Positions 1 to 64,000 of a stretch of 64,000 bases of DNA are shown piece after piece. Under the pieces are notes generated by a model. It did not search any database and was not told the origin of the DNA. It worked only from the letters and a program-made list of their open reading frames with translations. Position 1 is the first letter of the stretch. The number at the start of each line of letters is the position of its first letter. The position numbers were made by a program, and so were the translations under genes. The DNA comes from Spirosoma aureum (GTDB lineage: Bacteria; Bacteroidota; Bacteroidia; Cytophagales; Spirosomataceae). The stretch covers positions 7,791,001 to 7,855,000 of the forward strand of contig NZ_CP050063.1 of NCBI RefSeq assembly GCF_011604685.1, written 5' to 3'.

Positions 1-179
1 ACCTGCTGGCTGTTCGAAATCCCGAGCTTCAGCAGGAGCTACTCCAGTATCCGGAACTGCTCGAGCTAAAACGCAATCAGATTCACTTAGAACGTACCCT
101 AAAACAACTTACGGCCCATGCAAACTCAGACGCCAATAACCCAGTCCCTGCCGGATCAGATCAAGCAGACGCTTGCTAA
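1..179 (+). CDS. C-terminal end of a small phage protein (5' end outside window)
   Basis: An open frame runs from the left edge (first full codon at position 3) to a TAA at 177-179 and encodes about 58 residues. It contains a Leu/Gln/Glu-rich helix with the pattern LLQYPELLELK and a polar tail. The same kind of LLQYP stretch occurs in the 65-residue protein at 7691, so the two may be related; that is inference from a short match. The gene overlaps the next one (ATG at 118) by 62 bases in another frame, a tight phage-style overlap. I do not recognise a function. The start codon lies before the window. Confidence 0.6.
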   Translation, partial: LLAVRNPELQQELLQYPELLELKRNQIHLERTLKQLTAHANSDANNPVPAGSDQADAC

Positions 180-762
180 AGCTAAAGGCAAATACTTTAT
201 TCTGCCCAGTGGCCAGACGCGCCGGCTGGATGATTTCGAGATCGACGCCAAAAACAGCACAACCACGCTGCACTTTGAGAAAGAAAAAGCCAAGTCGTTT
301 GCTAATCTGGTCTTTCTGGAGAAATGGAACTACTACATGCCGATTTCGGCCGATCTGGCTCCCCAGGAAGCAGTGCTGGTACAAGCAACATCCATTCCTG
401 AAGCCCGGCCTATTGTGCCCAAGCCTGCTCCCTCCGCACCCTTACCGACTCAAAAGCCAGTTGATCCCCCGGCCGTTATGGCTGAGGTTGACTCAGCTCC
501 CATGGAAGTGGCTTCGGCCACTCCCATGCCGATCGAGCAGATCCAGCAGCACGCTACAGGCCTACTTGGTTTAGGCGATCTGGGGCGCATTCTCGACGAG
601 CAGTTAGCGAAGGTGCAGCGGGATCCTAAAGCGATCGCTCAGGCCAAGGTGATCAATGACCTGGCTAAATCCAAGATTGATATGGCCCGGGTGCGCGTCG
701 ATGCGATCCGGCTGCTGAAAGATTTAATCAAGCCGGGCAATGATCCGGCGGCTAACAGTTAA
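118..762 (+). CDS. phage protein of unknown function, 214 aa
   Basis: The protein has an N-terminal alpha/beta-like part (about residues 1-80), a Pro/Ala-rich linker (about 95-130) and a charged helical C-terminal part (about 140-214) rich in Lys, Asp and Arg. There is no signal peptide or membrane segment. It is followed after 3 bases by the gene at 766, so the two are translationally linked. Its place upstream of the head genes suggests an early-late or regulatory role, but no family is recognised and no function is claimed. The alternative frame open over this region is a shadow. Confidence 0.7.
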   Translation: MQTQTPITQSLPDQIKQTLAKAKGKYFILPSGQTRRLDDFEIDAKNSTTTLHFEKEKAKSFANLVFLEKWNYYMPISADLAPQEAVLVQATSIPEARPIVPKPAPSAPLPTQKPVDPPAVMAEVDSAPMEVASATPMPIEQIQQHATGLLGLGDLGRILDEQLAKVQRDPKAIAQAKVINDLAKSKIDMARVRVDAIRLLKDLIKPGNDPAANS

Positions 763-765
763 CCC

Positions 766-1158
766 ATGCAAGCAACAACTGTGCAGGATCCGCTCGCCGA
801 TAAACGGGCGGACCTGGTCTTTAAAATCATGGCGGCCGTCGGCTTCATGCTCGATGCGCTGGACGCGCTGGATCATGCCACCCCCGGCGGTAAACAGCAG
901 GTATTTCGGGCCGGACTGAAGAATGCCGCCCAGAAATTTAAACTCCAGCTCGAAACCGCTGAAGCGCACATTGCGGGCCACAACTACCACGATCGCGAGC
1001 AGGCCATGGATCAGATGGCCGAATCCTACCAGGTGATGGATAACCTGCTAACGATTATGCTCCAGGCGAGCCTGAAGCTCACGCCCGCAGCCATGGAGCT
1101 GATGAACAACGAAATGATCGGAGTCGCCACCAAATGGGGAATTAAACTGGAGGAGTAG
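766..1158 (+). CDS. phage protein of unknown function, 130 aa
   Basis: A small, mainly helical protein with a Met-rich second half. It starts at an ATG 3 bases behind the preceding stop, with another gene 10 bases downstream, so it sits in the middle of a compact operon. No membrane segment, signal peptide or catalytic motif is visible. GC-rich codon use matches its neighbours. Function unknown. Confidence 0.7.
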   Translation: MQATTVQDPLADKRADLVFKIMAAVGFMLDALDALDHATPGGKQQVFRAGLKNAAQKFKLQLETAEAHIAGHNYHDREQAMDQMAESYQVMDNLLTIMLQASLKLTPAAMELMNNEMIGVATKWGIKLEE

Positions 1159-1168
1159 AAGTCAAATC

Positions 1169-1591
1169 ATGCTCAATTACACGACTAAAATCGAGGCTGC
1201 TAAAACCGTAGGAGAGATTCAGCAGACCCTTTCAAAAAATGGCGTCCGTAAAATCGTCGTCGATTACGATTCGGAGGGCAATCCAATTGCTTTGACGTTT
1301 GTCATTGACTGGAATAATATCCCGACTCTCTACGCATTGCCCTGCCGGTGGGAAGGCGTATTGAAAGTGCTCAATCGATCACCTAAAGTCACCAAGGCCA
1401 ACCGCACCAAAGAGCAGGCGCTGCGCGTTGCCTGGCGAATCCTGAAGGATTGGATCGAGGCTCAGCTGGCGATCACGGAAGCCGAGCTGGCCAGCGTACC
1501 CGAAGTGTTTTTGCCCTACCTGGTGACCAGTACGGGCGACACGCTTTATAGCCGAGCGATCGCTGATCAACGCTTGCTGCCACTACCCTAA
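1169..1591 (+). CDS. phage protein of unknown function, 140 aa
   Basis: An alpha/beta protein with a strand-rich N-terminal half (DYDSEGNPIALTFVIDW, residues about 32-48), then a basic helix and a C-terminal helical part. The central part, where a stretch about being applied to cells like WEGVLKVL is followed by KEQALRVAWRILKDW, resembles small proteins common in Bacteroidota mobile elements, but I cannot name the family. It is the last gene of the first cluster; the terminator at 1707-1734 follows. Confidence 0.7.
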   Translation: MLNYTTKIEAAKTVGEIQQTLSKNGVRKIVVDYDSEGNPIALTFVIDWNNIPTLYALPCRWEGVLKVLNRSPKVTKANRTKEQALRVAWRILKDWIEAQLAITEAELASVPEVFLPYLVTSTGDTLYSRAIADQRLLPLP

Positions 1592-1706
1592 CTACTCACT
1601 AATAATAATCACAATGGGGCCCGGACTATACCGACTGGGAGTTGGTGGCAACAGGCGGCTACGTTGGCCTGAAAAACTCTGGAGAGAAGTGGTAATCGCC
1701 GACCTC

Positions 1707-1734
1707 AAAAGCGTGACCATCTGGTCACGCTTTT
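1707..1734 (+). terminator. intrinsic terminator after the first gene cluster
   Basis: A perfect 8-bp GC-rich stem (GCGTGACC / GGTCACGC) with a 4-base ATCT loop is flanked by CAAAA on the left and TTTTA on the right. It follows the operon ending at 1591. Confidence 0.75.
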
Positions 1735-1802
1735 AGTATATAATTGCCAGAAGGTAGGCATTATCTTCAACCTCATCGTTGCCGAGAGTTTCCGCCATCT
1801 TC

Positions 1803-1840
1803 CTGGCTTTACTGGTCGCCACGGAGAACAGTAAAGCCAG
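1803..1840 (+). promoter_or_regulatory. 12-bp perfect inverted repeat
   Basis: CTGGCTTTACTG at 1803-1814 pairs with CAGTAAAGCCAG at 1829-1840 around a 14-base loop. No T-run follows, so it is not a standard terminator. It lies 75 bases upstream of the ATG at 1915 and could be an mRNA leader hairpin or an operator. Confidence 0.5.
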
Positions 1841-1914
1841 GCTTATACCACCGACTGGAAACAGATCCTAAAAGCATCCTGAGCTACCTTTGTGCTCTTA
1901 ACCATCGTAGCGAC

Positions 1915-2148
1915 ATGGAGATCACACATGAGGTATTGATTCATCAGGGGTTTATGCCGGATACGGGCCGGCCGGGCCGCTACAATTATCGGGGCTTTCA
2001 TGGCTACCTGCGGGCCTCGGCGGGTCTGTTCTTTTTTCACGGCTTCAGCTTCGGCATCGGCACGGTCACTGACCTCAAATACCTGCTGATGCTCATCGAC
2101 TACCAGCATGCCTCTCCCACCTTTTCGTTTCCGCCTTCAACCAACTAA
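1915..2148 (+). CDS. small phage protein of unknown function, 77 aa
   Basis: I start this gene at ATG 1915 (MEITHEVLIHQGF), because the open frame further upstream crosses a 12-bp inverted repeat and reads as low-quality protein. The product is rich in Gly, Phe and Tyr, with the stretch YRGFHGYLRAS and a hydrophobic centre (LFFFHGFSFGIG). The layout recalls short Bacteroidota proteins of the 'leaf-like beta' kind, but I cannot assign a family. It is followed by an AT-rich 155-base gap carrying a possible promoter. Confidence 0.55.
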   Translation: MEITHEVLIHQGFMPDTGRPGRYNYRGFHGYLRASAGLFFFHGFSFGIGTVTDLKYLLMLIDYQHASPTFSFPPSTN

Positions 2149-2261
2149 CCACTAGCAGATTAGGGGTTAGTGTAGACTATTATCCTGAAAATACGACATT
2201 TAAAAAATATATGTTACTACATAGGTAGATCTACGTAGAATAATAATCCTATTTCTTAGTA

Positions 2262-2303
2262 TATTTCGGGAGTATTTTCTGCCGCATACTCTCCGTAACT
2301 TCA
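2262..2303 (+). promoter_or_regulatory. possible promoter and leader hairpin before the 201-aa gene
   Basis: The AT-rich gap 2149-2303 ends with TATATTTCGG, which resembles the TTTCG box of the four repeated phage promoter candidates and the Bacteroidota -7 box. It is followed by a hairpin with GGGAGTAT pairing to ATACTCTCC around a short loop, ending shortly before ATG 2304. The upstream GTCATCACG box is not present here, so this would be a different promoter class. Weak evidence. Confidence 0.35.
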
Positions 2304-2909
2304 ATGTACTTTTCTGAACCTGTTCTTTTCGAGATACCGGTCCTGCCGCGCATCCGAAAGTACGTCACTGTCAAGCTGCGCGATAGCGCCGGCCGACCTC
2401 ATCCGATGCTTGCCTGCCCGGATGCTACCAACGCCAGTTTCTGGATCTGGGCCTTATGCCAGGGCCGCAAAGCCCACCAGTTTAAGGGCTGGCAACGCCC
2501 TGAGCACCGGCGCATTGAGCAGAACCAACCTGATGACGGGCTGCTCATCGACCGGGCGGGCCGAATCATGGCTCCTCCGGAGATGACAGCCCGTCTGGGG
2601 CTGGGCATCAATCAGTTTCACGTCACCCGGCTGGAGTATCTACTGAATTACGACGAACTGGAGCTCTTTTCCGACTGGGTGGATTTTATGATCCGCAACG
2701 AGTTCATTCTTCACTGCCAGCAAAGCGCCGGGCTGATCATGCACCGGATCCGTGAGTTTCTGGATACCTACGATTTTGACGAGACCGACATGAGCGAGGC
2801 CATGATGAAGCAGACCTACCTGCGGTACCGAAAAGGCAGAAGCGCATTTGTCGCCGATGCCCAGCTGGCCAGTCAGGTTCAGTTCCGGCCGGTGCCCATC
2901 GCAGCCTAG
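2304..2909 (+). CDS. phage protein of unknown function, 201 aa
   Basis: A soluble alpha/beta protein with no signal peptide. The N-terminal 100 residues are strand-rich and carry paired Cys/Trp positions (MLACPDATNASFWIWALCQG). The C-terminal half is helical and acidic, ending in a basic segment (YLRYRKGRSAF). Its stop codon (TAG at 2907-2909) lies directly in front of the first copy of the repeated promoter-like element at 2911. I recognise no family; its position ahead of the head genes is the only functional hint. Confidence 0.7.
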   Translation: MYFSEPVLFEIPVLPRIRKYVTVKLRDSAGRPHPMLACPDATNASFWIWALCQGRKAHQFKGWQRPEHRRIEQNQPDDGLLIDRAGRIMAPPEMTARLGLGINQFHVTRLEYLLNYDELELFSDWVDFMIRNEFILHCQQSAGLIMHRIREFLDTYDFDETDMSEAMMKQTYLRYRKGRSAFVADAQLASQVQFRPVPIAA

Positions 2910-2910
2910 A

Positions 2911-2961
2911 GTCATCACGCTTGTCGCGCTAAAGCAGCCTTGCTACGAGCAGTTTTGGGCC
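2911..2961 (+). promoter_or_regulatory. phage late promoter candidate, copy 1
   Basis: This starts with the 18-base box GTCATCACGCTTGTCGCG. After exactly 24 bases comes TTTTG (2953-2957), and the ATG follows 4 bases later at 2962. The spacing between the two boxes is identical to copies at 3868, 13551 and 19352. The box is conserved at third codon positions and variable at first and second positions, which argues for a DNA or RNA signal rather than coding sequence. No Shine-Dalgarno site precedes the ATG. Confidence 0.6.
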
Positions 2962-3444
2962 ATGACGGACCTTCTCTTCGACGGGGCAAATAATCCAGCC
3001 GGCAATTTTCTTGTCCGGTTTGTGCCGGTGGTGGGTGTAGCGATACTACCCACCCCGGCCCCCTCTGGTCCGAATGCGGGCAGTATTGGTTCGCCGACGT
3101 TTGTGACGGGTTACCGCTGGTTCACCGCCTACGGTACCGACGAGACCAAATCCATCGAGGAGGAACAGAAACTGGACGATAACGGCTCGGTCTGGGCCAT
3201 TGCCATTCAGGCCTGGCTGCCGGGTGATTCCGCCCAGCGTCGGTTGCAATTGGCTGAAATGGTCCGCCACCGCTTTCTGGTCGCTGTCGAGGACAACATT
3301 GGCCTGGTCCGTGTCTTTGGTACCAAAGTCGAGAGTCTTCAATTTACGTATCGTTTTCAGGTTGACAAACAAATGGGTGGCCGGCGCGGCTACCTGATCA
3401 GTTTTAGTGGCAGTTCAACCAGTCCTGCTCCCATTCTACTCTAA
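2962..3444 (+). CDS. phage structural-type protein of unknown function, 160 aa
   Basis: Start chosen at ATG 2962, directly behind promoter-like copy 1; the frame is open upstream but that part is the tail of the previous gene read in another frame. The product is a beta-rich protein with a Pro-rich loop near residue 30-45 (LPTPAPSGPNAGS), then a helix with LAEMVRHRFLVAVED. The size and fold impression fit a head-tail or tail-completion protein, but this is inference only. It precedes a small membrane protein and the terminator at 3818. Confidence 0.65.
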   Translation: MTDLLFDGANNPAGNFLVRFVPVVGVAILPTPAPSGPNAGSIGSPTFVTGYRWFTAYGTDETKSIEEEQKLDDNGSVWAIAIQAWLPGDSAQRRLQLAEMVRHRFLVAVEDNIGLVRVFGTKVESLQFTYRFQVDKQMGGRRGYLISFSGSSTSPAPILL

Positions 3445-3458
3445 AACCCCTGCTTAGT

Positions 3459-3773
3459 ATGCTTACAGCCCTCCTGCTCCTGCTAATGACCACCGGCTAC
3501 GTGCTGGTTAAAATCCTGTCCAATCGGAAATCGTTCTGGCGATCTGGGTCGCGTCAGCCTGGCTGCCGTATCGGTTATAACCGAGTGGAAATGCCTGACC
3601 GTACTGCTTTTTTAGGCGCACTACGCCGGTTTCTGACCGCTTTTATCCAGTCAGCCTGGCTTCGGTTTAGCCGGCTGGCTCACTCCGCTCGCCGGTTCAC
3701 CCAGGTTCCCCTGCTGCTGTGTCGTCAAGTATTGATGACGCTTTGTTTTGGCCGGGGCATCCTGCATGGCTAA
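3459..3773 (+). CDS. small membrane protein, 104 aa
   Basis: The N-terminus (MLTALLLLLMTTGYVLVKIL) is a single transmembrane helix or uncleaved signal anchor. The remainder is strongly basic, with many Arg and no acidic clusters, so it would sit in the cytoplasm or bind nucleic acid or phospholipid. It starts 14 bases behind the preceding stop and is the last gene before the terminator at 3818-3848. Function unknown; the low-complexity basic part makes it a less certain gene than its neighbours. Confidence 0.45.
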   Translation: MLTALLLLLMTTGYVLVKILSNRKSFWRSGSRQPGCRIGYNRVEMPDRTAFLGALRRFLTAFIQSAWLRFSRLAHSARRFTQVPLLLCRQVLMTLCFGRGILHG

Positions 3774-3817
3774 GAAAAAAGAATACGTTACGAGGTAAAT
3801 TACATGGGATTAGTTAA

Positions 3818-3848
3818 AGCGGCCACCTACTGGGTGGTCGCTTTTTTT
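3818..3848 (+). terminator. intrinsic terminator just ahead of the head gene promoter candidate
   Basis: A 10-bp stem (AGCGGCCACC with GGTGGTCGCT, one G-T pair), loop TACTG, and then seven T residues. Promoter-like copy 2 begins 20 bases further on, so a transcription unit ends here and another begins. Confidence 0.85.
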
Positions 3849-3867
3849 GTGTCTGCGGGGTCGGCAC

Positions 3868-3918
3868 GTCATCACGGGTGTCGCGGCCTACCTGCGTCGG
3901 GCGGGGCTACTTCGGCCC
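3868..3918 (+). promoter_or_regulatory. phage late promoter candidate, copy 2 (head operon)
   Basis: The box GTCATCACGGGTGTCGCG is followed after 24 bases by CTTCG (3910-3914) and the ATG at 3919 comes 4 bases later. It sits 20 bases behind a strong terminator, the best positional argument that the repeated element is a promoter. Confidence 0.65.
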
Positions 3919-5403
3919 ATGAATCGCAACTTTCGGACCTTCTCGGCCCTGCTTCGAACGGATTGGTGTATCGATCCCCAGTATGCCAATGATCATCTGG
4001 AGGTCGTCAACAGTTTCCTGACCGGCACTTTTTCGCCCAAACTGTTTTTTGGCGATGAGGAAGAGGAGGACGAAAAACCCCTGGCCTATGCCGTCTCCCT
4101 GATGGCAGGTTCCAGCGGCCAAACGCCTTCGCTGAGCCGCCATGACCTGGACGATCCGGATATGCCGGAAAACTCCATTCTGGTGGTACCCATCTCGGGG
4201 CCCATCTTCAAAGAAGGGTTTTGTGGTTCGGCTGGTGCCCTCGATTATGCGCAGGCTATCAATGAAGCCTACGCCAATCCCAAAATCATTGGCACCATCC
4301 AGCTGGTCGATTCGCCCGGTGGCCAGCTCTCGGGAACACCCACCCTCTACGATGCCATTCGGAATCCCGCTAAGCCCAGCATCACCCTGATTTATGATGG
4401 CATGATGGCCTCAGCGGCGCTGTGGCTCTCGGTTGGGTCCAACAAGATCTATGCTTCCCAGCCAACGGATCAGGTTGGTTCGGCGGGTGTTTTTGTCACC
4501 CTGCGCGATAACTCGGAAGCGATGGCGAAAGCGGGCTACAAAACGATCTACATCTACTCGGATCTGTCGCCCGAAAAGAACAAACCCTACCGGGAAGCCT
4601 TAGCGGGCAACACCAAGCCGATGCGGGAAGATCTCAACCAGGCTGCCAGCCATTTCCACACGGCCGTCAAAACGGGTCGTGGTGATCGGCTCAAGCCAAT
4701 TGAGAAAGATGGCCCAAACCTGTTCGAGGGGGGCATGTTCTACGCCGATGAGGCCATCGAGCTGGGCCTTATCGATGGTTACGCTACGCTGGAGCAGGCA
4801 GTTGCCGAGATTGTCGAACTGCACACAAAGCGCACACATTCGGCTCCTGGCGGTCGCTATGGAGCGACTGAAATCCCTGTTTTACAGGGCACTACCCTTG
4901 ATTCAACCGCGCCCACAGATGCGCCCGAGGCACCCACAACCGGTGCCATAACCGCCGAAGAGCTTACTGCTCCAGAAGCTACCCAACCCCAATCCAATCA
5001 AATCCCTACTGACATGTCTCTGTTTGGTAACAAACACAAGGTGCTCTCGAGCCTGGCTGGCGTCGAAGCTTCCGAAATCTCGGACGATCAGCTCAACGCA
5101 GTCAATGCCGAGCTGGATTCGCTCAACATCAAAGGTGTGCGCATCATCAGCACGACCTACCTCGAACAGGCGGACGCTTCGGTGGCCGAGCTGGCGACAG
5201 CCAACACAACGATCGCCACCATCACCCAGGAGCGGGATAATGCCCGCGCTGAAGCCGAGAAGTTCGGCAATCAGCCTGGTCATCTAGGCTCCAAGTCAGG
5301 CAAAGTAGCGGAAGCAACAGTGCCGACAGCGGGCGAGAAACTGATCTCCGAAGTCGATCAGGAGTTAATCGATCGCGAGAGTAAAATCAAGCGGCACGAC
5401 TAA
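3919..5403 (+). CDS. head maturation protease (S49/SppA-like) fused to a scaffold domain
   Basis: The 494-residue product (from ATG 3919) has an S49/SppA-type serine protease domain at about residues 85-290: a strand entering VDSPGG (about 130-134), the nucleophile region MMASAALWLS with Ser about 165, and QVGSAGVF (about 185-192), the equivalent of the family's GSIGV. A Pro/Thr/Glu-rich linker (about 315-365) leads to a C-terminal part (366-494) with a coiled coil (TTIATITQERDNARAEAEKF) and an acidic/basic end, typical of a scaffold. In lambda-like phages such a protease cleaves scaffold and capsid inside the prohead. An in-frame ATG at 5014 may also release the scaffold alone. A hairpin separates it from the capsid gene. 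Confidence 0.85.
   Translation: MNRNFRTFSALLRTDWCIDPQYANDHLEVVNSFLTGTFSPKLFFGDEEEEDEKPLAYAVSLMAGSSGQTPSLSRHDLDDPDMPENSILVVPISGPIFKEGFCGSAGALDYAQAINEAYANPKIIGTIQLVDSPGGQLSGTPTLYDAIRNPAKPSITLIYDGMMASAALWLSVGSNKIYASQPTDQVGSAGVFVTLRDNSEAMAKAGYKTIYIYSDLSPEKNKPYREALAGNTKPMREDLNQAASHFHTAVKTGRGDRLKPIEKDGPNLFEGGMFYADEAIELGLIDGYATLEQAVAEIVELHTKRTHSAPGGRYGATEIPVLQGTTLDSTAPTDAPEAPTTGAITAEELTAPEATQPQSNQIPTDMSLFGNKHKVLSSLAGVEASEISDDQLNAVNAELDSLNIKGVRIISTTYLEQADASVAELATANTTIATITQERDNARAEAEKFGNQPGHLGSKSGKVAEATVPTAGEKLISEVDQELIDRESKIKRHD
5014..5403 (+). CDS. possible nested scaffold protein from an internal start
   Basis: ATG 5014 lies in frame within the protease gene, exactly at the end of the Pro/Thr-rich linker (the sequence before it is NQIPTD). 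Starting here would give 129 residues, MSLFGNKHKVLSSL onward, containing only the scaffold coiled coil. The arrangement matches lambda C/Nu3, where the scaffold is made from an internal start. The ATG has no clear Shine-Dalgarno site, which is common in Bacteroidota. Inference from layout. Confidence 0.45.
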   Translation: MSLFGNKHKVLSSLAGVEASEISDDQLNAVNAELDSLNIKGVRIISTTYLEQADASVAELATANTTIATITQERDNARAEAEKFGNQPGHLGSKSGKVAEATVPTAGEKLISEVDQELIDRESKIKRHD

Positions 5404-5427
5404 ACCAGGCGCTTAGAAGCACCTGGT
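5404..5427 (+). promoter_or_regulatory. hairpin between protease-scaffold and capsid genes
   Basis: ACCAGG pairs with CCTGGT, and GCTT with AAGC inside it, separated by a one-base mismatch on each side and a 2-base loop. It begins right behind the TAA stop codon. No T-run follows. A hairpin with the same ACCAGG core follows the capsid gene, so both may be mRNA processing or stability elements. Confidence 0.5.
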
Positions 5428-5481
5428 CAGTTCGCTGCCCGGGTGCCACACCCATCCGTAACCAATCAAGACAGCTAAAAC

Positions 5482-6564
5482 GTGGCAACCCAATCCAACA
5501 TTTCCGCTATTGCCAATTACGCCGGCGATTATTCGGCGGTAATTTTTGAGCAGGTATTTCAAAATCTCGACATCGCCAAAGATGTCGATTTGATCCAGAA
5601 TCTGGACACCCCGCTCATTTTACCAAAATACACGGCTAACGATGGCGTTCGTCCCTACGACAGCACCATCACCCAGCCAAACGGTCAGGCCGGCACGTTC
5701 TCCCAGCGCACCATCACGCCCCGCACGTCGATGAAGCTGTTGAACATCATTCCGGAAGAGCTACGGGGTACGTATCTCTCGCGCGGCCTGAAAGCCAATG
5801 CGAAGGATTACCCCCTCGGCTTCGGGCAGTACTACTGGAGTCAGCAGACCAAGAAAATCGCCGACGAAATCAACCGCAACGCCTATTTCGCGGTCGATCC
5901 TCAGTCGATTACACCGTACAATGCCGGCACGGCCTATGCAGTTGGCGACAAGATCCTGTTCAGCAACGGCACGACCAACGATTACTACCAGTGCGCTGTC
6001 ATCACCACGGCCGGTCAGTCACCGACCTCGACACCGGCTTCCTGGACCAACATCAACAACCGCTGCCAGGGTGCCGGTTTCGGTACGATCCTGGCCGCTG
6101 AATACGGGAGCCTGCCTGCCGCCAACAAGATCGCTACGGGTGCCATCACCGACACCAACGCGTTCGATAAAGTGGTGCTGATGTACCAGTCGATGCCCGC
6201 TGAAAAGCAGGCGCTCGGCGGTGAGTTTAAAGTGAGCTACAACGTCTATCAGAAATACCTGAATGCGTTGCTTACTAAGTTCACCAATGGCACCAGCTTC
6301 ATGCAGGTACCGGGTTCTCCTTCACTGTACGTCTACGGATCGGGCAACCGCTGGATCCTGACGCCGTCTACCTGGATGGGAGCCTCGCAGCGGATCATCG
6401 TTACGCAGAAAGAAAACCTGAAAATGGGTACCGACCTCCTGTCTGATCTGAACACGATCGGCAACATGGTTCCCCATATCCACGGCTTCTACTGCAAGTT
6501 CCAGTTCATCCTGGCTTACCAGTTCGTCGATCTGGATCTGTTGTACGTCAACGATCAGGCGTAA
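5482..6564 (+). CDS. major capsid protein with a CBM5/12-like inserted segment
   Basis: GTG start at 5482, 360 residues. The order protease-scaffold-this gene, the length and the lack of signal or catalytic motifs identify it as the major capsid protein. Residues 1-140 and 195-360 read as one fold with long strands. Between them, residues about 144-189 carry the pattern Y-x3-Y-x2-GD-x-I-x-F-x6-Y-Y-x-C-x5-AG-x-SP-x6-W. This is the aromatic/Gly signature of small carbohydrate-binding modules of the CBM5/12 type. Such a surface insertion could decorate the capsid and bind host or matrix glycans. Hairpins precede and follow the gene, consistent with a separately controlled, abundant message. A structure prediction would test the domain boundary. 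Confidence 0.8.
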   Translation: MATQSNISAIANYAGDYSAVIFEQVFQNLDIAKDVDLIQNLDTPLILPKYTANDGVRPYDSTITQPNGQAGTFSQRTITPRTSMKLLNIIPEELRGTYLSRGLKANAKDYPLGFGQYYWSQQTKKIADEINRNAYFAVDPQSITPYNAGTAYAVGDKILFSNGTTNDYYQCAVITTAGQSPTSTPASWTNINNRCQGAGFGTILAAEYGSLPAANKIATGAITDTNAFDKVVLMYQSMPAEKQALGGEFKVSYNVYQKYLNALLTKFTNGTSFMQVPGSPSLYVYGSGNRWILTPSTWMGASQRIIVTQKENLKMGTDLLSDLNTIGNMVPHIHGFYCKFQFILAYQFVDLDLLYVNDQA

Positions 6565-6594
6565 GCCAATCCATTGCTCTCTCATTCTCTTCCG

Positions 6595-6632
6595 TCTGCC
6601 TGGTACAACTAGAACAAGGCGTACCAGGCAGA
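6595..6632 (+). promoter_or_regulatory. 12-bp perfect hairpin after the capsid gene
   Basis: TCTGCCTGGTAC (6595-6606) pairs perfectly with GTACCAGGCAGA (6621-6632) around a 14-base loop. No T-run follows, so read-through to the gene at 6661 is likely. It may protect or process the capsid mRNA, or be a weak terminator that attenuates downstream genes relative to capsid. Confidence 0.6.
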
Positions 6633-6660
6633 TTCACCGGATAAAAACACGCTAGAAATC

Positions 6661-7086
6661 GTGGACGAAAAAGATAAAAAAATCGAAGACCTAGAAGGTG
6701 CCCTGGCCGATAAAGCCGGTCAACTGACGGCGGCGCTAAGCGCCAAAACAGACCTGGAGAAAGACTTGGTTGCCTCGAAAGCCTTCAACCTGGAACTAAA
6801 AACCCAGGTGGACGCGCAGGCCAAAACCATTCTGGCCAACGATAAGGAGCTGAGCGATGCGGCTGATATCGTCGTCGATCTGAAAAAGAAACTGGCTGAA
6901 AAGCCGGTGGCGGAGGAAAAACCGGCTTTCCCGGTCCTCAAACTGGGCAAAGACAAATTCGAATTGCTCGAACCGGCCTTCAATTACCGGGGCGTCATTG
7001 TCGATCAGGCGGCACTCGAAGCCGATAGCGATCTGCTCAAAGAGCTGATCGTCGAAGGCGTTTCGTTTTTGCGCAAAGTCAAGTAA
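6661..7086 (+). CDS. small coiled-coil head protein, 141 aa
   Basis: GTG start at 6661. Residues about 1-80 form a long charged coiled coil (heptads such as IEDLEGALADKAGQL), followed by a Lys/Pro-Glu linker (EKPVAEEKP) and a compact C-terminal domain (about 92-141). In phages, a short gene directly after the capsid gene often encodes a head decoration, fastener or head-tail protein; the helical first half fits a stabilising or assembly role. I cannot name the family. It is followed 65 bases later by the 174-residue structural gene. Confidence 0.65.
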   Translation: MDEKDKKIEDLEGALADKAGQLTAALSAKTDLEKDLVASKAFNLELKTQVDAQAKTILANDKELSDAADIVVDLKKKLAEKPVAEEKPAFPVLKLGKDKFELLEPAFNYRGVIVDQAALEADSDLLKELIVEGVSFLRKVK

Positions 7087-7150
7087 GCCTGCACGCTGCT
7101 TTGTTATAACCGGGCTTAGACCCACCGTACCTTAAACCGTCTTTACGACA

Positions 7151-7675
7151 ATGACTTATGCCGATCTGATCGGTCCCGATGGCACCGAGAACAACATGGG
7201 TGGAACGGCCCAGTTTCTCTATTTTACGCCCTGGATCGACATTGCCACCTTTGCCGCTCCGGCCGCATTGCCCGCCCAGCAATCGCTTCTGACGACCCCG
7301 CACACCATGAAGACGGGTAAGAAGTTTCAGACTCTCTACGTAACCATCGATACCTCCGATCTGGAGATCGCCTTAAATGGTGATATCGACGGGATCAGCT
7401 TCAAACCGACGCTGAAATGCTTCTACCCCGGCTTCTCGGACGGTATCGTCGATTTCATCAACAAGGCCAAAAACGATAAGTTTTTGTTCCTAGTCCCGCT
7501 GCCTGACGGCAAAATCGTTCAGATCGGCTCATCCCGCTTTGTGGCCTACGTCAAACCCAGTCCCAAAACGGACAAGACAACGGGTCGGGGCCGGGGTACC
7601 GAATTTGAGATCTTCTGCTTCCAGCCCGATTATTTGATTTACAATGCGGCTGTACCGCTCACGCCGGCTGCGTAA
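7151..7675 (+). CDS. phage structural protein, possibly tail tube, 174 aa
   Basis: A beta-rich soluble protein of 174 residues, with no signal peptide. The long alternating strands (FQTLYVTIDTSDLEIAL, KFLFLVPLPDGKIVQIGSS), the Gly/Pro turns and its position after the capsid genes fit a tail tube or head-tail joining protein. The next genes are two small ORFs that could be tail chaperones. I hold tail tube as the best guess because no other gene in the window is a better candidate, but the evidence is indirect. Confidence 0.6.
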   Translation: MTYADLIGPDGTENNMGGTAQFLYFTPWIDIATFAAPAALPAQQSLLTTPHTMKTGKKFQTLYVTIDTSDLEIALNGDIDGISFKPTLKCFYPGFSDGIVDFINKAKNDKFLFLVPLPDGKIVQIGSSRFVAYVKPSPKTDKTTGRGRGTEFEIFCFQPDYLIYNAAVPLTPAA

Positions 7676-7690
7676 TCGCCCTGACTGATC

Positions 7691-7888
7691 ATGGCCAAAG
7701 CCAAGCCTGCACCCGCTTACCAGGTCAACGGCCTTTCTCCCCAAACGCCCGACGGGCCGATCCCGATCGAGTTCCGGGGACGAACCTACGATCTGCTGCA
7801 CCTGAGTCCCGAGGAACTGGCCTTTCTGCTCCAGTATCCCGATCAGGTGCCGTATCTGATACAAGAAACCAGCCAGTCGAATGGCTAA
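7691..7888 (+). CDS. small phage protein, 65 aa
   Basis: ATG 7691, 15 bases behind the preceding stop. The N-terminus is Ala/Lys/Pro-rich and the C-terminal half has a short helix pattern LSPEELAFLLQYPDQVPYLI, similar to the LLQYPELLE stretch of the partial gene at the left window edge. Short proteins of this kind accompany structural genes in Bacteroidota phages, and a role as a chaperone or regulator is possible. A strong terminator follows. Confidence 0.6.
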   Translation: MAKAKPAPAYQVNGLSPQTPDGPIPIEFRGRTYDLLHLSPEELAFLLQYPDQVPYLIQETSQSNG

Positions 7889-7895
7889 GTAGTGG

Positions 7896-7928
7896 CAAAG
7901 GGCCCGGTTTTGCCGGGCCACTTTGTTT
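7896..7928 (+). terminator. GC-rich terminator after the head genes
   Basis: GGCCCGG pairs with CCGGGCC around TTTTG, extended by AAAG and CTTT on the outside, and TTGTTTC follows. It ends the head transcription unit immediately before the ATG at 7936. Confidence 0.7.
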
Positions 7929-7935
7929 CAGCCTG

Positions 7936-8568
7936 ATGCAAGAAACGATCGATTCACTCACCGCCTGGCTCGCCGAGCCCGATTACAACCAGGGCCTTCA
8001 GCTCTATGAGCAGCTGATCGGCTCAGGCTTCGTGTTAAGTATGCTGCAGGCCGGCGAAGACGAGTACAACTCGCTTCGTCTTTCGGTCGCTTTGCAGACC
8101 CGATTGGAGGAGCTGCTGGCTGAGCAGGCGCAGCAGGCTTCTCAGTATCCAGCCTCCCTGGCTGATCAACTGGAGCGGGCCAAACTGTTGATGGACGAAC
8201 GGACGATCCTCAAGGAGCGCCTTCGGGCGCAGTACCAGCGGGGCGTCATGTATTCTGCCGATTCGCATCAGTGGGCCTTTCGGATTCTGGCCATCAAGGA
8301 AGAGCTCGACGCCATTTACGGCCGCCGGCGCTTTTACGATGCGCATGGCTATCTGCCCGAAGCCGCTCAGCTGGATACTGGCTTGTCCCCGGCCGATCTA
8401 CTCAAGCGGCGCAACAGCGTCCGCACCTACATCACCAAATACCAACAGACCCTGGCCATTACCTACCAGGCTGACGCCCTTGAGCGCGTCCAGACCAAAT
8501 TGGCCCAGTACCGCTCGGAGCTGCACGATCTCGACCAGCAGCTGCAGGCTTTTCAATCCAGTAACTAA
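7936..8568 (+). CDS. coiled-coil phage protein of unknown function, 210 aa
   Basis: An almost wholly helical protein, with coiled-coil segments at about residues 50-110 (LEELLAEQAQQASQYPASL, LERAKLLMDERTILKERL) and 155-210 (ending LDQQLQAFQSS). No catalytic motif, membrane segment or signal. It begins right after a terminator, so translation requires a promoter inside or near the terminator, or read-through. Helical proteins of this size occur in Bacteroidota mobile elements next to terminase genes, but I cannot name the family. Confidence 0.65.
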   Translation: MQETIDSLTAWLAEPDYNQGLQLYEQLIGSGFVLSMLQAGEDEYNSLRLSVALQTRLEELLAEQAQQASQYPASLADQLERAKLLMDERTILKERLRAQYQRGVMYSADSHQWAFRILAIKEELDAIYGRRRFYDAHGYLPEAAQLDTGLSPADLLKRRNSVRTYITKYQQTLAITYQADALERVQTKLAQYRSELHDLDQQLQAFQSSN

Positions 8569-8582
8569 ACAATTTAGCAACC

Positions 8583-9320
8583 ATGATACTGACTCGACCC
8601 GGTAACAAACGTCGCATTGCCGCCAAGATTACGCCCCATTTCCCCGACCATGACCTATTCATTGACCTATTCTTTGGCGCTGGCGGGATGTTTTTCAATA
8701 AAGAAAAGTCGAAACATAACATTGTTAACGACTTTGATTCGGAGGTCTATAACCTCTTCCAGGTCATTACAACCCGCAAAGAGGAATTAGCCCGGTTCTG
8801 GGAAATCATGCCGGTACACGAAGACCTCTGGAAATACTGGCGGGAAAACAAGGAGAGCGATCCGATCCGGAAAGCAGCCCGGTTTCTGTTCTTTTCCAAT
8901 TTCGGCTTTATGGGGCGTATGGCCACCATGAAGTTTGACCGTTCCAACACCTACTGGCTGGTGCTCATGCGCCTGAGCGAAGTACAAAAACAGTTGCAGG
9001 GTGTGCAGCTGATGAACTGCGATTTTCGCGACGTCATCCGTCGGATATCGCTCCGGGACGGTGGCCACAAAAAAGCCTTCATCTACGCCGATCCACCCTA
9101 CCTCGACACCAAAGGAGGCACCTATGAGGGCTTTACGAAAAACGACTCGATTGACCTGTTTACTTGTTTGCTCGAGTCCAATTGCCGCTTTGCCATCTCT
9201 GAATTCAATCACCCCTTTATTCTGCAATTAGCTCGTACCAACCAGCTCAATGTCATTGAAATCGGGGAACGACAAAATATGAAGAATCGCCGCATGGAGA
9301 TTCTGATCACCAACTATTAA
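8583..9320 (+). CDS. D12-class DNA adenine N6-methyltransferase (Dam-like)
   Basis: 245 residues with the D12/Dam class order: an N-terminal P-G-N-K basic start, the SAM-binding FFGAGG motif (about residues 28-33), a variable target-recognition region, and the catalytic DPPY motif (about 163-166, in YADPPYLD). The length is at the low end for the family. It transfers a methyl group from SAM to adenine N6 in a short palindrome (not predictable here). It lies between head and terminase genes, where phage methylases protect DNA or modify pac/cos recognition. Codon use resembles the neighbours, so it is long resident. Confidence 0.9.
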   Translation: MILTRPGNKRRIAAKITPHFPDHDLFIDLFFGAGGMFFNKEKSKHNIVNDFDSEVYNLFQVITTRKEELARFWEIMPVHEDLWKYWRENKESDPIRKAARFLFFSNFGFMGRMATMKFDRSNTYWLVLMRLSEVQKQLQGVQLMNCDFRDVIRRISLRDGGHKKAFIYADPPYLDTKGGTYEGFTKNDSIDLFTCLLESNCRFAISEFNHPFILQLARTNQLNVIEIGERQNMKNRRMEILITNY

Positions 9321-9335
9321 CGCTTTACCGATGCC

Positions 9336-9566
9336 ATGGCAGCAGAGCTAATCCAAATCACCCTTGATGAGCAGGACGAACCCGTCCTCTCATTTACCCA
9401 TAATCCGGCGGCTAGTGGCATTGAGCAAAAATTGCTCGGAGCCCTGATTCGAAAAGCCAAAGCCAGCGGTGGGCTGGAGCTCCATGTTGCCCTGGTATAC
9501 GGTGAGTCCGATGAGAAGCCCCTGTGGGACTATCACATCCGCGCCAAACGAGCTGAATCGCTATGA
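9336..9566 (+). CDS. small phage protein, 76 aa
   Basis: A short alpha/beta protein (MAAELIQITLDEQDEPVL onward) with no signal or membrane segment. Its stop codon overlaps the ATG of the terminase small subunit (9563) by 4 bases, so the two are translationally coupled. It may be a terminase accessory factor, but no family is recognised. Confidence 0.6.
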   Translation: MAAELIQITLDEQDEPVLSFTHNPAASGIEQKLLGALIRKAKASGGLELHVALVYGESDEKPLWDYHIRAKRAESL

Positions 9567-10183
9567 GCACCGAACTAAGCCTGGCCCAGATGCCGGCGAC
9601 CAAATGGGAGGATAAGTACGATCTGGTCCTGCGCTGGGCCCGCGACGAGCGATCCGACGATGATCCCCTGCGCACGCGCATTCCGGCCGCCCTGGAACAG
9701 CAGTTTCGACGCTGGAATCAGATCTATGGCTTGCTGCAGGCCGGCACCTACAGTAAAACCACCGAACAGATCGCTGTCGTCAAAAAGACCTTTCCGGGGA
9801 TATCGGACCGCACGGCCCGCAACCTGCTGGCCGATACCAAACGCTTCTTTTCGGTGCTCGATGCGCCCAACCTGGCCTGGGAACGGCTGACGCTGATCGA
9901 GGAAGTGCGCGAAGACATCAAACTGGCTCGCCAGAAAGGCGATTTCCGGTCGGTTGCCGCTCTGCGCACGCTCTATGCCAAACTTACTGGTGCCGATCAG
10001 CCCGAAGAGGTGGTGGAGAACAAAACCATCTTCAACATCATCGCCTTCAATCCCGAGCAATTGGGCGTCGAGCTGATCGATCCCGATAAGCTCGATACCA
10101 TGATCCGCTCCATTACGGCCAGCGATAAAAAGAAACGCGACGATTTTTTCACCCAATTCGAGGATGTCACCGAAGCCAAGTAA
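9563..10183 (+). CDS. terminase small subunit-like protein
   Basis: 206 residues, directly upstream of and overlapping the large subunit gene by 20 bases. Residues about 40-100 contain helices with a helix-turn-helix-like run (TEQIAVVKKTFPGISDRTARNLL), suited to DNA binding, and the remainder is a charged helical oligomerisation region. Small subunits recognise pac or cos and load the large subunit. The identification rests on position, size and the HTH-like segment, since small subunits are poorly conserved. Confidence 0.75.
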   Translation: MSTELSLAQMPATKWEDKYDLVLRWARDERSDDDPLRTRIPAALEQQFRRWNQIYGLLQAGTYSKTTEQIAVVKKTFPGISDRTARNLLADTKRFFSVLDAPNLAWERLTLIEEVREDIKLARQKGDFRSVAALRTLYAKLTGADQPEEVVENKTIFNIIAFNPEQLGVELIDPDKLDTMIRSITASDKKKRDDFFTQFEDVTEAK

Positions 10184-11909
10184 AGGGTCGTTGCCCGACC
10201 GATACGATTTCGACGAGCTCCTGCAGGATGATCTGGCCGCTGGCCTTCAGCTGGCCGGCGTCGATCGGTCGGTGGTGGGCCTGGCTGATGACGTCCAGGT
10301 GGTGCATCGCCATTACAACAAACCCCAGATGCGCTCGATGCTCGTCGGCGCTTCGGAGGAATATGCCGTCTGGGGCCGGGGAACGGGCAAATCCGAGGGC
10401 CTGATCGCTCCTCGAACCTTTCGGAATGTGGAAGTCATGCCCCGGGGCCATGGCTGTTTTGTCGGCGCCACGTATCTGCAATTACTGGAGCGGACCCTAC
10501 CACCGGTCATCAAGGGTTGGGAAGCGATGGGCATGGTGCGGGGCCGTGATTTCTGGGTTCGGGAAAAACCACCCAAAAAACTAAACATTCCCCAGCCCAT
10601 TGTGGGGCCGATTACCACCGAACACTGCATTTTCTTTCGCAATGGGGCCGTGGCCAGTATGGTCTCTCAGGACCGGCCGGGTTCTTCGAATGGTAAAACA
10701 GTGCACTGGATTGCCGGCGATGAAGCCAAATTCCTCAATAAACCCAAGCTCGACAGCGAGCTGCTGTTGACCAACCGGGGGGATGATCGCTATTTCGGGG
10801 GCAAGCCCGAATTTCATAGCCTGCTCTTCTGCACCGATATGCCGACCTCGAAGTCGGCTATGTGGATCCTGGAACAGGACAAACGCATGGAGCCTGAGCG
10901 GATTGCGGCTATTTTAACGATCCGCTACCAGATCTATGCGCTCTATGAGCAGCTACTGGCCTATCCGGCCAAACGCAAAGCCATCCAGAACGCGATTGCC
11001 AAACTTCAGGCCCAGTGGGATGAGCTGCGTAAGAATGCCGTTTATTTTTCGGAAGCCTCGACGCTGGACAACATCCACGGCTTTGGCTTTAAAGCCCTGG
11101 CGGACGTCAAGGCCCGGCTGCCCCGATTTATCTTCGAGACGGCCGTCTTAAACCGGCGTCCCTTCCTGACCGAAGCCGCGTTCTACCCCGATCTGGACGA
11201 GCATCATTTTTACGATAGCCTGGATTATTCCTACATCGACAAATTCAACAATGATGACTTTGGGAAGGGCAAATTCAACGATTGTCGCAAGGATAATGAT
11301 CTGGACAAATCCCTGCCGCTGGACGTGGCGCTGGATTACGGGGCCAGCATCAACACCCTACTAACAGGCCAACCCCGGGGCCGCCAGTATCGAATCCTCA
11401 AGGAGCTCTATGTGACCCACCCCGATCGACTGGAGGATCTGGCCAAAGCGTTCTGTGCCTACTACCGACACTATCCCACCAAAGAGGTCAACTACTTCTA
11501 TGACCACACGGCCACGGGTACCTCAGCCATCAGCAACAAATCACCGCGCGATATCTTTGCTGACTACCTGGAGAAGGAAGGCTGGGTCGTCAACCTGGAA
11601 TACCTGGGCCATACCGATGATCCCGAGAAGCGTTATGAGTTATGGGGCCGTTGCCTGAGAGGTGGCGATGTCGATAACTATGATGTGCGCTTCAACCGGC
11701 AGAACACGGAGTATGTCCGGGTGAGTATGCAGCAGGCCCAGATTGCCCAGGGTGCAACGGGCTTTAAGAAAGACAAGGCTGATGAGAAGAATAAGGAGAT
11801 CGATCAGCGGCAGACAACTCACTTCTCGGACTGCGCCGATACGCTACTGGTTGGTGCTCATGATAAGCACAAGAGCCAGGCACTAATGAGCTTCGATGCC
11901 ATCTTCTAA
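10164..11909 (+). CDS. terminase large subunit (TerL)
   Basis: 581 residues. The ATPase has a Walker A motif GRGTGKS at residues 71-77, a Walker B-like acidic pair in HWIAGDEAKF (about 180-189), and a coupling region with the threonine-rich FCTDMPTSKS (about 217-226). The C-terminal nuclease domain begins at about LDVALDYGASINT (about 388-400), with the first metal-binding Asp, and HDKHKS near the end. It packages DNA into proheads at the portal. It overlaps the small subunit gene and is followed by a terminator. Portal lies 2 kb downstream, separated by a reverse-strand cassette. Confidence 0.93.
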   Translation: MSPKPSKGSLPDRYDFDELLQDDLAAGLQLAGVDRSVVGLADDVQVVHRHYNKPQMRSMLVGASEEYAVWGRGTGKSEGLIAPRTFRNVEVMPRGHGCFVGATYLQLLERTLPPVIKGWEAMGMVRGRDFWVREKPPKKLNIPQPIVGPITTEHCIFFRNGAVASMVSQDRPGSSNGKTVHWIAGDEAKFLNKPKLDSELLLTNRGDDRYFGGKPEFHSLLFCTDMPTSKSAMWILEQDKRMEPERIAAILTIRYQIYALYEQLLAYPAKRKAIQNAIAKLQAQWDELRKNAVYFSEASTLDNIHGFGFKALADVKARLPRFIFETAVLNRRPFLTEAAFYPDLDEHHFYDSLDYSYIDKFNNDDFGKGKFNDCRKDNDLDKSLPLDVALDYGASINTLLTGQPRGRQYRILKELYVTHPDRLEDLAKAFCAYYRHYPTKEVNYFYDHTATGTSAISNKSPRDIFADYLEKEGWVVNLEYLGHTDDPEKRYELWGRCLRGGDVDNYDVRFNRQNTEYVRVSMQQAQIAQGATGFKKDKADEKNKEIDQRQTTHFSDCADTLLVGAHDKHKSQALMSFDAIF

Positions 11910-11936
11910 GCCGACTACTCATTGCAATTCCTCGAA

Positions 11937-11963
11937 GGGCTGGCCATTGGTCAGCCTTTTTTC
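11937..11963 (+). terminator. terminator after terminase large subunit
   Basis: GGCTGGCC pairs with GGTCAGCC around ATT (one G-T-type wobble/mismatch), followed by TTTTTTC. It ends the + strand unit before the reverse-strand cassette. Confidence 0.8.
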
Positions 11964-12005
11964 ATGCTGTTTTGCGTGGCAACACCCCACCTCTATCATA
12001 TATGA

Positions 12006-12191
12006 TCACCCCCTCCAATTGCAATTGCATTTTGTGCCAGTGCGTGGCAATGGGGGGCATAGTGGCAAAAACGGGTGTTTTTCGCCTATTTTTTGGGCTA
12101 AATCGCCCAAAATCAGCTCCTTAACCTCTTCAGCGTTTGCAAAAATTGAGTTGTGGCGTCCCGTAGCGGTATCGAAAACGGGTTTAAGCAT
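12006..12191 (-). CDS. possible small protein in the reverse cassette, 61 aa
   Basis: From ATG at 12191 on the - strand. The first two-thirds reads as a normal amphipathic protein (SIFANAEEVKELILGDLAQKIG) while the tail is Cys/Pro-rich and less convincing. It would be the third gene of the reverse-strand cassette, 34 bases behind the stop of the 71-residue gene. The base composition is lower in GC than the flanking late genes. If real it is probably co-transcribed with its neighbours; function unknown. Confidence 0.35.
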   Translation of the reverse strand: MLKPVFDTATGRHNSIFANAEEVKELILGDLAQKIGEKHPFLPLCPPLPRTGTKCNCNWRG

Positions 12192-12225
12192 CTGCCAATC
12201 AGTTGATTAGACTGCCCTTGATTTT

Positions 12226-12441
12226 TCAGCTCGCTGCGATCCAGATTTCGGGTTGCTGAATCTGCCAGCCAGCCTCCTGCAGCAGGGCCCGACGCTTGTC
12301 GAGGCTAATGGTTTCACCCTTGGTGAGCTTGTAAAGCAGCCGCCGGCGCTGGCTCTGCGGCCGGCCGGTCTTTCGCCAATAATAGGGACTGCTGACGAGC
12401 CGTTCGAACGCTTTTTCGACGGAAAATGGAGTCGATCGCAT
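12226..12441 (-). CDS. small basic protein, 71 aa
   Basis: ATG at 12441 on the - strand. A basic helical protein with two blocks, FERLVSSPYYWRKTGR and TISLDKRRALLQEAGWQIQ, that look like a helix-turn-helix style short DNA-binding protein found in other Bacteroidota prophages; this is inference from pattern. An alternative start 26 residues upstream is possible. It lies just beyond the terminator of the 322-residue gene and may have its own promoter. Confidence 0.55.
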   Translation of the reverse strand: MRSTPFSVEKAFERLVSSPYYWRKTGRPQSQRRRLLYKLTKGETISLDKRRALLQEAGWQIQQPEIWIAAS

Positions 12442-12453
12442 GGGAGTCGATAC

Positions 12454-12484
12454 AAAAAACGTCCCAATTCGGGACGCTTTTTGG
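12454..12484 (-). terminator. terminator of the reverse-strand 322-aa gene
   Basis: Read on the - strand: CGTCCC pairs with GGGACG around GAATT, flanked by AAAAAG and TTTTTTG, so it can act in both directions. It sits 23 bases behind the stop at 12507. Confidence 0.75.
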
Positions 12485-12506
12485 GAGGCCAGTGAGAGAA
12501 AATGGA

Positions 12507-13475
12507 TTAATTATGGCGCTCGTTGATCACATCGGGATCGCTGGCTTCATCGCCCCAGGCGGTGACGATCAGGAATCCTTCTTTAACGGAAGCCAGCACA
12601 ATCGGATCCTCAATAAGCCATTTTTTATACTCCGCTTCGGTCATGGTACCGCCCATGTAGCTTCGTTGAACAAACTGATCAGCAGTAGCCGCAATCCCAT
12701 AGCCATCGCCTACTAGTTTTTTGTGTTTGGACTGGCTGATTTCCTGCCGGAACCGGGCCATATCGTTCACATTTTTATCGGGTATGTTGCCGATAAATTC
12801 GATGGTTGGCTTAAAGATAAGCCCGTACTTAGCCAGCACTTTCGTTAACGAATCCAGCGTAATAAATTTATAATTGGGAAACAGCAGCGCGTATTTCTGG
12901 GCCGCCTGGTGATCGGCCAGACGCGTTTTATGGGTCAACTTCGCCTTTTCAAAAGCAAGGGATCGCCGGCTATAATCAGTAACCTCCTCCAGGTTAATAA
13001 AACCCATGTCCATCAGCGTCTGGATCCGGTCCGATCGTACCGGTTCTGGCTGGGTAAAGGCTTCGGGCTGCAGCAGGAGCGTGTCGGCCTCCCCATAAAG
13101 TTCACTGTGGATTTGAGCCGCGCTGATGCGCTGAGGTTCACGATGTATACGGCTGGTCGGGTGTATACCGTCAGGTATACCGCCAGGTATACCGCCAGGT
13201 ATACCGCCAGCGGAAACATAAAAACCACCGCCAATACCGGCCATATTGAACAGGTTAACGCCACTTAATTCAAAAACCTCGATTTTGCGCCCCGGGTCAA
13301 TCAAGGCTTCGTAGGTTCTGGGTAAAGGCTCCGGAGATACGCCCATGTACATTTCAGCAAAATCGAATGTAACCTGGCGCTGCTCGTTTTGGGCTGTCTG
13401 GTGGCGACTGGCCCCACTGTAGTCTGGTTTGGCTCCGACGATACCGCCTTGCTGCCAGGGTTGTCTTGCACTCAT
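12507..13475 (-). CDS. phage protein of unknown function with a GIPG repeat, 322 aa
   Basis: ATG at 13475 on the - strand. The N-terminal region is polar and contains a Gly/Ile/Pro repeat (about residues 90-103) coded by a 12-base tandem repeat. The C-terminal two-thirds is alpha/beta with the stretch LLFPNYKFITLDSLTKVLAKYGL and a conserved-looking region around residues 185-260. No signal or transmembrane segment. It is the first gene of a cassette read against the late genes and is placed between terminase and portal, a typical position for a prophage-expressed moron. It may act in superinfection exclusion, repression or host interaction; that is only a positional guess. Confidence 0.6.
   Translation of the reverse strand: MSARQPWQQGGIVGAKPDYSGASRHQTAQNEQRQVTFDFAEMYMGVSPEPLPRTYEALIDPGRKIEVFELSGVNLFNMAGIGGGFYVSAGGIPGGIPGGIPDGIHPTSRIHREPQRISAAQIHSELYGEADTLLLQPEAFTQPEPVRSDRIQTLMDMGFINLEEVTDYSRRSLAFEKAKLTHKTRLADHQAAQKYALLFPNYKFITLDSLTKVLAKYGLIFKPTIEFIGNIPDKNVNDMARFRQEISQSKHKKLVGDGYGIAATADQFVQRSYMGGTMTEAEYKKWLIEDPIVLASVKEGFLIVTAWGDEASDPDVINERHN
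13163..13210. repeat. four tandem 12-base units within the 322-aa gene
   Basis: Four copies of GTATACCGCCAG (the first with T for C at position 9) run in frame with the reverse-strand gene and produce the G-I-P-G repeat. Such an in-frame 12-base array can change copy number without a frameshift. Confidence 0.9.
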
Positions 13476-13525
13476 ACAAATACGGTTTTGGTTTTCCGGT
13501 AAATCTACACAAAAACAGGCGACAT

Positions 13526-13541
13526 AACTAATGCATTAGTT
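13526..13541. promoter_or_regulatory. 16-bp perfect palindrome, operator candidate
   Basis: AACTAATGCATTAGTT is a perfect palindrome in the 69-base gap between the reverse-strand 322-aa gene and promoter-like copy 3, with CAT and ATG-like outer arms. It sits 10 bases before the GTCATCACG box, well placed to control both directions. Confidence 0.6.
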
Positions 13542-13550
13542 GTTATGCGC

Positions 13551-13604
13551 GTCATCACGCCTGTCGCGCCCGGACAGTACGGCACGGAGCACTTTCGTAG
13601 CTGT
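13551..13604 (+). promoter_or_regulatory. phage late promoter candidate, copy 3 (portal operon)
   Basis: The box GTCATCACGCCTGTCGCG is followed after exactly 24 bases by TTTCG (13593-13597), and ATG 13605 lies 7 bases later. It adjoins the palindrome at 13526. Because the frame is open from ATG 13545, a longer protein beginning MRVITPVAPG cannot be excluded. Confidence 0.6.
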
Positions 13605-13865
13605 ATGATCAAGGTAGCCGACATGATGCAGCAGCTGCGACAGACCGACAAAAGCGGCAAATTCCGCGTTGTCAGCCTGGTTTATGCGACGGCTCACCGC
13701 AAACGGGGTACAGCGGGCCAGTTCCGGGAGCTGCACCGGTGCCGCATGTTGTCACCCAAAAAATCGGGGGGCAATACGCTCAACTTTCAGCCCGTCGGCA
13801 GCAAAGACATCGTGGCCGTGCATCCTGATCTGATTCTCTACTTCAACCAGCAGGAGGTCGTCTAA
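13605..13865 (+). CDS. small phage protein upstream of portal, 86 aa
   Basis: I choose ATG 13605, behind promoter-like copy 3; an ATG at 13545 is in frame and would add 20 residues made entirely of the repeated element. The product (MIKVADMMQQLRQTDKSG onward) is basic with strand-forming segments. Its stop overlaps the portal start (TAATG at 13862-13867), so translation is coupled. It could be a head-assembly or portal-associated factor. No family is recognised. Confidence 0.55.
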   Translation: MIKVADMMQQLRQTDKSGKFRVVSLVYATAHRKRGTAGQFRELHRCRMLSPKKSGGNTLNFQPVGSKDIVAVHPDLILYFNQQEVV

Positions 13866-15259
13866 TGAACATAACCTACTTTGCCGGCAGCTCCCACGAT
13901 GTAGCCGTTTTGAGCCACAATAACGTGGCCATCAGCCTGGAAAATGATAAACCCGGTCGGGCCACGCCCGTTGGCCAGCGAACTACTGGCGATCAACCGG
14001 GGGCCAAGCCCAGCGTGTCCACGCCGAATCTGGCCCTGTTTCCCAGTTTTGGGGGCGATATCATGCCCTGGGGCGAAGGCAACGATTTTCCGCAGCGCAT
14101 CCGCAACCTCTACAACAAAGATCCGTTAATTCCCCAGACGCTGGGTAAAACAGCCTCCATGCTGGTGGGCAAAGGGGTGATGGCCGTCGAGATCGATCTC
14201 GACGACAACGGCGATGAGATCGTGCGGGCCGTTCGGGATCCGGAAATCAACGAGTTCATTCATTCGCTGCATTTTCGCAAATACCTCCACAAGACGGCCG
14301 GGCACGTGGCCTGGTTTTTCAATGCCTTTCCCGAGCCGATCGTTACCAAGAATCGGAAGAAAATTCTTTACCTCAACCCCCTACCGGCCGACGAATGCCG
14401 CTGGTGCCGAATGACGCCCGAGGGCGATCTGCCGTACGTCTATCTGAATGCCAACTGGCCCAATGCCACCACGTCAGATGCGCACGTCAAGCAGATTCAT
14501 GCGCTCGATGCCGGGCGCTGGGATAAGGCCGACTGGCTGCGCGAGCAGCGTTTTTTCAACTGCATCTACCCGATTTCCTATCCGACGCCAGGCTTTCGGT
14601 TTTACAGCCTGGCCCATCACCACAGCATCGTCGAATCGGGCTGGCTCGATGTGCACCTGGCCGTGCCGGAGTTCAAGAAATTCCTGATGAAAAATCAGGT
14701 CTCGCTCAAGTATCACTTCAAGGTCGATGCCACTTACTGGGGCATGACCTACGGAGATGCCTACACCAAAGGGACGCCCGACGCCAAGCGGGCCATCAAA
14801 AAAACCTGGCTGGAGGGCATGAACAAGGCGCTGACCGACGTCGAAAAAGCCGGCGGCAGCATCATCACGGAGATGACCTGGGATAAAGAGAAGAAAGTCT
14901 TTATCGACCACATCCAGATTGAGCCCATCACCGACGCCATGAAGGACGGTAAGTACATCGAGGATAACCTCGAGGCAGCTTCCAACATCCTCTACGCGTT
15001 TGGGCTGGATCCGGTCCTGCTCGGCTTTGCGGGCGGAGCCAACCAGGCGGCCCGGTCGGGCGGCTCCGACAAACGGGAAGCGTATTTGATTGCGCTGCAA
15101 ATGCTGGCTCCCTTCCGGGACATGCTGCTCGAGCCGCTCGAATTTGTGGCGGAATACAACGGCTGGAAAGCCCGCTTTCCCAACCTGCGCTTTCAGTTTC
15201 GTGACACCATCCTGACCACGCTCGATACGGGTGCGGGCACTAAAAAAACGCTCAGCTAA
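13865..15259 (+). CDS. portal protein
   Basis: 464 residues. The long N-terminal alpha/beta region, the helix-rich middle, and the C-terminal stretch NLEAASNILYAFGLDPVLLGF followed by basic residues fit a phage portal, in which the ring sits at the capsid vertex and TerL docks. Start overlaps the preceding stop; the next gene starts at its stop (TAATG at 15257-15261). The GGSDKREAYLIALQML segment after the Gly-rich turn is the kind of helix found at the portal stem. Identification rests on length, neighbours and these features. Confidence 0.8.
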   Translation: MNITYFAGSSHDVAVLSHNNVAISLENDKPGRATPVGQRTTGDQPGAKPSVSTPNLALFPSFGGDIMPWGEGNDFPQRIRNLYNKDPLIPQTLGKTASMLVGKGVMAVEIDLDDNGDEIVRAVRDPEINEFIHSLHFRKYLHKTAGHVAWFFNAFPEPIVTKNRKKILYLNPLPADECRWCRMTPEGDLPYVYLNANWPNATTSDAHVKQIHALDAGRWDKADWLREQRFFNCIYPISYPTPGFRFYSLAHHHSIVESGWLDVHLAVPEFKKFLMKNQVSLKYHFKVDATYWGMTYGDAYTKGTPDAKRAIKKTWLEGMNKALTDVEKAGGSIITEMTWDKEKKVFIDHIQIEPITDAMKDGKYIEDNLEAASNILYAFGLDPVLLGFAGGANQAARSGGSDKREAYLIALQMLAPFRDMLLEPLEFVAEYNGWKARFPNLRFQFRDTILTTLDTGAGTKKTLS

Positions 15260-16203
15260 TGAAATTTTTCTCAGGACAGGTCGAAGAGTTTCGCCAGGTG
15301 GTGCCCGTCACGATCAATTTTACCCTGGACGATGTAAGCCCCTTTTTAAGCCGGACGGCGGAGAGTGTGCTGCTGCGCTTTTTAGGCCAGACGCTGGCCG
15401 ATCAGCTGGCCAGCCTGGTCAATGCGAACCTCGACGAGCAGACGGACCGGGTACTGATTCGGGCGCTGAAGCTGACCCGGCTGGCGGTGGGCAACATAGG
15501 CTTTGCAGAGTATCTGCCCTTTGGCGAGGTGCAGATCGAAGACGGAGCTATCACGGTGGCCGCTTCCGAGGGACGCAAGCCCGCCTTTCAATACCAGACC
15601 GACCGGCTCGAAGAAAAGCTGCTCCAGACCGGCTACCAGGCGCTGGACGATCTGATCACGCTCGTAGCCGCCAATTCGGTTTTGTTTCCGGGCTGGAGTG
15701 AAGCTCCCTACAAGGATGAATACGACAGCTCCTTTTTTAAGAGCCCTGTTGAGTTCTCCAAATCCTACGGTATTCAGGACCGCTGGCTGACGTTTTGGGC
15801 GCTCCGGCCGGCGCTTCGCTCGGTCGAGGAAAATTACGGCGAAGCCGCCCAGGCTCGCATCGATGCGCTGCCAAACACCGTAACGGACGCTCAGAAAGCC
15901 CAGCTGGGCCGGCTGCTGCGCCGAGCATTGGCCTATCAGACCATTCTGGAAGCGCTGCCGGGGCTGGCCATCGACATCGATGGGGCCAAACTGAAAGTCA
16001 ATTACGGCTCCCAGTTTGGCAACACGCAGTACTACCAGGCTCCGAGCCGGGACGACCTGAACTGGCTCCAGCAAAATCTGGAGAAACAGACCGCCCTGTT
16101 CTGGTCCACCTTCGAAAGCACCCTGTCTGCCGCGCTGCCGCCGGTTAGTGAAACGGCTACCGCCACCGGGCCGCAATCGGAAGGCTCGTTTTTTCTGCTC
16201 TAA
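15259..16203 (+). CDS. head-tail connector/adaptor-like protein, 314 aa
   Basis: Directly coupled to portal (ATG 15259 overlaps its stop). The protein is mostly helical; N-terminal strands are followed by helices around LLRFLGQTLADQLASLV, a loop region NIGFAEYLPFGEVQIEDGAI, and a long C-terminal helix. This two-part layout resembles the DUF6712-type head-tail proteins of Bacteroidota phages, but I give the family only as a guess from pattern. It would close the portal or join the tail. It is the last gene before the lysis block. Confidence 0.6.
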   Translation: MKFFSGQVEEFRQVVPVTINFTLDDVSPFLSRTAESVLLRFLGQTLADQLASLVNANLDEQTDRVLIRALKLTRLAVGNIGFAEYLPFGEVQIEDGAITVAASEGRKPAFQYQTDRLEEKLLQTGYQALDDLITLVAANSVLFPGWSEAPYKDEYDSSFFKSPVEFSKSYGIQDRWLTFWALRPALRSVEENYGEAAQARIDALPNTVTDAQKAQLGRLLRRALAYQTILEALPGLAIDIDGAKLKVNYGSQFGNTQYYQAPSRDDLNWLQQNLEKQTALFWSTFESTLSAALPPVSETATATGPQSEGSFFLL

Positions 16204-16206
16204 GCC

Positions 16207-16505
16207 ATGCGAACATTCTTAAACTACCTGCCCTCCCGGGGCTCTCCAGTCTAATCTTTCTCCTGTTGGCCTGCCTGGCTCTTGGCTTTTTGCTATTGCT
16301 GGATAGCTGCGGGCCCCACCGGCAGGCTCCTACTCAATCGATTCCTACAGTGCCCCCGGTGGATTCGGTGCGCACTCAACTGGAGAGCAGCGTTGAGCGG
16401 GCCAACAACAGCGTCATTATTTCCCAGGGCCATTCCCAATCCGCCGTAATCGACTATGAAAAAGCAAAAGAGAAATTTGATCAAAGCCGCATTACTCTGC
16501 CTTAG
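16207..16505 (+). CDS. lipoprotein with a possible -1 frameshift near the start (lysis block)
   Basis: From about 16266 the frame encodes LACLALGFLLLLDSC, a lipoprotein signal with a lipobox-like LLDSC, then a polar domain to 16505. No ATG lies in that frame upstream. An ATG at 16207 is in the +1-shifted frame and stops after 15 codons; a -1 shift at the CTTAAAC at 16218-16224 (codons TTA AAC) would join them. Either a programmed frameshift, a non-ATG start (TTG 16266) or a lesion is possible. The gene overlaps the next one by 50 bases. Position and size suggest an outer-membrane spanin-like lipoprotein. Confidence 0.5.
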
Positions 16506-17046
16506 CGTGGTGCTGGGCCTGCTGCTGAGCAAATGCTCATATGGCCAGACCGAGCCGGTTCCCTCGGTGCAGGCCATGGTCAAAAATCAGCCCTTTCCCT
16601 ACTACTGTGGGGTGGCGATGGACACCCTGCTCTACGCCCGGGTGAAAGCCCGGCTGGTGGCAGCGGACTCGCTCCGGGCCGCTTCCGAGCGGGCCATCAA
16701 GGCACTTCAGGCTGAAATCGCAGCCACGCGCAAAGCGCTGGACGATCAGTTTCGGCTGGGCCAGTACGATAAGGCCAAAGCCCAGACGCTGCTGGTGCAG
16801 ATGAATATGCTGCAGGGCCAGCTCACCCAGGTCCAGGATTATCTGCGTCAGGCGCAACTGGCCCGGGATGCCGTCGTGAAGGAACTGCCCCGCAAGGTTC
16901 GAAAACTACTGGAGCAGGCCACACCCGATCAGATTGCGGCCGCAACGGTGGACTACATCCACCTGCTGCAGAAGCGAAAATGGAAGTGGGCGGGCTGGAG
17001 TGTGGGCGGTGGGTTTGTGCTGGGGCTCTTAACCGGTTTCTTTTGA
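16456..17046 (+). CDS. spanin-like membrane protein with signal and C-terminal TM, 196 aa
   Basis: The N-terminus (KAALLCLSVVLGLLLSKCS) is an export signal, with a Cys at the end of the hydrophobic stretch that could also be a lipobox. Residues about 65-150 form a long coiled coil (SERAIKALQAEIAATRKALDDQ), and residues about 175-196 are a C-terminal transmembrane segment (GGGFVLGLLTGFF). An envelope-spanning coiled coil next to a lipoprotein and an endolysin fits an inner-membrane spanin role. The gene overlaps the lipoprotein gene and its stop overlaps the endolysin start (TGATG). Confidence 0.65.
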   Translation: MKKQKRNLIKAALLCLSVVLGLLLSKCSYGQTEPVPSVQAMVKNQPFPYYCGVAMDTLLYARVKARLVAADSLRAASERAIKALQAEIAATRKALDDQFRLGQYDKAKAQTLLVQMNMLQGQLTQVQDYLRQAQLARDAVVKELPRKVRKLLEQATPDQIAAATVDYIHLLQKRKWKWAGWSVGGGFVLGLLTGFF

Positions 17047-17615
17047 TGGCAGGCCTGCTTACCCAATCCGGCCTGCTTCAGGCAGCCCAAACCCTTCGCA
17101 CCGGCATTGCCGAGGTGCAAACGCTCGCGCACGTTGAGTCGAACGGGCAGGGCTTTCTGGATGATGGCCGGGTGACGATCCGCTTTGAACCGCACATTTT
17201 TCACGCCCGCACGGCTGGCCGGTATGATGCCAACTACCCGCTGTTGAGCTATCCGGACTGGAATCCCAAAATCCCCAAAAGCACCACTCACTCCTACCAA
17301 CTGTTCAATCAAGCCTGCACGCTCAACGCGACGGCAGCGGTACTGGCTTCGAGTTGGGGGATGTTCCAGGTGATGGGTTTCAATTTCGCCAGTTGCGGCT
17401 GTAATAACCTCAAGCAGTTTGTCAGCCTGATGGAGAAATCCGAAGACAGTCAGCTGGCCCTGACCGTAACCTATTTACGGACAACGGGCCTCGACGACGA
17501 GCTGCGGGAACACCGCTGGGAGGATCTGGCCCGGCTTTACAACGGTAAACAGTACAAACGCAACCAATATGACACCAAACTGGCTTCGGCCTATGCTTAT
17601 TTTTCACGCTTGTAA
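17046..17615 (+). CDS. endolysin, N-acetylmuramidase type
   Basis: 189 residues from ATG 17046 (the upstream ORF extension overlaps the spanin-like gene). The N-terminal motif VESNGQGFLDDGRVTIRFEP, with catalytic Glu at residue 31, is characteristic of N-acetylmuramidase (PF11860-type) endolysins, followed by NATAAVLASSWGMFQVMG, where the substrate groove is formed. The family cleaves the glycan strands of peptidoglycan. There is no signal peptide, so release depends on a holin, and a holin-like gene follows 12 bases behind the stop. It sits in the lysis block between the head-tail connector and tail genes. Confidence 0.88.
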   Translation: MAGLLTQSGLLQAAQTLRTGIAEVQTLAHVESNGQGFLDDGRVTIRFEPHIFHARTAGRYDANYPLLSYPDWNPKIPKSTTHSYQLFNQACTLNATAAVLASSWGMFQVMGFNFASCGCNNLKQFVSLMEKSEDSQLALTVTYLRTTGLDDELREHRWEDLARLYNGKQYKRNQYDTKLASAYAYFSRL

Positions 17616-17627
17616 ACTACACTCTTT

Positions 17628-17969
17628 ATGGAATGGACTGCCCTATTCACCGATACACTTAAATTATCGCCTTTTGTGGCCGCCCTCCTGTTCTTTCTGA
17701 TGAAAGTCTGGAAATCAATGGAGGTTAAAGATCAAGCCTTGATGTCGACGATGAAGGACAATCAGGCTCAGCAGCTCCTCATGCAGGAGAAGCACATTAC
17801 GGCTCAGAATAACTCCGCCGATGCCAACCGGCAATTAGCCAGCGCGATCGGCGATCTGAAGGACCACCTCTCCGACAAACTCGACGAGGTAAAAAGCACC
17901 CTGCCGGTTCGAAATGGCACGATTCGTCGCCATCCATCCACGCCCGAAAGCTCATCAAAGCCGGCCTGA
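17628..17969 (+). CDS. holin-like membrane protein, 113 aa
   Basis: A single N-terminal transmembrane segment (LSPFVAALLFFLMKVW, about residues 13-28) is followed by a charged coiled coil (about 33-90) and a Ser/Pro/Arg-rich tail, as in single-TM holins. It begins 12 bases behind the endolysin stop. The stop overlaps the next gene's ATG (TGATG, 17967-17971). Other small membrane proteins could have this layout, so the call rests on the neighbour endolysin. Confidence 0.65.
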   Translation: MEWTALFTDTLKLSPFVAALLFFLMKVWKSMEVKDQALMSTMKDNQAQQLLMQEKHITAQNNSADANRQLASAIGDLKDHLSDKLDEVKSTLPVRNGTIRRHPSTPESSSKPA

Positions 17970-18826
17970 TGAACACCATCGAACTGCACATTCGGGGCAA
18001 ACGCCACCGCTTCAGCGGGCCCTCGGGCTGGGCGGAGCTGACGGCCCACCAGGCCGTGTCGCTCATGCGGCTGCGGGCTCAGATCGCCCAGCGGGCCGAA
18101 ACCGCCTTTGCGGCTCTGGACCTGCTGTATGGCCTGAAAAAGCGCCATCAGCGGTGGGTGTTCGATGCCCGGTTCTTGCGCCGGAAAGGCGTTCCGGAGG
18201 AGCAGATTGTCTTGATTTTGGAGCAGGGGCAATCGCTGCTCGACACACTGCTCTGGATTGGTGAGCCCGATAAAAAAGCCAGCTTTCCGGTGCACTCGTT
18301 TCGACGCTTCGATTTTCACTTCGGTACCCCCTACATCTGGCTCAGTCGGCTCCTGACGCGCCAGCGCTACGTCGGCCCGCTGGCCGGCCTGGTCGAGATT
18401 AGTTTCGGCGAGTTCATGTTTGCCGACCGGGCCTTTCGGGCGAAGGATCTTCCCCAGCTGGCGGCCATTCTTTACCGGCCCAAAGCAGAAACGTTTGATA
18501 AACACACGGCCGAACACAGGGCCATCCTGTTTGCCGATCTGGATCCGGCCTTGCTGGCGCTGATCAGCCAGAACTTCGCCGATACGCTCGATTTTCTGAG
18601 TCGCCATTTTCGGCGGGTGTTCGCTGAGCCCCTCTCGACGGGTACGGTCAGTAAAGCGGGCAAATCAGCGGGCTGGCTCGATATCGCCATCAACATGGCC
18701 AAACTCGACGTGACCAAGATCGGCCAGATCGAGCAGACCAATCTGTACCTGGCCCTGAAAGTGCTCGACGAGCAGATCCGCCAGGCCGAAGAGCTGGAAG
18801 AAGCACTGGCCAAAAACAAATCCTGA
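17969..18826 (+). CDS. phage tail-associated protein, possible chaperone, 285 aa
   Basis: A helical, basic, soluble protein. The N-terminal 45 residues (MNTIELHIRGKRHRFSGPSGWAEL) look like a small beta unit. The C-terminal 45 residues read as GWLDIAINMAKLDVTKIGQIEQTNLYLALKVLDEQ, a pattern I associate with proteins encoded ahead of tape measures in Bacteroidota phages. It is coupled to the holin gene and separated by one base from the next gene. Function is not certain; a tail-assembly chaperone is the best guess. Confidence 0.55.
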   Translation: MNTIELHIRGKRHRFSGPSGWAELTAHQAVSLMRLRAQIAQRAETAFAALDLLYGLKKRHQRWVFDARFLRRKGVPEEQIVLILEQGQSLLDTLLWIGEPDKKASFPVHSFRRFDFHFGTPYIWLSRLLTRQRYVGPLAGLVEISFGEFMFADRAFRAKDLPQLAAILYRPKAETFDKHTAEHRAILFADLDPALLALISQNFADTLDFLSRHFRRVFAEPLSTGTVSKAGKSAGWLDIAINMAKLDVTKIGQIEQTNLYLALKVLDEQIRQAEELEEALAKNKS

Positions 18827-18827
18827 C

Positions 18828-19337
18828 ATGAACGAGCTCGACTACATTGCCTACTTCGAAAACCTGGCTCGCCAGCACAAAGCCCTTCGCCATTCCGAGC
18901 AGGAGTGCCACTTCTTTGTGGTATCTGATAGTTCCAAAGCTGAAATCGAGCAGGCGATCGCCAAAAAGCTCAGACTGCCGGCTCTGCTGCTCGACCAGTA
19001 CCTGGATGACCTGGAGACGGGCCACGATAACTTCCGTTTGCGGGTGATGGGCGGGGTTACGGTTCTGGTGAAGTGTCAGTCGGGCGATGCCCAGGATCGC
19101 CGGCGGGCGCGGGATGAAGCCCGCACGATCGCGCTGAGCCTACTCAACCGCATGCGCAGGGATGTGCGAACCGCTGGTTCGGCCCTGCAGCAAAAAGGGG
19201 TGGTACTCGATATCGAATTCAAAGGGGAGCCGGCTCCGTTCGTGTTGCAGAGTGCCGACGGCTGGGGCTACGGCTTTGAGTGGCTGCTGCCCACCAGCGT
19301 CAAGATCGATGCCGAGCAGTGGCTGGATTTGCCCTAG
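18828..19337 (+). CDS. phage tail completion-like protein, 169 aa
   Basis: A compact alpha/beta protein with a helical N-terminus and a C-terminal strand-rich segment (GWGYGFEWLLPTSVKID). The pattern of helix, strand and Arg-rich central region (RRARDEARTIALSLLNRMRRD) resembles tail completion or terminator proteins, but no family is firmly identified. Its stop at 19337 is 14 bases ahead of promoter-like copy 4. Confidence 0.55.
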   Translation: MNELDYIAYFENLARQHKALRHSEQECHFFVVSDSSKAEIEQAIAKKLRLPALLLDQYLDDLETGHDNFRLRVMGGVTVLVKCQSGDAQDRRRARDEARTIALSLLNRMRRDVRTAGSALQQKGVVLDIEFKGEPAPFVLQSADGWGYGFEWLLPTSVKIDAEQWLDLP

Positions 19338-19351
19338 CCGGATCCGGCCTC

Positions 19352-19403
19352 GTCATCACGGGTGTCGCGCCCGATCCCTCAGCCAGGGGGCTATTTCGCG
19401 GGC
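19352..19403 (+). promoter_or_regulatory. phage late promoter candidate, copy 4 (tail operon)
   Basis: The box GTCATCACGGGTGTCGCG is followed after exactly 24 bases by TTTCG (19394-19398), and ATG 19404 lies 5 bases later. Here the element is not in frame with the downstream gene, unlike the other copies, which supports conservation at the DNA level. Confidence 0.65.
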
Positions 19404-21365
19404 ATGGCCGTTACCCTTCTTAGCACACCTGATCCCTTCGCCCTCACCCGGGGAGGACGTATGCTCTACCAGTTCCAGGGAACCGGTCAGTTGGCTACAC
19501 TCGGAACACCGGCCCAGAGCTTTATTAATTTTTCGGGGCCCGTACCGGCCGGCACGGTCATTCGCCTGAAATGGAACGGCACTGAACATCCCATCGTCGC
19601 CCGCACGAGTCCAACCGAGGCCAATGAATTTCCGGCGGGCGATGGCTCAGCGGACTATGTTGACTCCCTGCTGGAGTTCTTTCAGACCTATTTCCCCTTT
19701 TACGAGGATTTTACGGCCGAGCGGCTGGATTTTATCAACCTGCACCAGATTGTGCTGGCCGCCAAGGAGCCAGGCGTTCAATACAACATTTCTGCACCCG
19801 CCGTCAGCAATGCCATTGAGGTCGTGGTCGGTACGCCCGGTGCGGATCCGATCATTCGGCAGCAATATGGTGTCTATGCTGAGGTATGGGTCAAACGGCC
19901 AGGTGAAACTACGTTCAACCGCATTTTTGCCCCCACCATTGCCTGTGATGCCGAGGGTATTGCCACCATGGACGTGGGCAAGATCCTGCACGCCCAGTTA
20001 GGACCCGACTGGCCCACCTGGAGTTTCAACCAGCCGGCTGGTTCCACCAATTCGCAGCTCAGCTACTACGTCACCTACGCCGAGTCGTTTGGCCAGCCCC
20101 AGCAGGTGGGCAAAATCCAGACCGATGTTGTGCGCCAGGCTTACTTCGGCGGTGTGGACTACCAGCACCAGGCGGGTCAGGGTTTCGAGCTGGCCAGTTA
20201 CGTGGTGCGCCAGTCGGATTCCGGTACCGATCGGGCGCTACGGCTCGGCCCTGGCACTCGCTACGTGCGGGCGGATGAACCCCAGTTTCTGACCTTTCTC
20301 AATACCCGCGCCGATCGGACGGGGGTTGTGCTGCAGGTCGAGCTGACACTGGGGGATGGTTCGCCGGTTTTCTACACAACGCGCTATGCCCCCCAGAGCT
20401 GGCCCAAAGGAGCCAAAATCACCTATGCGGTGGGGCCGGCCCAGCTCAACATGGCCGAGCACCTGGACGACGACGATACGGTCGTCGAGTACAAAGTCCG
20501 GCTCTGCAACCAGACGGCCACCAGCTTTTATTCAGCCCCGTACCGCTTTATTCTCAACGGCCGCTACGAGCCGTATACCCGCTATTTCGCGTACCTGAGC
20601 AGCCTGGGCGCAGTGGAAACGCTGGCCACCTTTGGCAAGGGTTCCTATGAGCTGAACCGCTTTTACGAGGAAGCCCAGCGCTACCAGCCGGCGCATTATG
20701 ATGCCCAGTTGGGCCAGTATGAGCAGTACGACGTGGCCATCCAGCAATCTCAGGAGGTTACGACGGGTTACCGCTCGCAGGCCGATCTGGCGCTCTGGAA
20801 CGATTTCTACCGCTCGCCCTACCTGTTTCACATGCAGGTTCTCAAGGCGCTGCCCATTGCCCTGGTTAGTAAATCCATCAAGCAGAGCAAAGACGGCGAC
20901 AATCTGTTCGCCCACTCGTTTCAGTTCGTCTACCGCTGGAAGGATGACTTTTTTACGGCCGAGGACGATCCCGACCTGGTCGGTGATGGCACCCCGCCGA
21001 TTGGCCTAGAACCAGCCGGCCCCATTACCATCGAGCAGCCGACAGTGGTCGACAGCGTCGATCATACCGTACCGGACGTCGTGCGCAGCATTACGGAGCA
21101 GAAAGTGGGCAACTGGAACCAGGCCTATGCCTGGGGCTCGCATGCCGCCCAGGGCTATCTGACCCAGGCGACCGGCTCCCAGCTCTTCTACCGCAAGGAT
21201 ACCAAGATCGACTACCAGGATGACCTGGTCAATAAGCCCTTCAGCCGCGATTCGGCGGGACTTTCCGACGTGCTGACGGCGAAAGAAACCAAGAAACTTC
21301 TCAAAAATACACTCGGCATTCGGCCCGTCCTGACCAGCTGGACGGGTTCGGTAGAGCCGCAATAA
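19404..21365 (+). CDS. tail protein, distal tail/fibre-like, 653 aa
   Basis: ATG 19404 is preferred over GTG 19362, which lies inside the promoter-like element. The product is beta-rich for about 520 residues, then a Pro/Val linker (PAGPITIEQPTVVDS) and a C-terminal fibre-type motif VGNWNQAYAWGSHAAQGYL, the 'W-G-x-H-x-x-x-GY' signature of phage tail fibres. The first half carries an FN3-like pattern of long strands. It probably links tail tip and fibre. The gene is followed 4 bases later by the big fibre gene. Confidence 0.65.
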   Translation: MAVTLLSTPDPFALTRGGRMLYQFQGTGQLATLGTPAQSFINFSGPVPAGTVIRLKWNGTEHPIVARTSPTEANEFPAGDGSADYVDSLLEFFQTYFPFYEDFTAERLDFINLHQIVLAAKEPGVQYNISAPAVSNAIEVVVGTPGADPIIRQQYGVYAEVWVKRPGETTFNRIFAPTIACDAEGIATMDVGKILHAQLGPDWPTWSFNQPAGSTNSQLSYYVTYAESFGQPQQVGKIQTDVVRQAYFGGVDYQHQAGQGFELASYVVRQSDSGTDRALRLGPGTRYVRADEPQFLTFLNTRADRTGVVLQVELTLGDGSPVFYTTRYAPQSWPKGAKITYAVGPAQLNMAEHLDDDDTVVEYKVRLCNQTATSFYSAPYRFILNGRYEPYTRYFAYLSSLGAVETLATFGKGSYELNRFYEEAQRYQPAHYDAQLGQYEQYDVAIQQSQEVTTGYRSQADLALWNDFYRSPYLFHMQVLKALPIALVSKSIKQSKDGDNLFAHSFQFVYRWKDDFFTAEDDPDLVGDGTPPIGLEPAGPITIEQPTVVDSVDHTVPDVVRSITEQKVGNWNQAYAWGSHAAQGYLTQATGSQLFYRKDTKIDYQDDLVNKPFSRDSAGLSDVLTAKETKKLLKNTLGIRPVLTSWTGSVEPQ

Positions 21366-21369
21366 GACT

Positions 21370-24300
21370 ATGGCAGGCATTCGCGTTGACACCCCCATCG
21401 GCGCTGACTGGGAATACTCCCTCGATCAGCTCAACTGGCAAGCCTCGAACAAATTCTTCGAGCTGCCTTCGGGTGATCCGTTTGTGCTCGGCACGGTGTA
21501 TACCGTTTACTGTCGAAACGTTACGGCCGAGCTGACGGCTGATCGCCAGATCCCCTTTGGCGAGGCCAGCTCCGAGTCGCTCATCGCCCTAACCAAGCTG
21601 CTGAGCTCGCTGGAAAAGGATGGGCTGCTGCATGTGTTGCTGACGGCCATCCGGCCCGAAACGAGCCTGCTCATCGCGGCCGCCCTGAACGCGATCGGCT
21701 TTAACTCCGGCTCGACGACCACTGTCCTGGAGATCGATGACTGCGGCTGTGATGAAGAAGCGGAAGGCGGCCTGTCAGCCGGCATCATCACCAATCTGTA
21801 CCTGGCTCCCCTGGCCGTTTCGCCCCACAACACCGACTTTCTGGGTACGGGGACGAATCTGTTCAATAAGCTCTCCCGGCTCAATCAGTCGGGCAAGTTT
21901 ATCGACAACACCGGCACCGTCCACGAGAATCAGCCCAACTACACCATCTCCCATCCGATGCTGGTCAAGGGGGACACCTGGTATACGCCCTCTTCGGATA
22001 GCACTGACCCCACTGGCAACCGGCAGATGGTGGCCTACTTCTCGGCTACGGGAGCTAAACTGGATGGAGCCTCCAACGTGCGCACGGAAGATAAATTCCG
22101 CACACCACCGGGCTGCGTGTACATTCTCTGCACGGTGCCGAACAACATTTTGCACTCGTTTCAGGTACAGGAAGGCGAAACGGCGACCGACTACGAGAAT
22201 TTTAAACTGATTTTTCCGGGGGAAACCACCCAGCAGGCCCTCATTTCGGCCCGCGCCAGTCAGGCACTTTTATTGGGCCAGATCAACCAGGCCCGTTTTA
22301 CGACCGGCCGGAATCTATTCGATAAAGACAGCGAGCTGATTCAGGCGGGCCGATTCATCGACGAGAAAGGTGTCTACAGTGCTGATCCAACCAACTCGGT
22401 CTCGCATCCCATTTTCGTCAACGGGGATACGGCCTATACAGCCAGTTTCAAATCCTTTATTTCTTTTTACGATCAGCTGGGCCGGCACGTCGGTGGCGAA
22501 CGCTTCGATCGGGATGACTTTACGTTCACCACGCCCGGCAACGCAAAATTTGCGCTGGTCACCGTTCCGGACGAGCTCTTTGACAGCTTTCTGTTTGTCG
22601 AAGGCGAAGAGCTGGGCGACTACGAGCCATTTGTGCAGATCGTCAAGGGCAAAACCCTGGGCGAAGCAGCCATCGATCTGAAAGCTTCGCAGGCCATTGC
22701 CCTCGTCGAGCGGGGCACCTTGAATCTCTTTAAAGCGGCCAGCCGCTTTAAAGAGACTGGCCGCTACATCACCAACACCGGCCTGTACGTAGCCGATTCG
22801 ACCTATACGGTATCGCACTTAATCAAGGTCTCGGCGCTCAGCTGGTACACGCCCAGCTACAAAACCTTTGTGGCCTTCTTCGATGCGACGGGTAATGTGA
22901 TCCCCTCGGATGTGGGGGTGTATAACCGGCCGACGGATAAATTCTTCACGCCGGCCCTGACCGAATACCTGCTGATTGCGGTACCCATCGAGATCCTCGC
23001 CAGCTTCATGCTGGTGGCTGGCCAGGTGTTGCCGGCTACCTATCAGCCTTTTGTCCCCCTTCTCGAATCCATTCTGCCCACCACGCTGGGCATCAAACAA
23101 ACAGCACTCGACGCAAAAAAAATGGCCGAAAGCTTCACCGACGAGATTCTCTATTCCATCAATCTGTTTAACAAGGCCGATTCCGACCTAATCAATGACA
23201 AGCTGATTAATGCCAACAGTCTGTTAGCGGATTATGTCGGCACCTCGGTCGGCGGCTTTATTCCGGTCAAGCCCAATACCTGGTATACCCCTTCGGTGAA
23301 ATTAGGCATCGGCTGGTTTACCGAAGACAAAGAACCCCTGACCGGGGCACCCGCATTCAATCGGGATACCGACGAGTTTCTGACCACCGATAAAGTCGCC
23401 TTTATCCGGCCCACGGTTCACACGACTGGCCTGGAGAGTTTTATGCTGGTGGAGGGCCAGACCCTGCCTGCCCGCTATATCCCCTGGTACAAAAAATACA
23501 AGGGGACTACCCAGGACGGCTCGCAGGCACTGGCCATTGCCGAAAGCATCCATGCGCTGCTGATTCCCACCGCCAACCTGTTTAACCGCCGGGATGGCTC
23601 CATTCTGACCGGCCAGTACATCAACAACGAGGGATTTCTGGGGCCTTTTCTGACCACCAGCGTCACCCACTTTATTAAGGTAAAAGCCTCCACCTGGTAC
23701 ACCCCCTCGGAGGTCGGTAACTTTGTTGCCTACTTCGATGAGAACTTCCAGCGCCTGGGTGAGGGGGCGTTGACCAGTCGGCCAGCGGCCAAATTCCAGA
23801 CGACCAGCGAAACGGCCTACATCCGGGCCACCTTCAATACGGCCAACCGGAACACCTACCTGATCGTGGAGGGCCAGTTTGATCTGCCGATGGCCTACAT
23901 CGAGTACGGTAGCTTCCTGGATCCCCAGGTCAAGGTCAGTACGGCTGCTTTTGGTAAAACCGAGATCGTTTTCGGCACCTCCATCCCGGCTGGATCGGGC
24001 TATCACGAGTTAGCCTGCCGGGCGCTGGGCATGACCTGCATCAATAAGGCCGTGCCCAGTTCATCGGTACGCATCAAGGATCGGTCAGGCGGTGTTGGGG
24101 GCGCAAACTGGCAGAACATCGCCTATGCCTGGGCGCATACCCTGGCGGAAAAAACCGCCCTGATTTCGGGCTGGGCAGCCCTTCGCTCGGCCAACCTGGG
24201 CAATACCAACTGGGCATCGGCACCGACTTCGTTTACCTCCGGCGAGCAGGCATTTATCCTGAGCTGCAGCTACGAGAGCAACCTGACGCCCTACCTGAAC

Positions 24301-24834
24301 GGTACCTATGCGATGCCCGATGTGTTTGTGCTATCGGTTTTGTACAATGATCAGTTTTTGGGGGAAACCGAAGAGCAATGGTTTGCCGATCCGACCGATA
24401 CCGAGATTGCGAACCGAACTACCGCCTTTGGGGCCATTACCTACATCATTGATTACATCCGGGGCCTGCAACCCCGTGCCAAGATTGTTTTGGAGGGGCA
24501 TTACACCGACAAGAAAAATCCCAAAGTTGCCCAATTACAGCAGAAGGTTGCGGCCTATCACAACCTTGATATTTGGGAGATCTGGAAAAAACTGCCCTTC
24601 AACTTACGAAGAATCCCCAATACGCTGGCCAACTGGGATGAAGAACCCCATTTCAGCAACAAAGCCCTGGCTGAAGCGCAGGATCCCGGCTGTACCAGTC
24701 TGAACATGGATGGCATCCGGTTCTACATGCCGGACTGGGTGCATCCCTATTCGGACCCGGCTCATCTGGAGCCCGGCCACGCCAGCTACCTGATCACGCA
24801 TGAAGTGGAAACCCATTTAGCCACGACCTTCTAG
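21370..24834 (+). CDS. tail fibre with five NLF modules and a C-terminal SGNH hydrolase domain
   Basis: 1154 residues. An N-terminal domain (1-150) with a Cys/Asp/Glu-rich segment leads to five modules at about residues 163-278, 315-425, 452-562, 598-705 and 737-846, each starting NLF and containing a W/A-Y-T-P/A-S step and an aromatic F-x-x-x-G core. The C-terminus (about 855-1150) is an SGNH/GDSL-type esterase: block I FGTS (Ser about 871), block III LYND (about 992-995) and the D-x-x-H dyad PDWVHP (Asp about 1122, His about 1125). The role is likely host-polysaccharide deacetylation at adsorption. Confidence 0.75.
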   Translation: MAGIRVDTPIGADWEYSLDQLNWQASNKFFELPSGDPFVLGTVYTVYCRNVTAELTADRQIPFGEASSESLIALTKLLSSLEKDGLLHVLLTAIRPETSLLIAAALNAIGFNSGSTTTVLEIDDCGCDEEAEGGLSAGIITNLYLAPLAVSPHNTDFLGTGTNLFNKLSRLNQSGKFIDNTGTVHENQPNYTISHPMLVKGDTWYTPSSDSTDPTGNRQMVAYFSATGAKLDGASNVRTEDKFRTPPGCVYILCTVPNNILHSFQVQEGETATDYENFKLIFPGETTQQALISARASQALLLGQINQARFTTGRNLFDKDSELIQAGRFIDEKGVYSADPTNSVSHPIFVNGDTAYTASFKSFISFYDQLGRHVGGERFDRDDFTFTTPGNAKFALVTVPDELFDSFLFVEGEELGDYEPFVQIVKGKTLGEAAIDLKASQAIALVERGTLNLFKAASRFKETGRYITNTGLYVADSTYTVSHLIKVSALSWYTPSYKTFVAFFDATGNVIPSDVGVYNRPTDKFFTPALTEYLLIAVPIEILASFMLVAGQVLPATYQPFVPLLESILPTTLGIKQTALDAKKMAESFTDEILYSINLFNKADSDLINDKLINANSLLADYVGTSVGGFIPVKPNTWYTPSVKLGIGWFTEDKEPLTGAPAFNRDTDEFLTTDKVAFIRPTVHTTGLESFMLVEGQTLPARYIPWYKKYKGTTQDGSQALAIAESIHALLIPTANLFNRRDGSILTGQYINNEGFLGPFLTTSVTHFIKVKASTWYTPSEVGNFVAYFDENFQRLGEGALTSRPAAKFQTTSETAYIRATFNTANRNTYLIVEGQFDLPMAYIEYGSFLDPQVKVSTAAFGKTEIVFGTSIPAGSGYHELACRALGMTCINKAVPSSSVRIKDRSGGVGGANWQNIAYAWAHTLAEKTALISGWAALRSANLGNTNWASAPTSFTSGEQAFILSCSYESNLTPYLNGTYAMPDVFVLSVLYNDQFLGETEEQWFADPTDTEIANRTTAFGAITYIIDYIRGLQPRAKIVLEGHYTDKKNPKVAQLQQKVAAYHNLDIWEIWKKLPFNLRRIPNTLANWDEEPHFSNKALAEAQDPGCTSLNMDGIRFYMPDWVHPYSDPAHLEPGHASYLITHEVETHLATTF

Positions 24835-26085
24835 ATGGCAAAGCGCAAGATCATACAAGGCACCCTGAAGGTGATCAATACGACCACCAACGAAGTCCTT
24901 TCCAGCACCCCCGTGACCAAAGTGGTCAAAAAAGGGCAGGAAAGCCAGTTCGTCAAGGGCACCACCAAAACCCCCGTTCCCTGCATGGCGGATTACACGC
25001 CTGGCCGGGATCTGTATGGGCGTACGTTTGCGCAATTACCCAAGTGTGACTCCACGACACCGACCGGCCAGCCCGATTATGTGTTTGGCGATACGTTTAT
25101 TCTCACCGCCGGGGTGGCTCCGGTCAACTACCCACCCGTACCGGGCAGCTGGACGCCCGCGCCCGTTACGACGGCCGGCGATGTAACGGTGCCGGTCCCC
25201 GATGGTTTTTTTGTCGATCCGGAAGGCGATCCGGTCGTCCTGTCGGCCTTCATGCAGACCGGCGCTGGTCTGGTGAGCAATCTCGAATTTGATGCCGATG
25301 CGGAAGAGTTCCGGCTAAAAGCTGCCCTGGCCGATGCAATTTATTTGATCCGGCTGTATGGTAGCGATGGGCTGCATCCTGCGGTGCCCTATGATTTTGA
25401 GCTGGTCGTCAACCGGACTGTCGTCGTCAACCATGCACCGACCCTGGCTGCTCCAATCGGTACGCTGAACGCCACGGTAGACGAAGCGTCCGCTTTCAAC
25501 CTCTCACCAGGTACCCACTTTACCGATCCGGATGGGGATGCGCTGACGCATAGCCTTCAGTTTCATAACGGTACGGCCTACACCGGCACGCTACCCGCCT
25601 GGGCGTCGCTCGCTTCGGGTGTGCTGAGCCTGACTCCGCCCGACGAGGCTGATTATTTATTCCGCAGCATCGTAACCGATCCGGGTGGGTTAAGTGCGTT
25701 CGACAATTTCACGATTCATGCCACCGAGCCCGATCTGCCGGTGCTCAGCCAAATCCTGGCCGTTGATTTCCGCTACTTCCATAGTACCTCGGCGACCTTC
25801 CACTGGTATGTCAAAACCGATCTGGCTGCCGGTGTCGAGTACAACATCGAATGGCCAGCGCAAGGCACCTATGCGGCACAGGCGAAACTGAGTATCTGGC
25901 TGGTGGGCACAACCGTGGACGGGGATTCTGCCGGCTACCAAAAACTCTGTAGCCTGGTTCGGGACACCCCACCAGAATTTACGCTGTACCTGCGCACAGC
26001 GGATAACCGATCGATTGAGCTCCCGCTGACCATCACCCGGCCGGTTGCCAACCAGGCCCGGCAAACCATTTATACCGCTCCGTAA
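24835..26085 (+). CDS. surface protein with a cadherin/Ig-like domain, 416 aa
   Basis: Begins immediately after the fibre stop. Residues about 1-100 are basic then Thr/Pro-rich, and residues about 205-310 match a dystroglycan-type cadherin-like pattern (FTDPDGDALTHSLQF, then LPAWASLASGVLSLTPPDE). Such modules bind carbohydrates or form stalks. The C-terminus is beta-rich. With the SGNH fibres around it, this is probably an adsorption-apparatus part. No signal peptide is seen. Confidence 0.65.
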   Translation: MAKRKIIQGTLKVINTTTNEVLSSTPVTKVVKKGQESQFVKGTTKTPVPCMADYTPGRDLYGRTFAQLPKCDSTTPTGQPDYVFGDTFILTAGVAPVNYPPVPGSWTPAPVTTAGDVTVPVPDGFFVDPEGDPVVLSAFMQTGAGLVSNLEFDADAEEFRLKAALADAIYLIRLYGSDGLHPAVPYDFELVVNRTVVVNHAPTLAAPIGTLNATVDEASAFNLSPGTHFTDPDGDALTHSLQFHNGTAYTGTLPAWASLASGVLSLTPPDEADYLFRSIVTDPGGLSAFDNFTIHATEPDLPVLSQILAVDFRYFHSTSATFHWYVKTDLAAGVEYNIEWPAQGTYAAQAKLSIWLVGTTVDGDSAGYQKLCSLVRDTPPEFTLYLRTADNRSIELPLTITRPVANQARQTIYTAP

Positions 26086-26096
26086 CCAACAGACTG

Positions 26097-26642
26097 ATGG
26101 CAACCAGAAACCTAAAATTCCTCGCCCTCGACATCGACACCAAGGAAATTGTCGAGCTCACCCGACAACAGGTCATTGACTACCTGGACATACCGGATAC
26201 ACCGGGCAACGGCGGCCCCATTGTGGTCGATCCACCGCCAGTTGTGATTGATCCACCCCCGGTTGTGGTGCCCCGAATCATTTACGGTAGCCCCCGCACC
26301 AAAGTGGGCGACTGGACTGATCCGAAAGGCAATACCTATCCCATTTTTTTAGGGGCTGGCATTAAAACGGCCTTGATCGCTCAAAAGGGGAGTGATCCCG
26401 ATGAAATCTTCGCTGTCGGCTTCAATCTGAACTACAAACTCTTGCCCGGCATCACCCGACCAACAGGCCCGGAAAGCTATTATGGCGTAAAACCCCCCGC
26501 TGGCTGGGAGCCGCCACTGGCCGATTATGACGAACTGAAATTCGAGGATGGGGCAACCTATTACCGGCTCAAGGCTGGCTCTGCAACTGTAAAATCATTA
26601 GAAACCGTTTTCGGTGACACCTATGTCCTCAACAAGCAGTAA
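26097..26642 (+). CDS. short fibre-module protein, 181 aa
   Basis: An N-terminal 30-residue alpha/beta start, a Pro/Val/Asp-rich spacer (IVVDPPPVVIDPPPVVVP, about residues 41-58) and a compact C-terminal beta domain with Gly-Pro turns. The last 20 bases overlap the next gene's start. The Pro-rich spacer suggests an extended linker within the tail fibre module. Function unknown. Confidence 0.55.
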   Translation: MATRNLKFLALDIDTKEIVELTRQQVIDYLDIPDTPGNGGPIVVDPPPVVIDPPPVVVPRIIYGSPRTKVGDWTDPKGNTYPIFLGAGIKTALIAQKGSDPDEIFAVGFNLNYKLLPGITRPTGPESYYGVKPPAGWEPPLADYDELKFEDGATYYRLKAGSATVKSLETVFGDTYVLNKQ

Positions 26643-28851
26643 TTACATCGAGGTAATCAATGTCGGGGGGACGTCCCCGGCTGACTTCAAGGCTGGGGAA
26701 CTTCGGTTTTATCTCTATGATAAACCGGTGCCGCCTAAAACGGAACAGCAGGCGGAAGCCGAAGCCAAAGCCCGCTATCTGGGCTTATCCCCCGATGAAA
26801 AAGCGACGAAAACCCAGCCGAACCGGCCGGTTGCTCCCGTTGACAATACCTACGAGCTGGCCGCTACGATGGGTGATGTGCGGGTCATACTGGACCCCGA
26901 TTACGTGATTGTCGATCCCGACCCGACGACTGGGGACGGTTTTGACACCAGCTACAGCTATACCCGATCAGGGCAGGATGCCTTCGGCAATACCTTTATC
27001 TCGACGCCTGCCCCCCGGCTAACGGCCGTTACCCAACTCAAGCCCCGGCTAACCGGTAACAACTACGTCTTTACGGCTCAGACGGCTCTCAATACGGTAT
27101 TGCCCAAGCGGCTGCCCACGTTTACGGTGCACGCCAAAAAGGCGATCGGGTATCCGGGTGCCCTCTTTACCGACTGGGACAGTGTGACCGATATCATTGG
27201 CCGGGGCTTCACCCACGTCACCGAATCGGCCAAGCCAGAAGATGAGGACAATTATCCGACAACCCTGCGTCGGATGATTGAGGGCTCGTTTTATAACCTG
27301 GCTAAAGATGCCGCCGACTCGTTGTCTGTTGGTGATCCCAAGAAACAGCAACTGCTCGACTGGGCCGGTCCTCAGCAGCCCAATGGTTCGTTTGAAGGGC
27401 CGCACATCCTGATCACTGATGCCGATTCGGGGCGGTACTACGGCCGGCAGTGGTGGCTGCTGTTTAAAAATAATGCGGGCTGGCGGGGAGCCGGGATTGA
27501 TTTCTTCTCGGTGAATTTTGAACAGATGGTGCCTCGTGATGGCACGGGCTATTCGGCTCATGAACAGCAGTACCGCATGGTCGGCTGGGTAACCGAAGGC
27601 TGTATCAATGCCGCTGCGGCCGATGGCGTAACGATTCGCTCCGGTTCATCGGGTGAGTTTGGCAACCTGACTACCTATGCCCCGTATTTCTACGACCGCC
27701 CGGCGACCCACGATCTGAATGGGAATCCATTATCAGAACCTGATGCCACCATTCCGCTGTATATGCACTTCAGCACCATCGAGGAATGCTACCGGGGCGA
27801 TTCGCAGGCAACACCGCTGGGAGCCAATACCACGCTGGCCCAGTTGCTCAAAGCCGGTAAACTCCAGATCGGGGTGGGCAAATACCTCCAGCACACCATG
27901 GATGGCCAGAGCTATTTCCAGAAGATCGGCAATGCCTTTGTGTTGGATGGGGATAGTAATCCCGTCTGGCGGACGGACGAGCGGACAACGACCATCACCG
28001 GCCAGTCGTGCACGATCTACGTGGATGACTATAAAATGGCCATGTTCAAGCTCTACGGCATTTTCGCCTGCTATTGCTCGAACATGGAGTTTATGGCCGG
28101 GGGCAAACGCCTGCCCTTCTCCACCGATCGGCAGGCGACCTGGGAGGCCATGCGGGGCCAACTGCGCCAGTTCCGACTGGATGGTGAGGGGGAGTCCGGT
28201 ATACCTCGACCCGATGCAGCGGCATTGAATGAGCGGCCCCTGTCGCCTGATATGGTGGAGGGTGACGCCATTGCGATGTATCTGTTCTGCGATTACCTGC
28301 GGGGCTGGATGCGCTCCCAGCAACCCCAGGAACTGGGTGCCGACAACGATTATGGATCGAAGGCCAGAGCCAGCGTGGAAATCTATCAGAAAGGCTTTCA
28401 GCGGGCGGCTAACCTCAACTGGATTCATGACACGTCCTGGCAATTACTCCAGCCTCGGTTCTGGATCTTCAAACAGGGCATCAATGGCCCGGCTGACCCC
28501 GATGAGCACTTTGCCCGTAAACCCATCATTCTGGGCGGTCTGACCGAAAAAGACGGGCATCCGGCCATGTGGCTCTTCGCCTGGTGGCCCTGTCAGGATG
28601 TGGATCGGGTGACGGACGTCAAGATCTGGATCAATAAGGGCAATGGCCCTGTCACGGGCACGTATGTGGCCCGGATGGCAGGCCGCAAACCCTTTCTGGA
28701 TTACTGGCAGCTGCCCGACGCAGCCGCTGGCGCAACGCCGAAGGACGTCTACAATCAATTTCCAAGCCTGACCGATCAGCTGATTACGCAGCGCATGGAC
28801 TACCGCACCCCGAAAATCACCAATCACCCAACCCCACCACCCCTGGCATAA
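26623..28851 (+). CDS. large hydrolase-like protein in the fibre module, 742 aa
   Basis: Start at ATG 26623 overlaps the preceding gene by 20 bases. A beta-rich N-terminus (1-150) precedes an alpha/beta body rich in Trp, Tyr and acidic residues (TDADSGRYYGRQWWLLFKN, about residues 270-288; DEHFARKP about 624-631). This looks like a carbohydrate-active enzyme or binding protein, but I see no family-defining motif. The stop overlaps the next ATG (TAATG at 28849-28853). Co-transcription with the SGNH genes points to host-surface polysaccharide as the target. Confidence 0.55.
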   Translation: MSSTSSNYIEVINVGGTSPADFKAGELRFYLYDKPVPPKTEQQAEAEAKARYLGLSPDEKATKTQPNRPVAPVDNTYELAATMGDVRVILDPDYVIVDPDPTTGDGFDTSYSYTRSGQDAFGNTFISTPAPRLTAVTQLKPRLTGNNYVFTAQTALNTVLPKRLPTFTVHAKKAIGYPGALFTDWDSVTDIIGRGFTHVTESAKPEDEDNYPTTLRRMIEGSFYNLAKDAADSLSVGDPKKQQLLDWAGPQQPNGSFEGPHILITDADSGRYYGRQWWLLFKNNAGWRGAGIDFFSVNFEQMVPRDGTGYSAHEQQYRMVGWVTEGCINAAAADGVTIRSGSSGEFGNLTTYAPYFYDRPATHDLNGNPLSEPDATIPLYMHFSTIEECYRGDSQATPLGANTTLAQLLKAGKLQIGVGKYLQHTMDGQSYFQKIGNAFVLDGDSNPVWRTDERTTTITGQSCTIYVDDYKMAMFKLYGIFACYCSNMEFMAGGKRLPFSTDRQATWEAMRGQLRQFRLDGEGESGIPRPDAAALNERPLSPDMVEGDAIAMYLFCDYLRGWMRSQQPQELGADNDYGSKARASVEIYQKGFQRAANLNWIHDTSWQLLQPRFWIFKQGINGPADPDEHFARKPIILGGLTEKDGHPAMWLFAWWPCQDVDRVTDVKIWINKGNGPVTGTYVARMAGRKPFLDYWQLPDAAAGATPKDVYNQFPSLTDQLITQRMDYRTPKITNHPTPPPLA

Positions 28852-31211
28852 TGGCAACCGAACACTTAATTGTCGAGTCCTTCTCGTCTGGCGTGAACGC
28901 CTATCAGATTACCGTCGAGCGTGATCTGACAAAATTCCCCCGAACAATAAAAGGGAATGAAGCCTTTGAAAAGGCCGTGCGGGGCGGCGGATTTCCCTGT
29001 ACGGTGGTCGGCACGGGTTGCATGATTCCCAAAGGAACCCGCCTGACACTGATTCCACCGGATTGCTCCAGTAATCCAAATCCAACGCCAGTCACTTACT
29101 CCTGGGGCTATTTCGGCGGAAATTCATTCAATTTCGTGCCCATTATTCCAAGCAGTGAATGGACGCATGGATCAGGCATGGCGGCTTCGAGTCTGGACAA
29201 GGATTTTGCTCACCGGCTGGAAGCAAAAATCAAAACCCGGTATCCGGCTTTTCAGGCATACGTTACCTCCCAGCTGTCTCCCTTCGAGACCGAATACCTG
29301 ACCGATGACTACAATTATGCAGCCCGGATCACGGGCGATCTGAATACAAATTTCAGCAATAGCCCACCAGCCTTCGATCTGATCGATCTCTCGATCGGGG
29401 AGAATATCGACGAGGGCACGTTCAATAAAACCAAATTCTTTGCGGAGCTCGATCAACTCATTGCCACCATTCCCAAAGCAGCCACCTATACGGTGATGCT
29501 GCGGAGTTCATTCTGGGGTGGGCATACCGTCTCCAGTGCAGCTCTGCAGGAATACGCTACTCTGCATGATTACCTGTTCGTTGACTTTTCGGATCGGGTG
29601 GATTACCCGGCCTATCAGTCGGATTACGACGATGCCGGCATTGCCCGGCACTGGAATGATGATGGCCATGAGTTGATCGCTGAACGCAAGGCGAGCAAAC
29701 TCGGCATTACCACCGGCTCATCGGCCAGCAGTGATTTCGTTTCGCAGACGGATGAGGGCTGGTCGAAAACCGACGATAACCTCAAGCTCAAATATATTGA
29801 GAACGATCTGATCAAGGTCGGCTTCCTGCGCGATACGGGGGCTGTAATCGGCTATGCCGCCTTTAAATCGACCAATCGGAATCTGGTTAACGACTACCAG
29901 GTCGATAATGCGTTGCCTGGCGATCCGCGTCACGGCACCGTCTTTGGCGATAAGGGTCGGCAGTGGATGTGGAAAGGGTCGCTCTACTGGACGCCTGGTT
30001 CGGGTTGGCAGGTGGTCCCCGGCAAGAATACGAACCAATATGGCTTCGATACCGGGGGCAACGTCGTCGAGGGAGGTAGTCTGGGGCCGTTTTACGATGA
30101 ATCCGAAGTGCTGGCAAGCCGAATCTACAATCACCCCAAGTACGGCCAGATGTTTTACTCGAAAATCAGACCCCGTGTCTGGGCCGTTCCGGGTGAATAC
30201 GTCGATATCGTCGAGGAGGGTTGGGCCTGGCTGCAAGGAACCAGCATTGCTTATTTCTCCCGGCAAATCATCGGGCCGGGCATCACCAATCCGCAGATGA
30301 TCTATCAGGCCCGGGCGCAGGAGCTGCCCTGTCTGTATTCACTGGCGCCGTTCACCTACGTTCGTATGGCCGATGCCAATTCGGCTCCGTGGACCAATTC
30401 GTACGTGGACCGGTTCAAATCCGACTTTTCGGATAACCAAAACTTCACCAAAGCCTACATGACTCCCGAATGCCTGGTCACTCACGGAGAAGGGCCGGAC
30501 AGTGTGACGGTGGGTCTGTATACACCGGGCATTGATCGGGGCGATGGGGTTCGGGTTGGATTAAATTCGCGCTTTAATACGGGCCAGTTTGTGGGCGTGT
30601 TTGGGGAGTGGGATGACAATGCCTCCAGCTACGTCAATGCGAACCCACTGGTCAATTACGACAATCCGGGCACCTACGAAAATGCGGGCTACATCGTCCT
30701 GGGCACCTCGTTTTCCGATGTGCGCAGTAAAGTCAACGCGCTGCCCCGCCCTGATCAGAGCTTCGACTTTGATTTTACGACCGACAACCACCGCTGGTGG
30801 AACTTCGATTGCCGGATGATCAAGGAGAATGGGCTCTGGAAAGTCTACATCGGGGACGTTAAAACCGATAACAACGTCACCTCGGCAAACGGCATTTTTG
30901 CCGCTCCCTATGGAGCCTGGGAGGCCTCAGGTATTCAGACCATCGAGTTTGATATGAAGGTGGAGGGCATTACGGCGCTCTGGCTGGAGTGGTACAAGCC
31001 TGGCGAAGAAAACGACCAGAGCAAAGTTCACCGCAAAGCCTTCACCGGCCTGATCGGCGATGGCGTTCGCCGGACGTACTCGATCAGCACCGCCGATCCC
31101 AACTGGAACGGCATTGTTACCAGCGTGGGACTGAGAGCCACCAAAGTCAACGAGGGTCTGCCTATTACCAATGGGGGCCATGTAATTCCGTACCGATTCC
31201 GTAAAGTGTAA
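28851..31211 (+). CDS. fibre-module protein with an SGNH-like domain, 786 aa
   Basis: The N-terminal half contains an SGNH-type fold pattern: GYFGGNSF (about 86-93, GNS for GDS), a DLSIGENIDEG strand and loop (about 179-189), and D-D-G-x-A-R-H-W-x-D-D-G-H-E (about 260-275), in which Asp and His could be catalytic. The canonical GDS Ser is replaced in context, so activity is uncertain. The C-terminal half (about 310-786) is beta-rich with many aromatic residues, like a carbohydrate-binding or lyase-like body. It starts overlapping its neighbour and is probably a second receptor-binding or depolymerase protein. Confidence 0.6.
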   Translation: MATEHLIVESFSSGVNAYQITVERDLTKFPRTIKGNEAFEKAVRGGGFPCTVVGTGCMIPKGTRLTLIPPDCSSNPNPTPVTYSWGYFGGNSFNFVPIIPSSEWTHGSGMAASSLDKDFAHRLEAKIKTRYPAFQAYVTSQLSPFETEYLTDDYNYAARITGDLNTNFSNSPPAFDLIDLSIGENIDEGTFNKTKFFAELDQLIATIPKAATYTVMLRSSFWGGHTVSSAALQEYATLHDYLFVDFSDRVDYPAYQSDYDDAGIARHWNDDGHELIAERKASKLGITTGSSASSDFVSQTDEGWSKTDDNLKLKYIENDLIKVGFLRDTGAVIGYAAFKSTNRNLVNDYQVDNALPGDPRHGTVFGDKGRQWMWKGSLYWTPGSGWQVVPGKNTNQYGFDTGGNVVEGGSLGPFYDESEVLASRIYNHPKYGQMFYSKIRPRVWAVPGEYVDIVEEGWAWLQGTSIAYFSRQIIGPGITNPQMIYQARAQELPCLYSLAPFTYVRMADANSAPWTNSYVDRFKSDFSDNQNFTKAYMTPECLVTHGEGPDSVTVGLYTPGIDRGDGVRVGLNSRFNTGQFVGVFGEWDDNASSYVNANPLVNYDNPGTYENAGYIVLGTSFSDVRSKVNALPRPDQSFDFDFTTDNHRWWNFDCRMIKENGLWKVYIGDVKTDNNVTSANGIFAAPYGAWEASGIQTIEFDMKVEGITALWLEWYKPGEENDQSKVHRKAFTGLIGDGVRRTYSISTADPNWNGIVTSVGLRATKVNEGLPITNGGHVIPYRFRKV

Positions 31212-31213
31212 GT

Positions 31214-31969
31214 ATGAAAAAACTGCTCATTCTGTGGCTGGTGTCAGTATCGGCACTGGCCCAGACGCCCAACCGCCCCTTGGAGCTCAACTATTCGGGC
31301 TATCTGGGCAATCCCATCGAGACGACCCTTACCCTGGCTCCCTCCGATACGAGCCAGGTGATCACCGCCCGTGCGCTGGAGAGTGATGTACTGCAGGCAG
31401 CAAAAGTGAGTCCCCAGCCGACGCTGAGTCGGGACGGACTGAACCTAAAAATCACCTTTCCCGCCAGCAATCTGGTCAAAGCCTTCGTCGAGGTGAAGGT
31501 GGGTAGCCTGGTTCGTTTTGCAGGCTGGCTACTGGCCAGTAAAACGCCAACCCCGACCCGAAGTCTGACTGTTGTACAGTACATCACCCTGAAAGGGGAT
31601 ACGGGTCCAGCTGGCCCCAAAGGTGACACGGGCGATCCAGCCACCAACCTGGTGCAAAGTGTGGCTGGTCGACAGGGCGCTGTACAATTAATGTTTGCCG
31701 ATCTGATCAGCCATCCGGGATCGCTGGCAGGCTATGGGATTACAGATGCGTACACCAAAACCCAGACCTACACGCAAGCTGAAGTTACTACGCTTTTACA
31801 GGGCTATTACCTGCGCGTAACGGTCGCTACAAAAGCCCTGGCCAATGCAGCCGCAGCAGGCCCCCAGCCTAAAATCATTACTGTCACCACGGATGAATCA
31901 GACGGCAATCGAACCAATAAGTACATCTATGACGGCGACAATCAACCCTTGCAATACCCTCTTTTTTAA
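31214..31969 (+). CDS. tail fibre-like protein with a signal peptide and collagen-like stretch, 251 aa
   Basis: Begins 2 bases behind the preceding stop with MKKLLILWLVSVSALAQ, an export signal. A beta-rich domain follows, then a short collagen-like run (KGDTGPAGPKGDTGDPA, about residues 133-149) and the fibre motif LAGYGITDAYTK. Collagen-like and fibre motifs are phage tail features, but a Sec signal is unexpected on a protein that must assemble in the cytoplasm. The short gene may encode a surface protein that shares fibre motifs. Confidence 0.65.
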   Translation: MKKLLILWLVSVSALAQTPNRPLELNYSGYLGNPIETTLTLAPSDTSQVITARALESDVLQAAKVSPQPTLSRDGLNLKITFPASNLVKAFVEVKVGSLVRFAGWLLASKTPTPTRSLTVVQYITLKGDTGPAGPKGDTGDPATNLVQSVAGRQGAVQLMFADLISHPGSLAGYGITDAYTKTQTYTQAEVTTLLQGYYLRVTVATKALANAAAAGPQPKIITVTTDESDGNRTNKYIYDGDNQPLQYPLF

Positions 31970-31970
31970 G

Positions 31971-33209
31971 ATGAAAACGATACTTGCACTCCTGCTTTTG
32001 GCCAGTACTGCCCTGGCACAATCCATTCCAAACCGTCAGGTTGATATTGGCGTATTGCCACCGGTTAAGGTAACCAATAATGACCTGCACATCCGTTCTG
32101 TGGATGATCGGGCCTACCGCATTTTGAAGGAGGGCCATTTGCCTAATATGTCGTTTGCCAGTACGCAGACGGGAGCCAGTCGTACAGTGCGAACACCCGG
32201 CAGTTCTGGCCCCTCGACAACATTTACAGTAACGCCAGGCTGCGTACTGGCCGATGGCGAACTGATTATCCAATCGGATCAACCACTGGCCATCGCGGGC
32301 TTTATCAAACATGGGAACTATTCGGCTTCCAATACGGTGGGCGGGTCTTCGATCCCGCTGAATGTCATTGCAGCACCAGGTAATACATACCGGGCTACCC
32401 TGCCCAAATACCTCTATGAAGGTGCCCAGATCACTGTTTTCAGCCAATATTTAGCCCCACGTATCGTCAGTGATTCCATTAAGGCTGCGGCCGTCACGGC
32501 CATGGTCAATGGCACCGAATTCACCAATCACCAGGTTTGGAATGCCCGTAAGGTTTGGCTGAATATCGGCGATAGCATGTCGGGGGCGAATGCGATGGGT
32601 AATGATGCCGGTGGTAAACGTTACATGGGCCGTTGGCATTATTCGTTCGTGGGGGTGGATAGTTTAATTGCTGAAGGGAAAATAACCCGCCTGGTCAATC
32701 GACACCTCGACTCGGGAACATCCACCGATTTGGTGGAAGCCATCCGGAACGGTACACTCGATGACATTCCCTTTGATTTGCTGACAGTGTTTGTGGGCTT
32801 TAACAATGCCGGCTCATCGGCGGTCACCCAGCAGTTTACCGATGAGCTCAACGAGATCATTCGCTGGCGGAACCGGCAGTGGAATATCCGCTTAGTCGAT
32901 GACCCAACGGTCCCCAAACCATCGATCATACTAATTGGAATGCCCGTCACGGACAAGACGCCCTATGTCTCAAACGTAGCTGGCTACCGGTCGGCCATGA
33001 GTGCCCTGGTCTCGACAGCCAACCGGGTCTATTACTATGATGCCAGTACAGCCTATAGCCTGAATGCCACCGCAACAGCGGACGTGAATATTTCCAGTGC
33101 CGATCGCACCGCTACCAACCGAGTACATCCGTCGGGCATTGGCAGTACGCTCATCGGAAAAGGACTTTACCCTATCATCAAGACAACACCCTTTTATTCA
33201 TCGTTCTAA
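31971..33209 (+). CDS. exported SGNH/GDSL hydrolase, 412 aa
   Basis: ATG 31971 gives MKTILALLLLASTALAQ, a signal peptide; the open frame further upstream is the tail of the previous gene. Residues 1-160 form a beta region with a surface layer. The SGNH domain starts near residue 195: NIGDSMSG (Ser about 202), FVGFNN (block III) and RVHPSGIG (block V His, about residue 385). The gene is joined to the previous one by a 1-base gap and overlaps the next. An esterase acting on cell-surface or exopolysaccharide acyl groups is likely. Confidence 0.78.
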   Translation: MKTILALLLLASTALAQSIPNRQVDIGVLPPVKVTNNDLHIRSVDDRAYRILKEGHLPNMSFASTQTGASRTVRTPGSSGPSTTFTVTPGCVLADGELIIQSDQPLAIAGFIKHGNYSASNTVGGSSIPLNVIAAPGNTYRATLPKYLYEGAQITVFSQYLAPRIVSDSIKAAAVTAMVNGTEFTNHQVWNARKVWLNIGDSMSGANAMGNDAGGKRYMGRWHYSFVGVDSLIAEGKITRLVNRHLDSGTSTDLVEAIRNGTLDDIPFDLLTVFVGFNNAGSSAVTQQFTDELNEIIRWRNRQWNIRLVDDPTVPKPSIILIGMPVTDKTPYVSNVAGYRSAMSALVSTANRVYYYDASTAYSLNATATADVNISSADRTATNRVHPSGIGSTLIGKGLYPIIKTTPFYSSF

Positions 33210-35299
33210 TGATCGCCATCACCAACGAAGCGGGCGAAACACTCCAGCTGTTCGACGATCAGAACCTGGTCACCGAGCAGGCTGTCGCCTGGCTGACGGA
33301 TGATGAGCTGCCAGCTGAGATTTCCTATCCGATCGATGCGCCCCTAAATGACGCGAATAAGAAATTTGTGGGCAATGGCTACCGGGTGGATGCGGCTCTG
33401 CCTCGTCAAAACTTACCCGTCACCGTACAGCTGGAGGGCGTTTTGTACCGTCGCTGTGTGTTTTCGTTTAAGGTCCAGAATGGAAAACTCAATGGGTACC
33501 TCAAGATCGACTCAGCGGAGGTGTATGACAAACTCCGGCGGCTTACGCTACTGGAGGCACTGCCGGACGTCATTCGGTTAGGGACGGGTATTATCGATGC
33601 GGTGAATACTGTGACTCCAATCCTGGCGGATCGGATGAAAGCGATTGCGGCCATGCCCCCCGGGCAGTTTCCACTCACGTTTTTTCCGATTCGCAACGAA
33701 GGCTTTTGGGAAGACTCGCTCGATACTGTAAAACTGCCTGGCTTTACCAAACAAACCTACGTCAATGTCTGGCAGCGCCTGCCGACGGCTCAACCAGGCT
33801 TTCATCAGGACGGTGGCTTTGTGCCAGGAGAGCTCGGCTATACGGTTTCTCCCCAGTTTTATTTATCGTGGGTGCTGGAGCGTATTATGGCGCTGGCTGG
33901 CTACCGAATCGAATCCAGCTGGCTGGCCAGTGAGGAAGTACAACGGTTAGTGATTCTCAACCAGACGGCCATGAACGGTAAAATCGGGCCGATCTTTTCG
34001 GATCCGACCGGGATTCTACAGGGCCACCGGGTGACCGCTGGCATGCACCTGCCCGATATGAGCGTGTCAGACTTCCTGAAAGCCATCAAGGGGCGGTTTG
34101 GCCTGGTCTTCGGTTTCAATGCCAATACCCGAACCTGCTACATGGAACGCTTTGTGGATGTGGTGCGGGCGGGAGCCGCCATCGATCTGACCGAGTATCA
34201 GTCGGGCAATTACGACATCGATTCGCCCGATCTGAAAGGTTTTTCAGTCGCTGAGTTTATCGATTCGGGCGATGAGTTGTATAAAGATCAGAAAGGCAAC
34301 CTCATCCAGCCCGCTCCTTATGTATCCGGTCTGGGGGGACAGTCGATCAGTCTGAAGGTCGGTACCTGCCAGCTGATCAACGAGCCATCACCGCTCGCTC
34401 CGACGGGTCAGACTGCGCAGTGGCAGGTTCCGACTCTGCGTCAGGCCGGTAACACGCTCGACCCAAACTATAAAGCATCGGAGCGCTCATTGACCGATCA
34501 GGGCAAGCGGCCCAACGATATCGGTCTGAAACTGCTTTCCTACCGGGGTATGACCCAGGACAGCGCCGGGCATGCCTATCCGCTGGCGACCAATGATGTG
34601 CGTGACGGCCGTCAGGTCATCGTCGGCTCGCAGGCGCTCACCATCGGGGGACGCTTTGGAGCCTGGCGGCAATTCCTCAGAGCCTATTATTATTTCCGGG
34701 ATAACACCCAGAAAGTATCGGTACCGCTCCTGTTGCCGGTGGCCGTGCTCGCCCAGCTCCAGCTACATCGGGCCGTGGCCCTCTGCCTGGAAGATCAGAT
34801 TCGCCGGATCTATCTGATCGCCAAACTCCAGGCGGATTCGCCCGGCCAGTCGGGCAAAGCCATTGTTCGGCTCGAGGTGCTCAGTTTGCCCACTGGCATC
34901 GATCAGGCGGCTGACGTTGATGATCCGATTGTTTGGGTCGAGTGGGTTGCCAGTGCTGAAACGAGAACGGGCACGATCGGCAATGAAACGACGGTGAAAA
35001 CCTACACGGTCAAATTCTGGGCCGATCAGGCCAAAACCACGCCCGCTGTCGTCAATAATCTGGATCTGACCCTTCGACGGAAACGTTACGTCGGCTATGA
35101 TGCGCTGACGGATCAGTTCCGGGAAGTGTATGATGAAGGACAGCTCCATTATACCGGCAATGGCACCACGCAGGTGCTGGAAACCAATTACATCATTATG
35201 CAGGTGCGGCCCGTCATCAACGACACCGGTGATAAACCCAATTCACTTCGCCAAACGCTCCAGCTCGATCCGGGTGAGGGCTATTCGATACTGCCATGA
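33209..35299 (+). CDS. tail tip/baseplate hub-like protein, 696 aa
   Basis: A large soluble protein with a beta-rich N-terminus (about 1-110), a helical part containing LLEALPDVIRLGTGIIDAVNTVTPILADRM (shown here in two parts by its sense: helix then amphipathic helix, about 115-145), and a long beta body; a second domain begins near residue 560. The position between the fibre genes and the tape measure, and the size, fit a tail-tip or hub protein (gp27/gp44-like), which organises the distal tail. The assignment rests on position and general pattern only. It overlaps both neighbours by 1-4 bases. Confidence 0.55.
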   Translation: MIAITNEAGETLQLFDDQNLVTEQAVAWLTDDELPAEISYPIDAPLNDANKKFVGNGYRVDAALPRQNLPVTVQLEGVLYRRCVFSFKVQNGKLNGYLKIDSAEVYDKLRRLTLLEALPDVIRLGTGIIDAVNTVTPILADRMKAIAAMPPGQFPLTFFPIRNEGFWEDSLDTVKLPGFTKQTYVNVWQRLPTAQPGFHQDGGFVPGELGYTVSPQFYLSWVLERIMALAGYRIESSWLASEEVQRLVILNQTAMNGKIGPIFSDPTGILQGHRVTAGMHLPDMSVSDFLKAIKGRFGLVFGFNANTRTCYMERFVDVVRAGAAIDLTEYQSGNYDIDSPDLKGFSVAEFIDSGDELYKDQKGNLIQPAPYVSGLGGQSISLKVGTCQLINEPSPLAPTGQTAQWQVPTLRQAGNTLDPNYKASERSLTDQGKRPNDIGLKLLSYRGMTQDSAGHAYPLATNDVRDGRQVIVGSQALTIGGRFGAWRQFLRAYYYFRDNTQKVSVPLLLPVAVLAQLQLHRAVALCLEDQIRRIYLIAKLQADSPGQSGKAIVRLEVLSLPTGIDQAADVDDPIVWVEWVASAETRTGTIGNETTVKTYTVKFWADQAKTTPAVVNNLDLTLRRKRYVGYDALTDQFREVYDEGQLHYTGNGTTQVLETNYIIMQVRPVINDTGDKPNSLRQTLQLDPGEGYSILP

Positions 35300-35802
35300 C
35301 GGAACTGACCTACAAAGAGCTGGACATCAACCAGAAGATCAACCTGAAGGGCATTCTCTCGGCCTGGAATCAGATCGCCATCGAGCGCTTTCAGGGCGAA
35401 CTGGCCGAGAAAGTCTATACTAGCTCGCGCCGATCGAGCCGCAAGCGCTCCCGCCGGCGTCGCTATGCCTCCCGGCTGTCGGGTAAGTTGATGACCGACT
35501 GGCGCAGTCGGGTGTATGGCGACTCGTCGGGCGGTGGACTGCTGGGTACCCAGCTGAGCTTTCTGCTGTACGGGCGCTTTGTGGACATGGGGGTGGGCAA
35601 TGGGATTGATGCCGCTGAAGCCAAATGGCGACGGACCCGCAAGAATGGTGAGCCGACCACCCGCCAGCCCAAACGGTGGTATTCGAGGCGCAAAGGTTTC
35701 GAAACACACCGGCTGCGGGAGCTACTCACCCAGCATTACGTGAACGTCTCGCTCGATGCCCTGGAGAACTTCCTGGAGGGGGCCGTGACGATCCACGTGT
35801 AA
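35296..35802 (+). CDS. basic tail protein of the completion type, 168 aa
   Basis: A small protein with an Arg/Ser-rich basic segment (SSRRSSRKRSRRRRYASRL, about residues 44-62) and the stretch FLLYGRFVDMGVGNG, which I associate with head-tail or tail-completion proteins of Bacteroidota phages. Its ATG overlaps the previous stop by 4 bases. The next gene is the tape measure, 53 bases on. Confidence 0.6.
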   Translation: MTELTYKELDINQKINLKGILSAWNQIAIERFQGELAEKVYTSSRRSSRKRSRRRRYASRLSGKLMTDWRSRVYGDSSGGGLLGTQLSFLLYGRFVDMGVGNGIDAAEAKWRRTRKNGEPTTRQPKRWYSRRKGFETHRLRELLTQHYVNVSLDALENFLEGAVTIHV

Positions 35803-35855
35803 GGTTACTACTGAATCATTCGACTGGCTAACGCTTTCAAACCACGTTAGCCAAA

Positions 35856-38800
35856 ATGGGAAAATCACAGACAGACCGGGCGGTTATCGACCTGGTCATT
35901 AACGGTCAACAGTCCAAAACCTCGCTGAAAGAAATCGGCCTGGAGGCCACCCGGGCCCGATCGGCCCTGCTGAAAATGCGGGAGGCCGATGATCCGGCTG
36001 CTTATAAAGCGGCCCTGGCCGAGCACAACAAGCTCAAGGACTCCTACCGGCAGATGAAGGCCCGCATCGATGATACGTCGACGGCCTGGTCGCGCTTTAA
36101 AGCCAATACGGCCTCGACCATGGCCGGCATTGTGGGCGGCAATGTGGTGACCACTACGCTATCAGCCATCGTGGGCAGCGTCGGCAAAGCCATCACCAGC
36201 TACCGGGAATTCAATGCGGCCAGCCAGGAGCTCTCCGCCGTGACGGGTGCTACGGGTAAGGATCTAGAATACCTGAATCAACAAGCAGCTCGAACAGGGC
36301 CGTCCGTCGGTAAATCAGGCGCTGAGATGCTGGAGGCCTACAAGCTCATGGCCTCAGCAAAGCCCGAACTGCTGGCTCAGAAAGAGCTACTCGTTCAGAC
36401 AACTCAGGCCGCACTAACCCTCGCGCAGGCCGGTAAGATCGACCTGGCTCAAGCGACTAGTGTCACTGCTGAATCGCTGAATCAATTTGGTGCCAGTGCT
36501 GACCAGGCGAACCGGTTCATTAACGTCATTGCGGCGGGTGCCAAAGAGGGCTCGGCAGAAATAGTCGACATGGGTGTGGCATTGAAAAACACTGGTACAG
36601 TAGCCGCTGCCCAGGGCGTGAGTTTCGAGCAGACGAATGCGGTCCTGCAAAGCCTGTCGACCATCGCCCTGAAAGGTGGCGAGGCCGGCACGCAGCTCCG
36701 CAACGTATTACTCACCCTCGGCGCTGGCTCCGACGATACCAACCCACGGGTTGTAGGACTGGAGAAAGCACTGGAGAACCTGGGCAAAAAGAATCTGTCG
36801 ACTGCTGAAATGACCAAATTATTTGGCAAGGAAAACATTACAGCGGCTCAGCACATCATTGCCCATCGAGGTGAAATTGCCGAGTTAACCACGAAAATCA
36901 CCGGTACACAGGAGGCTTTTTCGCAGGCCGCGACCAACAACAAATCACTCGATCATCAGCTGGAAATCTTCTGGGCGAGAGTGGAAGGGCTGGCCGTTTC
37001 GCTGGGAACATCACTGATTCCTGCGTTTACCCAAGTGGTCGAGTGGGCAACCAGTCTCACCAATGTCCTCAACTCAGCCGTTACGCCTGCATCGGATGCG
37101 GCAGCCATGGCTTTTCAGGATCAAAAAACCAAGGTTATGGAGCTAAATCAGAGCTTAACCCCGCTCCTGACTCGCCATGATCAACTGACAGCCAAAACCA
37201 TTCTGACCAAAGATGAACAGACTGAACTCAAGAAGATCGTCGGTGAGGTAGCCAACATCGTGCCATCAGCGGTCACCGAGTTCGATAAATACGGGAACGC
37301 ACTGGGCATCAATACCGAAAAGGCCAGAGAGTTTATCCGGGTGCAGCAGTCGATGCTGAAGGTCAAAAACGAGGAAGCGATTCGCACGCAAACCGCTGCG
37401 CTGAAAGACGATGAAAACCAGCTGGCTGAAAACCTCGCCTATCGCAAGAAAGCAACGACGGGTGCCTGGGATGTGATTCAGGCGACGCAGGACGAGCTCA
37501 GGGAGCTGGATGCTGCCAACCGAAAATTAAGTGAAACGATCGAAGGGCGTAAGGCTCTACTGAAGGATCTGCGAGGAGAAAACCTGAAAGTGCCGACCAT
37601 CACCCCAACCGGCACGCCTAAAGCCAGTACCGGTGGTCCGGACGGCAAGGGTGGCGGCAAACCCTCTGGCCCTAGTGAGGATGAGAAAAAGGAAGCTGAA
37701 AAAGCAAAACGGCTAGCCGATGAAAAGAAAAAGGCCAATGCGGACGCTATACTCGCTACTCAAAATCTAAAAGCTAAAGCAACTAAGGATGACAGAGAGC
37801 GAGAGTTAGCGCAGGCTGAATTCGAGGCAGAGCAAGAGCGAAAAAGACTCAAGGAGTCCAAGGCGGGGGCTACCCAAAAGGCCGCATGGATGAAGGCCAT
37901 CGAGGATAAGCTGCTTGTCGACAAGAGCGAGATTGAAGAGAAGTACACCAAGAAGCAGTTGGAGGAACAGGAAAAACAACTGGAGAATCTACGCAAAGCT
38001 GCTGAAGAAGAACTGGAGCTTAAGAAGAAAATTAAGCTGGCTGAGATAACTATGGCAGTTGCCAACGGCGACATGACCAAAGAAGAGGGTGAAAAGGCCA
38101 AACTAAATGCCGAGCAGGCATTTCTGGAAGCCAAAAAGATTTTAAATGAAGCCCATTATCAATCTTTGCTCGACCTCTATAAAGATTTCACAGATAAGCA
38201 GACTGCCATTGCTGAAAGCAAAAAAATGGACAGTGACAAGCTGGAGGGTGAAATAACGACTAACCAGGCAGACCAGGTAGTCGCCCGTAAAGCGATCACG
38301 CAAAGTGAGATTGATGCAGATAAGGAAAAGGCCAAACAGGAGGAACAGACCGCCAAGAATACTCATGATACCAAGAAGAAGATTTTCAATGACTCGGTAG
38401 TTGTTATAAAGGAATTCTTCAACGAGAACACGGCTATTTATAAGGCAGCCATGATCGCTCAGCAAGCCTGGGCGTTAGGGGAAGTAGCGATTAACTACAG
38501 TCGTGCTGTCATGGCTAGTATTGCCTCTGCTTCCAGCATTCCCTTTCCTGGAAACATTTTGGCAATTGCTAAAAGTTTGGCACTTCCAACACTTCAGGCA
38601 GCTGCTGCCGTTGCGAACATACGCTCCCAGAAATTTGATTCGCCAACGTTTGCGGACGGTGGGTTCACCGGGTTACAGGATATGGATGGAGCACCATCTG
38701 GCTTTATTGATGGACCAACCCGGTTTAACCTAGGCCGTCGTTCCTATATTGCTGGTGAAGCGGGTCGCGAATTTGTGATCTCCAACAAATCGCTCCGTAA

Positions 38801-39092
38801 CCCGGTGGTAGCTGACTTTGCCCGGATCATGGACTCGGCTCAGAAGACGGGGAATTACTCGCAGTTGGCGATGTCTGGGGGAGCTCCCTCGGCCATACCG
38901 ACAGCAACAGCTGCTCCCGCATCGAGTAATTCCGATATGTCGAATCAACTGTTAATGCAACTCATTGCCGAGCAGCAGACCACGCGGGAGGTGATGAAAG
39001 CCTTTGCTCAGCGGCCGATTATGCAGAACTACCGGCTCCGGGAGCAATTTGATGACAACATTCAGGAAGCCCGGGATAGCAACAAACTATAA
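35856..39092 (+). CDS. tape measure protein
   Basis: 1078 residues, the second largest phage protein here. Residues about 1-80 are a charged coiled coil, followed by a Gly/Ala/Thr-rich hydrophobic region (about 85-115). A TP901-type core has LSAVTGATGKDLEYL and SADQANRFINVIAAGA (about 125-240). Long coiled coils then run to about residue 840, and a hydrophobic stretch (about 885-930) leads to a beta-rich end. Tape measure proteins fix tail length and help DNA entry; by the usual rule of about 1.5 Angstrom per residue this suggests a tail of about 160 nm. With no sheath gene visible, the virion is probably a siphovirus. Confidence 0.9.
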   Translation: MGKSQTDRAVIDLVINGQQSKTSLKEIGLEATRARSALLKMREADDPAAYKAALAEHNKLKDSYRQMKARIDDTSTAWSRFKANTASTMAGIVGGNVVTTTLSAIVGSVGKAITSYREFNAASQELSAVTGATGKDLEYLNQQAARTGPSVGKSGAEMLEAYKLMASAKPELLAQKELLVQTTQAALTLAQAGKIDLAQATSVTAESLNQFGASADQANRFINVIAAGAKEGSAEIVDMGVALKNTGTVAAAQGVSFEQTNAVLQSLSTIALKGGEAGTQLRNVLLTLGAGSDDTNPRVVGLEKALENLGKKNLSTAEMTKLFGKENITAAQHIIAHRGEIAELTTKITGTQEAFSQAATNNKSLDHQLEIFWARVEGLAVSLGTSLIPAFTQVVEWATSLTNVLNSAVTPASDAAAMAFQDQKTKVMELNQSLTPLLTRHDQLTAKTILTKDEQTELKKIVGEVANIVPSAVTEFDKYGNALGINTEKAREFIRVQQSMLKVKNEEAIRTQTAALKDDENQLAENLAYRKKATTGAWDVIQATQDELRELDAANRKLSETIEGRKALLKDLRGENLKVPTITPTGTPKASTGGPDGKGGGKPSGPSEDEKKEAEKAKRLADEKKKANADAILATQNLKAKATKDDRERELAQAEFEAEQERKRLKESKAGATQKAAWMKAIEDKLLVDKSEIEEKYTKKQLEEQEKQLENLRKAAEEELELKKKIKLAEITMAVANGDMTKEEGEKAKLNAEQAFLEAKKILNEAHYQSLLDLYKDFTDKQTAIAESKKMDSDKLEGEITTNQADQVVARKAITQSEIDADKEKAKQEEQTAKNTHDTKKKIFNDSVVVIKEFFNENTAIYKAAMIAQQAWALGEVAINYSRAVMASIASASSIPFPGNILAIAKSLALPTLQAAAAVANIRSQKFDSPTFADGGFTGLQDMDGAPSGFIDGPTRFNLGRRSYIAGEAGREFVISNKSLRNPVVADFARIMDSAQKTGNYSQLAMSGGAPSAIPTATAAPASSNSDMSNQLLMQLIAEQQTTREVMKAFAQRPIMQNYRLREQFDDNIQEARDSNKL

Positions 39093-39096
39093 AAAG

Positions 39097-39152
39097 AAAA
39101 GCTGAATTGTTTGGATGTCAAATTTTGCCGCCATTCACACAATTCAGCTTTT
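39097..39152 (+). terminator. long terminator after the tape measure
   Basis: A 14-bp perfect stem (AAAAGCTGAATTGT with ACAATTCAGCTTTT) with a 28-base loop. The stem ends in TTTT, so it can terminate on either strand. It marks the end of the tail operon. Confidence 0.7.
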
Positions 39153-39160
39153 CACTATAT

Positions 39161-39197
39161 ACGATTTTGGTAACTTACCCACATTAACCAAAATCGT
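39161..39197 (+). promoter_or_regulatory. 11-bp perfect inverted repeat just ahead of the lipoprotein start
   Basis: ACGATTTTGGT (39161-39171) pairs with ACCAAAATCGT (39187-39197); the ATG follows at 39201. It could be an operator or a leader hairpin that hides the ribosome site. Confidence 0.55.
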
Positions 39198-39200
39198 TGT

Positions 39201-39710
39201 ATGAAGCACCTCTCCTTGTTCCTTCTAAGTCTATTCCTATTAACGGGTTGCGCCAAAACCCAGTACTATTACCTTGCCGACACCTCGACAGATCTGTATC
39301 AGATGGCTAATGAACAGAGTCTGATTATGGCTAGCGTCATACCAACAGACACATTGATGAGTTGGGAAAAGTTGAAAAGAGCCGATGGCCATTTTGTTCG
39401 AGTAAGGCATCAGGCGGGTAGCGGCTGGGTTCGATCCCTTGGCTATCAGTATCTCTACTCGGTTCGCATTCGTTCGTCCTTATTTGGTGGGGGTAGCTCA
39501 ACCTATACCACATCATACTCTGGGTTAAGGCCACTGGACATGAGTAAGCCCGTCCACGTGCGAGCGCATACCCGTACAACAAAATCAGGGAAGACTGTCT
39601 ACGTTCGAGAACATACTCGAAGTCGCCCTGGAAGCAGCAGTTATCGATCTTCATCCAAAAGTTATCGCAGCAGTGGTAGCAGCCGCAGCAGCTATCGAGG
39701 ACGACATTAA
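39201..39710 (+). CDS. lipoprotein with SH3-like pattern and Ser/Arg-rich tail, 169 aa
   Basis: The signal MKHLSLFLLSLFLLTGC is a lipobox with Cys at residue 17. A domain with beta-strand spacing follows (about residues 35-100, with GWVRSLGYQYLYS) that resembles bacterial SH3-like folds. The end is rich in Ser, Arg and Tyr (about 128-169) and looks disordered. It is the first gene after the tail operon and could be a lysogenic conversion gene expressed from its own promoter. AT-richer than the late genes. Confidence 0.65.
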   Translation: MKHLSLFLLSLFLLTGCAKTQYYYLADTSTDLYQMANEQSLIMASVIPTDTLMSWEKLKRADGHFVRVRHQAGSGWVRSLGYQYLYSVRIRSSLFGGGSSTYTTSYSGLRPLDMSKPVHVRAHTRTTKSGKTVYVREHTRSRPGSSSYRSSSKSYRSSGSSRSSYRGRH

Positions 39711-39769
39711 TGCATTACAGTCAATTTTAACATCGCTCCTGAGTCAAAGCCAATAACCTTACAGTTTTC

Positions 39770-40366
39770 ATGAAATCAATTATTGTCCTACTCCTTTTAA
39801 TTGCTCAATTGGCATTCGCTCAATCGCCTGTTACGCGGGATCAGATGAGTCAAACAAATCGGGTTTCTAAAGAGCAATTAAGCGCTGGTTACCAAACGGC
39901 TGTTACTGGATGGGTTGTTCATACAGATGATACCCTTCAATTAGGAAAAGGGTCAATGCCTGACAAGCGGTTTGCCTTTATTTATGAATCCCTAACCAGC
40001 TTTAATTACGCCAACTCAGCCAATTCGCCCAATGCCTATGATAGGCGAAACTACCTCAATTCGAATATGAGCGGCCAGCGGGTTCGCGTAAAAGAGTTGC
40101 TCCAATACGGTACTAAGCGCACTGGCTACACAATGATAGCCAAGGTAGGCGTTGGCAATATTGTTAATTACTGGATCGAGATCGACAATGCCGTCGAAGC
40201 TGGTGAAATTCTACCTCCTGAACGCTACAGAACGGCCAAGAAGTCAGAAGCAATTAGTACTTCCGGCAGCGTAGCGGATGAGTTAAAAAAACTAAAGGAG
40301 CTTATGGATGCTGGTGTAATTACCAAAGAGGAATTTGAGGCCCAGAAAAAGAAGCTTTTAAATTAA
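39770..40366 (+). CDS. exported protein with SHOCT-type C-terminus, 198 aa
   Basis: An N-terminal export signal (MKSIIVLLLLIAQLAFAQ), a beta-rich domain of about 130 residues, and a C-terminal LKKLKELMDAGVITKEEFEA, which is the SHOCT consensus (short C-terminal helical domain). It follows the lipoprotein gene by 59 bases and may be co-transcribed. SHOCT tails often mediate oligomerisation or membrane attachment. This looks like a moron gene rather than a structural part. The terminator at 40432 follows. Confidence 0.7.
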   Translation: MKSIIVLLLLIAQLAFAQSPVTRDQMSQTNRVSKEQLSAGYQTAVTGWVVHTDDTLQLGKGSMPDKRFAFIYESLTSFNYANSANSPNAYDRRNYLNSNMSGQRVRVKELLQYGTKRTGYTMIAKVGVGNIVNYWIEIDNAVEAGEILPPERYRTAKKSEAISTSGSVADELKKLKELMDAGVITKEEFEAQKKKLLN

Positions 40367-40431
40367 TCCAATTGGCTATAAGCAAAAACGCCTCAGCCAA
40401 CCCCACACAAAAACTCCGGCTTATTTATCAA

Positions 40432-40475
40432 GGAAAGCAGCCCGGCATTGATTGTCTGACTGCTTTCCTTCTTTG
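40432..40475 (+). terminator. terminator after the SHOCT-tailed gene
   Basis: GGAAAGCAG pairs with CTGCTTTCC around a 19-base loop, and TTCTTTG follows. About 65 bases downstream lies TTATTTGGATTAATTTCG, a possible promoter for the 93-residue gene. Confidence 0.65.
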
Positions 40476-40609
40476 TATGTACACGGAAAAGTATATACGT
40501 ATATAATATATGAAAGATTATTTGGATTAATTTCGGGATTGCCCGGTGACTCGACACGCTGGGCAGACGTATTCAACTAAAACTTTCATTTTTAATTCTC
40601 ATTACAGGC

Positions 40610-40891
40610 ATGAGTAACACACCCCCTGGAATACCTGAGCACCTATTTATTCAGAATCCTTTGTCCGGTAGGCTGATCAATGTGCTGCCGCTTTTTGATT
40701 TTTTAACCAATACGTTTGCCGGTTCCCAGGAAGCCGTCTCTCATCTCCAGCTTGTGCACGATTTCTTAAGCACCTGCGCTGTGAAGGGAATGGACGATTC
40801 GGATATCAATGTCGAGTATCTGGCTAGTATGAACTATACACTCATTATGTTCCGTCAGGTCTTTGAAAAAATGCAGGAAGTCAAGGCATAA
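40610..40891 (+). CDS. small protein of unknown function, 93 aa
   Basis: A soluble, mainly helical protein with no signal peptide, coding-like codon use, and a Pro-rich start (SNTPPGIPEHLF). A terminator follows 40 bases behind the stop. No family is recognised. Its separate promoter region and terminator show it is a single-gene unit at the right edge of the phage late region. Confidence 0.6.
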   Translation: MSNTPPGIPEHLFIQNPLSGRLINVLPLFDFLTNTFAGSQEAVSHLQLVHDFLSTCAVKGMDDSDINVEYLASMNYTLIMFRQVFEKMQEVKA

Positions 40892-40930
40892 TGCCTACTC
40901 AAACTAACAACGAAACCAATTGGGCACTGG

Positions 40931-40958
40931 CCCGACCTGAGCAGGTCGGGCTTTTTTT
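40931..40958 (+). terminator. strong intrinsic terminator
   Basis: CCCGACCT pairs with AGGTCGGG around GAGC, with seven T residues after the C. A related half-site (GGTCGGGCTTTTTTTG) appears at 41660-41676. Confidence 0.85.
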
Positions 40959-40997
40959 GTATGTTTACTTAAACTAAACTTTACCTCGAATACGGCC

Positions 40998-41369
40998 ATG
41001 AATCGGCATCTCATCGATCCCATTGAAGAAGCCAAACTCGACGCAGGCATTAAAGAGATCGTGCTCTTGCTGCAACTCCACCAGGTTGAAACGTTTGAGT
41101 CATGCCAGGGCGGCATAGGTCACTGTTTCTCCGAACCAACCGTACGTTTTTATGGCGATAAATTTGAGGGCCTTCGTGTGGCACATATCTGCCTACAAAA
41201 CGACCTCCCTATTCAACAGATAAGGAGGTCATTTGACGTGTACGACAATGAATTACATCAGCCGTTTTGGGAAGTGGTTTTTAAGCCAACTAACCCGGTA
41301 GGCACCTTGCAATTAGACACCCAGGCGGGTGTCTTTGTTGGCGTCGATCACAGCCTGGCACAATGCTGA
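40998..41369 (+). CDS. small protein of unknown function, 123 aa
   Basis: An alpha/beta protein with ESCQGGIGHCF (about residues 34-44) and a strand-rich C-terminal half. The Cys and Gly-rich turn could bind metal, but there is no recognised motif. The composition is AT-richer than the late genes. It is the last gene before the RNA block. Confidence 0.55.
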   Translation: MNRHLIDPIEEAKLDAGIKEIVLLLQLHQVETFESCQGGIGHCFSEPTVRFYGDKFEGLRVAHICLQNDLPIQQIRRSFDVYDNELHQPFWEVVFKPTNPVGTLQLDTQAGVFVGVDHSLAQC

Positions 41370-41687
41370 CAGAGCGGCTTTCCGCCGGTTCCTGACCGTT
41401 TATTAACGGTTTCAATATTGTTTCCTTCTGTACACCGGTCATTGTTGTGGTGAACAGTTTGCTTGATCGAATGAAAAGGGGCTACTTTAGCCATAATCAG
41501 TTTTGTAATTAGGTGAAACAATCGATTTAACAATCAAATTTCATCGAATCCATGTTACCCATTGCTTCTGATTTGGGACTATTTCTTTCTGATTTGGGAC
41601 ATTTTCAATAGTCCTTGCTTTTACCCTATTCTGACTACTCCTATACGTTCGATCTGAGAAGGTCGGGCTTTTTTTGTAGCTTTGCAG
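41370..41687. other. 318-base gap with repeated IS21-end-like sequence
   Basis: No gene is supported. It contains two tandem copies of a TGATTTGGGAC unit (41565-41606) and the half-terminator at 41660-41676. Everything else is unremarkable AT-rich sequence. Confidence 0.5.
41565..41606. repeat. two tandem copies of a 21-base unit
   Basis: CTTCTGATTTGGGACTATTTC (41565-41585) and TTTCTGATTTGGGACATTTTC (41586-41606) are nearly identical. A third related copy, TCAATTCGGGACATTTTCTT, is at 50322-50341. Repeated about-20-base end units with this core occur at the ends of IS21-family elements, so these may be remnants of one; no transposase gene is present. Confidence 0.4.
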
Positions 41688-41813
41688 TGCCTAATTGTTT
41701 AGTACGTTTCCGTGGGGACCGATGCCGCCTGGTCGAGTAGGTGGTACTGGTCCCCCGTTTCTGCATTATAATGGTGCAGAGAATTGAACCTGCGGAAGCG
41801 GAACAATTAGGCA
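41688..41813 (-). ncRNA. candidate structured RNA closed by a 12-bp stem, 126 nt
   Basis: TGCCTAATTGTT (41688-41699) and AACAATTAGGCA (41802-41813) are perfectly complementary and enclose three hairpins: GGGGACC with GGTCCCC (41714-41755, with inner pairs), TCTGCA with TGCAGA (41760-41780), and CTGC-GGAA-GCGG with a GNRA-type tetraloop near 41790-41801. On the - strand the last arm carries GGTTCAATTC, like a T-loop. It lies downstream of three tRNA genes and looks like a processed or degenerate tRNA-associated RNA. Neither strand is proved; - is chosen because of the adjacent tRNAs. Confidence 0.45.
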
Positions 41814-41859
41814 ACGGGTCAGAGCAGTACCTCCTTTTCGGAATATAAGTGCTTACCAC

Positions 41860-41896
41860 AGAAGCACCCCGAACCTATATAGGCCGGGGTGCTTCT
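41860..41896. terminator. 12-bp hairpin below the tRNA cluster
   Basis: AGAAGCACCCCG pairs with CGGGGTGCTTCT around a palindromic CCTATATAGG loop. It separates tRNA-Ser from the folded RNA element, so it may terminate or process the - strand tRNA transcript. The T-run is weak on both strands. Confidence 0.55.
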
Positions 41897-41902
41897 GATT
41901 TG

Positions 41903-41987
41903 CAGAGAGGGCGGGGTTCGAACCCGCGAGACGATTAAGTCTGACACGTTAGCAGTGTGTTGGTTTCAGCCACTCACCCACCTCTCT
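41903..41987 (-). tRNA. tRNA-Ser (anticodon GCU)
   Basis: On the - strand the gene runs AGAGAGG at the 5' end to CCTCTCT plus discriminator G at 41903, 85 nt. The anticodon loop is CTGCTAA in ACACTGCTAACGTGT, anticodon GCU. The long variable arm and GGGTTCGAACCCC T-arm fit tRNA-Ser. Another tRNA-Ser(GCU) of different sequence is at 54422. Confidence 0.9.
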
Positions 41988-42059
41988 ATAAAAGGGGCAA
42001 CAAGCCAGCCAGGTCTTAATTGGCGATCGAAGTATCCCGGCTGTACGGCACCCTTTGGT
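41988..42059 (-). other. 72-nt tRNA-sized gap between tRNA-Ser and tRNA-Tyr
   Basis: Exactly a tRNA length separates the two tRNAs. The sequence shows no complete cloverleaf: a GCCAG/TTGGC-type stem-loop can be drawn on the + strand (loop GTCTTAA), but there is no proper T-arm or acceptor. It may be a decayed tRNA. Confidence 0.35.
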
Positions 42060-42141
42060 GAGAGTAGTAGGATTCGAACCTACTCAGCATAAAGCAACAG
42101 ATTTACAGTCTGCCCCGGCTCTCCAGCTCCGGCGTACTCCC
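42060..42141 (-). tRNA. tRNA-Tyr (anticodon GUA)
   Basis: On the - strand GGGAGTA pairs with TACTCTC (one G-T) across 82 nt. The anticodon arm CAGA-CTGTAAA-TCTG contains GTA. It has the extra variable arm of bacterial tRNA-Tyr and a GTTCGAATC T-loop. It is 7 bases from tRNA-Thr. Confidence 0.9.
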
Positions 42142-42148
42142 CTAATGA

Positions 42149-42221
42149 GCTTCCTGTCGGATTCGAACCAACGACCCTTCGCTTACAAGGCGAACGCTCT
42201 GGCCAGCTGAGCTAAGGAAGC
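42149..42221 (-). tRNA. tRNA-Thr (anticodon UGU)
   Basis: On the - strand GCTTCCT pairs with AGGAAGC. The anticodon arm TTCGC-CTTGTAA-GCGAA has anticodon TGT. The T-loop is GGTTCGAATCC and D-arm GCTCAGCTGGCCAGAGC. It is the 5' gene of the cluster. Confidence 0.92.
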
Positions 42222-42223
42222 AT

Positions 42224-42256
42224 AAAAAAAGCCGCTTATCGGTTGACAAGCGGCTT
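42224..42256 (-). terminator. intrinsic terminator upstream of tRNA-Thr
   Basis: On the - strand, AAGCCGCTT pairs with AAGCGGCTT around GTCAACCGAT, followed by seven T residues. It ends the small RNA candidate whose promoter is at 42347. Confidence 0.85.
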
Positions 42257-42343
42257 CAATGGCTGGGAAAATTCAGGCACTATGAGTCCGCTTGCAACGC
42301 TGTGCAATACGTACTATAGGAAAATAGGCCTTGATTTTTCATG
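42224..42343 (-). ncRNA. candidate small RNA, about 115 nt
   Basis: A promoter matching the Bacteroidota consensus (TTG, 21 bases, TACCTTTG at 42347-42378) and a perfect terminator (42224-42256) bracket about 115 nt with no long reading frame. ATG at 42342 opens a 20-codon frame (MKNQGLFSYSTYC onward) that would be leaderless. The transcript could be a regulatory small RNA or a short peptide gene. No known family is recognised. Confidence 0.55.
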
Positions 42344-42346
42344 GGG

Positions 42347-42378
42347 CAAAGGTAAGGAAAAGAAAAGCACACTTGCAA
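42347..42378 (-). promoter_or_regulatory. Bacteroidota sigma-ABfr type promoter
   Basis: On the - strand TTG (42378-42376), a 21-base spacer and TACCTTTG (42354-42347) match the Bacteroidota consensus TTG-N19-21-TAnnTTTG. Expected start of transcription is near 42343. Confidence 0.75.
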
Positions 42379-42387
42379 TAGATCGAC

Positions 42388-42418
42388 AAAAAAGCCCGAA
42401 TCGAGTGATCCGGGCTTT
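42388..42418 (-). terminator. intrinsic terminator
   Basis: On the - strand AAAGCCCG pairs with CGGGCTTT around an 11-base loop, then six T residues. It lies just upstream of the small RNA promoter and ends a transcript coming from the right, possibly that of the gene ending at 42690. Confidence 0.75.
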
Positions 42419-42689
42419 CCGCTTCTATACACACCATATAGAATATGATTCTTATAAAAGAAGCCATTTTTATGCCCGAATCAAAATTCGTTTGACCATT
42501 GCCGGGCGCTTTCTTTTCTGTGACTATCTGGAATCCCCTGCTACCAGGTCGCTCACACGGTGACTACCTGTGCCCGGCCTCGGACCTAAATAGAGGGTTG
42601 CTCATTTCTCGCTTTTGTCGGGTGCGCAGCTAATCGTTTAGTTTAAGCAACAGCTTCCATAGTGGTAATTGACCAGGATTTTTAAGCGG

Positions 42690-43115
42690 CTAATCCGCAT
42701 TGAATTCGTGGCCAGATACCGTTCGGTAAGAATGCCTGTCTTTTTCCCGTACCTGTTGGGCGAGTAGTTCCTCATTAAGCTTGACCAGCAGATCCCAGTG
42801 TTTCAACCGAGAGGCCTGATTGCTGACCAACCGGATCAGTTCGGTTAATTCGTCGACGGTAAATGACATATGAGACGAATCCCCACGGGCCCGTCGCAGT
42901 TCGGTCAGACACATCTGATCGATGTATTTTCGCTCATAGGTCAGGTACTGAGTAAATGAACGATCATTGTTATGCGACGTATGGGAAGCAGTCGGGATGT
43001 TAAACACCCGAATCCGTATAATATCAATGGTCGGCTGAATTTGGCCTAACCGGACCAATTCGTCATAAAACTCATTCCAGCTCTGAAAATTGACGGGCAA
43101 ATCCGTTTTATACAT
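42690..43115 (-). CDS. protein of unknown function, 141 aa
   Basis: Starts at ATG 43115 (MYKTDLPVNFQSWNEFYDEL); a second ATG at 43139 is in frame. The protein is soluble and helical, rich in Arg, Leu and Asp, with QYLTYERKYIDQMCLTELRR in the middle. Codon use resembles the capsule-protein gene beside it. No family is recognised. A 268-base gap, with only one terminator seen, lies between it and the small RNA. Confidence 0.5.
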   Translation of the reverse strand: MYKTDLPVNFQSWNEFYDELVRLGQIQPTIDIIRIRVFNIPTASHTSHNNDRSFTQYLTYERKYIDQMCLTELRRARGDSSHMSFTVDELTELIRLVSNQASRLKHWDLLVKLNEELLAQQVREKDRHSYRTVSGHEFNAD

Positions 43116-43194
43116 GGTTCGTTGCTTAAGAAGATGCATAACTGACTGTATTTCGTTATAAAGAGTGAATGATGGGAAATTAAAGAGAGATCGT

Positions 43195-44826
43195 TCAGTG
43201 GGTTTTCCAGGACTTGCGCAAGCCCAGATAGCCTCCAATCTGCTCGGCACTAGCCAGTAACTGGCCCTGATCATAGCCTGCGGCAAACAACAGCGAAGAG
43301 CCACCAAACCAGCGAATTGACCGGGTTAATGAGGTCATCATCGATAGCTGCATCGTCTCGGCTGGAAACGGGATCGCGAACATGCCGTAATTCTGGCTAT
43401 AGGACGCTTTAAGCAGATAGTGCCAATCGGAGCCGAGCCAGCCCGAAACGGCCCCATATAGTGCTCTGACCCGGTTGTTGTTGATGCCATGAACGCCTTC
43501 GATCAACGTATTGTCGAGCGTGTAACCCGAAAAGGGCAGTCGCGGTAAATCTGCTCGTGTATCGCTGGCCTGGCTGATAAAGGGTGTGCCCAGCGTGCGC
43601 CCCTGATACGACCAACTCTCGGGATATTGGCCATTGGTGAAGTAATTCTCCGCTTCCCCACCCAGACTTTTGCCAAACTGAAGCACGCCCTGATTCCCCG
43701 AATTGAACAGCTCCAATACGACTTCCTCAAAAAAGGGCCTCGCCTTGTGATTCACCAGACGTAGCCCATACAGGCCATCTTCAATGTTGCGCAGGTTATA
43801 TAACTTCCGGCCCAGATCATAGAAATGCTGCTGATAGGCATAGAGGGACGTCTGCCCCAACTTAATTTCCAGCGATAACTCCGCAGAACCCCGGTGATCG
43901 CCCACCCGGTTCTGATCGAAAGTGGTAAACTTGGCCCGGTTCTTTAGCGCATCCGTTTTCATCGGTAACACAACATTGAGGTAGGCTTCCATACTTTGAG
44001 CTAACTGTCCATCAAAGGAGCTGGTTGGGTCCCGTTCGAGAAATGGAGCAAACCCGCCCCACTGAGCCAGATGGGTAAAGGCTCCATAGAGTCTGACCCT
44101 GGCGGTGGGTTTACCCAGCCGCAAATAGATTGCTTTCTGATGCAGGAACGATTTCTGCACGTAAGGGCCGTTGCCAAACCAGCCATGGGAATAAAGCCCT
44201 TTAAGGGCAATAAAGCCCCGACTAAAGCCTAACGGAATGTAATCGGGTATACTGAGCTGCACTTGCGGGACAGGCAGGGCATTCCCCGACCAGATGTAGG
44301 AACCCGAGGACAGTGAGCTTTCGGCCAGCCCAATGATCTGTCGGCGTCGCCCCGCCATCACTTCTATCTTGCCCAGTCGCCCCTTCAGATAGCCCTCTGA
44401 CAGTAAAGCCTGGTTTTGGGTTCCTGTCCAGCCCACCACTTCGACACCATAGCCCCAATCCACTTTAGGGATTTTGCTGCTTGTAGCAGCCTGGTACTCC
44501 CGGTGAACGGTCACTTTCATAAGACCTGTCGGCGCTAGCTTGGGCACGGTCCCAAACTGATTGGTCTGAAGCCAGAAAGGGACAGTGCCGGAAGAGGATG
44601 CGAAGCCGCCTGCTTCCACCTGCCAGCTCGTTCGATCGGTAAACCCGGTTTTCTTTAACCAGGGTGCTGCTTCAGATCCAGGCAAAGTTCGCGGTAAAGG
44701 CAAGGAATCCGGGAATGTGAACCGTAGGGGCTGCCCAGCACTGGTATAAACGATCAGCACGAGTCCACTGAGTACTTGAATTAAGGATGACCAACGATGA
44801 GTCAGAGAGTGAGTTGAGAAAAACAT
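43195..44826 (-). CDS. capsule assembly protein, Wzi family
   Basis: ATG 44826 gives an N-terminal signal (SLIQVLSGLVLIVYTSAG) on a product of about 543 residues. The beta-barrel-like body has many aromatic residues and Gly-rich turns, including FWLQTNQFGTVPKLAPTGLMKV (shown as its parts WLQTNQFGTV and APTGLMKV) as in the Wzi-type outer membrane proteins that hold capsule polysaccharide at the cell surface. The alternative start 29 residues upstream adds a non-signal extension. It sits next to the 141-residue gene (79 bases). Such genes are host-type, so this block may be host DNA rather than phage. Confidence 0.65.
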   Translation of the reverse strand: MFFSTHSLTHRWSSLIQVLSGLVLIVYTSAGQPLRFTFPDSLPLPRTLPGSEAAPWLKKTGFTDRTSWQVEAGGFASSSGTVPFWLQTNQFGTVPKLAPTGLMKVTVHREYQAATSSKIPKVDWGYGVEVVGWTGTQNQALLSEGYLKGRLGKIEVMAGRRRQIIGLAESSLSSGSYIWSGNALPVPQVQLSIPDYIPLGFSRGFIALKGLYSHGWFGNGPYVQKSFLHQKAIYLRLGKPTARVRLYGAFTHLAQWGGFAPFLERDPTSSFDGQLAQSMEAYLNVVLPMKTDALKNRAKFTTFDQNRVGDHRGSAELSLEIKLGQTSLYAYQQHFYDLGRKLYNLRNIEDGLYGLRLVNHKARPFFEEVVLELFNSGNQGVLQFGKSLGGEAENYFTNGQYPESWSYQGRTLGTPFISQASDTRADLPRLPFSGYTLDNTLIEGVHGINNNRVRALYGAVSGWLGSDWHYLLKASYSQNYGMFAIPFPAETMQLSMMTSLTRSIRWFGGSSLLFAAGYDQGQLLASAEQIGGYLGLRKSWKTH

Positions 44827-45143
44827 AGCAATCGAAACCGGAAAAGAAATAGAGATTTGCAGCCTGATCGTCCTATCGCCTAAGTAAAGCGGATAGCCAT
44901 GCCCAACAGCCATAGCCTAAGAGCTACCTGCTGCGCCAATTGATGGGTAAGCGTTGCCTAACGATCAGTCATGTACGTGCATACCGACAGCGCTGAAAAG
45001 GCTCAGGCATAGCAAAGCTGCCGTCGCTCATTCAGGACAGGATTCGACTGACTGAGAACCCGAAGGCTCCCTGCAGTTTACGGGTAAAAACGAGATTGGC
45101 TACCCCCTGAAGTCGGGGCGTGAAAGAGACGTGAGCTAAGTGC
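44827..45143. other. 317-base gap with no supported gene
   Basis: No reading frame with coding character and no strong hairpin is seen. It may contain the promoter of the capsule-assembly gene (it reads leftwards), but no clear consensus is visible. Confidence 0.5.
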
Positions 45144-45560
45144 TCATAGACGCCAGACAGCGTTCAGCACATGCAGTGGCCTTCGTTTATGTCGTCTATG
45201 TATATAAAAAGCCAGCAGCGGCAGGGAGGGAATAATTGACCAACTGGCAGAGAACGTGATCAGCGGCTTAACGGGCTGCACAACAATGGCAAGTTGCTCA
45301 CCATCACGGTCGTGAATAACCGTTACCGGATTTGGATTGCCAAGTGGTTTACTGTGAACATACGTATCGAAGACATCACCAAAGCCATCGCCGGTTTCCC
45401 CCGGATCAACTTCCAGCACGGCTAACGAGTAAAAAACGCCGATGAACATCACCAGCAGTTGAAGGCCAAGCTGACGGAGACGGCTGTATTGGACTACGCC
45501 TGACTCCTGAATCAACGAAATACGTCGATTTTTTTTTAATCGCGAACAGGCAGTTTGCAT
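45144..45560 (-). CDS. small membrane protein, 138 aa
   Basis: A basic N-terminus is followed by one transmembrane segment (LGLQLLVMFIGVFYSLAVL, about residues 31-49), a polar domain, a second hydrophobic segment (about 105-120, FSASWSIIPSLPLLAFYI) and a basic end. Two TM segments with a polar loop in between. Function unknown. It is less certain than its neighbours because the start is not supported by a clear ribosome site. Confidence 0.45.
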   Translation of the reverse strand: MQTACSRLKKNRRISLIQESGVVQYSRLRQLGLQLLVMFIGVFYSLAVLEVDPGETGDGFGDVFDTYVHSKPLGNPNPVTVIHDRDGEQLAIVVQPVKPLITFSASWSIIPSLPLLAFYIHRRHKRRPLHVLNAVWRL

Positions 45561-45655
45561 GGTCGTAAGGATACTGTAAAATGACCGACTTTATTGGCAA
45601 AAGGACTTCAGGTAGTATTCGTAGCACTTCCCGCTGGGTAACGGCTATTGTTTTA

Positions 45656-46147
45656 CTAGCCTTGATGCAGTGAATCCTGAATAGTCGATGCATCCAGGGA
45701 AATTAGTTGGATAGGTCGGTGCGGGACATTTAAAGAGGAGGAGGCCGGATGTCGTTCCGCAGTATGGACTAAACGGGCGTTAGTCCTGGTAGCCCCAGCA
45801 GGGGTGGCTGGTTTAGTAGTCGAATAGGCTTCCAGTGAAGGGAGCCACATCAACCCAATCAGGCTGGCGATAGCCAGAGAAAAAAGGAAAGCAGGGGAGT
45901 TATTGAACAGGGGCGTCATCGACAGAATTCTACCCGTAAGTCCTGTATGGGGGTGGGGCTGGATGAGCGCATACGTCAGTAGTAAACTGACAAAAAAAAG
46001 TAATGTGAGAACCAGCGGTGCCCAGGAGCCGTAGATGCGCGAAACATTGAGTTTGCGTGAGCGACGCTGTCGATCTTTGGTGTCTGATGAGCTACGCTGT
46101 CGGTCTTTGGTGTCAGATGAGCTACGCTGTCGATCTGTAGTTTCCAT
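45656..46147 (-). CDS. membrane protein with DRQRSSSDTK repeats, 163 aa
   Basis: The N-terminus is made of two full and one partial DRQRSSSDTK repeats, encoded by a 30-base DNA tandem repeat. It is followed by two transmembrane segments (LVLTLLFFVSLLLTYAL about 45-61, and FLFSLAIASLIGLMWL about 87-102) and a polar C-terminal region rich in Thr, Ala and Pro. Function unknown. The repeat could vary in copy number without breaking the frame. Confidence 0.5.
   Translation of the reverse strand: METTDRQRSSSDTKDRQRSSSDTKDRQRRSRKLNVSRIYGSWAPLVLTLLFFVSLLLTYALIQPHPHTGLTGRILSMTPLFNNSPAFLFSLAIASLIGLMWLPSLEAYSTTKPATPAGATRTNARLVHTAERHPASSSLNVPHRPIQLISLDASTIQDSLHQG
46064..46140. repeat. 30-base tandem repeat, 2.6 units
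   Basis: Two full copies of a 30-base unit starting ACGCTGTCGATC, plus a partial third, lie in the first codons of the 163-residue gene (- strand) and produce the DRQRSSSDTK repeat. Differences between units are only 2 bases. Confidence 0.85.
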
Positions 46148-46270
46148 AGGTATTGAAAAAACGAAATGGGAAATTATGTCCGTTACAGCTTGTCAAACTA
46201 GTATGCAGTCAGCATGATTATTTTTTTGAGCCAACGGCCAGGGCTATCTCTTCAGACTATAGATCAATAA

Positions 46271-46300
46271 AAAAGCCTGGACCTAATGATCCAGGCTTTT
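46271..46300. terminator. bidirectional terminator
   Basis: AAAAGCCTGGA pairs with TCCAGGCTTTT around CCTAATGA. It separates the 51-residue gene (ending 46340) from the 163-residue gene region. Confidence 0.75.
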
Positions 46301-46339
46301 CGCCGCACGGGTGACCCCGTTTTATCCACATGCTATTCC

Positions 46340-46495
46340 TTAGGAGGGTATGTTTCTCTTTTGATTTACGCCCCCTCCCTTGGCTGATTCTACCTCTGAG
46401 AAGCCTTGTGATGTATAGGTGTCTCTATTAATGTTGAGCTGTTGTACTTCTGGTTTTACCCAAACTTTCTTTTTGACTTTTTTAGGTGTGTCCAT
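46340..46495 (-). CDS. 51-residue precursor-like peptide gene
   Basis: ATG at 46495, stop at 46342-46340 (- strand). The sequence has a Lys-rich start, then VWVKPEVQQLNINRDTY, and a Gly-rich, charged end (SAKGGGVNQKR). The W-x-K-P-x-V-x-x-L pattern is like the leader of ribosomally made peptides in Bacteroidota, where such short genes are common. A maturation enzyme is not encoded next to it in the window. It is too short for an automated length cut-off but reads as a clear coding frame with its own terminator at 46271. Confidence 0.5.
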   Translation of the reverse strand: MDTPKKVKKKVWVKPEVQQLNINRDTYTSQGFSEVESAKGGGVNQKRNIPS

Positions 46496-46617
46496 AACTG
46501 TTTTTTGAGAGATTAAAACTATAGAGTGATTTTATCTGATAGTTTAAAGTTTTTATTTACAAATAATTACCCATATTTATATAATTTAGAATGAATATAC
46601 TTTAATACTCCTTTCTT
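46496..46617. other. AT-rich spacer, probable promoter region
   Basis: This is 122 bases of AT-rich DNA between two reverse-strand genes, with runs such as TATAGTTTT that are loosely like the Bacteroidota -7 box. No clear promoter was identified. Confidence 0.3.
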
Positions 46618-47037
46618 TTATACTGGCCAATAATCCTGTAAACCTTGCAGGCTTTTTATCCACGCATATGATGTTGTGGATCTAACCACATAGGCAGCCG
46701 CGCCCAATCGCATTACCTCATTTATATCTGAAGTGCTCTCCGTTGAACTCATCATTACAACCGGTATCGCCTGGTAAGGTGAATCGGGTTGTTTGAGCTT
46801 TTGGAGTAAGTTCATACCGTCTGCACGGCTGGGCAGGTAGATGTCCAATAAAATTAATTGTGGCGGATCGCCATCATTGATTGAAGTATCTAAGTAACTC
46901 AGCGCGATCGACGCCGGAGTAGCAAAAACAAGATTTACTCCCGGGAAGACAGCCGGTAAAAGTTCGTTGAGTGTCAGCCAGGTTTCCCTGCTCTGTACGA
47001 TTGACAGTAAACTGCGTCGAGAATGATTAAAGGTCAT
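46618..47037 (-). CDS. response regulator receiver protein, 139 aa
   Basis: A single receiver domain with no output domain. The phospho-acceptor Asp lies in LILLDIYLP (about residue 63), followed by the conserved VVMMSSTES (T/S, about 93-101) and the region with AYVVRST, where the Lys is normally found: a Lys is not obvious there, so the switch site may be atypical. It works as a stand-alone signalling protein with an unknown histidine kinase partner. It lies next to the 51-residue gene and is on the same strand. Confidence 0.75.
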   Translation of the reverse strand: MTFNHSRRSLLSIVQSRETWLTLNELLPAVFPGVNLVFATPASIALSYLDTSINDGDPPQLILLDIYLPSRADGMNLLQKLKQPDSPYQAIPVVMMSSTESTSDINEVMRLGAAAYVVRSTTSYAWIKSLQGLQDYWPV

Positions 47038-47355
47038 GACACGGTTGATTGGTCAAAAATAAAACGGAGTACCGTCAGTAATGTTACCAACAATGCCTTT
47101 TTAAAGTTTCGTTTCCATCAGATGAATGAAGGGCAAAAGGCCTGAAGGGTGCTAACAATACCTCTGATTAAAATTGACTGGTTCGGAAAAACGGTTAGTT
47201 ACTTGCACTCGACTTTAGCTGGACAAACTAATTCATTTTATCTGAATAGAAGGCTAAAAAAACGGTCTACTTAATTCGGCTACTTTTTTGTATCTTGTAG
47301 CTGGTTAAGTAAACTCTTATATATATATAAAACGCCTACTTAGTGTTCCTCCCTA
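47038..47355. other. 318-base gap, start of the AT-rich island
   Basis: No gene. Base composition drops here. The region before ATG 47356 has TTTTTTGTATCTTG, a loose Bacteroidota -7-like element, and an ATATATATATA run. It marks the left border of the cargo island. Confidence 0.4.
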
Positions 47356-47922
47356 ATGGAAGACTTGACGAGTAAAATACGAATAGACTGTTGGAATAAT
47401 GCTTTGGACTGTCTTGGCTTCTCATACATCTATTCAAAGAAGATTTCTAAAATTGAAGTTTGGCTACGATGGTCAAAAGCATTGGGCCTAATTATCCCAG
47501 TTGCTCTAGGAGGTATGGTCAGCACCTACTATACTAACAAAGAAATTATGGATTGGGCTTTGTTGATTGCATCTCCAATTGCCATAGCTCAATTGATTGT
47601 CTCCTCTTATTTGATTGCTGTAGGGTCAGATGAAAAGCTTACTAGTTACATGGGTAAATCAGCGGAATATAGTCTATTACGTGGCGAGTTTGAACAACTT
47701 GCTAAGTATCCAATTGCAAACTCTGATGAGTATAAACACAAATTTGAAATTCTATCAGAAAGAGCTAGTGGAATCGGGAAAGGTAATTACGAGGTAACAG
47801 ACCCAGAAAAGCGCATGGGCATGCGTTATGGCCTCCGTGAATTTAATCGAGAATGTGTACAGTGCAAAACCGTCCCTTACTCGATGAAGGCAACTGAATG
47901 TGATGTTTGTGGTAATTTTTAA
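47356..47922 (+). CDS. two-TM SLATT-like protein with C-terminal zinc ribbon, 188 aa
   Basis: Two transmembrane segments (about residues 42-60 and 67-92, ending in VSSYLIAVGS) are separated by a short loop, followed by a soluble helical region and a C-terminal CVQC-x11-CDVC (about 167-185), a paired-Cys zinc ribbon. This matches the layout of the 'mobilome CxxCx(11)CxxC' proteins and the SLATT-type two-TM effectors found near defence modules. The name is from pattern only. A 65-residue gene follows 12 bases downstream and ends in a Cys-rich motif. Probably a toxin-like or abortive-infection effector. Confidence 0.6.
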   Translation: MEDLTSKIRIDCWNNALDCLGFSYIYSKKISKIEVWLRWSKALGLIIPVALGGMVSTYYTNKEIMDWALLIASPIAIAQLIVSSYLIAVGSDEKLTSYMGKSAEYSLLRGEFEQLAKYPIANSDEYKHKFEILSERASGIGKGNYEVTDPEKRMGMRYGLREFNRECVQCKTVPYSMKATECDVCGNF

Positions 47923-47934
47923 CTTTAAATAACA

Positions 47935-48132
47935 ATGAACGAAAAAGTAGCAAGAGTACTACGTGGTTTTTTAAACCTCACACCATTAGAAAAGGATGAA
48001 TTTATTAGAGAATTGAATCGCTTTCAAAATCTCCAGTACGATTTCCAGAGAAATAGCTTTAAAGAGCAGGTTGAAGCAAAATCGGACAGTGTTGGCCCTA
48101 AGAATTCGATCTGTTCGTGTTGCGGGCGTTAA
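47935..48132 (+). CDS. small Cys-rich partner protein, 65 aa
   Basis: Starts 12 bases behind the two-TM gene. It is mostly helical (VLRGFLNLTPLEKDEFIRE, about residues 8-26) and ends in ICSCCGR, a zinc-type Cys cluster. Such a small partner directly behind a two-TM protein is typical of two-gene phage-defence or toxin-antitoxin sets, with the small protein as regulator. It overlaps a possible reverse gene at 48098. Confidence 0.55.
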   Translation: MNEKVARVLRGFLNLTPLEKDEFIRELNRFQNLQYDFQRNSFKEQVEAKSDSVGPKNSICSCCGR

Positions 48133-48271
48133 GCAAAGTCCACATAGACAAAGCCACTGGAACAAAAAATAAAGTTATCGCGACAAATAAGCATATCTCT
48201 TTGGTGGGATAAAACCTTGCCAAGGAAAGTAAGCTTAGCGTTACAAAAGCTGCTATAACGTAAGGTTTCAT
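48098..48271 (-). CDS. possible small two-TM protein, 57 aa
   Basis: ATG at 48271, stop at 48100-48098 (- strand). Two hydrophobic stretches (VIAAFVTLSLLSLA about residues 5-18, and CLFVAITLFFVPVALSMW about 28-45) separated by a charged loop. It is convergent with, and overlaps by 35 bases, the 65-residue gene. Codon use is AT-rich like its neighbours. It could be a third small component or a chance frame. Confidence 0.4.
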   Translation of the reverse strand: MKPYVIAAFVTLSLLSLARFYPTKEICLFVAITLFFVPVALSMWTLLNARNTNRSNS

Positions 48272-48408
48272 TGTTTTTAGGTCTTGTGCTACAATCTGTA
48301 AATTCCAAAGTTAAACATTTCATACAAACAACTCCATGCACTAATAGAGACGAAGATGTCTTTCGCGCATGGCGTTGTTTGGCGAAATTCAGTTAGTTTT
48401 TGAGGATT

Positions 48409-49002
48409 ATGAAAATCGGTTATGCCCGCGTCTCAACCAAAGACCAGAAATTCTCTCTCCAGCTGGATGCGCTGAAGGCAGAAGGCTGTAATAAAATATT
48501 TCAGGAGTACGCCAGTGGCGCAAAAGCGGATCGGCCGGAACTAGCCAAACTGCTCGAGCACGTGCGCGAAGAGGATACGGTTGTGATCTGGAAACTGGAC
48601 CGACTCGGACGATCCCTAGTCCACTTGGTAGAACTCGTCGAAACACTGGGAAAACGAGGTATTGGATTGAAAAGCCTGAATGATCCCGTCGATACCACCA
48701 CCGCCCAAGGACGATTAGTATTCCGGATCTTTGCCAGCTTGGCTGAGTTCGAACGGGAACTAATCCGCGAGCGAACGCAAGCTGGACTACAGTCTGCACG
48801 TCGGCGTGGCCAGAAACTTGGCCGTCCTGAAGGGCTTAGCAAAGAGGCTGAACATACGGCCAGGATTGCGGAGAGTCTTTATAAAGAGAAGACTTTATCC
48901 GTAAAGGATATTGCTGCGCAGCTGCATATTTCTAAACGAACGCTTTATAATTATTTGCGAGTGAGAGGGGTGCAGATTGGAAACAACTCATTAGCAAAGT
49001 AA
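48409..49002 (+). CDS. serine recombinase, resolvase/invertase family
   Basis: 197 residues from ATG 48409. The N-terminal catalytic domain has GYARVSTKDQ (active-site Ser about residue 9) and the conserved LDRLGRS stretch (about 65-71); FASLAEFEREL and the C-terminal LSVKDIAAQLHISKRTLYNYLR, a helix-turn-helix, complete the DNA-binding half. The length is that of a resolvase or invertase. Codon use is more GC-rich than its neighbours. Its job is site-specific recombination or dimer resolution for the mobile island; the site is not identified. Confidence 0.92.
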   Translation: MKIGYARVSTKDQKFSLQLDALKAEGCNKIFQEYASGAKADRPELAKLLEHVREEDTVVIWKLDRLGRSLVHLVELVETLGKRGIGLKSLNDPVDTTTAQGRLVFRIFASLAEFERELIRERTQAGLQSARRRGQKLGRPEGLSKEAEHTARIAESLYKEKTLSVKDIAAQLHISKRTLYNYLRVRGVQIGNNSLAK

Positions 49003-49031
49003 TCATAGTAATCAATTAATTACCCGTAATC

Positions 49032-49910
49032 ATGTACCTACCCCAAGGAATGCCTCTACTTGTACCTCGATACGAGTCAATAGATATCGGAAGTGCAATT
49101 AAAGAAGGTTTATATAATCAAGACGATTTAGACGAATACAACCTGCCACCCTTAATCATTTACCACTATACATCTATTGAGAAAGCAAAACTTATCATTG
49201 AAGGGCAAAAACTTAGATTTAGTTGCCCAAATGATTTCAATGACCCATTCGATATGTATGAGGGATTAATTGATTATTCCGGTACTCCAAAACAAATACG
49301 AGAGTGGGCTAATAAAGCCTTTGCTGACAAAAGGCGAAGTGACCGGCGTAGGCTGACGAAATTAGCAAATAACTCTGCCCTAGAATTTGAAAGATTCCGT
49401 AGGGAACAATATGCTGAATTAAAACTGAGGTGTGGTGTATGTTGTTTCAGCAAAAGTTATTTAGTTAATTTAATGTGGAGTCACTATGCTCAGTATCATA
49501 AAGGAGTGTGCCTTGGGTTTAATATTCACCCAATCCGTGGTCAAGACTTTTTTATAAGGGAGGTTAATTATGCTCATCAAATTAAAAAAGAAAACCTTTA
49601 TGATCTTGATCACCGAATCATTAGTCATTACGTCTTTACGAAATCTCACATTTGGAGTTATGAACAAGAAGTAAGGGCTGTTTTAATTGAACGTCCAGAG
49701 TCTAGCCTAGTTGGTTTTGCAAGAGATTGCCTTCGGGAGGTGTATTTTGGGTGCAAAACGTCAAAGTCCGACATGATAGAGATTCTAGATCTGCTTGAAA
49801 AGAAAAAATACAACCTCACGACTCAAAAGAAAATGTATATAGATGAGTCGATATTTGACATCAAACCTTCTGATCTCGATATCTTAAATACTATAAGTAA
49901 AAAGGCATAA
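49032..49910 (+). CDS. DUF2971-like protein, 292 aa
   Basis: N-terminal IIYHYTSIEKAKLIIEGQ (about residues 42-59) and LRFSCPNDFNDPFDMYEG mark a DUF2971-type protein, a family often found on mobile elements. A region with MWSHYAQYHKGVCLGF (about 152-167) and YEQEVRAVLIE (about 210-220) follows. The H-Y-T start with E-V-R near the end recalls ADP-ribosyltransferase-fold proteins such as DarT, so an enzymatic toxin or abortive-infection role is possible. That link is inference. It lies 29 bases behind the recombinase stop and is AT-rich. Confidence 0.7.
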   Translation: MYLPQGMPLLVPRYESIDIGSAIKEGLYNQDDLDEYNLPPLIIYHYTSIEKAKLIIEGQKLRFSCPNDFNDPFDMYEGLIDYSGTPKQIREWANKAFADKRRSDRRRLTKLANNSALEFERFRREQYAELKLRCGVCCFSKSYLVNLMWSHYAQYHKGVCLGFNIHPIRGQDFFIREVNYAHQIKKENLYDLDHRIISHYVFTKSHIWSYEQEVRAVLIERPESSLVGFARDCLREVYFGCKTSKSDMIEILDLLEKKKYNLTTQKKMYIDESIFDIKPSDLDILNTISKKA

Positions 49911-49968
49911 AAAAGCCTAACTTTTACCTGTGGCTCATCTATGGAGTTTGTATTATCGGTAGGCTTTT
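49911..49968. terminator. long-range terminator after the DUF2971-like gene
   Basis: AAAAGCCTA (49911-49919) pairs with TAGGCTTTT (49960-49968); the 40-base loop is AT-rich, and a T-run ends the stem. Confidence 0.6.
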
Positions 49969-49969
49969 T

Positions 49970-50418
49970 GGACTTATCCGAAAGTGCCCCTACTTTTCTA
50001 TACTAACGCCTACGTGTTTCTCCGCCTAACCATACTCCGTGCGTTTTTGTGTGGGCACTACCCACTTGCTACAACCTGCTCCTTGACTGCGTCGTTTGCT
50101 CACTATGTTCCGCAACGCTGATAGCCGCGATCACATCGGCCTATCAACTAAATCATGTACTCTTTTCGCGTCTCAGCCAACCTTTCCTAATTACGGCTGC
50201 ATATCAGTATTTATACCGTTGACTTCAGCTGACCAGCAGTGGCTACCTACGATCGTTTTTTCTCCGCCAACTATAATCTATAATAAATAAGTTTTTACAA
50301 TGTCTTTTTTGCAAACACTTGTCAATTCGGGACATTTTCTTACTATTTTGAGACAGAGTAAACTACTTAAAATCAATTATATATATACTCGCTGAGCGAT
50401 TTAAAACATTCATTTATT
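49970..50418. other. 449-base gap without a supported gene
   Basis: No coding region is convincing; a 64-residue open frame at 50096 lacks a credible context. The gap holds a copy of the IS21-end-like sequence at 50322-50341 and an AT-rich promoter region before ATG 50419. Confidence 0.45.
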
Positions 50419-51345
50419 ATGTCAATCATTACAGCGAAGACACTATTTCACTTCACACAAAAGGATGCTCTTATAAACATCTTAGGTACCGGCTTTAGAC
50501 CAACTTATTGTACAGAATTTGGGCTTGAAAATATGGAGGACGCATTAAAGGAAATGATGATCCCTATGGTTTGCTTTTGTGATTTACCGCTATCAAAGCT
50601 GGACAAACATATAAATGGTTATTCATGGGAGTATAATGGCACTACACATCAATCAAAGCAGTATGGATCTTATGGATTAGGCATGAGTAAAGAATGGGGT
50701 ATCCGGCGGCGTTTAAATCCCGTAACGTATGTAAATCCTGGCTCTTTCTTACTAGAATTTGCAGGTAACTCTGCCAATGAGCTCAACAGATTATACAATG
50801 AATATGAAGATCGTTGGGAAAAAGATCCAACGGACGAGCATATAAAAAACTATTATAATTACCCTTTAGCTAGAGGAATTTCTATGGGAGTGCCCCCCAT
50901 GCCTCATAATTATCAAACTTTTTTCAAATTACAAGTCGCTCTCTTAAATTCATTAGCGACCTTAGGTTATATGAAGCCATACCAAAACGCCACAACTGGA
51001 CAGGTTTACTATGATGAAAGAGAATGGCGGGTAACTGTACCACATACCCGCCGTTATATGGGTGGGGTCCCTTCTTTAGTAAAAATGGGTGATCAGTTTG
51101 TCCCTCTTATAGGTCATAAAGAAGGGAAAGTCTATGATATCGATGAATTCAAAAAAAATATAGCTGATTATTATATGTTTGAATTTAATGCTGATGATAT
51201 TAAATACATCATTGTTAAAGATGATTCGGATATTGAGGATGTCATTAAGCGTTTACATGAATTACCCAATAAATATTCATCCGAAGCAATTCATCTTCTA
51301 ACCACCCGCATACTTACCTGCAAGCAGCTTCGAGAAGATTTTTAA
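50419..51345 (+). CDS. AbiGi-like protein, 308 aa
   Basis: The N-terminus TLFHFTQKDALINILGTGFRP (about residues 8-28; HFT at 11-13) and the later DEREWRVTVPH (about 200-210) are the pattern of the AbiGi abortive-infection family (annotated as an antitoxin partner in Lactococcus). The H-F-T / E-W-R layout parallels the DUF2971-like protein of the preceding gene, suggesting a shared fold. A typical AbiGii partner is not seen nearby; the two proteins may have replaced it. AT-rich. Confidence 0.6.
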   Translation: MSIITAKTLFHFTQKDALINILGTGFRPTYCTEFGLENMEDALKEMMIPMVCFCDLPLSKLDKHINGYSWEYNGTTHQSKQYGSYGLGMSKEWGIRRRLNPVTYVNPGSFLLEFAGNSANELNRLYNEYEDRWEKDPTDEHIKNYYNYPLARGISMGVPPMPHNYQTFFKLQVALLNSLATLGYMKPYQNATTGQVYYDEREWRVTVPHTRRYMGGVPSLVKMGDQFVPLIGHKEGKVYDIDEFKKNIADYYMFEFNADDIKYIIVKDDSDIEDVIKRLHELPNKYSSEAIHLLTTRILTCKQLREDF

Positions 51346-51625
51346 CTCCACATTACTGGTAAAACCATTGGGATCATGCTGTCAAATTACTTCACCTAGC
51401 CATTCTCAATAATGAGTTAAGTGCTCCCGTCAACTGCTCATCAATGGGATAACGTATCATGGGTATTTCTATCCAGCCAGACCCGAAACAATGAGTTCTA
51501 TGTACTACCGCATATGGGATGATCAATTCTATAAATAAATTGATTGAATACTTTATTTAAGCTTTTATTTAGTATAATTTGCTTAAAATATTTTAAAATT
51601 CATTTACTAATAATTACTTAAATCC
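51346..51625. other. 280-base AT-rich gap with probable promoter
   Basis: No gene. The sequence before ATG 51626 is very AT-rich with GTATAATTTG, a loose Bacteroidota -7-like element. It precedes the Gly-rich/MORN operon. Confidence 0.4.
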
Positions 51626-52303
51626 ATGAAAAGATCTAGATTGATAATGCTATTTATCCTAATTTCTGGTTTCCTTCAAATAACTTGTTTCGGTCAGCCA
51701 ATAGGTAGGATAGTTTTTGAGGGAAAAAGTGGTGGAAATGGCGGTGGTGGAAATGGCGGCGGCGGAAATGGCGGCGGAGGAAAAAGTGAGACGGGTTCGC
51801 AAAACAGAACTGGTACTAATGGCAAAGATGATAATCGCGGTGGCGGAAATGGCGGCGGCGGAAATGGCGGCGGCGGAAATGGCGGCGGCGGAAATGGAAA
51901 TGAAAGTAAATCAGCAAGTGTGGCTCGCGATAAGGAAATTATGGAGAAATTCCTTTATGAAAATTTTGAAAAAAATGTGATGATTGGACTAACCTTACTA
52001 GGAGCTGGAATCCAATCCGGAGGTGTGATGATATCTCCGTACGCAAGAGCAGGAAGTTTGGCACTGATTCAAACTGGCGGGGCAATGTTAACCGGGATAC
52101 AAGTAGCTGAAGCTGTTTACGATGCTAATCAAGGTAAGTGGGGAACAGCAGTCTGCGCTACTGTAGGTATCGGTGTTATGTTAATCCCAGAAGTAGGACC
52201 CTTTCTCGGGCCGGTCGCAGGAAGTTATTGCAACATAAATCTTCTTTTTTATCGCTACTATGCTGATGAAAAGTTAAGACAACAACCCAAAAAAAATAAT
52301 TAG
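51626..52303 (+). CDS. secreted Gly-rich protein with hydrophobic C-terminus, 225 aa
   Basis: An export signal (LIMLFILISGFLQITCFGQ) is followed by a low-complexity GNGGGG array (about residues 36-90) and a C-terminal part with several hydrophobic stretches (MIGLTLLGAGIQSGGVMI; VGIGVMLIPEVGPFLGPVAG). The C-terminal half looks like a membrane-active or bacteriocin-like domain. The next gene starts 2 bases behind the stop, so this is a two-gene operon with a MORN-repeat protein. A secreted effector plus an anchoring/immunity partner is one reading. No homologous family is recognised. Confidence 0.6.
   Translation: MKRSRLIMLFILISGFLQITCFGQPIGRIVFEGKSGGNGGGGNGGGGNGGGGKSETGSQNRTGTNGKDDNRGGGNGGGGNGGGGNGGGGNGNESKSASVARDKEIMEKFLYENFEKNVMIGLTLLGAGIQSGGVMISPYARAGSLALIQTGGAMLTGIQVAEAVYDANQGKWGTAVCATVGIGVMLIPEVGPFLGPVAGSYCNINLLFYRYYADEKLRQQPKKNN
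51730..51897. repeat. GGCGGN-type tandem repeat coding for GNGGGG
   Basis: AATGGCGGCGGCGGA-type 15-base units repeat in two blocks (51730-51785 and 51836-51897), interrupted by about 50 bases, and code for the Gly/Asn array. The near-identity of the units suggests recent amplification. Confidence 0.85.
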
Positions 52304-52305
52304 GA

Positions 52306-52944
52306 ATGAACAACAAATTCACCTTATTCTTAAGCTCATTGTGCTTATTGACATTGCATGTCAGTGCCCAAACTTGTGTTGATGGAGACTGTAAAAATGG
52401 ATTCGGTAAAATTACCGAGCCGGGCTATACTTATGATGGTATGTTTTATAATGGACAAAAACATGGTCATGGGACATTAATTTATCCCGATGGTTCAACT
52501 GTTACCGGCTCCTTTTTAAATAATACACTTACAGGTAGGGTAACTTATTTTAAAACACACTCAAATAACGATAGACTTGCTGGCAACTATGAGTTTATTT
52601 ACGAAGGGGATATGATTAACGGGCGTATGGAAGGCTGGGGAAAAATAGTTTTTCCTAAAAAACAGACTCGTTATGAAGGCTTCTTTTTAAACAATTTATT
52701 CAGTGGCTATGGTACATATTATTATCCCGATGGTTCAATTTATACAGGAACATTTTTTAATGGATTTCGACAAGGTAACGGAATAATCAAAAATGCTGAT
52801 GGATCTGTATATTTAGGTAGTTGGGTTAGGGATGTGAAAGAGGGAAGAGGAACTCAAATAGATCCTAAGTCAGAAAGCCAAACCCATGGAATTTGGGCAA
52901 AAAATGTACTTATAAAGACAACTGCAAAAGCTCCTAAAAATTAA
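52306..52944 (+). CDS. exported MORN-repeat protein, 212 aa
   Basis: Starts 2 bases behind the Gly-rich gene. The signal FTLFLSSLCLLTLHVSAQ is followed by a Cys pair (CVDGDCKNGFG) and about six MORN-type repeats (GxxYxGxxxxGxxxGxG, for example YDGMFYNGQKHGHGTLIYP; YEGFFLNNLFSGYGTYYYP). MORN repeats form membrane-binding or scaffold sheets. The pairing with a secreted hydrophobic protein suggests a partner or immunity role at the envelope. It is the last cargo gene before the integrase. Confidence 0.75.
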   Translation: MNNKFTLFLSSLCLLTLHVSAQTCVDGDCKNGFGKITEPGYTYDGMFYNGQKHGHGTLIYPDGSTVTGSFLNNTLTGRVTYFKTHSNNDRLAGNYEFIYEGDMINGRMEGWGKIVFPKKQTRYEGFFLNNLFSGYGTYYYPDGSIYTGTFFNGFRQGNGIIKNADGSVYLGSWVRDVKEGRGTQIDPKSESQTHGIWAKNVLIKTTAKAPKN

Positions 52945-52972
52945 TGCCTTCTTACTTAACTAATTAATCTAA

Positions 52973-54169
52973 CTAACTCCAGATTGCCGGAAAATCCGTC
53001 GGATCCATACCTTCAAACAGCATACCGTGTTTCCGCAGATACGTATATGTCTGATCCGGTGTGGAGTGCCGGCAATGGCGTTGCACTCGTAAGATGTCCT
53101 TCGTTGTTTTATATAGTGTCACCGCGCCAGTGGGCTTCCAGGAATACAGATCGTAATCGTGGCCATAAAGCTCCAGCTTTTCCAGGATCTTGCGGTGAGC
53201 CTTATAAAAGTAGTTTACTCCTACGGCTTGCAGACCTGGCTTACGATCGATTGTGAACACGTAATAGTGGCCTGGATACGATCGGAGTCTATAGTGCTGA
53301 ATAACCTGCTCGAGCGCCGTGGGAATATCCAGAAACCCAATCTTTCGATTTTTGGACCGCTCAGAGACAACCTTCACCTGGGTTTCCAGTATATCGCGCA
53401 CCTGAAGCAGTCGCAGCTCCTTACCAGGTCTGAGAAACAGAAAGTAAATAAACTGGCAAAACAGCCAGAGCTGCTCATTACCAGTGGCCAGGATTTCATC
53501 CCGGATGGCACGGCTCTGCTCTGCTGTAAAGGGCCGGTGATCATCGGATTCATCGACCTTGAGATTCTTGAGACGCTGAAACGGATTGACTTCGATATCC
53601 TCCCGATCAATAAAGAAAGTGGCAAAGGACTTAAAAAAGCCGAGCATGTTGTTGCGGTGGCGACTGCCGACATCTACCTGGTCAAAGAACTCATGCGCCA
53701 GGCGCGAGGTGATTTTCTTCAGTAAGATATCGCCCATCTTTTTCTCGTCGAGAAACGCCTGAAAATGGCGGATGTAGAGATCGTACAGATCCATTGTCGT
53801 ATCGATCCGCAGCTCCTTATTTTTGACTTTTTTGTAAAACTCGGTCGCCTGGCTAAAAGTCAGCTGGGCTGGGGCACCTGGTTTAGCTGGCGCTGGCTCG
53901 GGTTCAGGCAAGGGCTCAGGTGCCCGGGCTGAATTGAGGTGAAATCCTTTTTTAAGGAGCTGGTTAATTTCTTTGATGTAATTGCTGGCTACTTTTTTGC
54001 GCTCTTCGATGGAATCACCCTCGACCCGGATACGCTTACGAACCAGCTTTTGGGAGCTGACATCCCAGGCATAATAGACGACGACCCATTGTTTGGTCAG
54101 ATCGCCACCGGCATCCGATAACCGGGCATCTTTGTAGGGATACTTGCCACCCTTTGTATTCTCTTCCAT
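52973..54169 (-). CDS. tyrosine recombinase/integrase
   Basis: 398 residues from ATG 54169 (- strand); the frame upstream crosses a terminator and is not used. The N-terminal arm-binding domain, a Pro-rich linker (about residues 82-100), a SAM-like core-binding domain (about 105-200) and the catalytic domain with the first Arg in LRPGKELRLL (about 247), RHCRHS (His about 368) and Tyr 377 (in QTYTYLRKHG) are seen. The H-x-x-R box, usually S-W-[RK]-H-T-G, reads SWKPTG here, so the His is Pro and the Arg Lys. It is next to tRNA-Pro, so it probably recombines an att site at the tRNA 3' end. Confidence 0.88.
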   Translation of the reverse strand: MEENTKGGKYPYKDARLSDAGGDLTKQWVVVYYAWDVSSQKLVRKRIRVEGDSIEERKKVASNYIKEINQLLKKGFHLNSARAPEPLPEPEPAPAKPGAPAQLTFSQATEFYKKVKNKELRIDTTMDLYDLYIRHFQAFLDEKKMGDILLKKITSRLAHEFFDQVDVGSRHRNNMLGFFKSFATFFIDREDIEVNPFQRLKNLKVDESDDHRPFTAEQSRAIRDEILATGNEQLWLFCQFIYFLFLRPGKELRLLQVRDILETQVKVVSERSKNRKIGFLDIPTALEQVIQHYRLRSYPGHYYVFTIDRKPGLQAVGVNYFYKAHRKILEKLELYGHDYDLYSWKPTGAVTLYKTTKDILRVQRHCRHSTPDQTYTYLRKHGMLFEGMDPTDFPAIWS

Positions 54170-54248
54170 CCCCTGCTGGCGCAGAATTAGTAAGGTATTT
54201 ACTGCCACAGAACTGCCACAAAATGACCGCCGAGCGGTCCGAACATAA

Positions 54249-54283
54249 AAAAACCGCCAAATCACAGAGATTTGGCGGTTTTT
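54249..54283. terminator. bidirectional terminator between tRNA-Pro and integrase
   Basis: A 15-bp perfect stem (AAAAACCGCCAAATC and its complement, loop ACAGA). It terminates the tRNA-Pro transcript, which reads leftwards on the - strand, and it may also be near the att core of the integrated element. Confidence 0.85.
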
Positions 54284-54289
54284 ATGTAG

Positions 54290-54363
54290 TCGGGGTGGCA
54301 GGATTCGAACCTACGACCTCCTGCTCCCAAAGCAGGCGCGATACCGGGCTACGCTACACCCCG
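54290..54363 (-). tRNA. tRNA-Pro (anticodon UGG)
   Basis: On the - strand CGGGGTG (5') pairs with CACCCCG, discriminator A at 54290. The anticodon arm CCTGC-TTTGGGA-GCAGG contains TGG. The T-loop is GGTTCGAATCC. Its 3' end faces the integrase, which is the usual arrangement of an att site at a tRNA 3' end; the gene is intact. Confidence 0.95.
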
Positions 54364-54421
54364 AAAATGAGCTTTTTGTTGCCGAATCATCACAGGAATC
54401 GTTCAACTAAAGTTGCTCCTG

Positions 54422-54508
54422 CGGAGAGAGAGGGATTCGAACCCTCGGTACCGTTACCAGTACGACAGTTTAGCAAACTGTTCCTTTCGGCCACTCAGGC
54501 ATCTCTCC
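54422..54508 (-). tRNA. tRNA-Ser (anticodon GCU)
   Basis: On the - strand GGAGAGA pairs with TCTCTCC, discriminator G at 54422, 87 nt. The anticodon is in GTTTGCTAAAC (GCT). The long variable arm (with a GTACTGGTAACGGTAC stem) is as expected. It is the host-type copy of the tRNA also seen at 41903. Confidence 0.92.
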
Positions 54509-54677
54509 GTAGCCCTTTCATCCATTTCCTGGACGATTGGGACACAAAGATAGAGGTATTCATCGTTTTCAGCAAGAGGTAACGAAGAAAATCTTTTAAG
54601 AATTATTATTTTCGCCCCACCCTTACATTGACATAAGGAAACAAACTCAGTCATTTTCAGGCTGGTTATGGCTTTTC

Positions 54678-55637
54678 ATGAATTGGCTTTATTCATTTTC
54701 AAGTACCGATTTTTTTTTAATTGGGTTATTCATCGCCCTGTATAGCCTGTATATTTTACGTACGTTTCGGCTGGCAAGGCAGTTGAATACTTCAGCTTGG
54801 GGAGTTATTCCAAAGTTTTTTCTCCGTAGCAGTTATTTAATTCTATTGCTCATTGCTTTACTCGGCCCCTCATTTGGTGAGGCCGAACGAAATATGATAA
54901 TAACCGGACGAGATGTGTACTTGCTGGTTGATATATCTCGCTCAATGGATGCAACAGATGCAGTTCCTTCCCGGCTCGAGCGCGTCAAATATGACATCCA
55001 GCAGCTCTGCGACACCTTGTCTACAGATCGTTTTGGGCTGATTCTGACATCGAGTGAATCCTTTGTCTTATCACCCTTAACAGCTGATCACGACGCCCTA
55101 AAACGTTTTGTGCGTGATATTCGCACAGGCAAGGCAGCTACGGGCGGTACTGATCTTTGCGCAGCGATCGAATTAGCCCGCCAAAAGTTTATCACCGATT
55201 CGTCGACCCGTCTGAACGCCAAAGCATTGGTACTGTTCAGTGATGGAGAAAATTTCGGCTCCTGCAATCGTACGGAACTTGCAAGCCTGAAAACAGCTGG
55301 TTTACCGCTTATTACGGTTGGCGTTGGCACAGAAACTGGCTCGTCTATTCGTGAAGGTCGTGATTTTGTTCGCGACGATGCCCGGCAAATCGTCCGAAGT
55401 CGATTAAATCGAAGTTTTCTTCAGGAACTGGCTCGCGATGGCGGTGGGCAATACATTGAAGCCAATACTGGTCAATATATCCGTGAATTGGCGGGGGTTC
55501 TGATGACGCAGCAAGGCTTTAGAATAGACCAGAACCGTGTGATTGTTTCCACCAATAAATACGTTTATTTTTTACTGGCTGCACTTTTATTACTGGCCTT
55601 TGACCTTATTGTAACAGTAAGGACATTCAGATTATGA
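54678..55637 (+). CDS. VWA-domain membrane protein, BatB-like
   Basis: An N-terminal TM segment (about residues 10-30, with FLIGLFIALYSLYI) and a second (about 50-65) precede a von Willebrand factor A domain with the MIDAS motif DISRSMD (about residues 90-96), T-x-D-positions (TGGTDLC, about 160) and DGENFGS (about 190). A C-terminal TM (VYFLLAALLLLAFDLIV) anchors it. Bat proteins form a membrane complex with a TPR protein, encoded next. Involvement in envelope stress or oxygen tolerance is known for the Bat operon in Bacteroidota. Confidence 0.8.
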   Translation: MNWLYSFSSTDFFLIGLFIALYSLYILRTFRLARQLNTSAWGVIPKFFLRSSYLILLLIALLGPSFGEAERNMIITGRDVYLLVDISRSMDATDAVPSRLERVKYDIQQLCDTLSTDRFGLILTSSESFVLSPLTADHDALKRFVRDIRTGKAATGGTDLCAAIELARQKFITDSSTRLNAKALVLFSDGENFGSCNRTELASLKTAGLPLITVGVGTETGSSIREGRDFVRDDARQIVRSRLNRSFLQELARDGGGQYIEANTGQYIRELAGVLMTQQGFRIDQNRVIVSTNKYVYFLLAALLLLAFDLIVTVRTFRL

Positions 55638-55690
55638 GTGCATCTCAAAGTTTCGCCTTATTTTTGGCGACCGATACGTGTTATTGACGT

Positions 55691-56386
55691 ATGATTTATT
55701 TATTCATTGCGGCCTGGCTCTGGTGGGACACGCCCCATTCATTAAATCAGATTTCACGAAATAATGAGGCCAGGCAGGAAGCCGAAGCAGCCTATAAAGC
55801 GGGCGATTATACGCGGGCAATGCATCTGTATGCCAGTCTGAGCCGCATCACAACAACGATCGATCCGGGAGTGCGATTGAATCTTGGCCATACCTATTTT
55901 CATCTTAAACGGTATGGAAAAGCTCGTTCTCAGTACGAAGCATTGCTTCATTCCGACCGATCTGATTTACGAACGGTAGCCGCAACACAACTGGGTGTGA
56001 TGGCGTGTCTTCAAAAAGACAGTGCCATAGCGCTCACATTTTTTGAACGGGCTTTGCTCGAAGATCCGGATAACGAACCAGCCAGGTATGACTTTGAGTT
56101 AATAAAGAAACGGTTTTCGGGTAAAACTACCGAACCAGATTCACGCCAGAAATCGCCCGGTAACAGGAAAGATCAACCGAATAAACCCCGCCCTTCAGGT
56201 GGGCAACAGGTTGAGCGATCAGCCCGGCAGGATGAGTTACTACATCGCTTTCAACGGCTCGACCTTAGTGAAGCACAGGCACTCCAACTGCTCGATGCGA
56301 TGCAGGAAGATGATCTGCCTTATGCGCTGACTCGATCGGCCCGGCATTCAACGATGAAAACGAAAGAGAACGGAAGTCGTTGGTAA
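55691..56386 (+). CDS. TPR protein, BatC-like
   Basis: An N-terminal TM or signal (IYLFIAAWLWW) is followed by TPR-type helices (about residues 30-130): YKAGDYTRAMHLYASL, LNLGHTYFHLKRYGKARSQYEALL, and LGVMACLQKDSAIALTFFERAL. The last third is charged and disordered (about 140-231). It lies 53 bases behind the VWA gene, as in Bat operons, and probably scaffolds the complex. Confidence 0.75.
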   Translation: MIYLFIAAWLWWDTPHSLNQISRNNEARQEAEAAYKAGDYTRAMHLYASLSRITTTIDPGVRLNLGHTYFHLKRYGKARSQYEALLHSDRSDLRTVAATQLGVMACLQKDSAIALTFFERALLEDPDNEPARYDFELIKKRFSGKTTEPDSRQKSPGNRKDQPNKPRPSGGQQVERSARQDELLHRFQRLDLSEAQALQLLDAMQEDDLPYALTRSARHSTMKTKENGSRW

Positions 56387-56451
56387 TGTACCGGCTTGTC
56401 AGATAATCATCAGGACTATCCACCGTTAACATCGATTAACAACACGTAACT

Positions 56452-57627
56452 ATGAATGAAGTCGTCATTATTTCGGCAGTACGAACACCAATTGGCTCGT
56501 TCGGAGGTGTGTTGGCAACCTTATCTGCGATAGATTTGGGGGCGGCAGCTATCCGGGGTGCCTTGACGCGCGCTGGTGTTTCAGCCAATCAGGTACAGGA
56601 AGTTTATATGGGTAATGTGGTTTCGGCTAACGTCGGTCAGGCTCCCGCTAAACAGGCGGCCATGAAAGCAGGATTACCAGCCAATATTCCATGTACAACC
56701 ATAAATAAAGTATGTGCGTCAGGGACGAAAGCGATTATGCTGGCCGCACAGACTATACAGCTGGGGCAAGCCGATATAGTCATTGCCGGTGGTATGGAAA
56801 GTATGTCCAATGCACCTTATTATGTACCTAAGGCTCGTTTTGGCTATAAATACGGTAACGCTGAACTGGTAGACGGTCTTGCCCGCGATGGGTTGGTCGA
56901 TGCCTATGATCAGTGTGCTATGGGTGTATTTGCCGATCAGACCGCCGAAAAATATGCCATCAATCGTGAAGCTCAGGATGCCTTCACGGTGCAGTCATAC
57001 CGCAGGTCAGAAACCAGTACCGAGAGTGGCCGGTTTGGCCCCGAGATTGTTCCAATAGAGGTAGTAGGCCGTAAAAGTACTGTAACCGTCCAGAACGATG
57101 AGGAATATACAAATGTCAACTACGACAAAATTCCAACGCTGAAACCTGCATTTGGGCCAAATGGTACGGTAACAGCGGCCAGTTCGTCGCCGATCAGCGA
57201 TGGTGCTTCGGCTTTAGTGATCATGAGCCGCCGGAAAGCCGATGAATTGGGGTTAAAACCACTAGCCCGAATTCTGGCTTATGCCGATGCGGAGCAAGAG
57301 CCGCAGTGGTTCACAACGGCTCCTACCAAAGCGGTACCGCTGGCCCTTGAACGGGCTGACCTAAAAATTGATGACATTGATTATTTTGAAGTCAACGAAG
57401 CATTTGCTGTGGTTCCATTGGCATTTAGTGAGATTCTGCACGTACCGCAGGAGAAATTGAACGTCTTTGGTGGCGCCGTATCCATCGGTCATCCGCTGGG
57501 TGCATCGGGGGCACGAATTGTAACAACGTTAACAAATGTACTTCAGCAAAACAATGGTCGATACGGAGTCGCTGGAATCTGTAACGGCGGTGGCGGTGCT
57601 TCAGCCATTGTGCTGGAAAAATTATAA
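56452..57627 (+). CDS. acetyl-CoA C-acetyltransferase (thiolase)
   Basis: 391 residues. The N-terminal active-site Cys is in NKVCASGTKA (about residue 88), the GHP motif (IGHPLGASGAR, about 352) supplies the base His, and the C-terminal Cys is in GICNGGGGASA (about 380). This is the usual length and motif set for the biosynthetic/degradative type II thiolases, which condense or cleave two acetyl-CoA. No clear operon partner: neighbours are on the same strand but separated by 65-70 bases. Confidence 0.95.
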   Translation: MNEVVIISAVRTPIGSFGGVLATLSAIDLGAAAIRGALTRAGVSANQVQEVYMGNVVSANVGQAPAKQAAMKAGLPANIPCTTINKVCASGTKAIMLAAQTIQLGQADIVIAGGMESMSNAPYYVPKARFGYKYGNAELVDGLARDGLVDAYDQCAMGVFADQTAEKYAINREAQDAFTVQSYRRSETSTESGRFGPEIVPIEVVGRKSTVTVQNDEEYTNVNYDKIPTLKPAFGPNGTVTAASSSPISDGASALVIMSRRKADELGLKPLARILAYADAEQEPQWFTTAPTKAVPLALERADLKIDDIDYFEVNEAFAVVPLAFSEILHVPQEKLNVFGGAVSIGHPLGASGARIVTTLTNVLQQNNGRYGVAGICNGGGGASAIVLEKL

Positions 57628-57696
57628 TGGTTTTTGGCTCATCGTTTATCCTTCTTGAGCGCTAAAAAACGAACCAAAAACTATAAACTAAGATAA

Positions 57697-58638
57697 ATGA
57701 ACGCTATTCAGGAAACTAACTTTCAGTTCCCCGGCCAAACGGGGTTTTATCGCGGCAAAGTGCGGGATGTTTATTCATTCCCCGACAAACTAATCATGAT
57801 TGCCTCCGACCGGATTTCGGCATTTGACGTCGTGTTACCCCGGCCAATTCCCTACAAAGGACAGGTACTTAATCAGACAGCGGCTTACTTTCTGCGGGCA
57901 ACCGCCGATATCGTACCGAACTGGCTCCTCGATACGCCCGATCCAAACGTGAGTGTTGGGCTGAAATGCGAACCCTACGCGGTCGAAATGGTTGTACGCG
58001 GTTATCTGGCAGGGCATGCCTGGCGGCAGTACCGCGATGGGCATCGGACACTTTGTGGCGTTGCCTTACCAGATGGACTTCGGGAGAACGATCGCCTTCC
58101 ACAACCAATCATTACGCCTTCGACCAAGGCTCACGAAGGTCACGATGAAGACATCAGCCGGGAGGAAATTCTTAGCCAGGGTATTGTCAGGGACGAAGAG
58201 TATATGCAGTTGGAAAACTATGCGCTGGCCCTTTTTAGCCGGGGTACGGCAATGGCGGCTGAACGTGGCCTGATCCTGGTGGATACTAAATACGAATTTG
58301 GTTCGATTGACGGAAAAGTTTACCTCATCGACGAGGTGCATACACCCGATTCATCCCGCTATTTTTACGCCGATACATACGATACAAATCTTCAGGCCAA
58401 TCAGCCCCAGAAGCAACTCTCTAAAGAATTTGTTCGGGAATGGCTTATTGCCAACGGATTTCAGGGCAAAACCGGGCAAGTAGTGCCAGCAATGTCTGAT
58501 GAGTGGGTCCAGCAAATATCGGCTCGCTACATCGAATTGTTCGAAACCGTAACCGGGCAATCTTTCCGGCCCGCCGATCCAGCCACTGATCCACTGCTGC
58601 GAATTGAAGCTAACGTCGGTAAATCACTGGCCGTTTGA
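57697..58638 (+). CDS. purC: phosphoribosylaminoimidazole-succinocarboxamide synthase
   Basis: 313 residues. GKVRDVYSF (about 20), [13 protein letters not shown] (about 38-50), the ATP/substrate motif [12 protein letters not shown] (about 143-153) and the C-terminal [10 protein letters not shown] (about 208-218) are the SAICAR synthetase landmarks. The enzyme joins aspartate to CAIR in purine synthesis. The size fits the long bacterial form. No other pur gene lies in the window. Confidence 0.93.
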
Positions 58639-58772
58639 GCGATCAACTTAGCTTAGTTCGTGTCCTTTCAGAGGACCATTTCGCGTTATTGTATCTATTT
58701 TTTGTGGAATGTCGTCTAATTTGTTTAAAATCTTCTCAATAGAAATCCAAGAACCTGAAACCAGTAATCTTC

Positions 58773-59189
58773 ATGAATTACACCATTGAAAGAAACGAAC
58801 AATATGCCCTGATTCGATTGGCTGATAGTGAGTTCGGTGGCGATATTTCTACCGATTTCGAAACCCTCAGCCGTACCTTATTCCGGTCGGGTTATAGTAA
58901 TATCATTGTCGATATAGCGCCCGTACAAGCTGTAGATCAGGCGGGTATCACAATCATACGTAAAATAAATCGCCAATGTTCCAACGAACTAGGCTTATTG
59001 GTGTTAGTTACAAAGAATGATGAATTAATAGAGTTTCTAGACAAGGCCAATATCAGCGATCTTACTATTTTACCAACCGTAGAAGAAGCCGTTGATGCCG
59101 TGTTCATGAATGAATTGGAGAACGATTTTCGCAGTGAGGATGACGATGAGTACGACGCAGGGGGAAGCATCAGCCGGGATGCCGAGTAA
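58773..59189 (+). CDS. STAS-domain protein, anti-anti-sigma-factor-like
   Basis: 138 residues of STAS type: IIVDIAPVQAVDQAGITIIRKI (about 47-68 shown in two pieces, IIVDIAPV and DQAGITIIRKI) is the core strand-helix. The usual phosphorylatable Ser in the loop reads Gln/Ala here, so it may not be switched by phosphorylation. The end is acidic. The RNase Z gene overlaps the stop. Confidence 0.7.
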   Translation: MNYTIERNEQYALIRLADSEFGGDISTDFETLSRTLFRSGYSNIIVDIAPVQAVDQAGITIIRKINRQCSNELGLLVLVTKNDELIEFLDKANISDLTILPTVEEAVDAVFMNELENDFRSEDDDEYDAGGSISRDAE

Positions 59190-60171
59190 AGGCACCATTA
59201 CCGACAAAGAGCATGAACAACATCACCGACCAACTAATCCGGCATTTACACTTACGGTATTAGGCGCTGGTTCGGCTACACCTACGCTACGGTTTCATCC
59301 GACAGCGCAGTTGCTTACCGTCGGGAATGATTACATGCTGATTGACTGTGGCGAAGGAACGCAACTCCGACTCATTGAGCAGAAAATACGACCGAGTCGA
59401 CTCCGGTACATCTTTATTTCTCACCTCCACGGCGACCACTATTTTGGATTACCTCCCCTCCTCTCAACCCTAAACCTAGCCGGGCGAACCGAGGATTTGT
59501 ACTTATTCGGTCCCCGTGGTTTAGATGAGGTGCTGACAACCATCTTTCGGGTTTCCGATTCGCGATTGGGTTATCGGATCCATTTTCAAGCTGTTGACCC
59601 GAACACGCCTACCCTCCTGCTCGATCACCCGCAATTGACCGTGGAGTCGATTCCGCTGCAGCATCGAATCGATTGCTCCGGTTATTTATTTCGGGAAAAA
59701 CCGCATCCCAGAAAGCTCATTCGAGAACGGCTTCCTGATGATATTCCGGTGCATTTCCTGAAACAGCTTAAAGAAGGCCGCGACATTTTGACTGATGAAG
59801 GCCAGATTATTCATGCAGCTGATGATGTTACCACACCAGGGCTGCGTGCCCGCTCCTATGCTTTTTGCTCGGATACGCGTTATGTCGAATCCCTTGTGAC
59901 ACAATTGCAGGGGGTCGATTTGCTCTATCATGAAGCCACTTTTCTGGAAGATAACGCCCAGCGTGCAGCCGAAGTCTATCATTCTACGGCTAAACAGGCG
60001 GCTACCATTGCGGCCAATGCTGGCGTCGGCCGCTTGTTAATCGGGCACTTTTCGTCCCGTTATAAGCAGTATGATCCGTTCGTGAATGAAGCCAGGACTA
60101 TTTTTCCAGAAACCTATATAGCCGTAGAAGGCGAAACTATTTCGATCGAAAACGGGGCAAATTTAGACTAA
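59179..60171 (+). CDS. rnz: ribonuclease Z
   Basis: About 330 residues from ATG 59179 (ATG 59146 is also in frame). The metallo-beta-lactamase motif SHLHGDHYFGL (HxHxDH, about residues 75-80) binds two zinc ions; CDTRYVESL (Asp) and GHFSSRY (His) complete the site. The enzyme cuts pre-tRNA 3' trailers, and this length is that of the short bacterial form. It overlaps the STAS gene by 11 bases. Confidence 0.92.
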   Translation: MPSKGTITDKEHEQHHRPTNPAFTLTVLGAGSATPTLRFHPTAQLLTVGNDYMLIDCGEGTQLRLIEQKIRPSRLRYIFISHLHGDHYFGLPPLLSTLNLAGRTEDLYLFGPRGLDEVLTTIFRVSDSRLGYRIHFQAVDPNTPTLLLDHPQLTVESIPLQHRIDCSGYLFREKPHPRKLIRERLPDDIPVHFLKQLKEGRDILTDEGQIIHAADDVTTPGLRARSYAFCSDTRYVESLVTQLQGVDLLYHEATFLEDNAQRAAEVYHSTAKQAATIAANAGVGRLLIGHFSSRYKQYDPFVNEARTIFPETYIAVEGETISIENGANLD

Positions 60172-60173
60172 AC

Positions 60174-60228
60174 CATTCGGTGATGCCTAGGCCATAGTTT
60201 CAGGAAATGGCCTAGGCATCACCGAATG
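60174..60228. repeat. 22-bp perfect inverted repeat between rnz and cdaA
   Basis: CATTCGGTGATGCCTAGGCC and its complement (arm length 22) surround an 11-base loop starting at 60196. No T-run follows on the + strand. It may be a REP-like or mRNA-end element. Confidence 0.75.
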
Positions 60229-60309
60229 AAAAAATTGTTTGGTAGGTCTTGAGTAAACAAAGAGCCAGAATCTGACTATATTTAGGCCCAAACCATTACC
60301 TGTTCATAC

Positions 60310-61128
60310 ATGCTGGCCTTGCACTTAGGCTTTCTGGATGTCGGCTGGCTCGACCTGCTCGACATTGTACTAGTTGCCCTACTTATCTACCAGATTTATA
60401 ATCTCGTTCGTGGCAGCGTTGCCAGTCGGGTATTCGTAGGTTACCTTCTGGTTTACCTGGCCTACCTTCTCGTTAAAGCGTTTGGGTTAAACCTGTTGAC
60501 AACCATACTGGAATATTTTATCAGTGTGGGCGCTCTAGCCTTGATAATTATCTTTCAGCAGGAAATTCGCCGATTTCTATTACTCATCGGTAAGTCTACC
60601 AACGTCGCCAACAGTCGATGGTTACGGCGCTGGCTATTACGACAACCAAGCGTTCCAGAACCAACGACGTCGCTTCGCCCCATTCTGGATGCCTGCAAGA
60701 CGCTCAGCGCTGAATTTTCGGGGGGACTGATCGTTATTGGCAAAAATGACGATCTTGAAAAATTTTCTCAGTCTGGTGAATTGATCGATGCCGAGGTGTC
60801 AAAACCATTGTTACTGGCCATTTTCAGCCAATATAGCCCCCTACACGATGGCGCTGTCATTATCAGCGATGGGCGGATTCAATCTGCCCGCTGCATTCTC
60901 CCGGTCTCTGATGACGACGAATTGCCGTCTTCTTTAGGCTTTCGTCACCGGGCGGCTTTAGGAATGAGCGAAGCCACCGACGCAGCCATTATTGCTGTTT
61001 CGGAAGAAAGCGGTCGAATGACACTTGCATTGAACGGTGAATTGTTTACCAATCTAACACTGTCGGAACTCGACGACAGGCTAAATCGCTACCTGCGCGA
61101 ACCTGGCAGAAAAGAGACTCAGCTATAA
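60310..61128 (+). CDS. cdaA: diadenylate cyclase, CdaA type
   Basis: 272 residues. Three N-terminal TM segments (about residues 18-100) precede the DAC catalytic domain with the DGA motif in LHDGAVIISDGRI (about 184-197) and the RHR motif FRHRAALGMSE (about 222-232). It condenses two ATP to c-di-AMP. The usual neighbours (cdaR, folP) are not in the window. The gene ends with a strong terminator. Confidence 0.93.
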   Translation: MLALHLGFLDVGWLDLLDIVLVALLIYQIYNLVRGSVASRVFVGYLLVYLAYLLVKAFGLNLLTTILEYFISVGALALIIIFQQEIRRFLLLIGKSTNVANSRWLRRWLLRQPSVPEPTTSLRPILDACKTLSAEFSGGLIVIGKNDDLEKFSQSGELIDAEVSKPLLLAIFSQYSPLHDGAVIISDGRIQSARCILPVSDDDELPSSLGFRHRAALGMSEATDAAIIAVSEESGRMTLALNGELFTNLTLSELDDRLNRYLREPGRKETQL

Positions 61129-61130
61129 AA

Positions 61131-61184
61131 GGTAAAGGGGGCGTAGCGGTCGATTAAACACCATTTACGCCCCCTTTACCTTTT
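61131..61184 (+). terminator. strong terminator after cdaA
   Basis: A 15-bp perfect stem (GGTAAAGGGGGCGTA with its complement) and a 20-base loop, then TTTT. It works for both strands. Confidence 0.85.
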
Positions 61185-61223
61185 ACAATCCGAGTTAACG
61201 TCAATTAGCTTCACAGCCAGCTA

Positions 61224-61631
61224 TTAATATTCCAGCATTCTGGGCAAACTTTTCGCCTGTTCCACAAAATCAGTAACCTGCTCGACCGATGGCGGGCGTT
61301 GGGTGAACTGTCTTTTGCTATTAATTTCGATCAATTTAGCGTGCAGGTTTACAGCCGAACGTTGAGCCAGTTCAACAACGGTATCAACACCAGCTTCTTC
61401 CATTAAATCACTATAAACCCGGCCAATTCCCTTAACGCGAGCCAGATCAGCCCGGTTCGCCAGGTCAAGCAGAAGCGATTGATCAATACCCGTAGCTGAC
61501 GCTAAAGCCTTACGGTCCTGTGGGGTTTTGGTTGCTTCAAGTAAAGCGTCACTATCGCCCAGGCCCTGCCCTTTCAGGGCATATACCATAGCGTCTGTAG
61601 TGCCACGAAGTTCTCCTAACGTAATGCTCAT
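61224..61631 (-). CDS. DUF4332-type helix-hairpin-helix protein, 135 aa
   Basis: ATG 61631, - strand. Two helix-hairpin-helix-like repeats (LLDLANRADLARVKGIGRVYSDLMEE about residues 50-75, given here in parts) and a following short helix are the DUF4332 layout. HhH motifs bind DNA or RNA nonspecifically. It stands alone and convergent with cdaA, so the two share the terminator. Confidence 0.75.
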   Translation of the reverse strand: MSITLGELRGTTDAMVYALKGQGLGDSDALLEATKTPQDRKALASATGIDQSLLLDLANRADLARVKGIGRVYSDLMEEAGVDTVVELAQRSAVNLHAKLIEINSKRQFTQRPPSVEQVTDFVEQAKSLPRMLEY

Positions 61632-61693
61632 AACAAATAAGAGGTAGGTTTATGATTTAGTTGCAGGTTGACCTTCAGCCTGCCTATACATTA

Positions 61694-61870
61694 TCAACGA
61701 ACAAGATACTTTCTTCGGGTATCGTTTAACAGAAATTTTTTCTGAACGGTAAAACTATCGGGGTGTATTTGTTCAAATTCAGCCTTCCATTCCAGGTATC
61801 TCACAGGTTCCATCTGATGGAACAGATCACCATTAATTTTCTTCTGAATAAGGTATTCCTCAAAAGTCAT
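61694..61870 (-). CDS. conserved-type small protein, 58 aa
   Basis: ATG 61870, stop 61696-61694 (- strand). MTFEEYLIQKKINGDLF followed by RYLEWKAEFEQIHPDSFTV and a basic end. Soluble and helical. I recognise this pattern as a common short Cytophagales protein, from memory of similar sequences, not from a search. It ends 62 bases before the DUF4332 gene, probably co-transcribed with it. Confidence 0.55.
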   Translation of the reverse strand: MTFEEYLIQKKINGDLFHQMEPVRYLEWKAEFEQIHPDSFTVQKKFLLNDTRRKYLVR

Positions 61871-62060
61871 ACGTCAAATTGTCCGCTCCAGATTTCGTCT
61901 TTATCTACATTAAGACTGGATTGATAGCATTAAGTAACAAATATACAGATCAAAAATAATTCAAATGACAAAGTGGCGGATTATTTCCCAATAATACATG
62001 ATGAATTTATACTGGAACAGATCATGAGGGTACTCCAATCGTCATGTAAACCAAAATCGT

Positions 62061-63107
62061 ATGAACACGCAATTTGTGGCATTTGCCGATACGATTTCGC
62101 AACCAGCAGGAAATCCTGAACAAGATCAGATCTTACTGGATGCGTACTCAAACACGGTCGTAAATGTAGCTAAAAAAGTAAGTCCATCTGTTGTACAGAT
62201 TAAAGTAAGTGGACGTAATTCGGGAAATAGTCAATCTAACTCACAAGGACGTAGACCCAGCCAGTCAAGGCCCGACAATAACGACGGTGGTAGTGGGTCT
62301 GGCTTTATTATCTCGACTGATGGCTATATAATCACCAACAATCACGTTGTAGCAGGAGCCAGTAAAATAGAAGTCGCTTTATCAGACGGCCGCGAACTTG
62401 AGGCTACGTTAATTGGCCGCGACCCGGCTACCGATATTGCCGTTATTAAAATCTATACCGATGGTTTGAAAGCAATTCGGTTTGCGGATTCAAAGCAAGT
62501 GCAGGTCGGCCAGATAGCCATTGCAGTAGGTAATCCCTACGGCTTTCAGTATTCACTGACAGCGGGTGTAGTGAGCGCCTTGGGACGAACCCTGCGTTCG
62601 GAATCGGGACGGCTCATCGATGACGTTATTCAAACGGATGCAGCCCTGAACCCCGGCAATTCCGGTGGCCCATTGGTTAACTCACAGGGTGATGTTATCG
62701 GCGTCAATACAGCAGTTATTTTGCCTGCCCAGGGTATCTGTTTTGCCGTTTCATCGAATTTAGCAGCACTGGTAGCGGGCAAGCTGATCATGGAAGGCCG
62801 GGTTCGGCGCGGCTATCTGGGCATCGCCGGACAACTTATAAACCTGACTGAACGAATCAAGCAATATAATCAGCTTACTACAAAAACGGGCGTAATGGTA
62901 TCGAGTGTAGAGCCCGATGGCGTAGCCGGCAATGGAGAGTTGTTGCAGGGGGATATTATTGTAGGATTTAATGGTCAGCCCGTTGCAACCGTCGATGATC
63001 TGCATCGGCTGCTGACCGATGATACGATCGGGCGTCGGATTCAGTTAACCATTCTTCGCGAAAATCGCCAGAAAGGCATTATGGTCATACCCGGCGAGAT
63101 GAAATAA
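62061..63107 (+). CDS. HtrA/DegP-like serine protease
   Basis: 348 residues with His in NNHVVAG (about 94), Asp in ATDIAVIKI (about 125) and Ser in LNPGNSGGPL (about 205), then a PDZ domain (about 255-345, GYLGIAGQLINL to the end). Unusually, no signal peptide or TM is seen at the start chosen; a longer start upstream is not open. HtrA-type proteases degrade misfolded proteins, usually in the periplasm. A low-complexity segment (NSGNSQSNSQGRRPSQSRP) lies before the protease domain. Confidence 0.88.
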   Translation: MNTQFVAFADTISQPAGNPEQDQILLDAYSNTVVNVAKKVSPSVVQIKVSGRNSGNSQSNSQGRRPSQSRPDNNDGGSGSGFIISTDGYIITNNHVVAGASKIEVALSDGRELEATLIGRDPATDIAVIKIYTDGLKAIRFADSKQVQVGQIAIAVGNPYGFQYSLTAGVVSALGRTLRSESGRLIDDVIQTDAALNPGNSGGPLVNSQGDVIGVNTAVILPAQGICFAVSSNLAALVAGKLIMEGRVRRGYLGIAGQLINLTERIKQYNQLTTKTGVMVSSVEPDGVAGNGELLQGDIIVGFNGQPVATVDDLHRLLTDDTIGRRIQLTILRENRQKGIMVIPGEMK

Positions 63108-63130
63108 GTAACTGATCATCAATACAAAAC

Positions 63131-63164
63131 ACAAATAGCCAGGCTTTATAGTCTGGCTATTTGT
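63131..63164 (+). terminator. terminator after the HtrA-like gene
   Basis: ACAAATAGCCAG pairs with CTGGCTATTTGT, loop GCTTTATAGT. The stem is strong; the T-run is short. It may serve as a termination or processing site. Confidence 0.6.
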
Positions 63165-63300
63165 GTAAATAAACTCATCACGAACCACGGGTAAAAAATA
63201 GTTTTATACGAACGAAACTAAACAGTGTATTAAGTTCAATAGTTACGTGCATGTGTTCACACACATAAATCATAGTTTCACTATTCATTATATCACTCAC

Positions 63301-63888
63301 ATGAAACGCATCTTGTTCGTTTTATTTATTCTTGCCGGTTTCTCAGCGTCGGCACAGGAGTATAAGCCGTTTAAAGTAAATCTATCGGTAGGCTATGCCA
63401 AGCCACTAGCTTCGGGTGTATCGGGCGGTGTTCTGTTTGCGATTGAGCCTAAATACGGTCTCAGTGATAATTTTGACCTTGGCCTCCGGCTTGAATGGGC
63501 TGTTGTCGCCCGTGGCGTTGTTGTGAATGGCAACACGTCAACAGGTGATGTAGGTGCTTTTGGGTCTTATCTATTGACCGGAAATTATTTATTTGGGAAA
63601 GGTAATGTTCGGCCATTTCTTGGCGTAGGTGTGGGACTTTATAGTATTGCTTCAGCGGGTACCGTTACAGTAAATAATGGTCAGACTAATCAGGACGTGA
63701 CGTTCGTTAGCGATACCAAATTTGGAGGTATGATCCGGGGAGGTATCAAGGCGGGTCACTTTGTAGCAGCTGTCGAATACAACGCAGCACCGACTACAGA
63801 TAACAAACTGGCTAACACAACCATCACAAGTGAAAATGCCTACCTAGGTATTAAAGTAGGCTTTGACATTGGCGGTGGTCGCCGGTAG
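63301..63888 (+). CDS. outer membrane beta-barrel protein, 195 aa
   Basis: Start at ATG 63301 gives the signal MKRILFVLFILAGFSASAQ; the upstream in-frame ATG at 63247 adds a non-signal stretch. The rest is a run of alternating strands with Gly/aromatic residues (LSVGYAKPLASGV, FDLGLRLEWAVVA, YLGIKVGFDIGGG), ending in the C-terminal strand typical of small OmpA- or OmpW-like barrels. Likely an 8-stranded barrel of unknown function. Confidence 0.75.
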   Translation: MKRILFVLFILAGFSASAQEYKPFKVNLSVGYAKPLASGVSGGVLFAIEPKYGLSDNFDLGLRLEWAVVARGVVVNGNTSTGDVGAFGSYLLTGNYLFGKGNVRPFLGVGVGLYSIASAGTVTVNNGQTNQDVTFVSDTKFGGMIRGGIKAGHFVAAVEYNAAPTTDNKLANTTITSENAYLGIKVGFDIGGGRR

Positions 63889-63957
63889 TTTTCAGCGTCA
63901 ATAAGCAATAGGGGAAATAGGTAATCAGGCTTTAACTATCCAGCCAGAATTACATTA

Positions 63958-64000
63958 GGAGTTCCGCTTCGAGCCGTGCCACGGCTCGAAGCGGAACTCC
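63958..64000. repeat. 43-base near-perfect palindrome at the window end
   Basis: Two 21-base arms (left arm starts GGAGTTCCGCTTCGAGCC) around a single C. It is a REP-like or repeat-element candidate; the sequence continues beyond the window, so its true extent is not visible. Confidence 0.7.

Follow-up and report, generated by a model that had tools for sequence, protein, structure and literature searches.

The four copies of a short box in the window, the whole 64 kb stretch of DNA analysed here, which carries a prophage (A) of an 8.9 Mb Spirosoma-type genome, are most probably parts of phage-specific late promoters, at which the protein X201 would bind near -35 and the sigma factor of the host would read the -7 box; a probability of roughly 80% is assigned to this reading. 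Sequence comparison of ten phages is best explained if the four elements serve a temperate tailed-phage prophage as late promoters. In the proposed process, X201 would be expressed from an early promoter that lacks the box. It would then occupy the box, which spans roughly -51 to -34 and takes the place of the -33 element. The C-terminal helix of X201 (residues 165-176) would read the proximal half of the box, and X201 would recruit or hold host RNA polymerase, the sigma-A of which would read a degenerate -7 box (CAnYTTYG). Transcription would begin at the ATG or within a few bases of it.

Arrangement of the Elements in the Window

All four copies of the box GTCATCACGNNTGTCGCG that the sequence-only reading had reported were recovered as exact matches on the plus strand (Table 1). 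No further copy with up to three mismatches occurs in the 64 kb window, and dinucleotide shuffles gave a mean of 0.52 matches at the same tolerance. In the whole genome these four are the only exact copies; allowing two mismatches adds ten matches, five of which lie inside a second prophage (B). Exact matches to the word GTCATCACGNNTGTNNCG number 16 across 390 genomes of the order, and 9 of these lie in prophages A and B.

The spacing of 24 bases claimed earlier stands, but what follows it is YTTYG, and TTYG itself begins 25 bases after the box. The ATGs sit 4, 4, 7 and 5 bases past YTTYG in copies 1-4, as had been claimed. The distance from box to ATG is 51, 51 and 54 bases in copies 1-3 and 52 in copy 4, which for this reason is out of frame with its gene, again in agreement with that reading. 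Its description of the surroundings also held: a terminator-like hairpin ends 23 bases upstream of copy 2, copy 3 adjoins a divergent minus-strand ORF (12507-13475), and stop codons at 2909 and 19337 precede copies 1 and 4. Its remark on codon positions within the box has no bearing, since the box lies outside the genes that it precedes. Coding conservation as the cause of the box was rejected, as the boxes stand ahead of the genes and copy 4 is not in frame with its gene.

Table 1. Coordinates of the putative promoter elements, the candidate reader and the late genes in the window.
Feature	Position	Strand	Remark
Upstream box, copy 1	2911..2928	+	exact match
Upstream box, copy 2	3868..3885	+	exact match
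Upstream box, copy 3	13551..13568	+	exact match
Upstream box, copy 4	19352..19369	+	exact match
-7-like box TTTTG, copy 1	2953..2957	+	A of ATG 2962 is predicted +1
-7-like box CTTCG, copy 2	3910..3914	+	ATG 3919
-7-like box TTTCG, copy 3	13593..13597	+	ATG 13605
-7-like box TTTCG, copy 4	19394..19398	+	ATG 19404
Terminator-like hairpin before copy 2	stem 3816..3844	+	13 pairs; top of terminator-like hits for 2000-20000
X201, candidate late-promoter reader	2304..2909	+	201 aa, new family; directly precedes the first putative late promoter
Predicted recognition helix of X201	2796..2831	+	residues 165-176 (Q170, L173); covariation; helix in AF2 model
Gene 1, late	2962..3444	+	160 aa; homologue in 10/10 phages
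Head maturation protease	3919..5403	+	phrog_53, E 4.7e-46
Gene 3	13605..13865	+	86 aa; box upstream; portal gene next
Gene 4, tail-region protein	19404..21365	+	weak tail-fiber PHROG matches

Boxes and Spacing in Related Phages

Prophage B contains five copies of GTCATCACGCCTGTAACG, four of which precede homologues of the same four genes; the proximal half of the box is TGTCGCG in prophage A versus TGTAACG in prophage B. Ten distinct related (pro)phages carry ten versions of the box, each before homologous late genes, with 42 sites in all and none on the minus strand (G521 and L090 were left out as duplicates of L022 and G338). A box precedes the gene 1 homologue in nine of the ten; in G522 none was found directly before this gene, and a box lies 86 bases upstream of gene 3. 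All nine phages whose examined stretch includes gene 3 have a box upstream of it, as does Mea-Yong924-1, and the gene that follows matches one whose relatives are annotated as portal protein. Gene 4 homologues are likewise preceded by a box wherever the stretch of the relative extends that far. Random placement of the boxes inside genes was not seen. The notion of a Mu-like transposable phage was dropped, L018:10632 (1039 aa), first taken for a transposase, being primase-like. A 9-bp direct repeat within the box was noticed by eye in some phages (TCGCG/TCGCG in G338 and TCACG/TCACG in L022) but not in others.

TTYG begins 25 bases from the box in 27 of the 42 sites, 24 bases in six and 16 in one, against a background rate of 0.0092 per position (0.9%). 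T is present at the predicted -8 in 42/42 sites and at -7 in 41/42, the pair TT thus occurring in 41/42. In the 38 sites with TT[TC][GC] at an offset of 24-25, the gap to the ATG is 4 nt in 17, 5 nt in nine, 3 nt in three, and 7, 8 and 9 nt in one each, with no ATG within 16 nt in the remaining six. The related phages, with their own boxes in the same positions and at the same spacing, support what had been proposed from the window: phage late promoters, a -7 box of Bacteroidota type and, as predicted from position, near-leaderless starts.

The sigma-A promoter of Bacteroidota consists of -33 TTTG and -7 TAnnTTTG, of which the -33 element is weak in general (PMC6847099). In probable promoters of F. 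johnsoniae, 4-5 nt separate the -7 box from the start, and leaders exceed 10 nt in 87% of the transcripts to which a probable promoter is assigned (PMC6847099). The phage elements resemble this pattern in that TTYG takes the position of TTTG, 4-5 nt before the start, with G at -5 in 28/42 sites and A common at -11 (30/42). They differ in having C rather than T at -12 (27/42), T or C at -6 (C in 23/42) and phage-specific boxes such as TGTCGCG or TGTAACG where the -33 TTTG, which is not found, would lie. They also differ in being near-leaderless by prediction: the ATG is located where a Bacteroidota -7 box predicts +1, and the mRNAs should therefore be nearly leaderless. An element that ends at a start codon, as in the window, might also be expected of a translation signal in the 5' untranslated region of RNA rather than of a promoter. 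This explanation is barely credible, however, given the terminator-like hairpin directly before copy 2 and the many Flavobacterium-type phages in which the N25 spacing to a -7-like box is kept although the next ATG is further off, often by at least 13 nt.

X201 as the Candidate Reader

The sequence-only reading had called for a phage-specific factor that reads the upstream box, and a candidate was found in X201, the gene of which ends 2 bases ahead of copy 1. It is the sole gene outside the late block that BLAST (E ≤ 1e-4, ORFs of at least 50 aa, limits that a short or diverged regulator could escape) detected in every one of the seven phages of the initial comparison; the stretches available for L022 and L021 were truncated. 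Beyond A and B, five of the seven were found via the protease and not via X201; its presence in G522, G520 and G431b is not independent evidence, because these were found through X201 itself. A 71-aa minus-strand ORF (12226-12441), present in five of the seven, was set aside as a regulator because it lies inside the late block. The family has 24 members found, query phages included, and the AF2 model of X201 has a pLDDT of 89.5. A distant relative in G385 (24%) is accompanied by no recognised box.

In searches with 26 family members, no sigma family was matched in Pfam at E ≤ 1, neither Mor-type nor MotA domains appeared among Pfam and PHROG matches at the same limit, and the libraries searched with X201 name no DNA-binding domain. 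X201 might instead be a minimal sigma-like factor of the phage, recognising the box as well as YTTYG and taking over from host sigma-A. The consistent departures from TAnnTTTG, C at -12 and C at -6, leave room for a phage sigma, the box occupies the place of the -33 element, and one of the 26 members matches phrog_1025 'sigma factor' weakly (E 0.14). The -7 box nevertheless stays TTYG-like while box and helix vary, as expected if the host reads it, and a sigma-like role is considered unlikely. As no sigma domain was detected in X201 and the -7 box is still host-like, we infer that X201 is an activator, which is the favoured reading.

The sign of the regulation should also be considered. A repressor would be equally well served by a box that overlaps the -33 region, and covariation (see below) indicates binding but not its sign, so the box could be an operator through which X201 or another protein silences the late promoters in the lysogen. 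However, with no recognisable -33 TTTG and a poor -7 box the promoters look weak unaided. X201 is placed like a delayed-early activator, and the CI-like repressor is a separate gene (L018:7219-7917). Silencing is accordingly regarded as highly unlikely, and activation by X201 is retained.

Such an activator would have counterparts in other phages. Mor and C of phage Mu are middle and late activators that bind next to -35; likewise, the candidate is encoded before the late region and would serve several late promoters from a site next to -35, although the Mor/C family is absent from the Pfam and PHROG matches of X201, the box geometry is different and so is the host RNA polymerase. At the middle promoters of T4, the MotA box replaces the -35 element and host sigma reads the downstream box. 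The same division is proposed here, but the present box lies at about -51 to -34, that of MotA near -30, and no sequence relation was found. Lambda CII and other class II activators use a site that straddles -35, centred near -42, as this box does; no family match to CII was obtained, and a 9-bp direct repeat is visible by eye only in some of the phages. Literature searches turned up no account of how late genes are controlled in phages of Bacteroidota.

Distant Relatives of X201

X201 is homologous to gp042 of Flavobacterium phage laban6-1. The hhalign comparison of the two families gave 87% and P 4.1e-6 over 71 columns, and the X201 HMM, run against 499 ORFs, reached gp042 at 3e-5 and Leef1_39 at 1.3e-10. 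Predicted structures of X201 and gp042 have similar architecture, and the family shares a C-terminal helix pair, F.D.YdfsE..sE..L+q.Y.R, in alignments and profile comparison. PHROG 21888 (function unassigned) is matched by gp042 (E 1e-25) and was reached by no X201-family member at E ≤ 1. A gp042 search in 395 genomes of the phylum returned no match, an empty result that is uninformative.

Among 30 gp042 loci (L131, where the match begins mid-protein, was left out), 22 have a box within 50 bases of the stop codon of the gp042 gene with exact N25-TTYG, two have TTYG at N23-24 and six lack it at the expected distance; at least two plus-strand sites are present in 22 and fewer in eight. A box of its own near the stop codon of the gene with N25-TTYG, repeated downstream, is a majority trait of the X201/gp042 family, not a universal one. 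A repeated-word scan of Leef, Ingeline, MT835542 and L102 gave no convincing repeat. In a later scan these had 6, 7, 3 and 2 plus-strand copies of TGTCCTT, respectively, exact N25-TTYG following 0, 2, 3 and 1 of them, and 1, 2, 1 and 4 minus-strand copies.

The balance tips slightly towards X201, gp042 and Leef1_39 forming a new family of late-transcription specificity factors of Bacteroidota tailed phages, in which sigma-A recognition of -33 would be replaced through a short, evolvable residue-to-base code (residue 170 to base 4, residue 173 to bases 5-6). Each phage would then have a private late programme, largely leaderless in the Spirosoma type. If so, a gene of unknown function could be named as a regulator in many phages, sequence would suffice to annotate late promoters, and activator-dependent promoters would become available for studying a host RNA polymerase whose sigma is unusual. 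The natural variants provide a ready series on the joint evolution of a recognition helix and its DNA word. Leaderless late mRNAs, as predicted, would bear on translation initiation in a phylum where such mRNAs are scarce.

Covariation of Helix and Box

The predicted recognition helix was found to covary with the box. The column test comprised 33 non-redundant proteins and 162 columns, after removal of 6 of 39 proteins as at least 80% identical; L137, in which the helix is not covered, stood outside it. Of all columns, residue 170 scored highest for box base 4 (z 7.0, against 3.1 for the runner-up) and residue 173 for bases 5-6 (z 10.5 against 7.7); these z values ignore kinship. As changes in the box go with changes in the helix, each phage appears to have a private late-promoter code.

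When the test is restricted to the ten Spirosoma-type phages, the covariation is no more than suggestive. X201 has one perfect column versus two in the putative capsid protein and two in the putative portal protein, a terL window outranks the X201 helix window, and residue 173 is narrowly first for bases 5-6 (z 5.3 vs 5.1). For the left half of the box X201 windows are not outstanding, the best ranking 9 of 2220. Such sorting columns in other late proteins, the position of X201 beside the late block and the lack of a named DNA-binding domain are what would be seen if X201 were a structural or packaging protein travelling with that block and another phage or host factor read the box. This is improbable, however, as the two top covarying columns lie one helical turn apart in a single predicted helix and, with the gp042 family taken by itself, residue 170 again ranks first for base 4 (z 8.4, next 5.0).

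For the hold-out, 13 of 16 new loci were kept, L154-L156 being duplicates of L153. The pre-set rule, strict in demanding exact N25-TTYG as well as recurrence, succeeded for one of the 13, L162, which is 81% identical to a training protein; the sole N25-TTYG word of L144, TGTCTCT, would not fit the code. Under a relaxed, post-hoc rule (TT at N25 plus recurrence), with the boxes of L153 and L158 hand-picked below the top word, a plausible box was obtained in 8 of 13 loci, and all eight fit the code, six of them in the common TGTCACA class.

Bipartite elements of prophage A

The window corresponds to G000:C1:7791001-7855000 of an 8.9 Mb single-contig genome, and records of relatives carry the names Spirosoma, Fibrisoma and Arsenicibacter. 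Judged by its genes, the stretch is a prophage (A), with a CI-like repressor and a primase encoded upstream, followed by a head protease, a terminase, an endolysin and a tail-fiber-like protein. The four bipartite elements ending at a start codon, described in the sequence-only reading, were recovered: the 18-base box is followed by 24 bases and YTTYG, with the ATG 4, 4, 7 and 5 bases further on; counted to TTYG itself, the gap is 25. Exact copies of the box number four, with none elsewhere in the window or the genome. A terminator-like hairpin, which heads the list of such hairpins for 2000-20000, ends 23 bases upstream of copy 2; its position just before this copy favours a promoter over an element acting in the leader RNA.

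Features of prophage A (window coordinates)
Feature	Position	Remark
CI-like repressor and primase	locus L018	upstream of the window late genes
AT-rich stretch	2150-2303	precedes X201, holds no box; plausible as a separate early promoter region
X201 gene	2304-2909	201-aa product, candidate box reader
Box copies 1-4	2911, 3868, 13551, 19352	
Head protease	3919-5403	
DNA methyltransferase	8583-9320	within head operon; in 3/10 phages (stretches compared); placed elsewhere in phage G059
Terminase large subunit (terL)	10164-11909	42% match to annotated terminase large subunit
71-aa ORF	12226-12441, minus strand	between terminase and gene 3; in 5/7 phages; function unassigned
Endolysin	16980-17615	
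Tail-fiber-like protein		encoded in the prophage

Boxes in ten phages

A second prophage, B, lies at about 5.01-5.05 Mb of the same genome, and its synteny with A extends through the late genes; four of its five GTCATCACGCCTGTAACG copies precede homologues of the four box-preceded genes of A (genes 1, 3, 4 and the protease). Eight more distinct phages were obtained, G287, G338, G059, L021 and L022 via protease similarity and G522, G520 and G431b via X201 similarity. Every phage of the ten possesses its own box (A GTCATCACGNNTGTCGCG, B GTCATCACGCCTGTAACG, L022 GTCATCACGCCTGTCACG, G338 GTCATCGCGGGTGTCGCG, G287 GTCTCATCGGGTGTCGCG, G059 KGTGYAGGGTGTCGCG, G522 TCACCGRGSTTGTCGCR, G520 GGCATTCCGTCTGTTACG, G431b CGTACAACGWTTGTCRGR, L021 GAACCMGGCCCS). 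The scan of related prophages that had been suggested from the sequence alone, made with each phage's own pattern, gave 42 sites, 0 of them on the minus strand; the counts are descriptive, the patterns being derived from the same ten phages, and the test lies in spacing and strand. TTYG begins at offset 25 in 27/42 sites, at offset 24 in 6/42 and at offset 16 once, and nowhere else within 10-44, against a background of 0.0092 per position. T stands at offset 25 in 42/42 sites, and TT begins there in 41/42. Some core genes lack a box in some phages: a box directly before gene 1 was not found in G522; the compared stretches end before genes 3-4 in G520 and before gene 4 in G522. Additional boxes are located shortly 3' of X201 in four phages (B, G338, G520, G522) and at other places in three: G287, G059 and L022, the last with two, each with one mismatch.

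By eye, an extra box right after X201 (locus L015 14812-14900; composite G338 18103) is located in inverted repeats across the -7 box, with no nearby ATG. In G391, the record of L022, the one-mismatch boxes at 36610 and 41457 overlap apparent terminator hairpins (AACCGCCCG..CGGGCGGTTTTT), where promoter and terminator seem fused as a single cassette. Head proteins of A and B are mostly 45-63% identical (terL 70%); several tail proteins (window 19404-35299; counterpart L016/L017) reach 87-99%, for example 99% for a 786-aa protein and 95% for one of 1154 aa, which would suit a recent exchange of the tail module.

Predicted transcription start

The Flavobacterium johnsoniae -7 box is T-12 A-11 N N T-8 T-7 T-6 G-5, lying 4-5 nt from the start in the probable promoters (PMC6847099). 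In 38 sites TT[TC][GC] stands at offset 24-25. The distance from it to the ATG is 4 nt in 17 of these, 5 nt in 9, 3 nt in 3, and 7, 8 and 9 nt once each; the other 6 have no ATG in the next 16 nt. The predicted +1 of copies 1 and 2 is the A of the ATG. Very short leaders are scarce across the phylum: where F. johnsoniae transcripts have a probable promoter, 87% of them have leaders of more than 10 nt (PMC6847099), a share of 5.5% is taken, not with certainty, as leaderless mRNA in F. psychrophilum (PMC9723704), and about 3.7% of 5' UTRs are <10 nt in B. thetaiotaomicron (PMC7366714).

X201 as candidate reader

Synthesis of a late activator has to precede that of the late gene products. X201 is the only gene outside the late block common to all seven phages compared by BLAST, a comparison that could miss short or diverged regulators and in which L021 and L022 were represented by partial stretches. 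Its stop codon lies two bases upstream of copy 1. A profile search of 5.8 billion proteins found 24 X201 proteins, among them those of the query phages, and to none of the 24 is a function assigned. Any Pfam or PHROG family matched at most one of 26 members (lowest E 0.0038 for both libraries), the best match in a PDB sequence search had an E of 0.11, and tblastn of window X201 against deposited phages gave no match. The AlphaFold2 model is confident, and its C-terminal end comprises helices 145-155 and 165-176 and a short one. In this region Q-x-Y-L-R-[YH]-R-[KR] is present in 5/5 phages whose proximal half, the 7-base right part of the box, is TGTCGCG, and in 0/5 others. Taken alone, this sorting is only suggestive, because two columns sort perfectly in each of the putative capsid and portal proteins, against one in X201. 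Across the ten phages the X201 helix window ranked second of 2220, below a terL window, and the median correlation was highest in X201 among eight proteins (0.47; next terL, 0.31).

If TTYG represents -8 to -5, the box spans about -51 to -34 with its centre near -42, and its proximal half falls where a -33 element would be. A centre near -42 is the position of a class II activator. From this position and that of the proximal half, it is hence proposed that X201 would bind the box at about -51 to -34 and activate the late genes, with host sigma-A reading the -7 box. The repeats with their spacing and strand, the versions specific to each phage, the common order of genes, the relation between the families and the covariation come from direct comparison; that X201 binds and activates, when it does so, where transcription starts and what sigma-A does are inferred. 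No description of late promoters in Bacteroidota phages was found among the literature matches listed, and absence from print is claimed only for these.

Residue-base covariation

Flavobacterium phage laban6-1, reached through its similar terminase, has (C)ATGTCACAA repeated before late genes, and one copy overlaps the end of gp042. X201 and gp042 align by profile in the C-terminal helices (87%, P 4.1e-6), and the X201 HMM, run on 499 ORFs, matched Leef1_39 (1.3e-10) and gp042 (3e-5). The two AlphaFold2 models agree in the strand-helix-strand-helix at the N-terminus and in the last three long helices; their middle parts differ, with one strand and a helix in X201 but several strands in gp042. 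A viral scan provided 31 gp042 loci, of which one was left out, and each of the other 30 was given a 7-base box before the helices were seen. In 22/30 loci this box lies no more than 50 bases from the stop codon and TTYG follows after exactly 25 bases; the gap is 23-24 bases in 2 loci, and 6 show neither. Several of the 30 loci are near-duplicates.

Covariation was analyzed over 162 columns in 33 non-redundant proteins (10 X201, 23 gp042). For base 4 of the proximal half, residue 170 ranks first (z 7.0, next 3.1), and for bases 5-6 residue 173 ranks first (z 10.5, next 7.7); z derives from label shuffles that ignore kinship, which is common to all columns, and the ranking is therefore safer than the z values. 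The two residues lie three positions apart in one helix. C at base 4 pairs with R (11), Q (8), K (3) or H (1), T with Q (4), V (2) or L (1), and A with I, M or V. At bases 5-6, GC occurs with L (5/5), AC with Y, W or F (24/24) and TT with D or E (2/2), besides single cases of AG with Y and CC with K. Residue 170 is clearly first for base 4 in gp042 alone (z 8.4 vs 5.0), and residue 173 narrowly first for bases 5-6 in X201 alone (z 5.3 vs 5.1).

Sixteen new loci, 13 after duplicate removal, served as a hold-out. Under the pre-set strict rule, exact N25-TTYG at the stop plus recurrence, one of 13 had a box: L162, which shares 81% identity with a protein of the training set. The single N25-TTYG word of L144, TGTCTCT, does not recur and would not fit the residue-base code. 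With a looser rule chosen afterwards, TT at N25 plus recurrence, a plausible box emerged in 8/13; in L153 and L158 it ranked below the top word. The code fits all 8, yet 6 belong to the common TGTCACA class, and L153 has 68% identity to training locus L132. The hold-out is thus compatible with the code but not decisive.

More distant phages

Phage Mea-Yong924-1 (terL 42%) has a box ending TGTCCTT five times, all on the plus strand, with N25-TTTG in four copies; the copies before the gene 3 and protease homologues lie 4 and 5 nt ahead of the start codon. Plus and minus TGTCCTT counts are 6 and 1 in Leef, 7 and 2 in Ingeline, and 3 and 1 in MT835542, a record without annotation; locus L102 has no plus excess (2 plus, 4 minus). 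Exact N25-TTYG follows plus copies in 0/6, 2/7, 3/3 and 1/2, respectively, and most Leef copies precede annotated late-block genes. X201-like proteins were detected by a combined HMM in L102 (3e-17), Leef (6e-11) and Ingeline (4e-9), with weak matches in MT835542 (9e-5) and Mea-Yong (0.001). The terminase, portal, protease and late promoters of this 'Microcystis' phage (Mea-Yong924-1; loci L100, L101; MZ447863.1) are of Bacteroidota phage type, and its stated cyanobacterial host looks doubtful.
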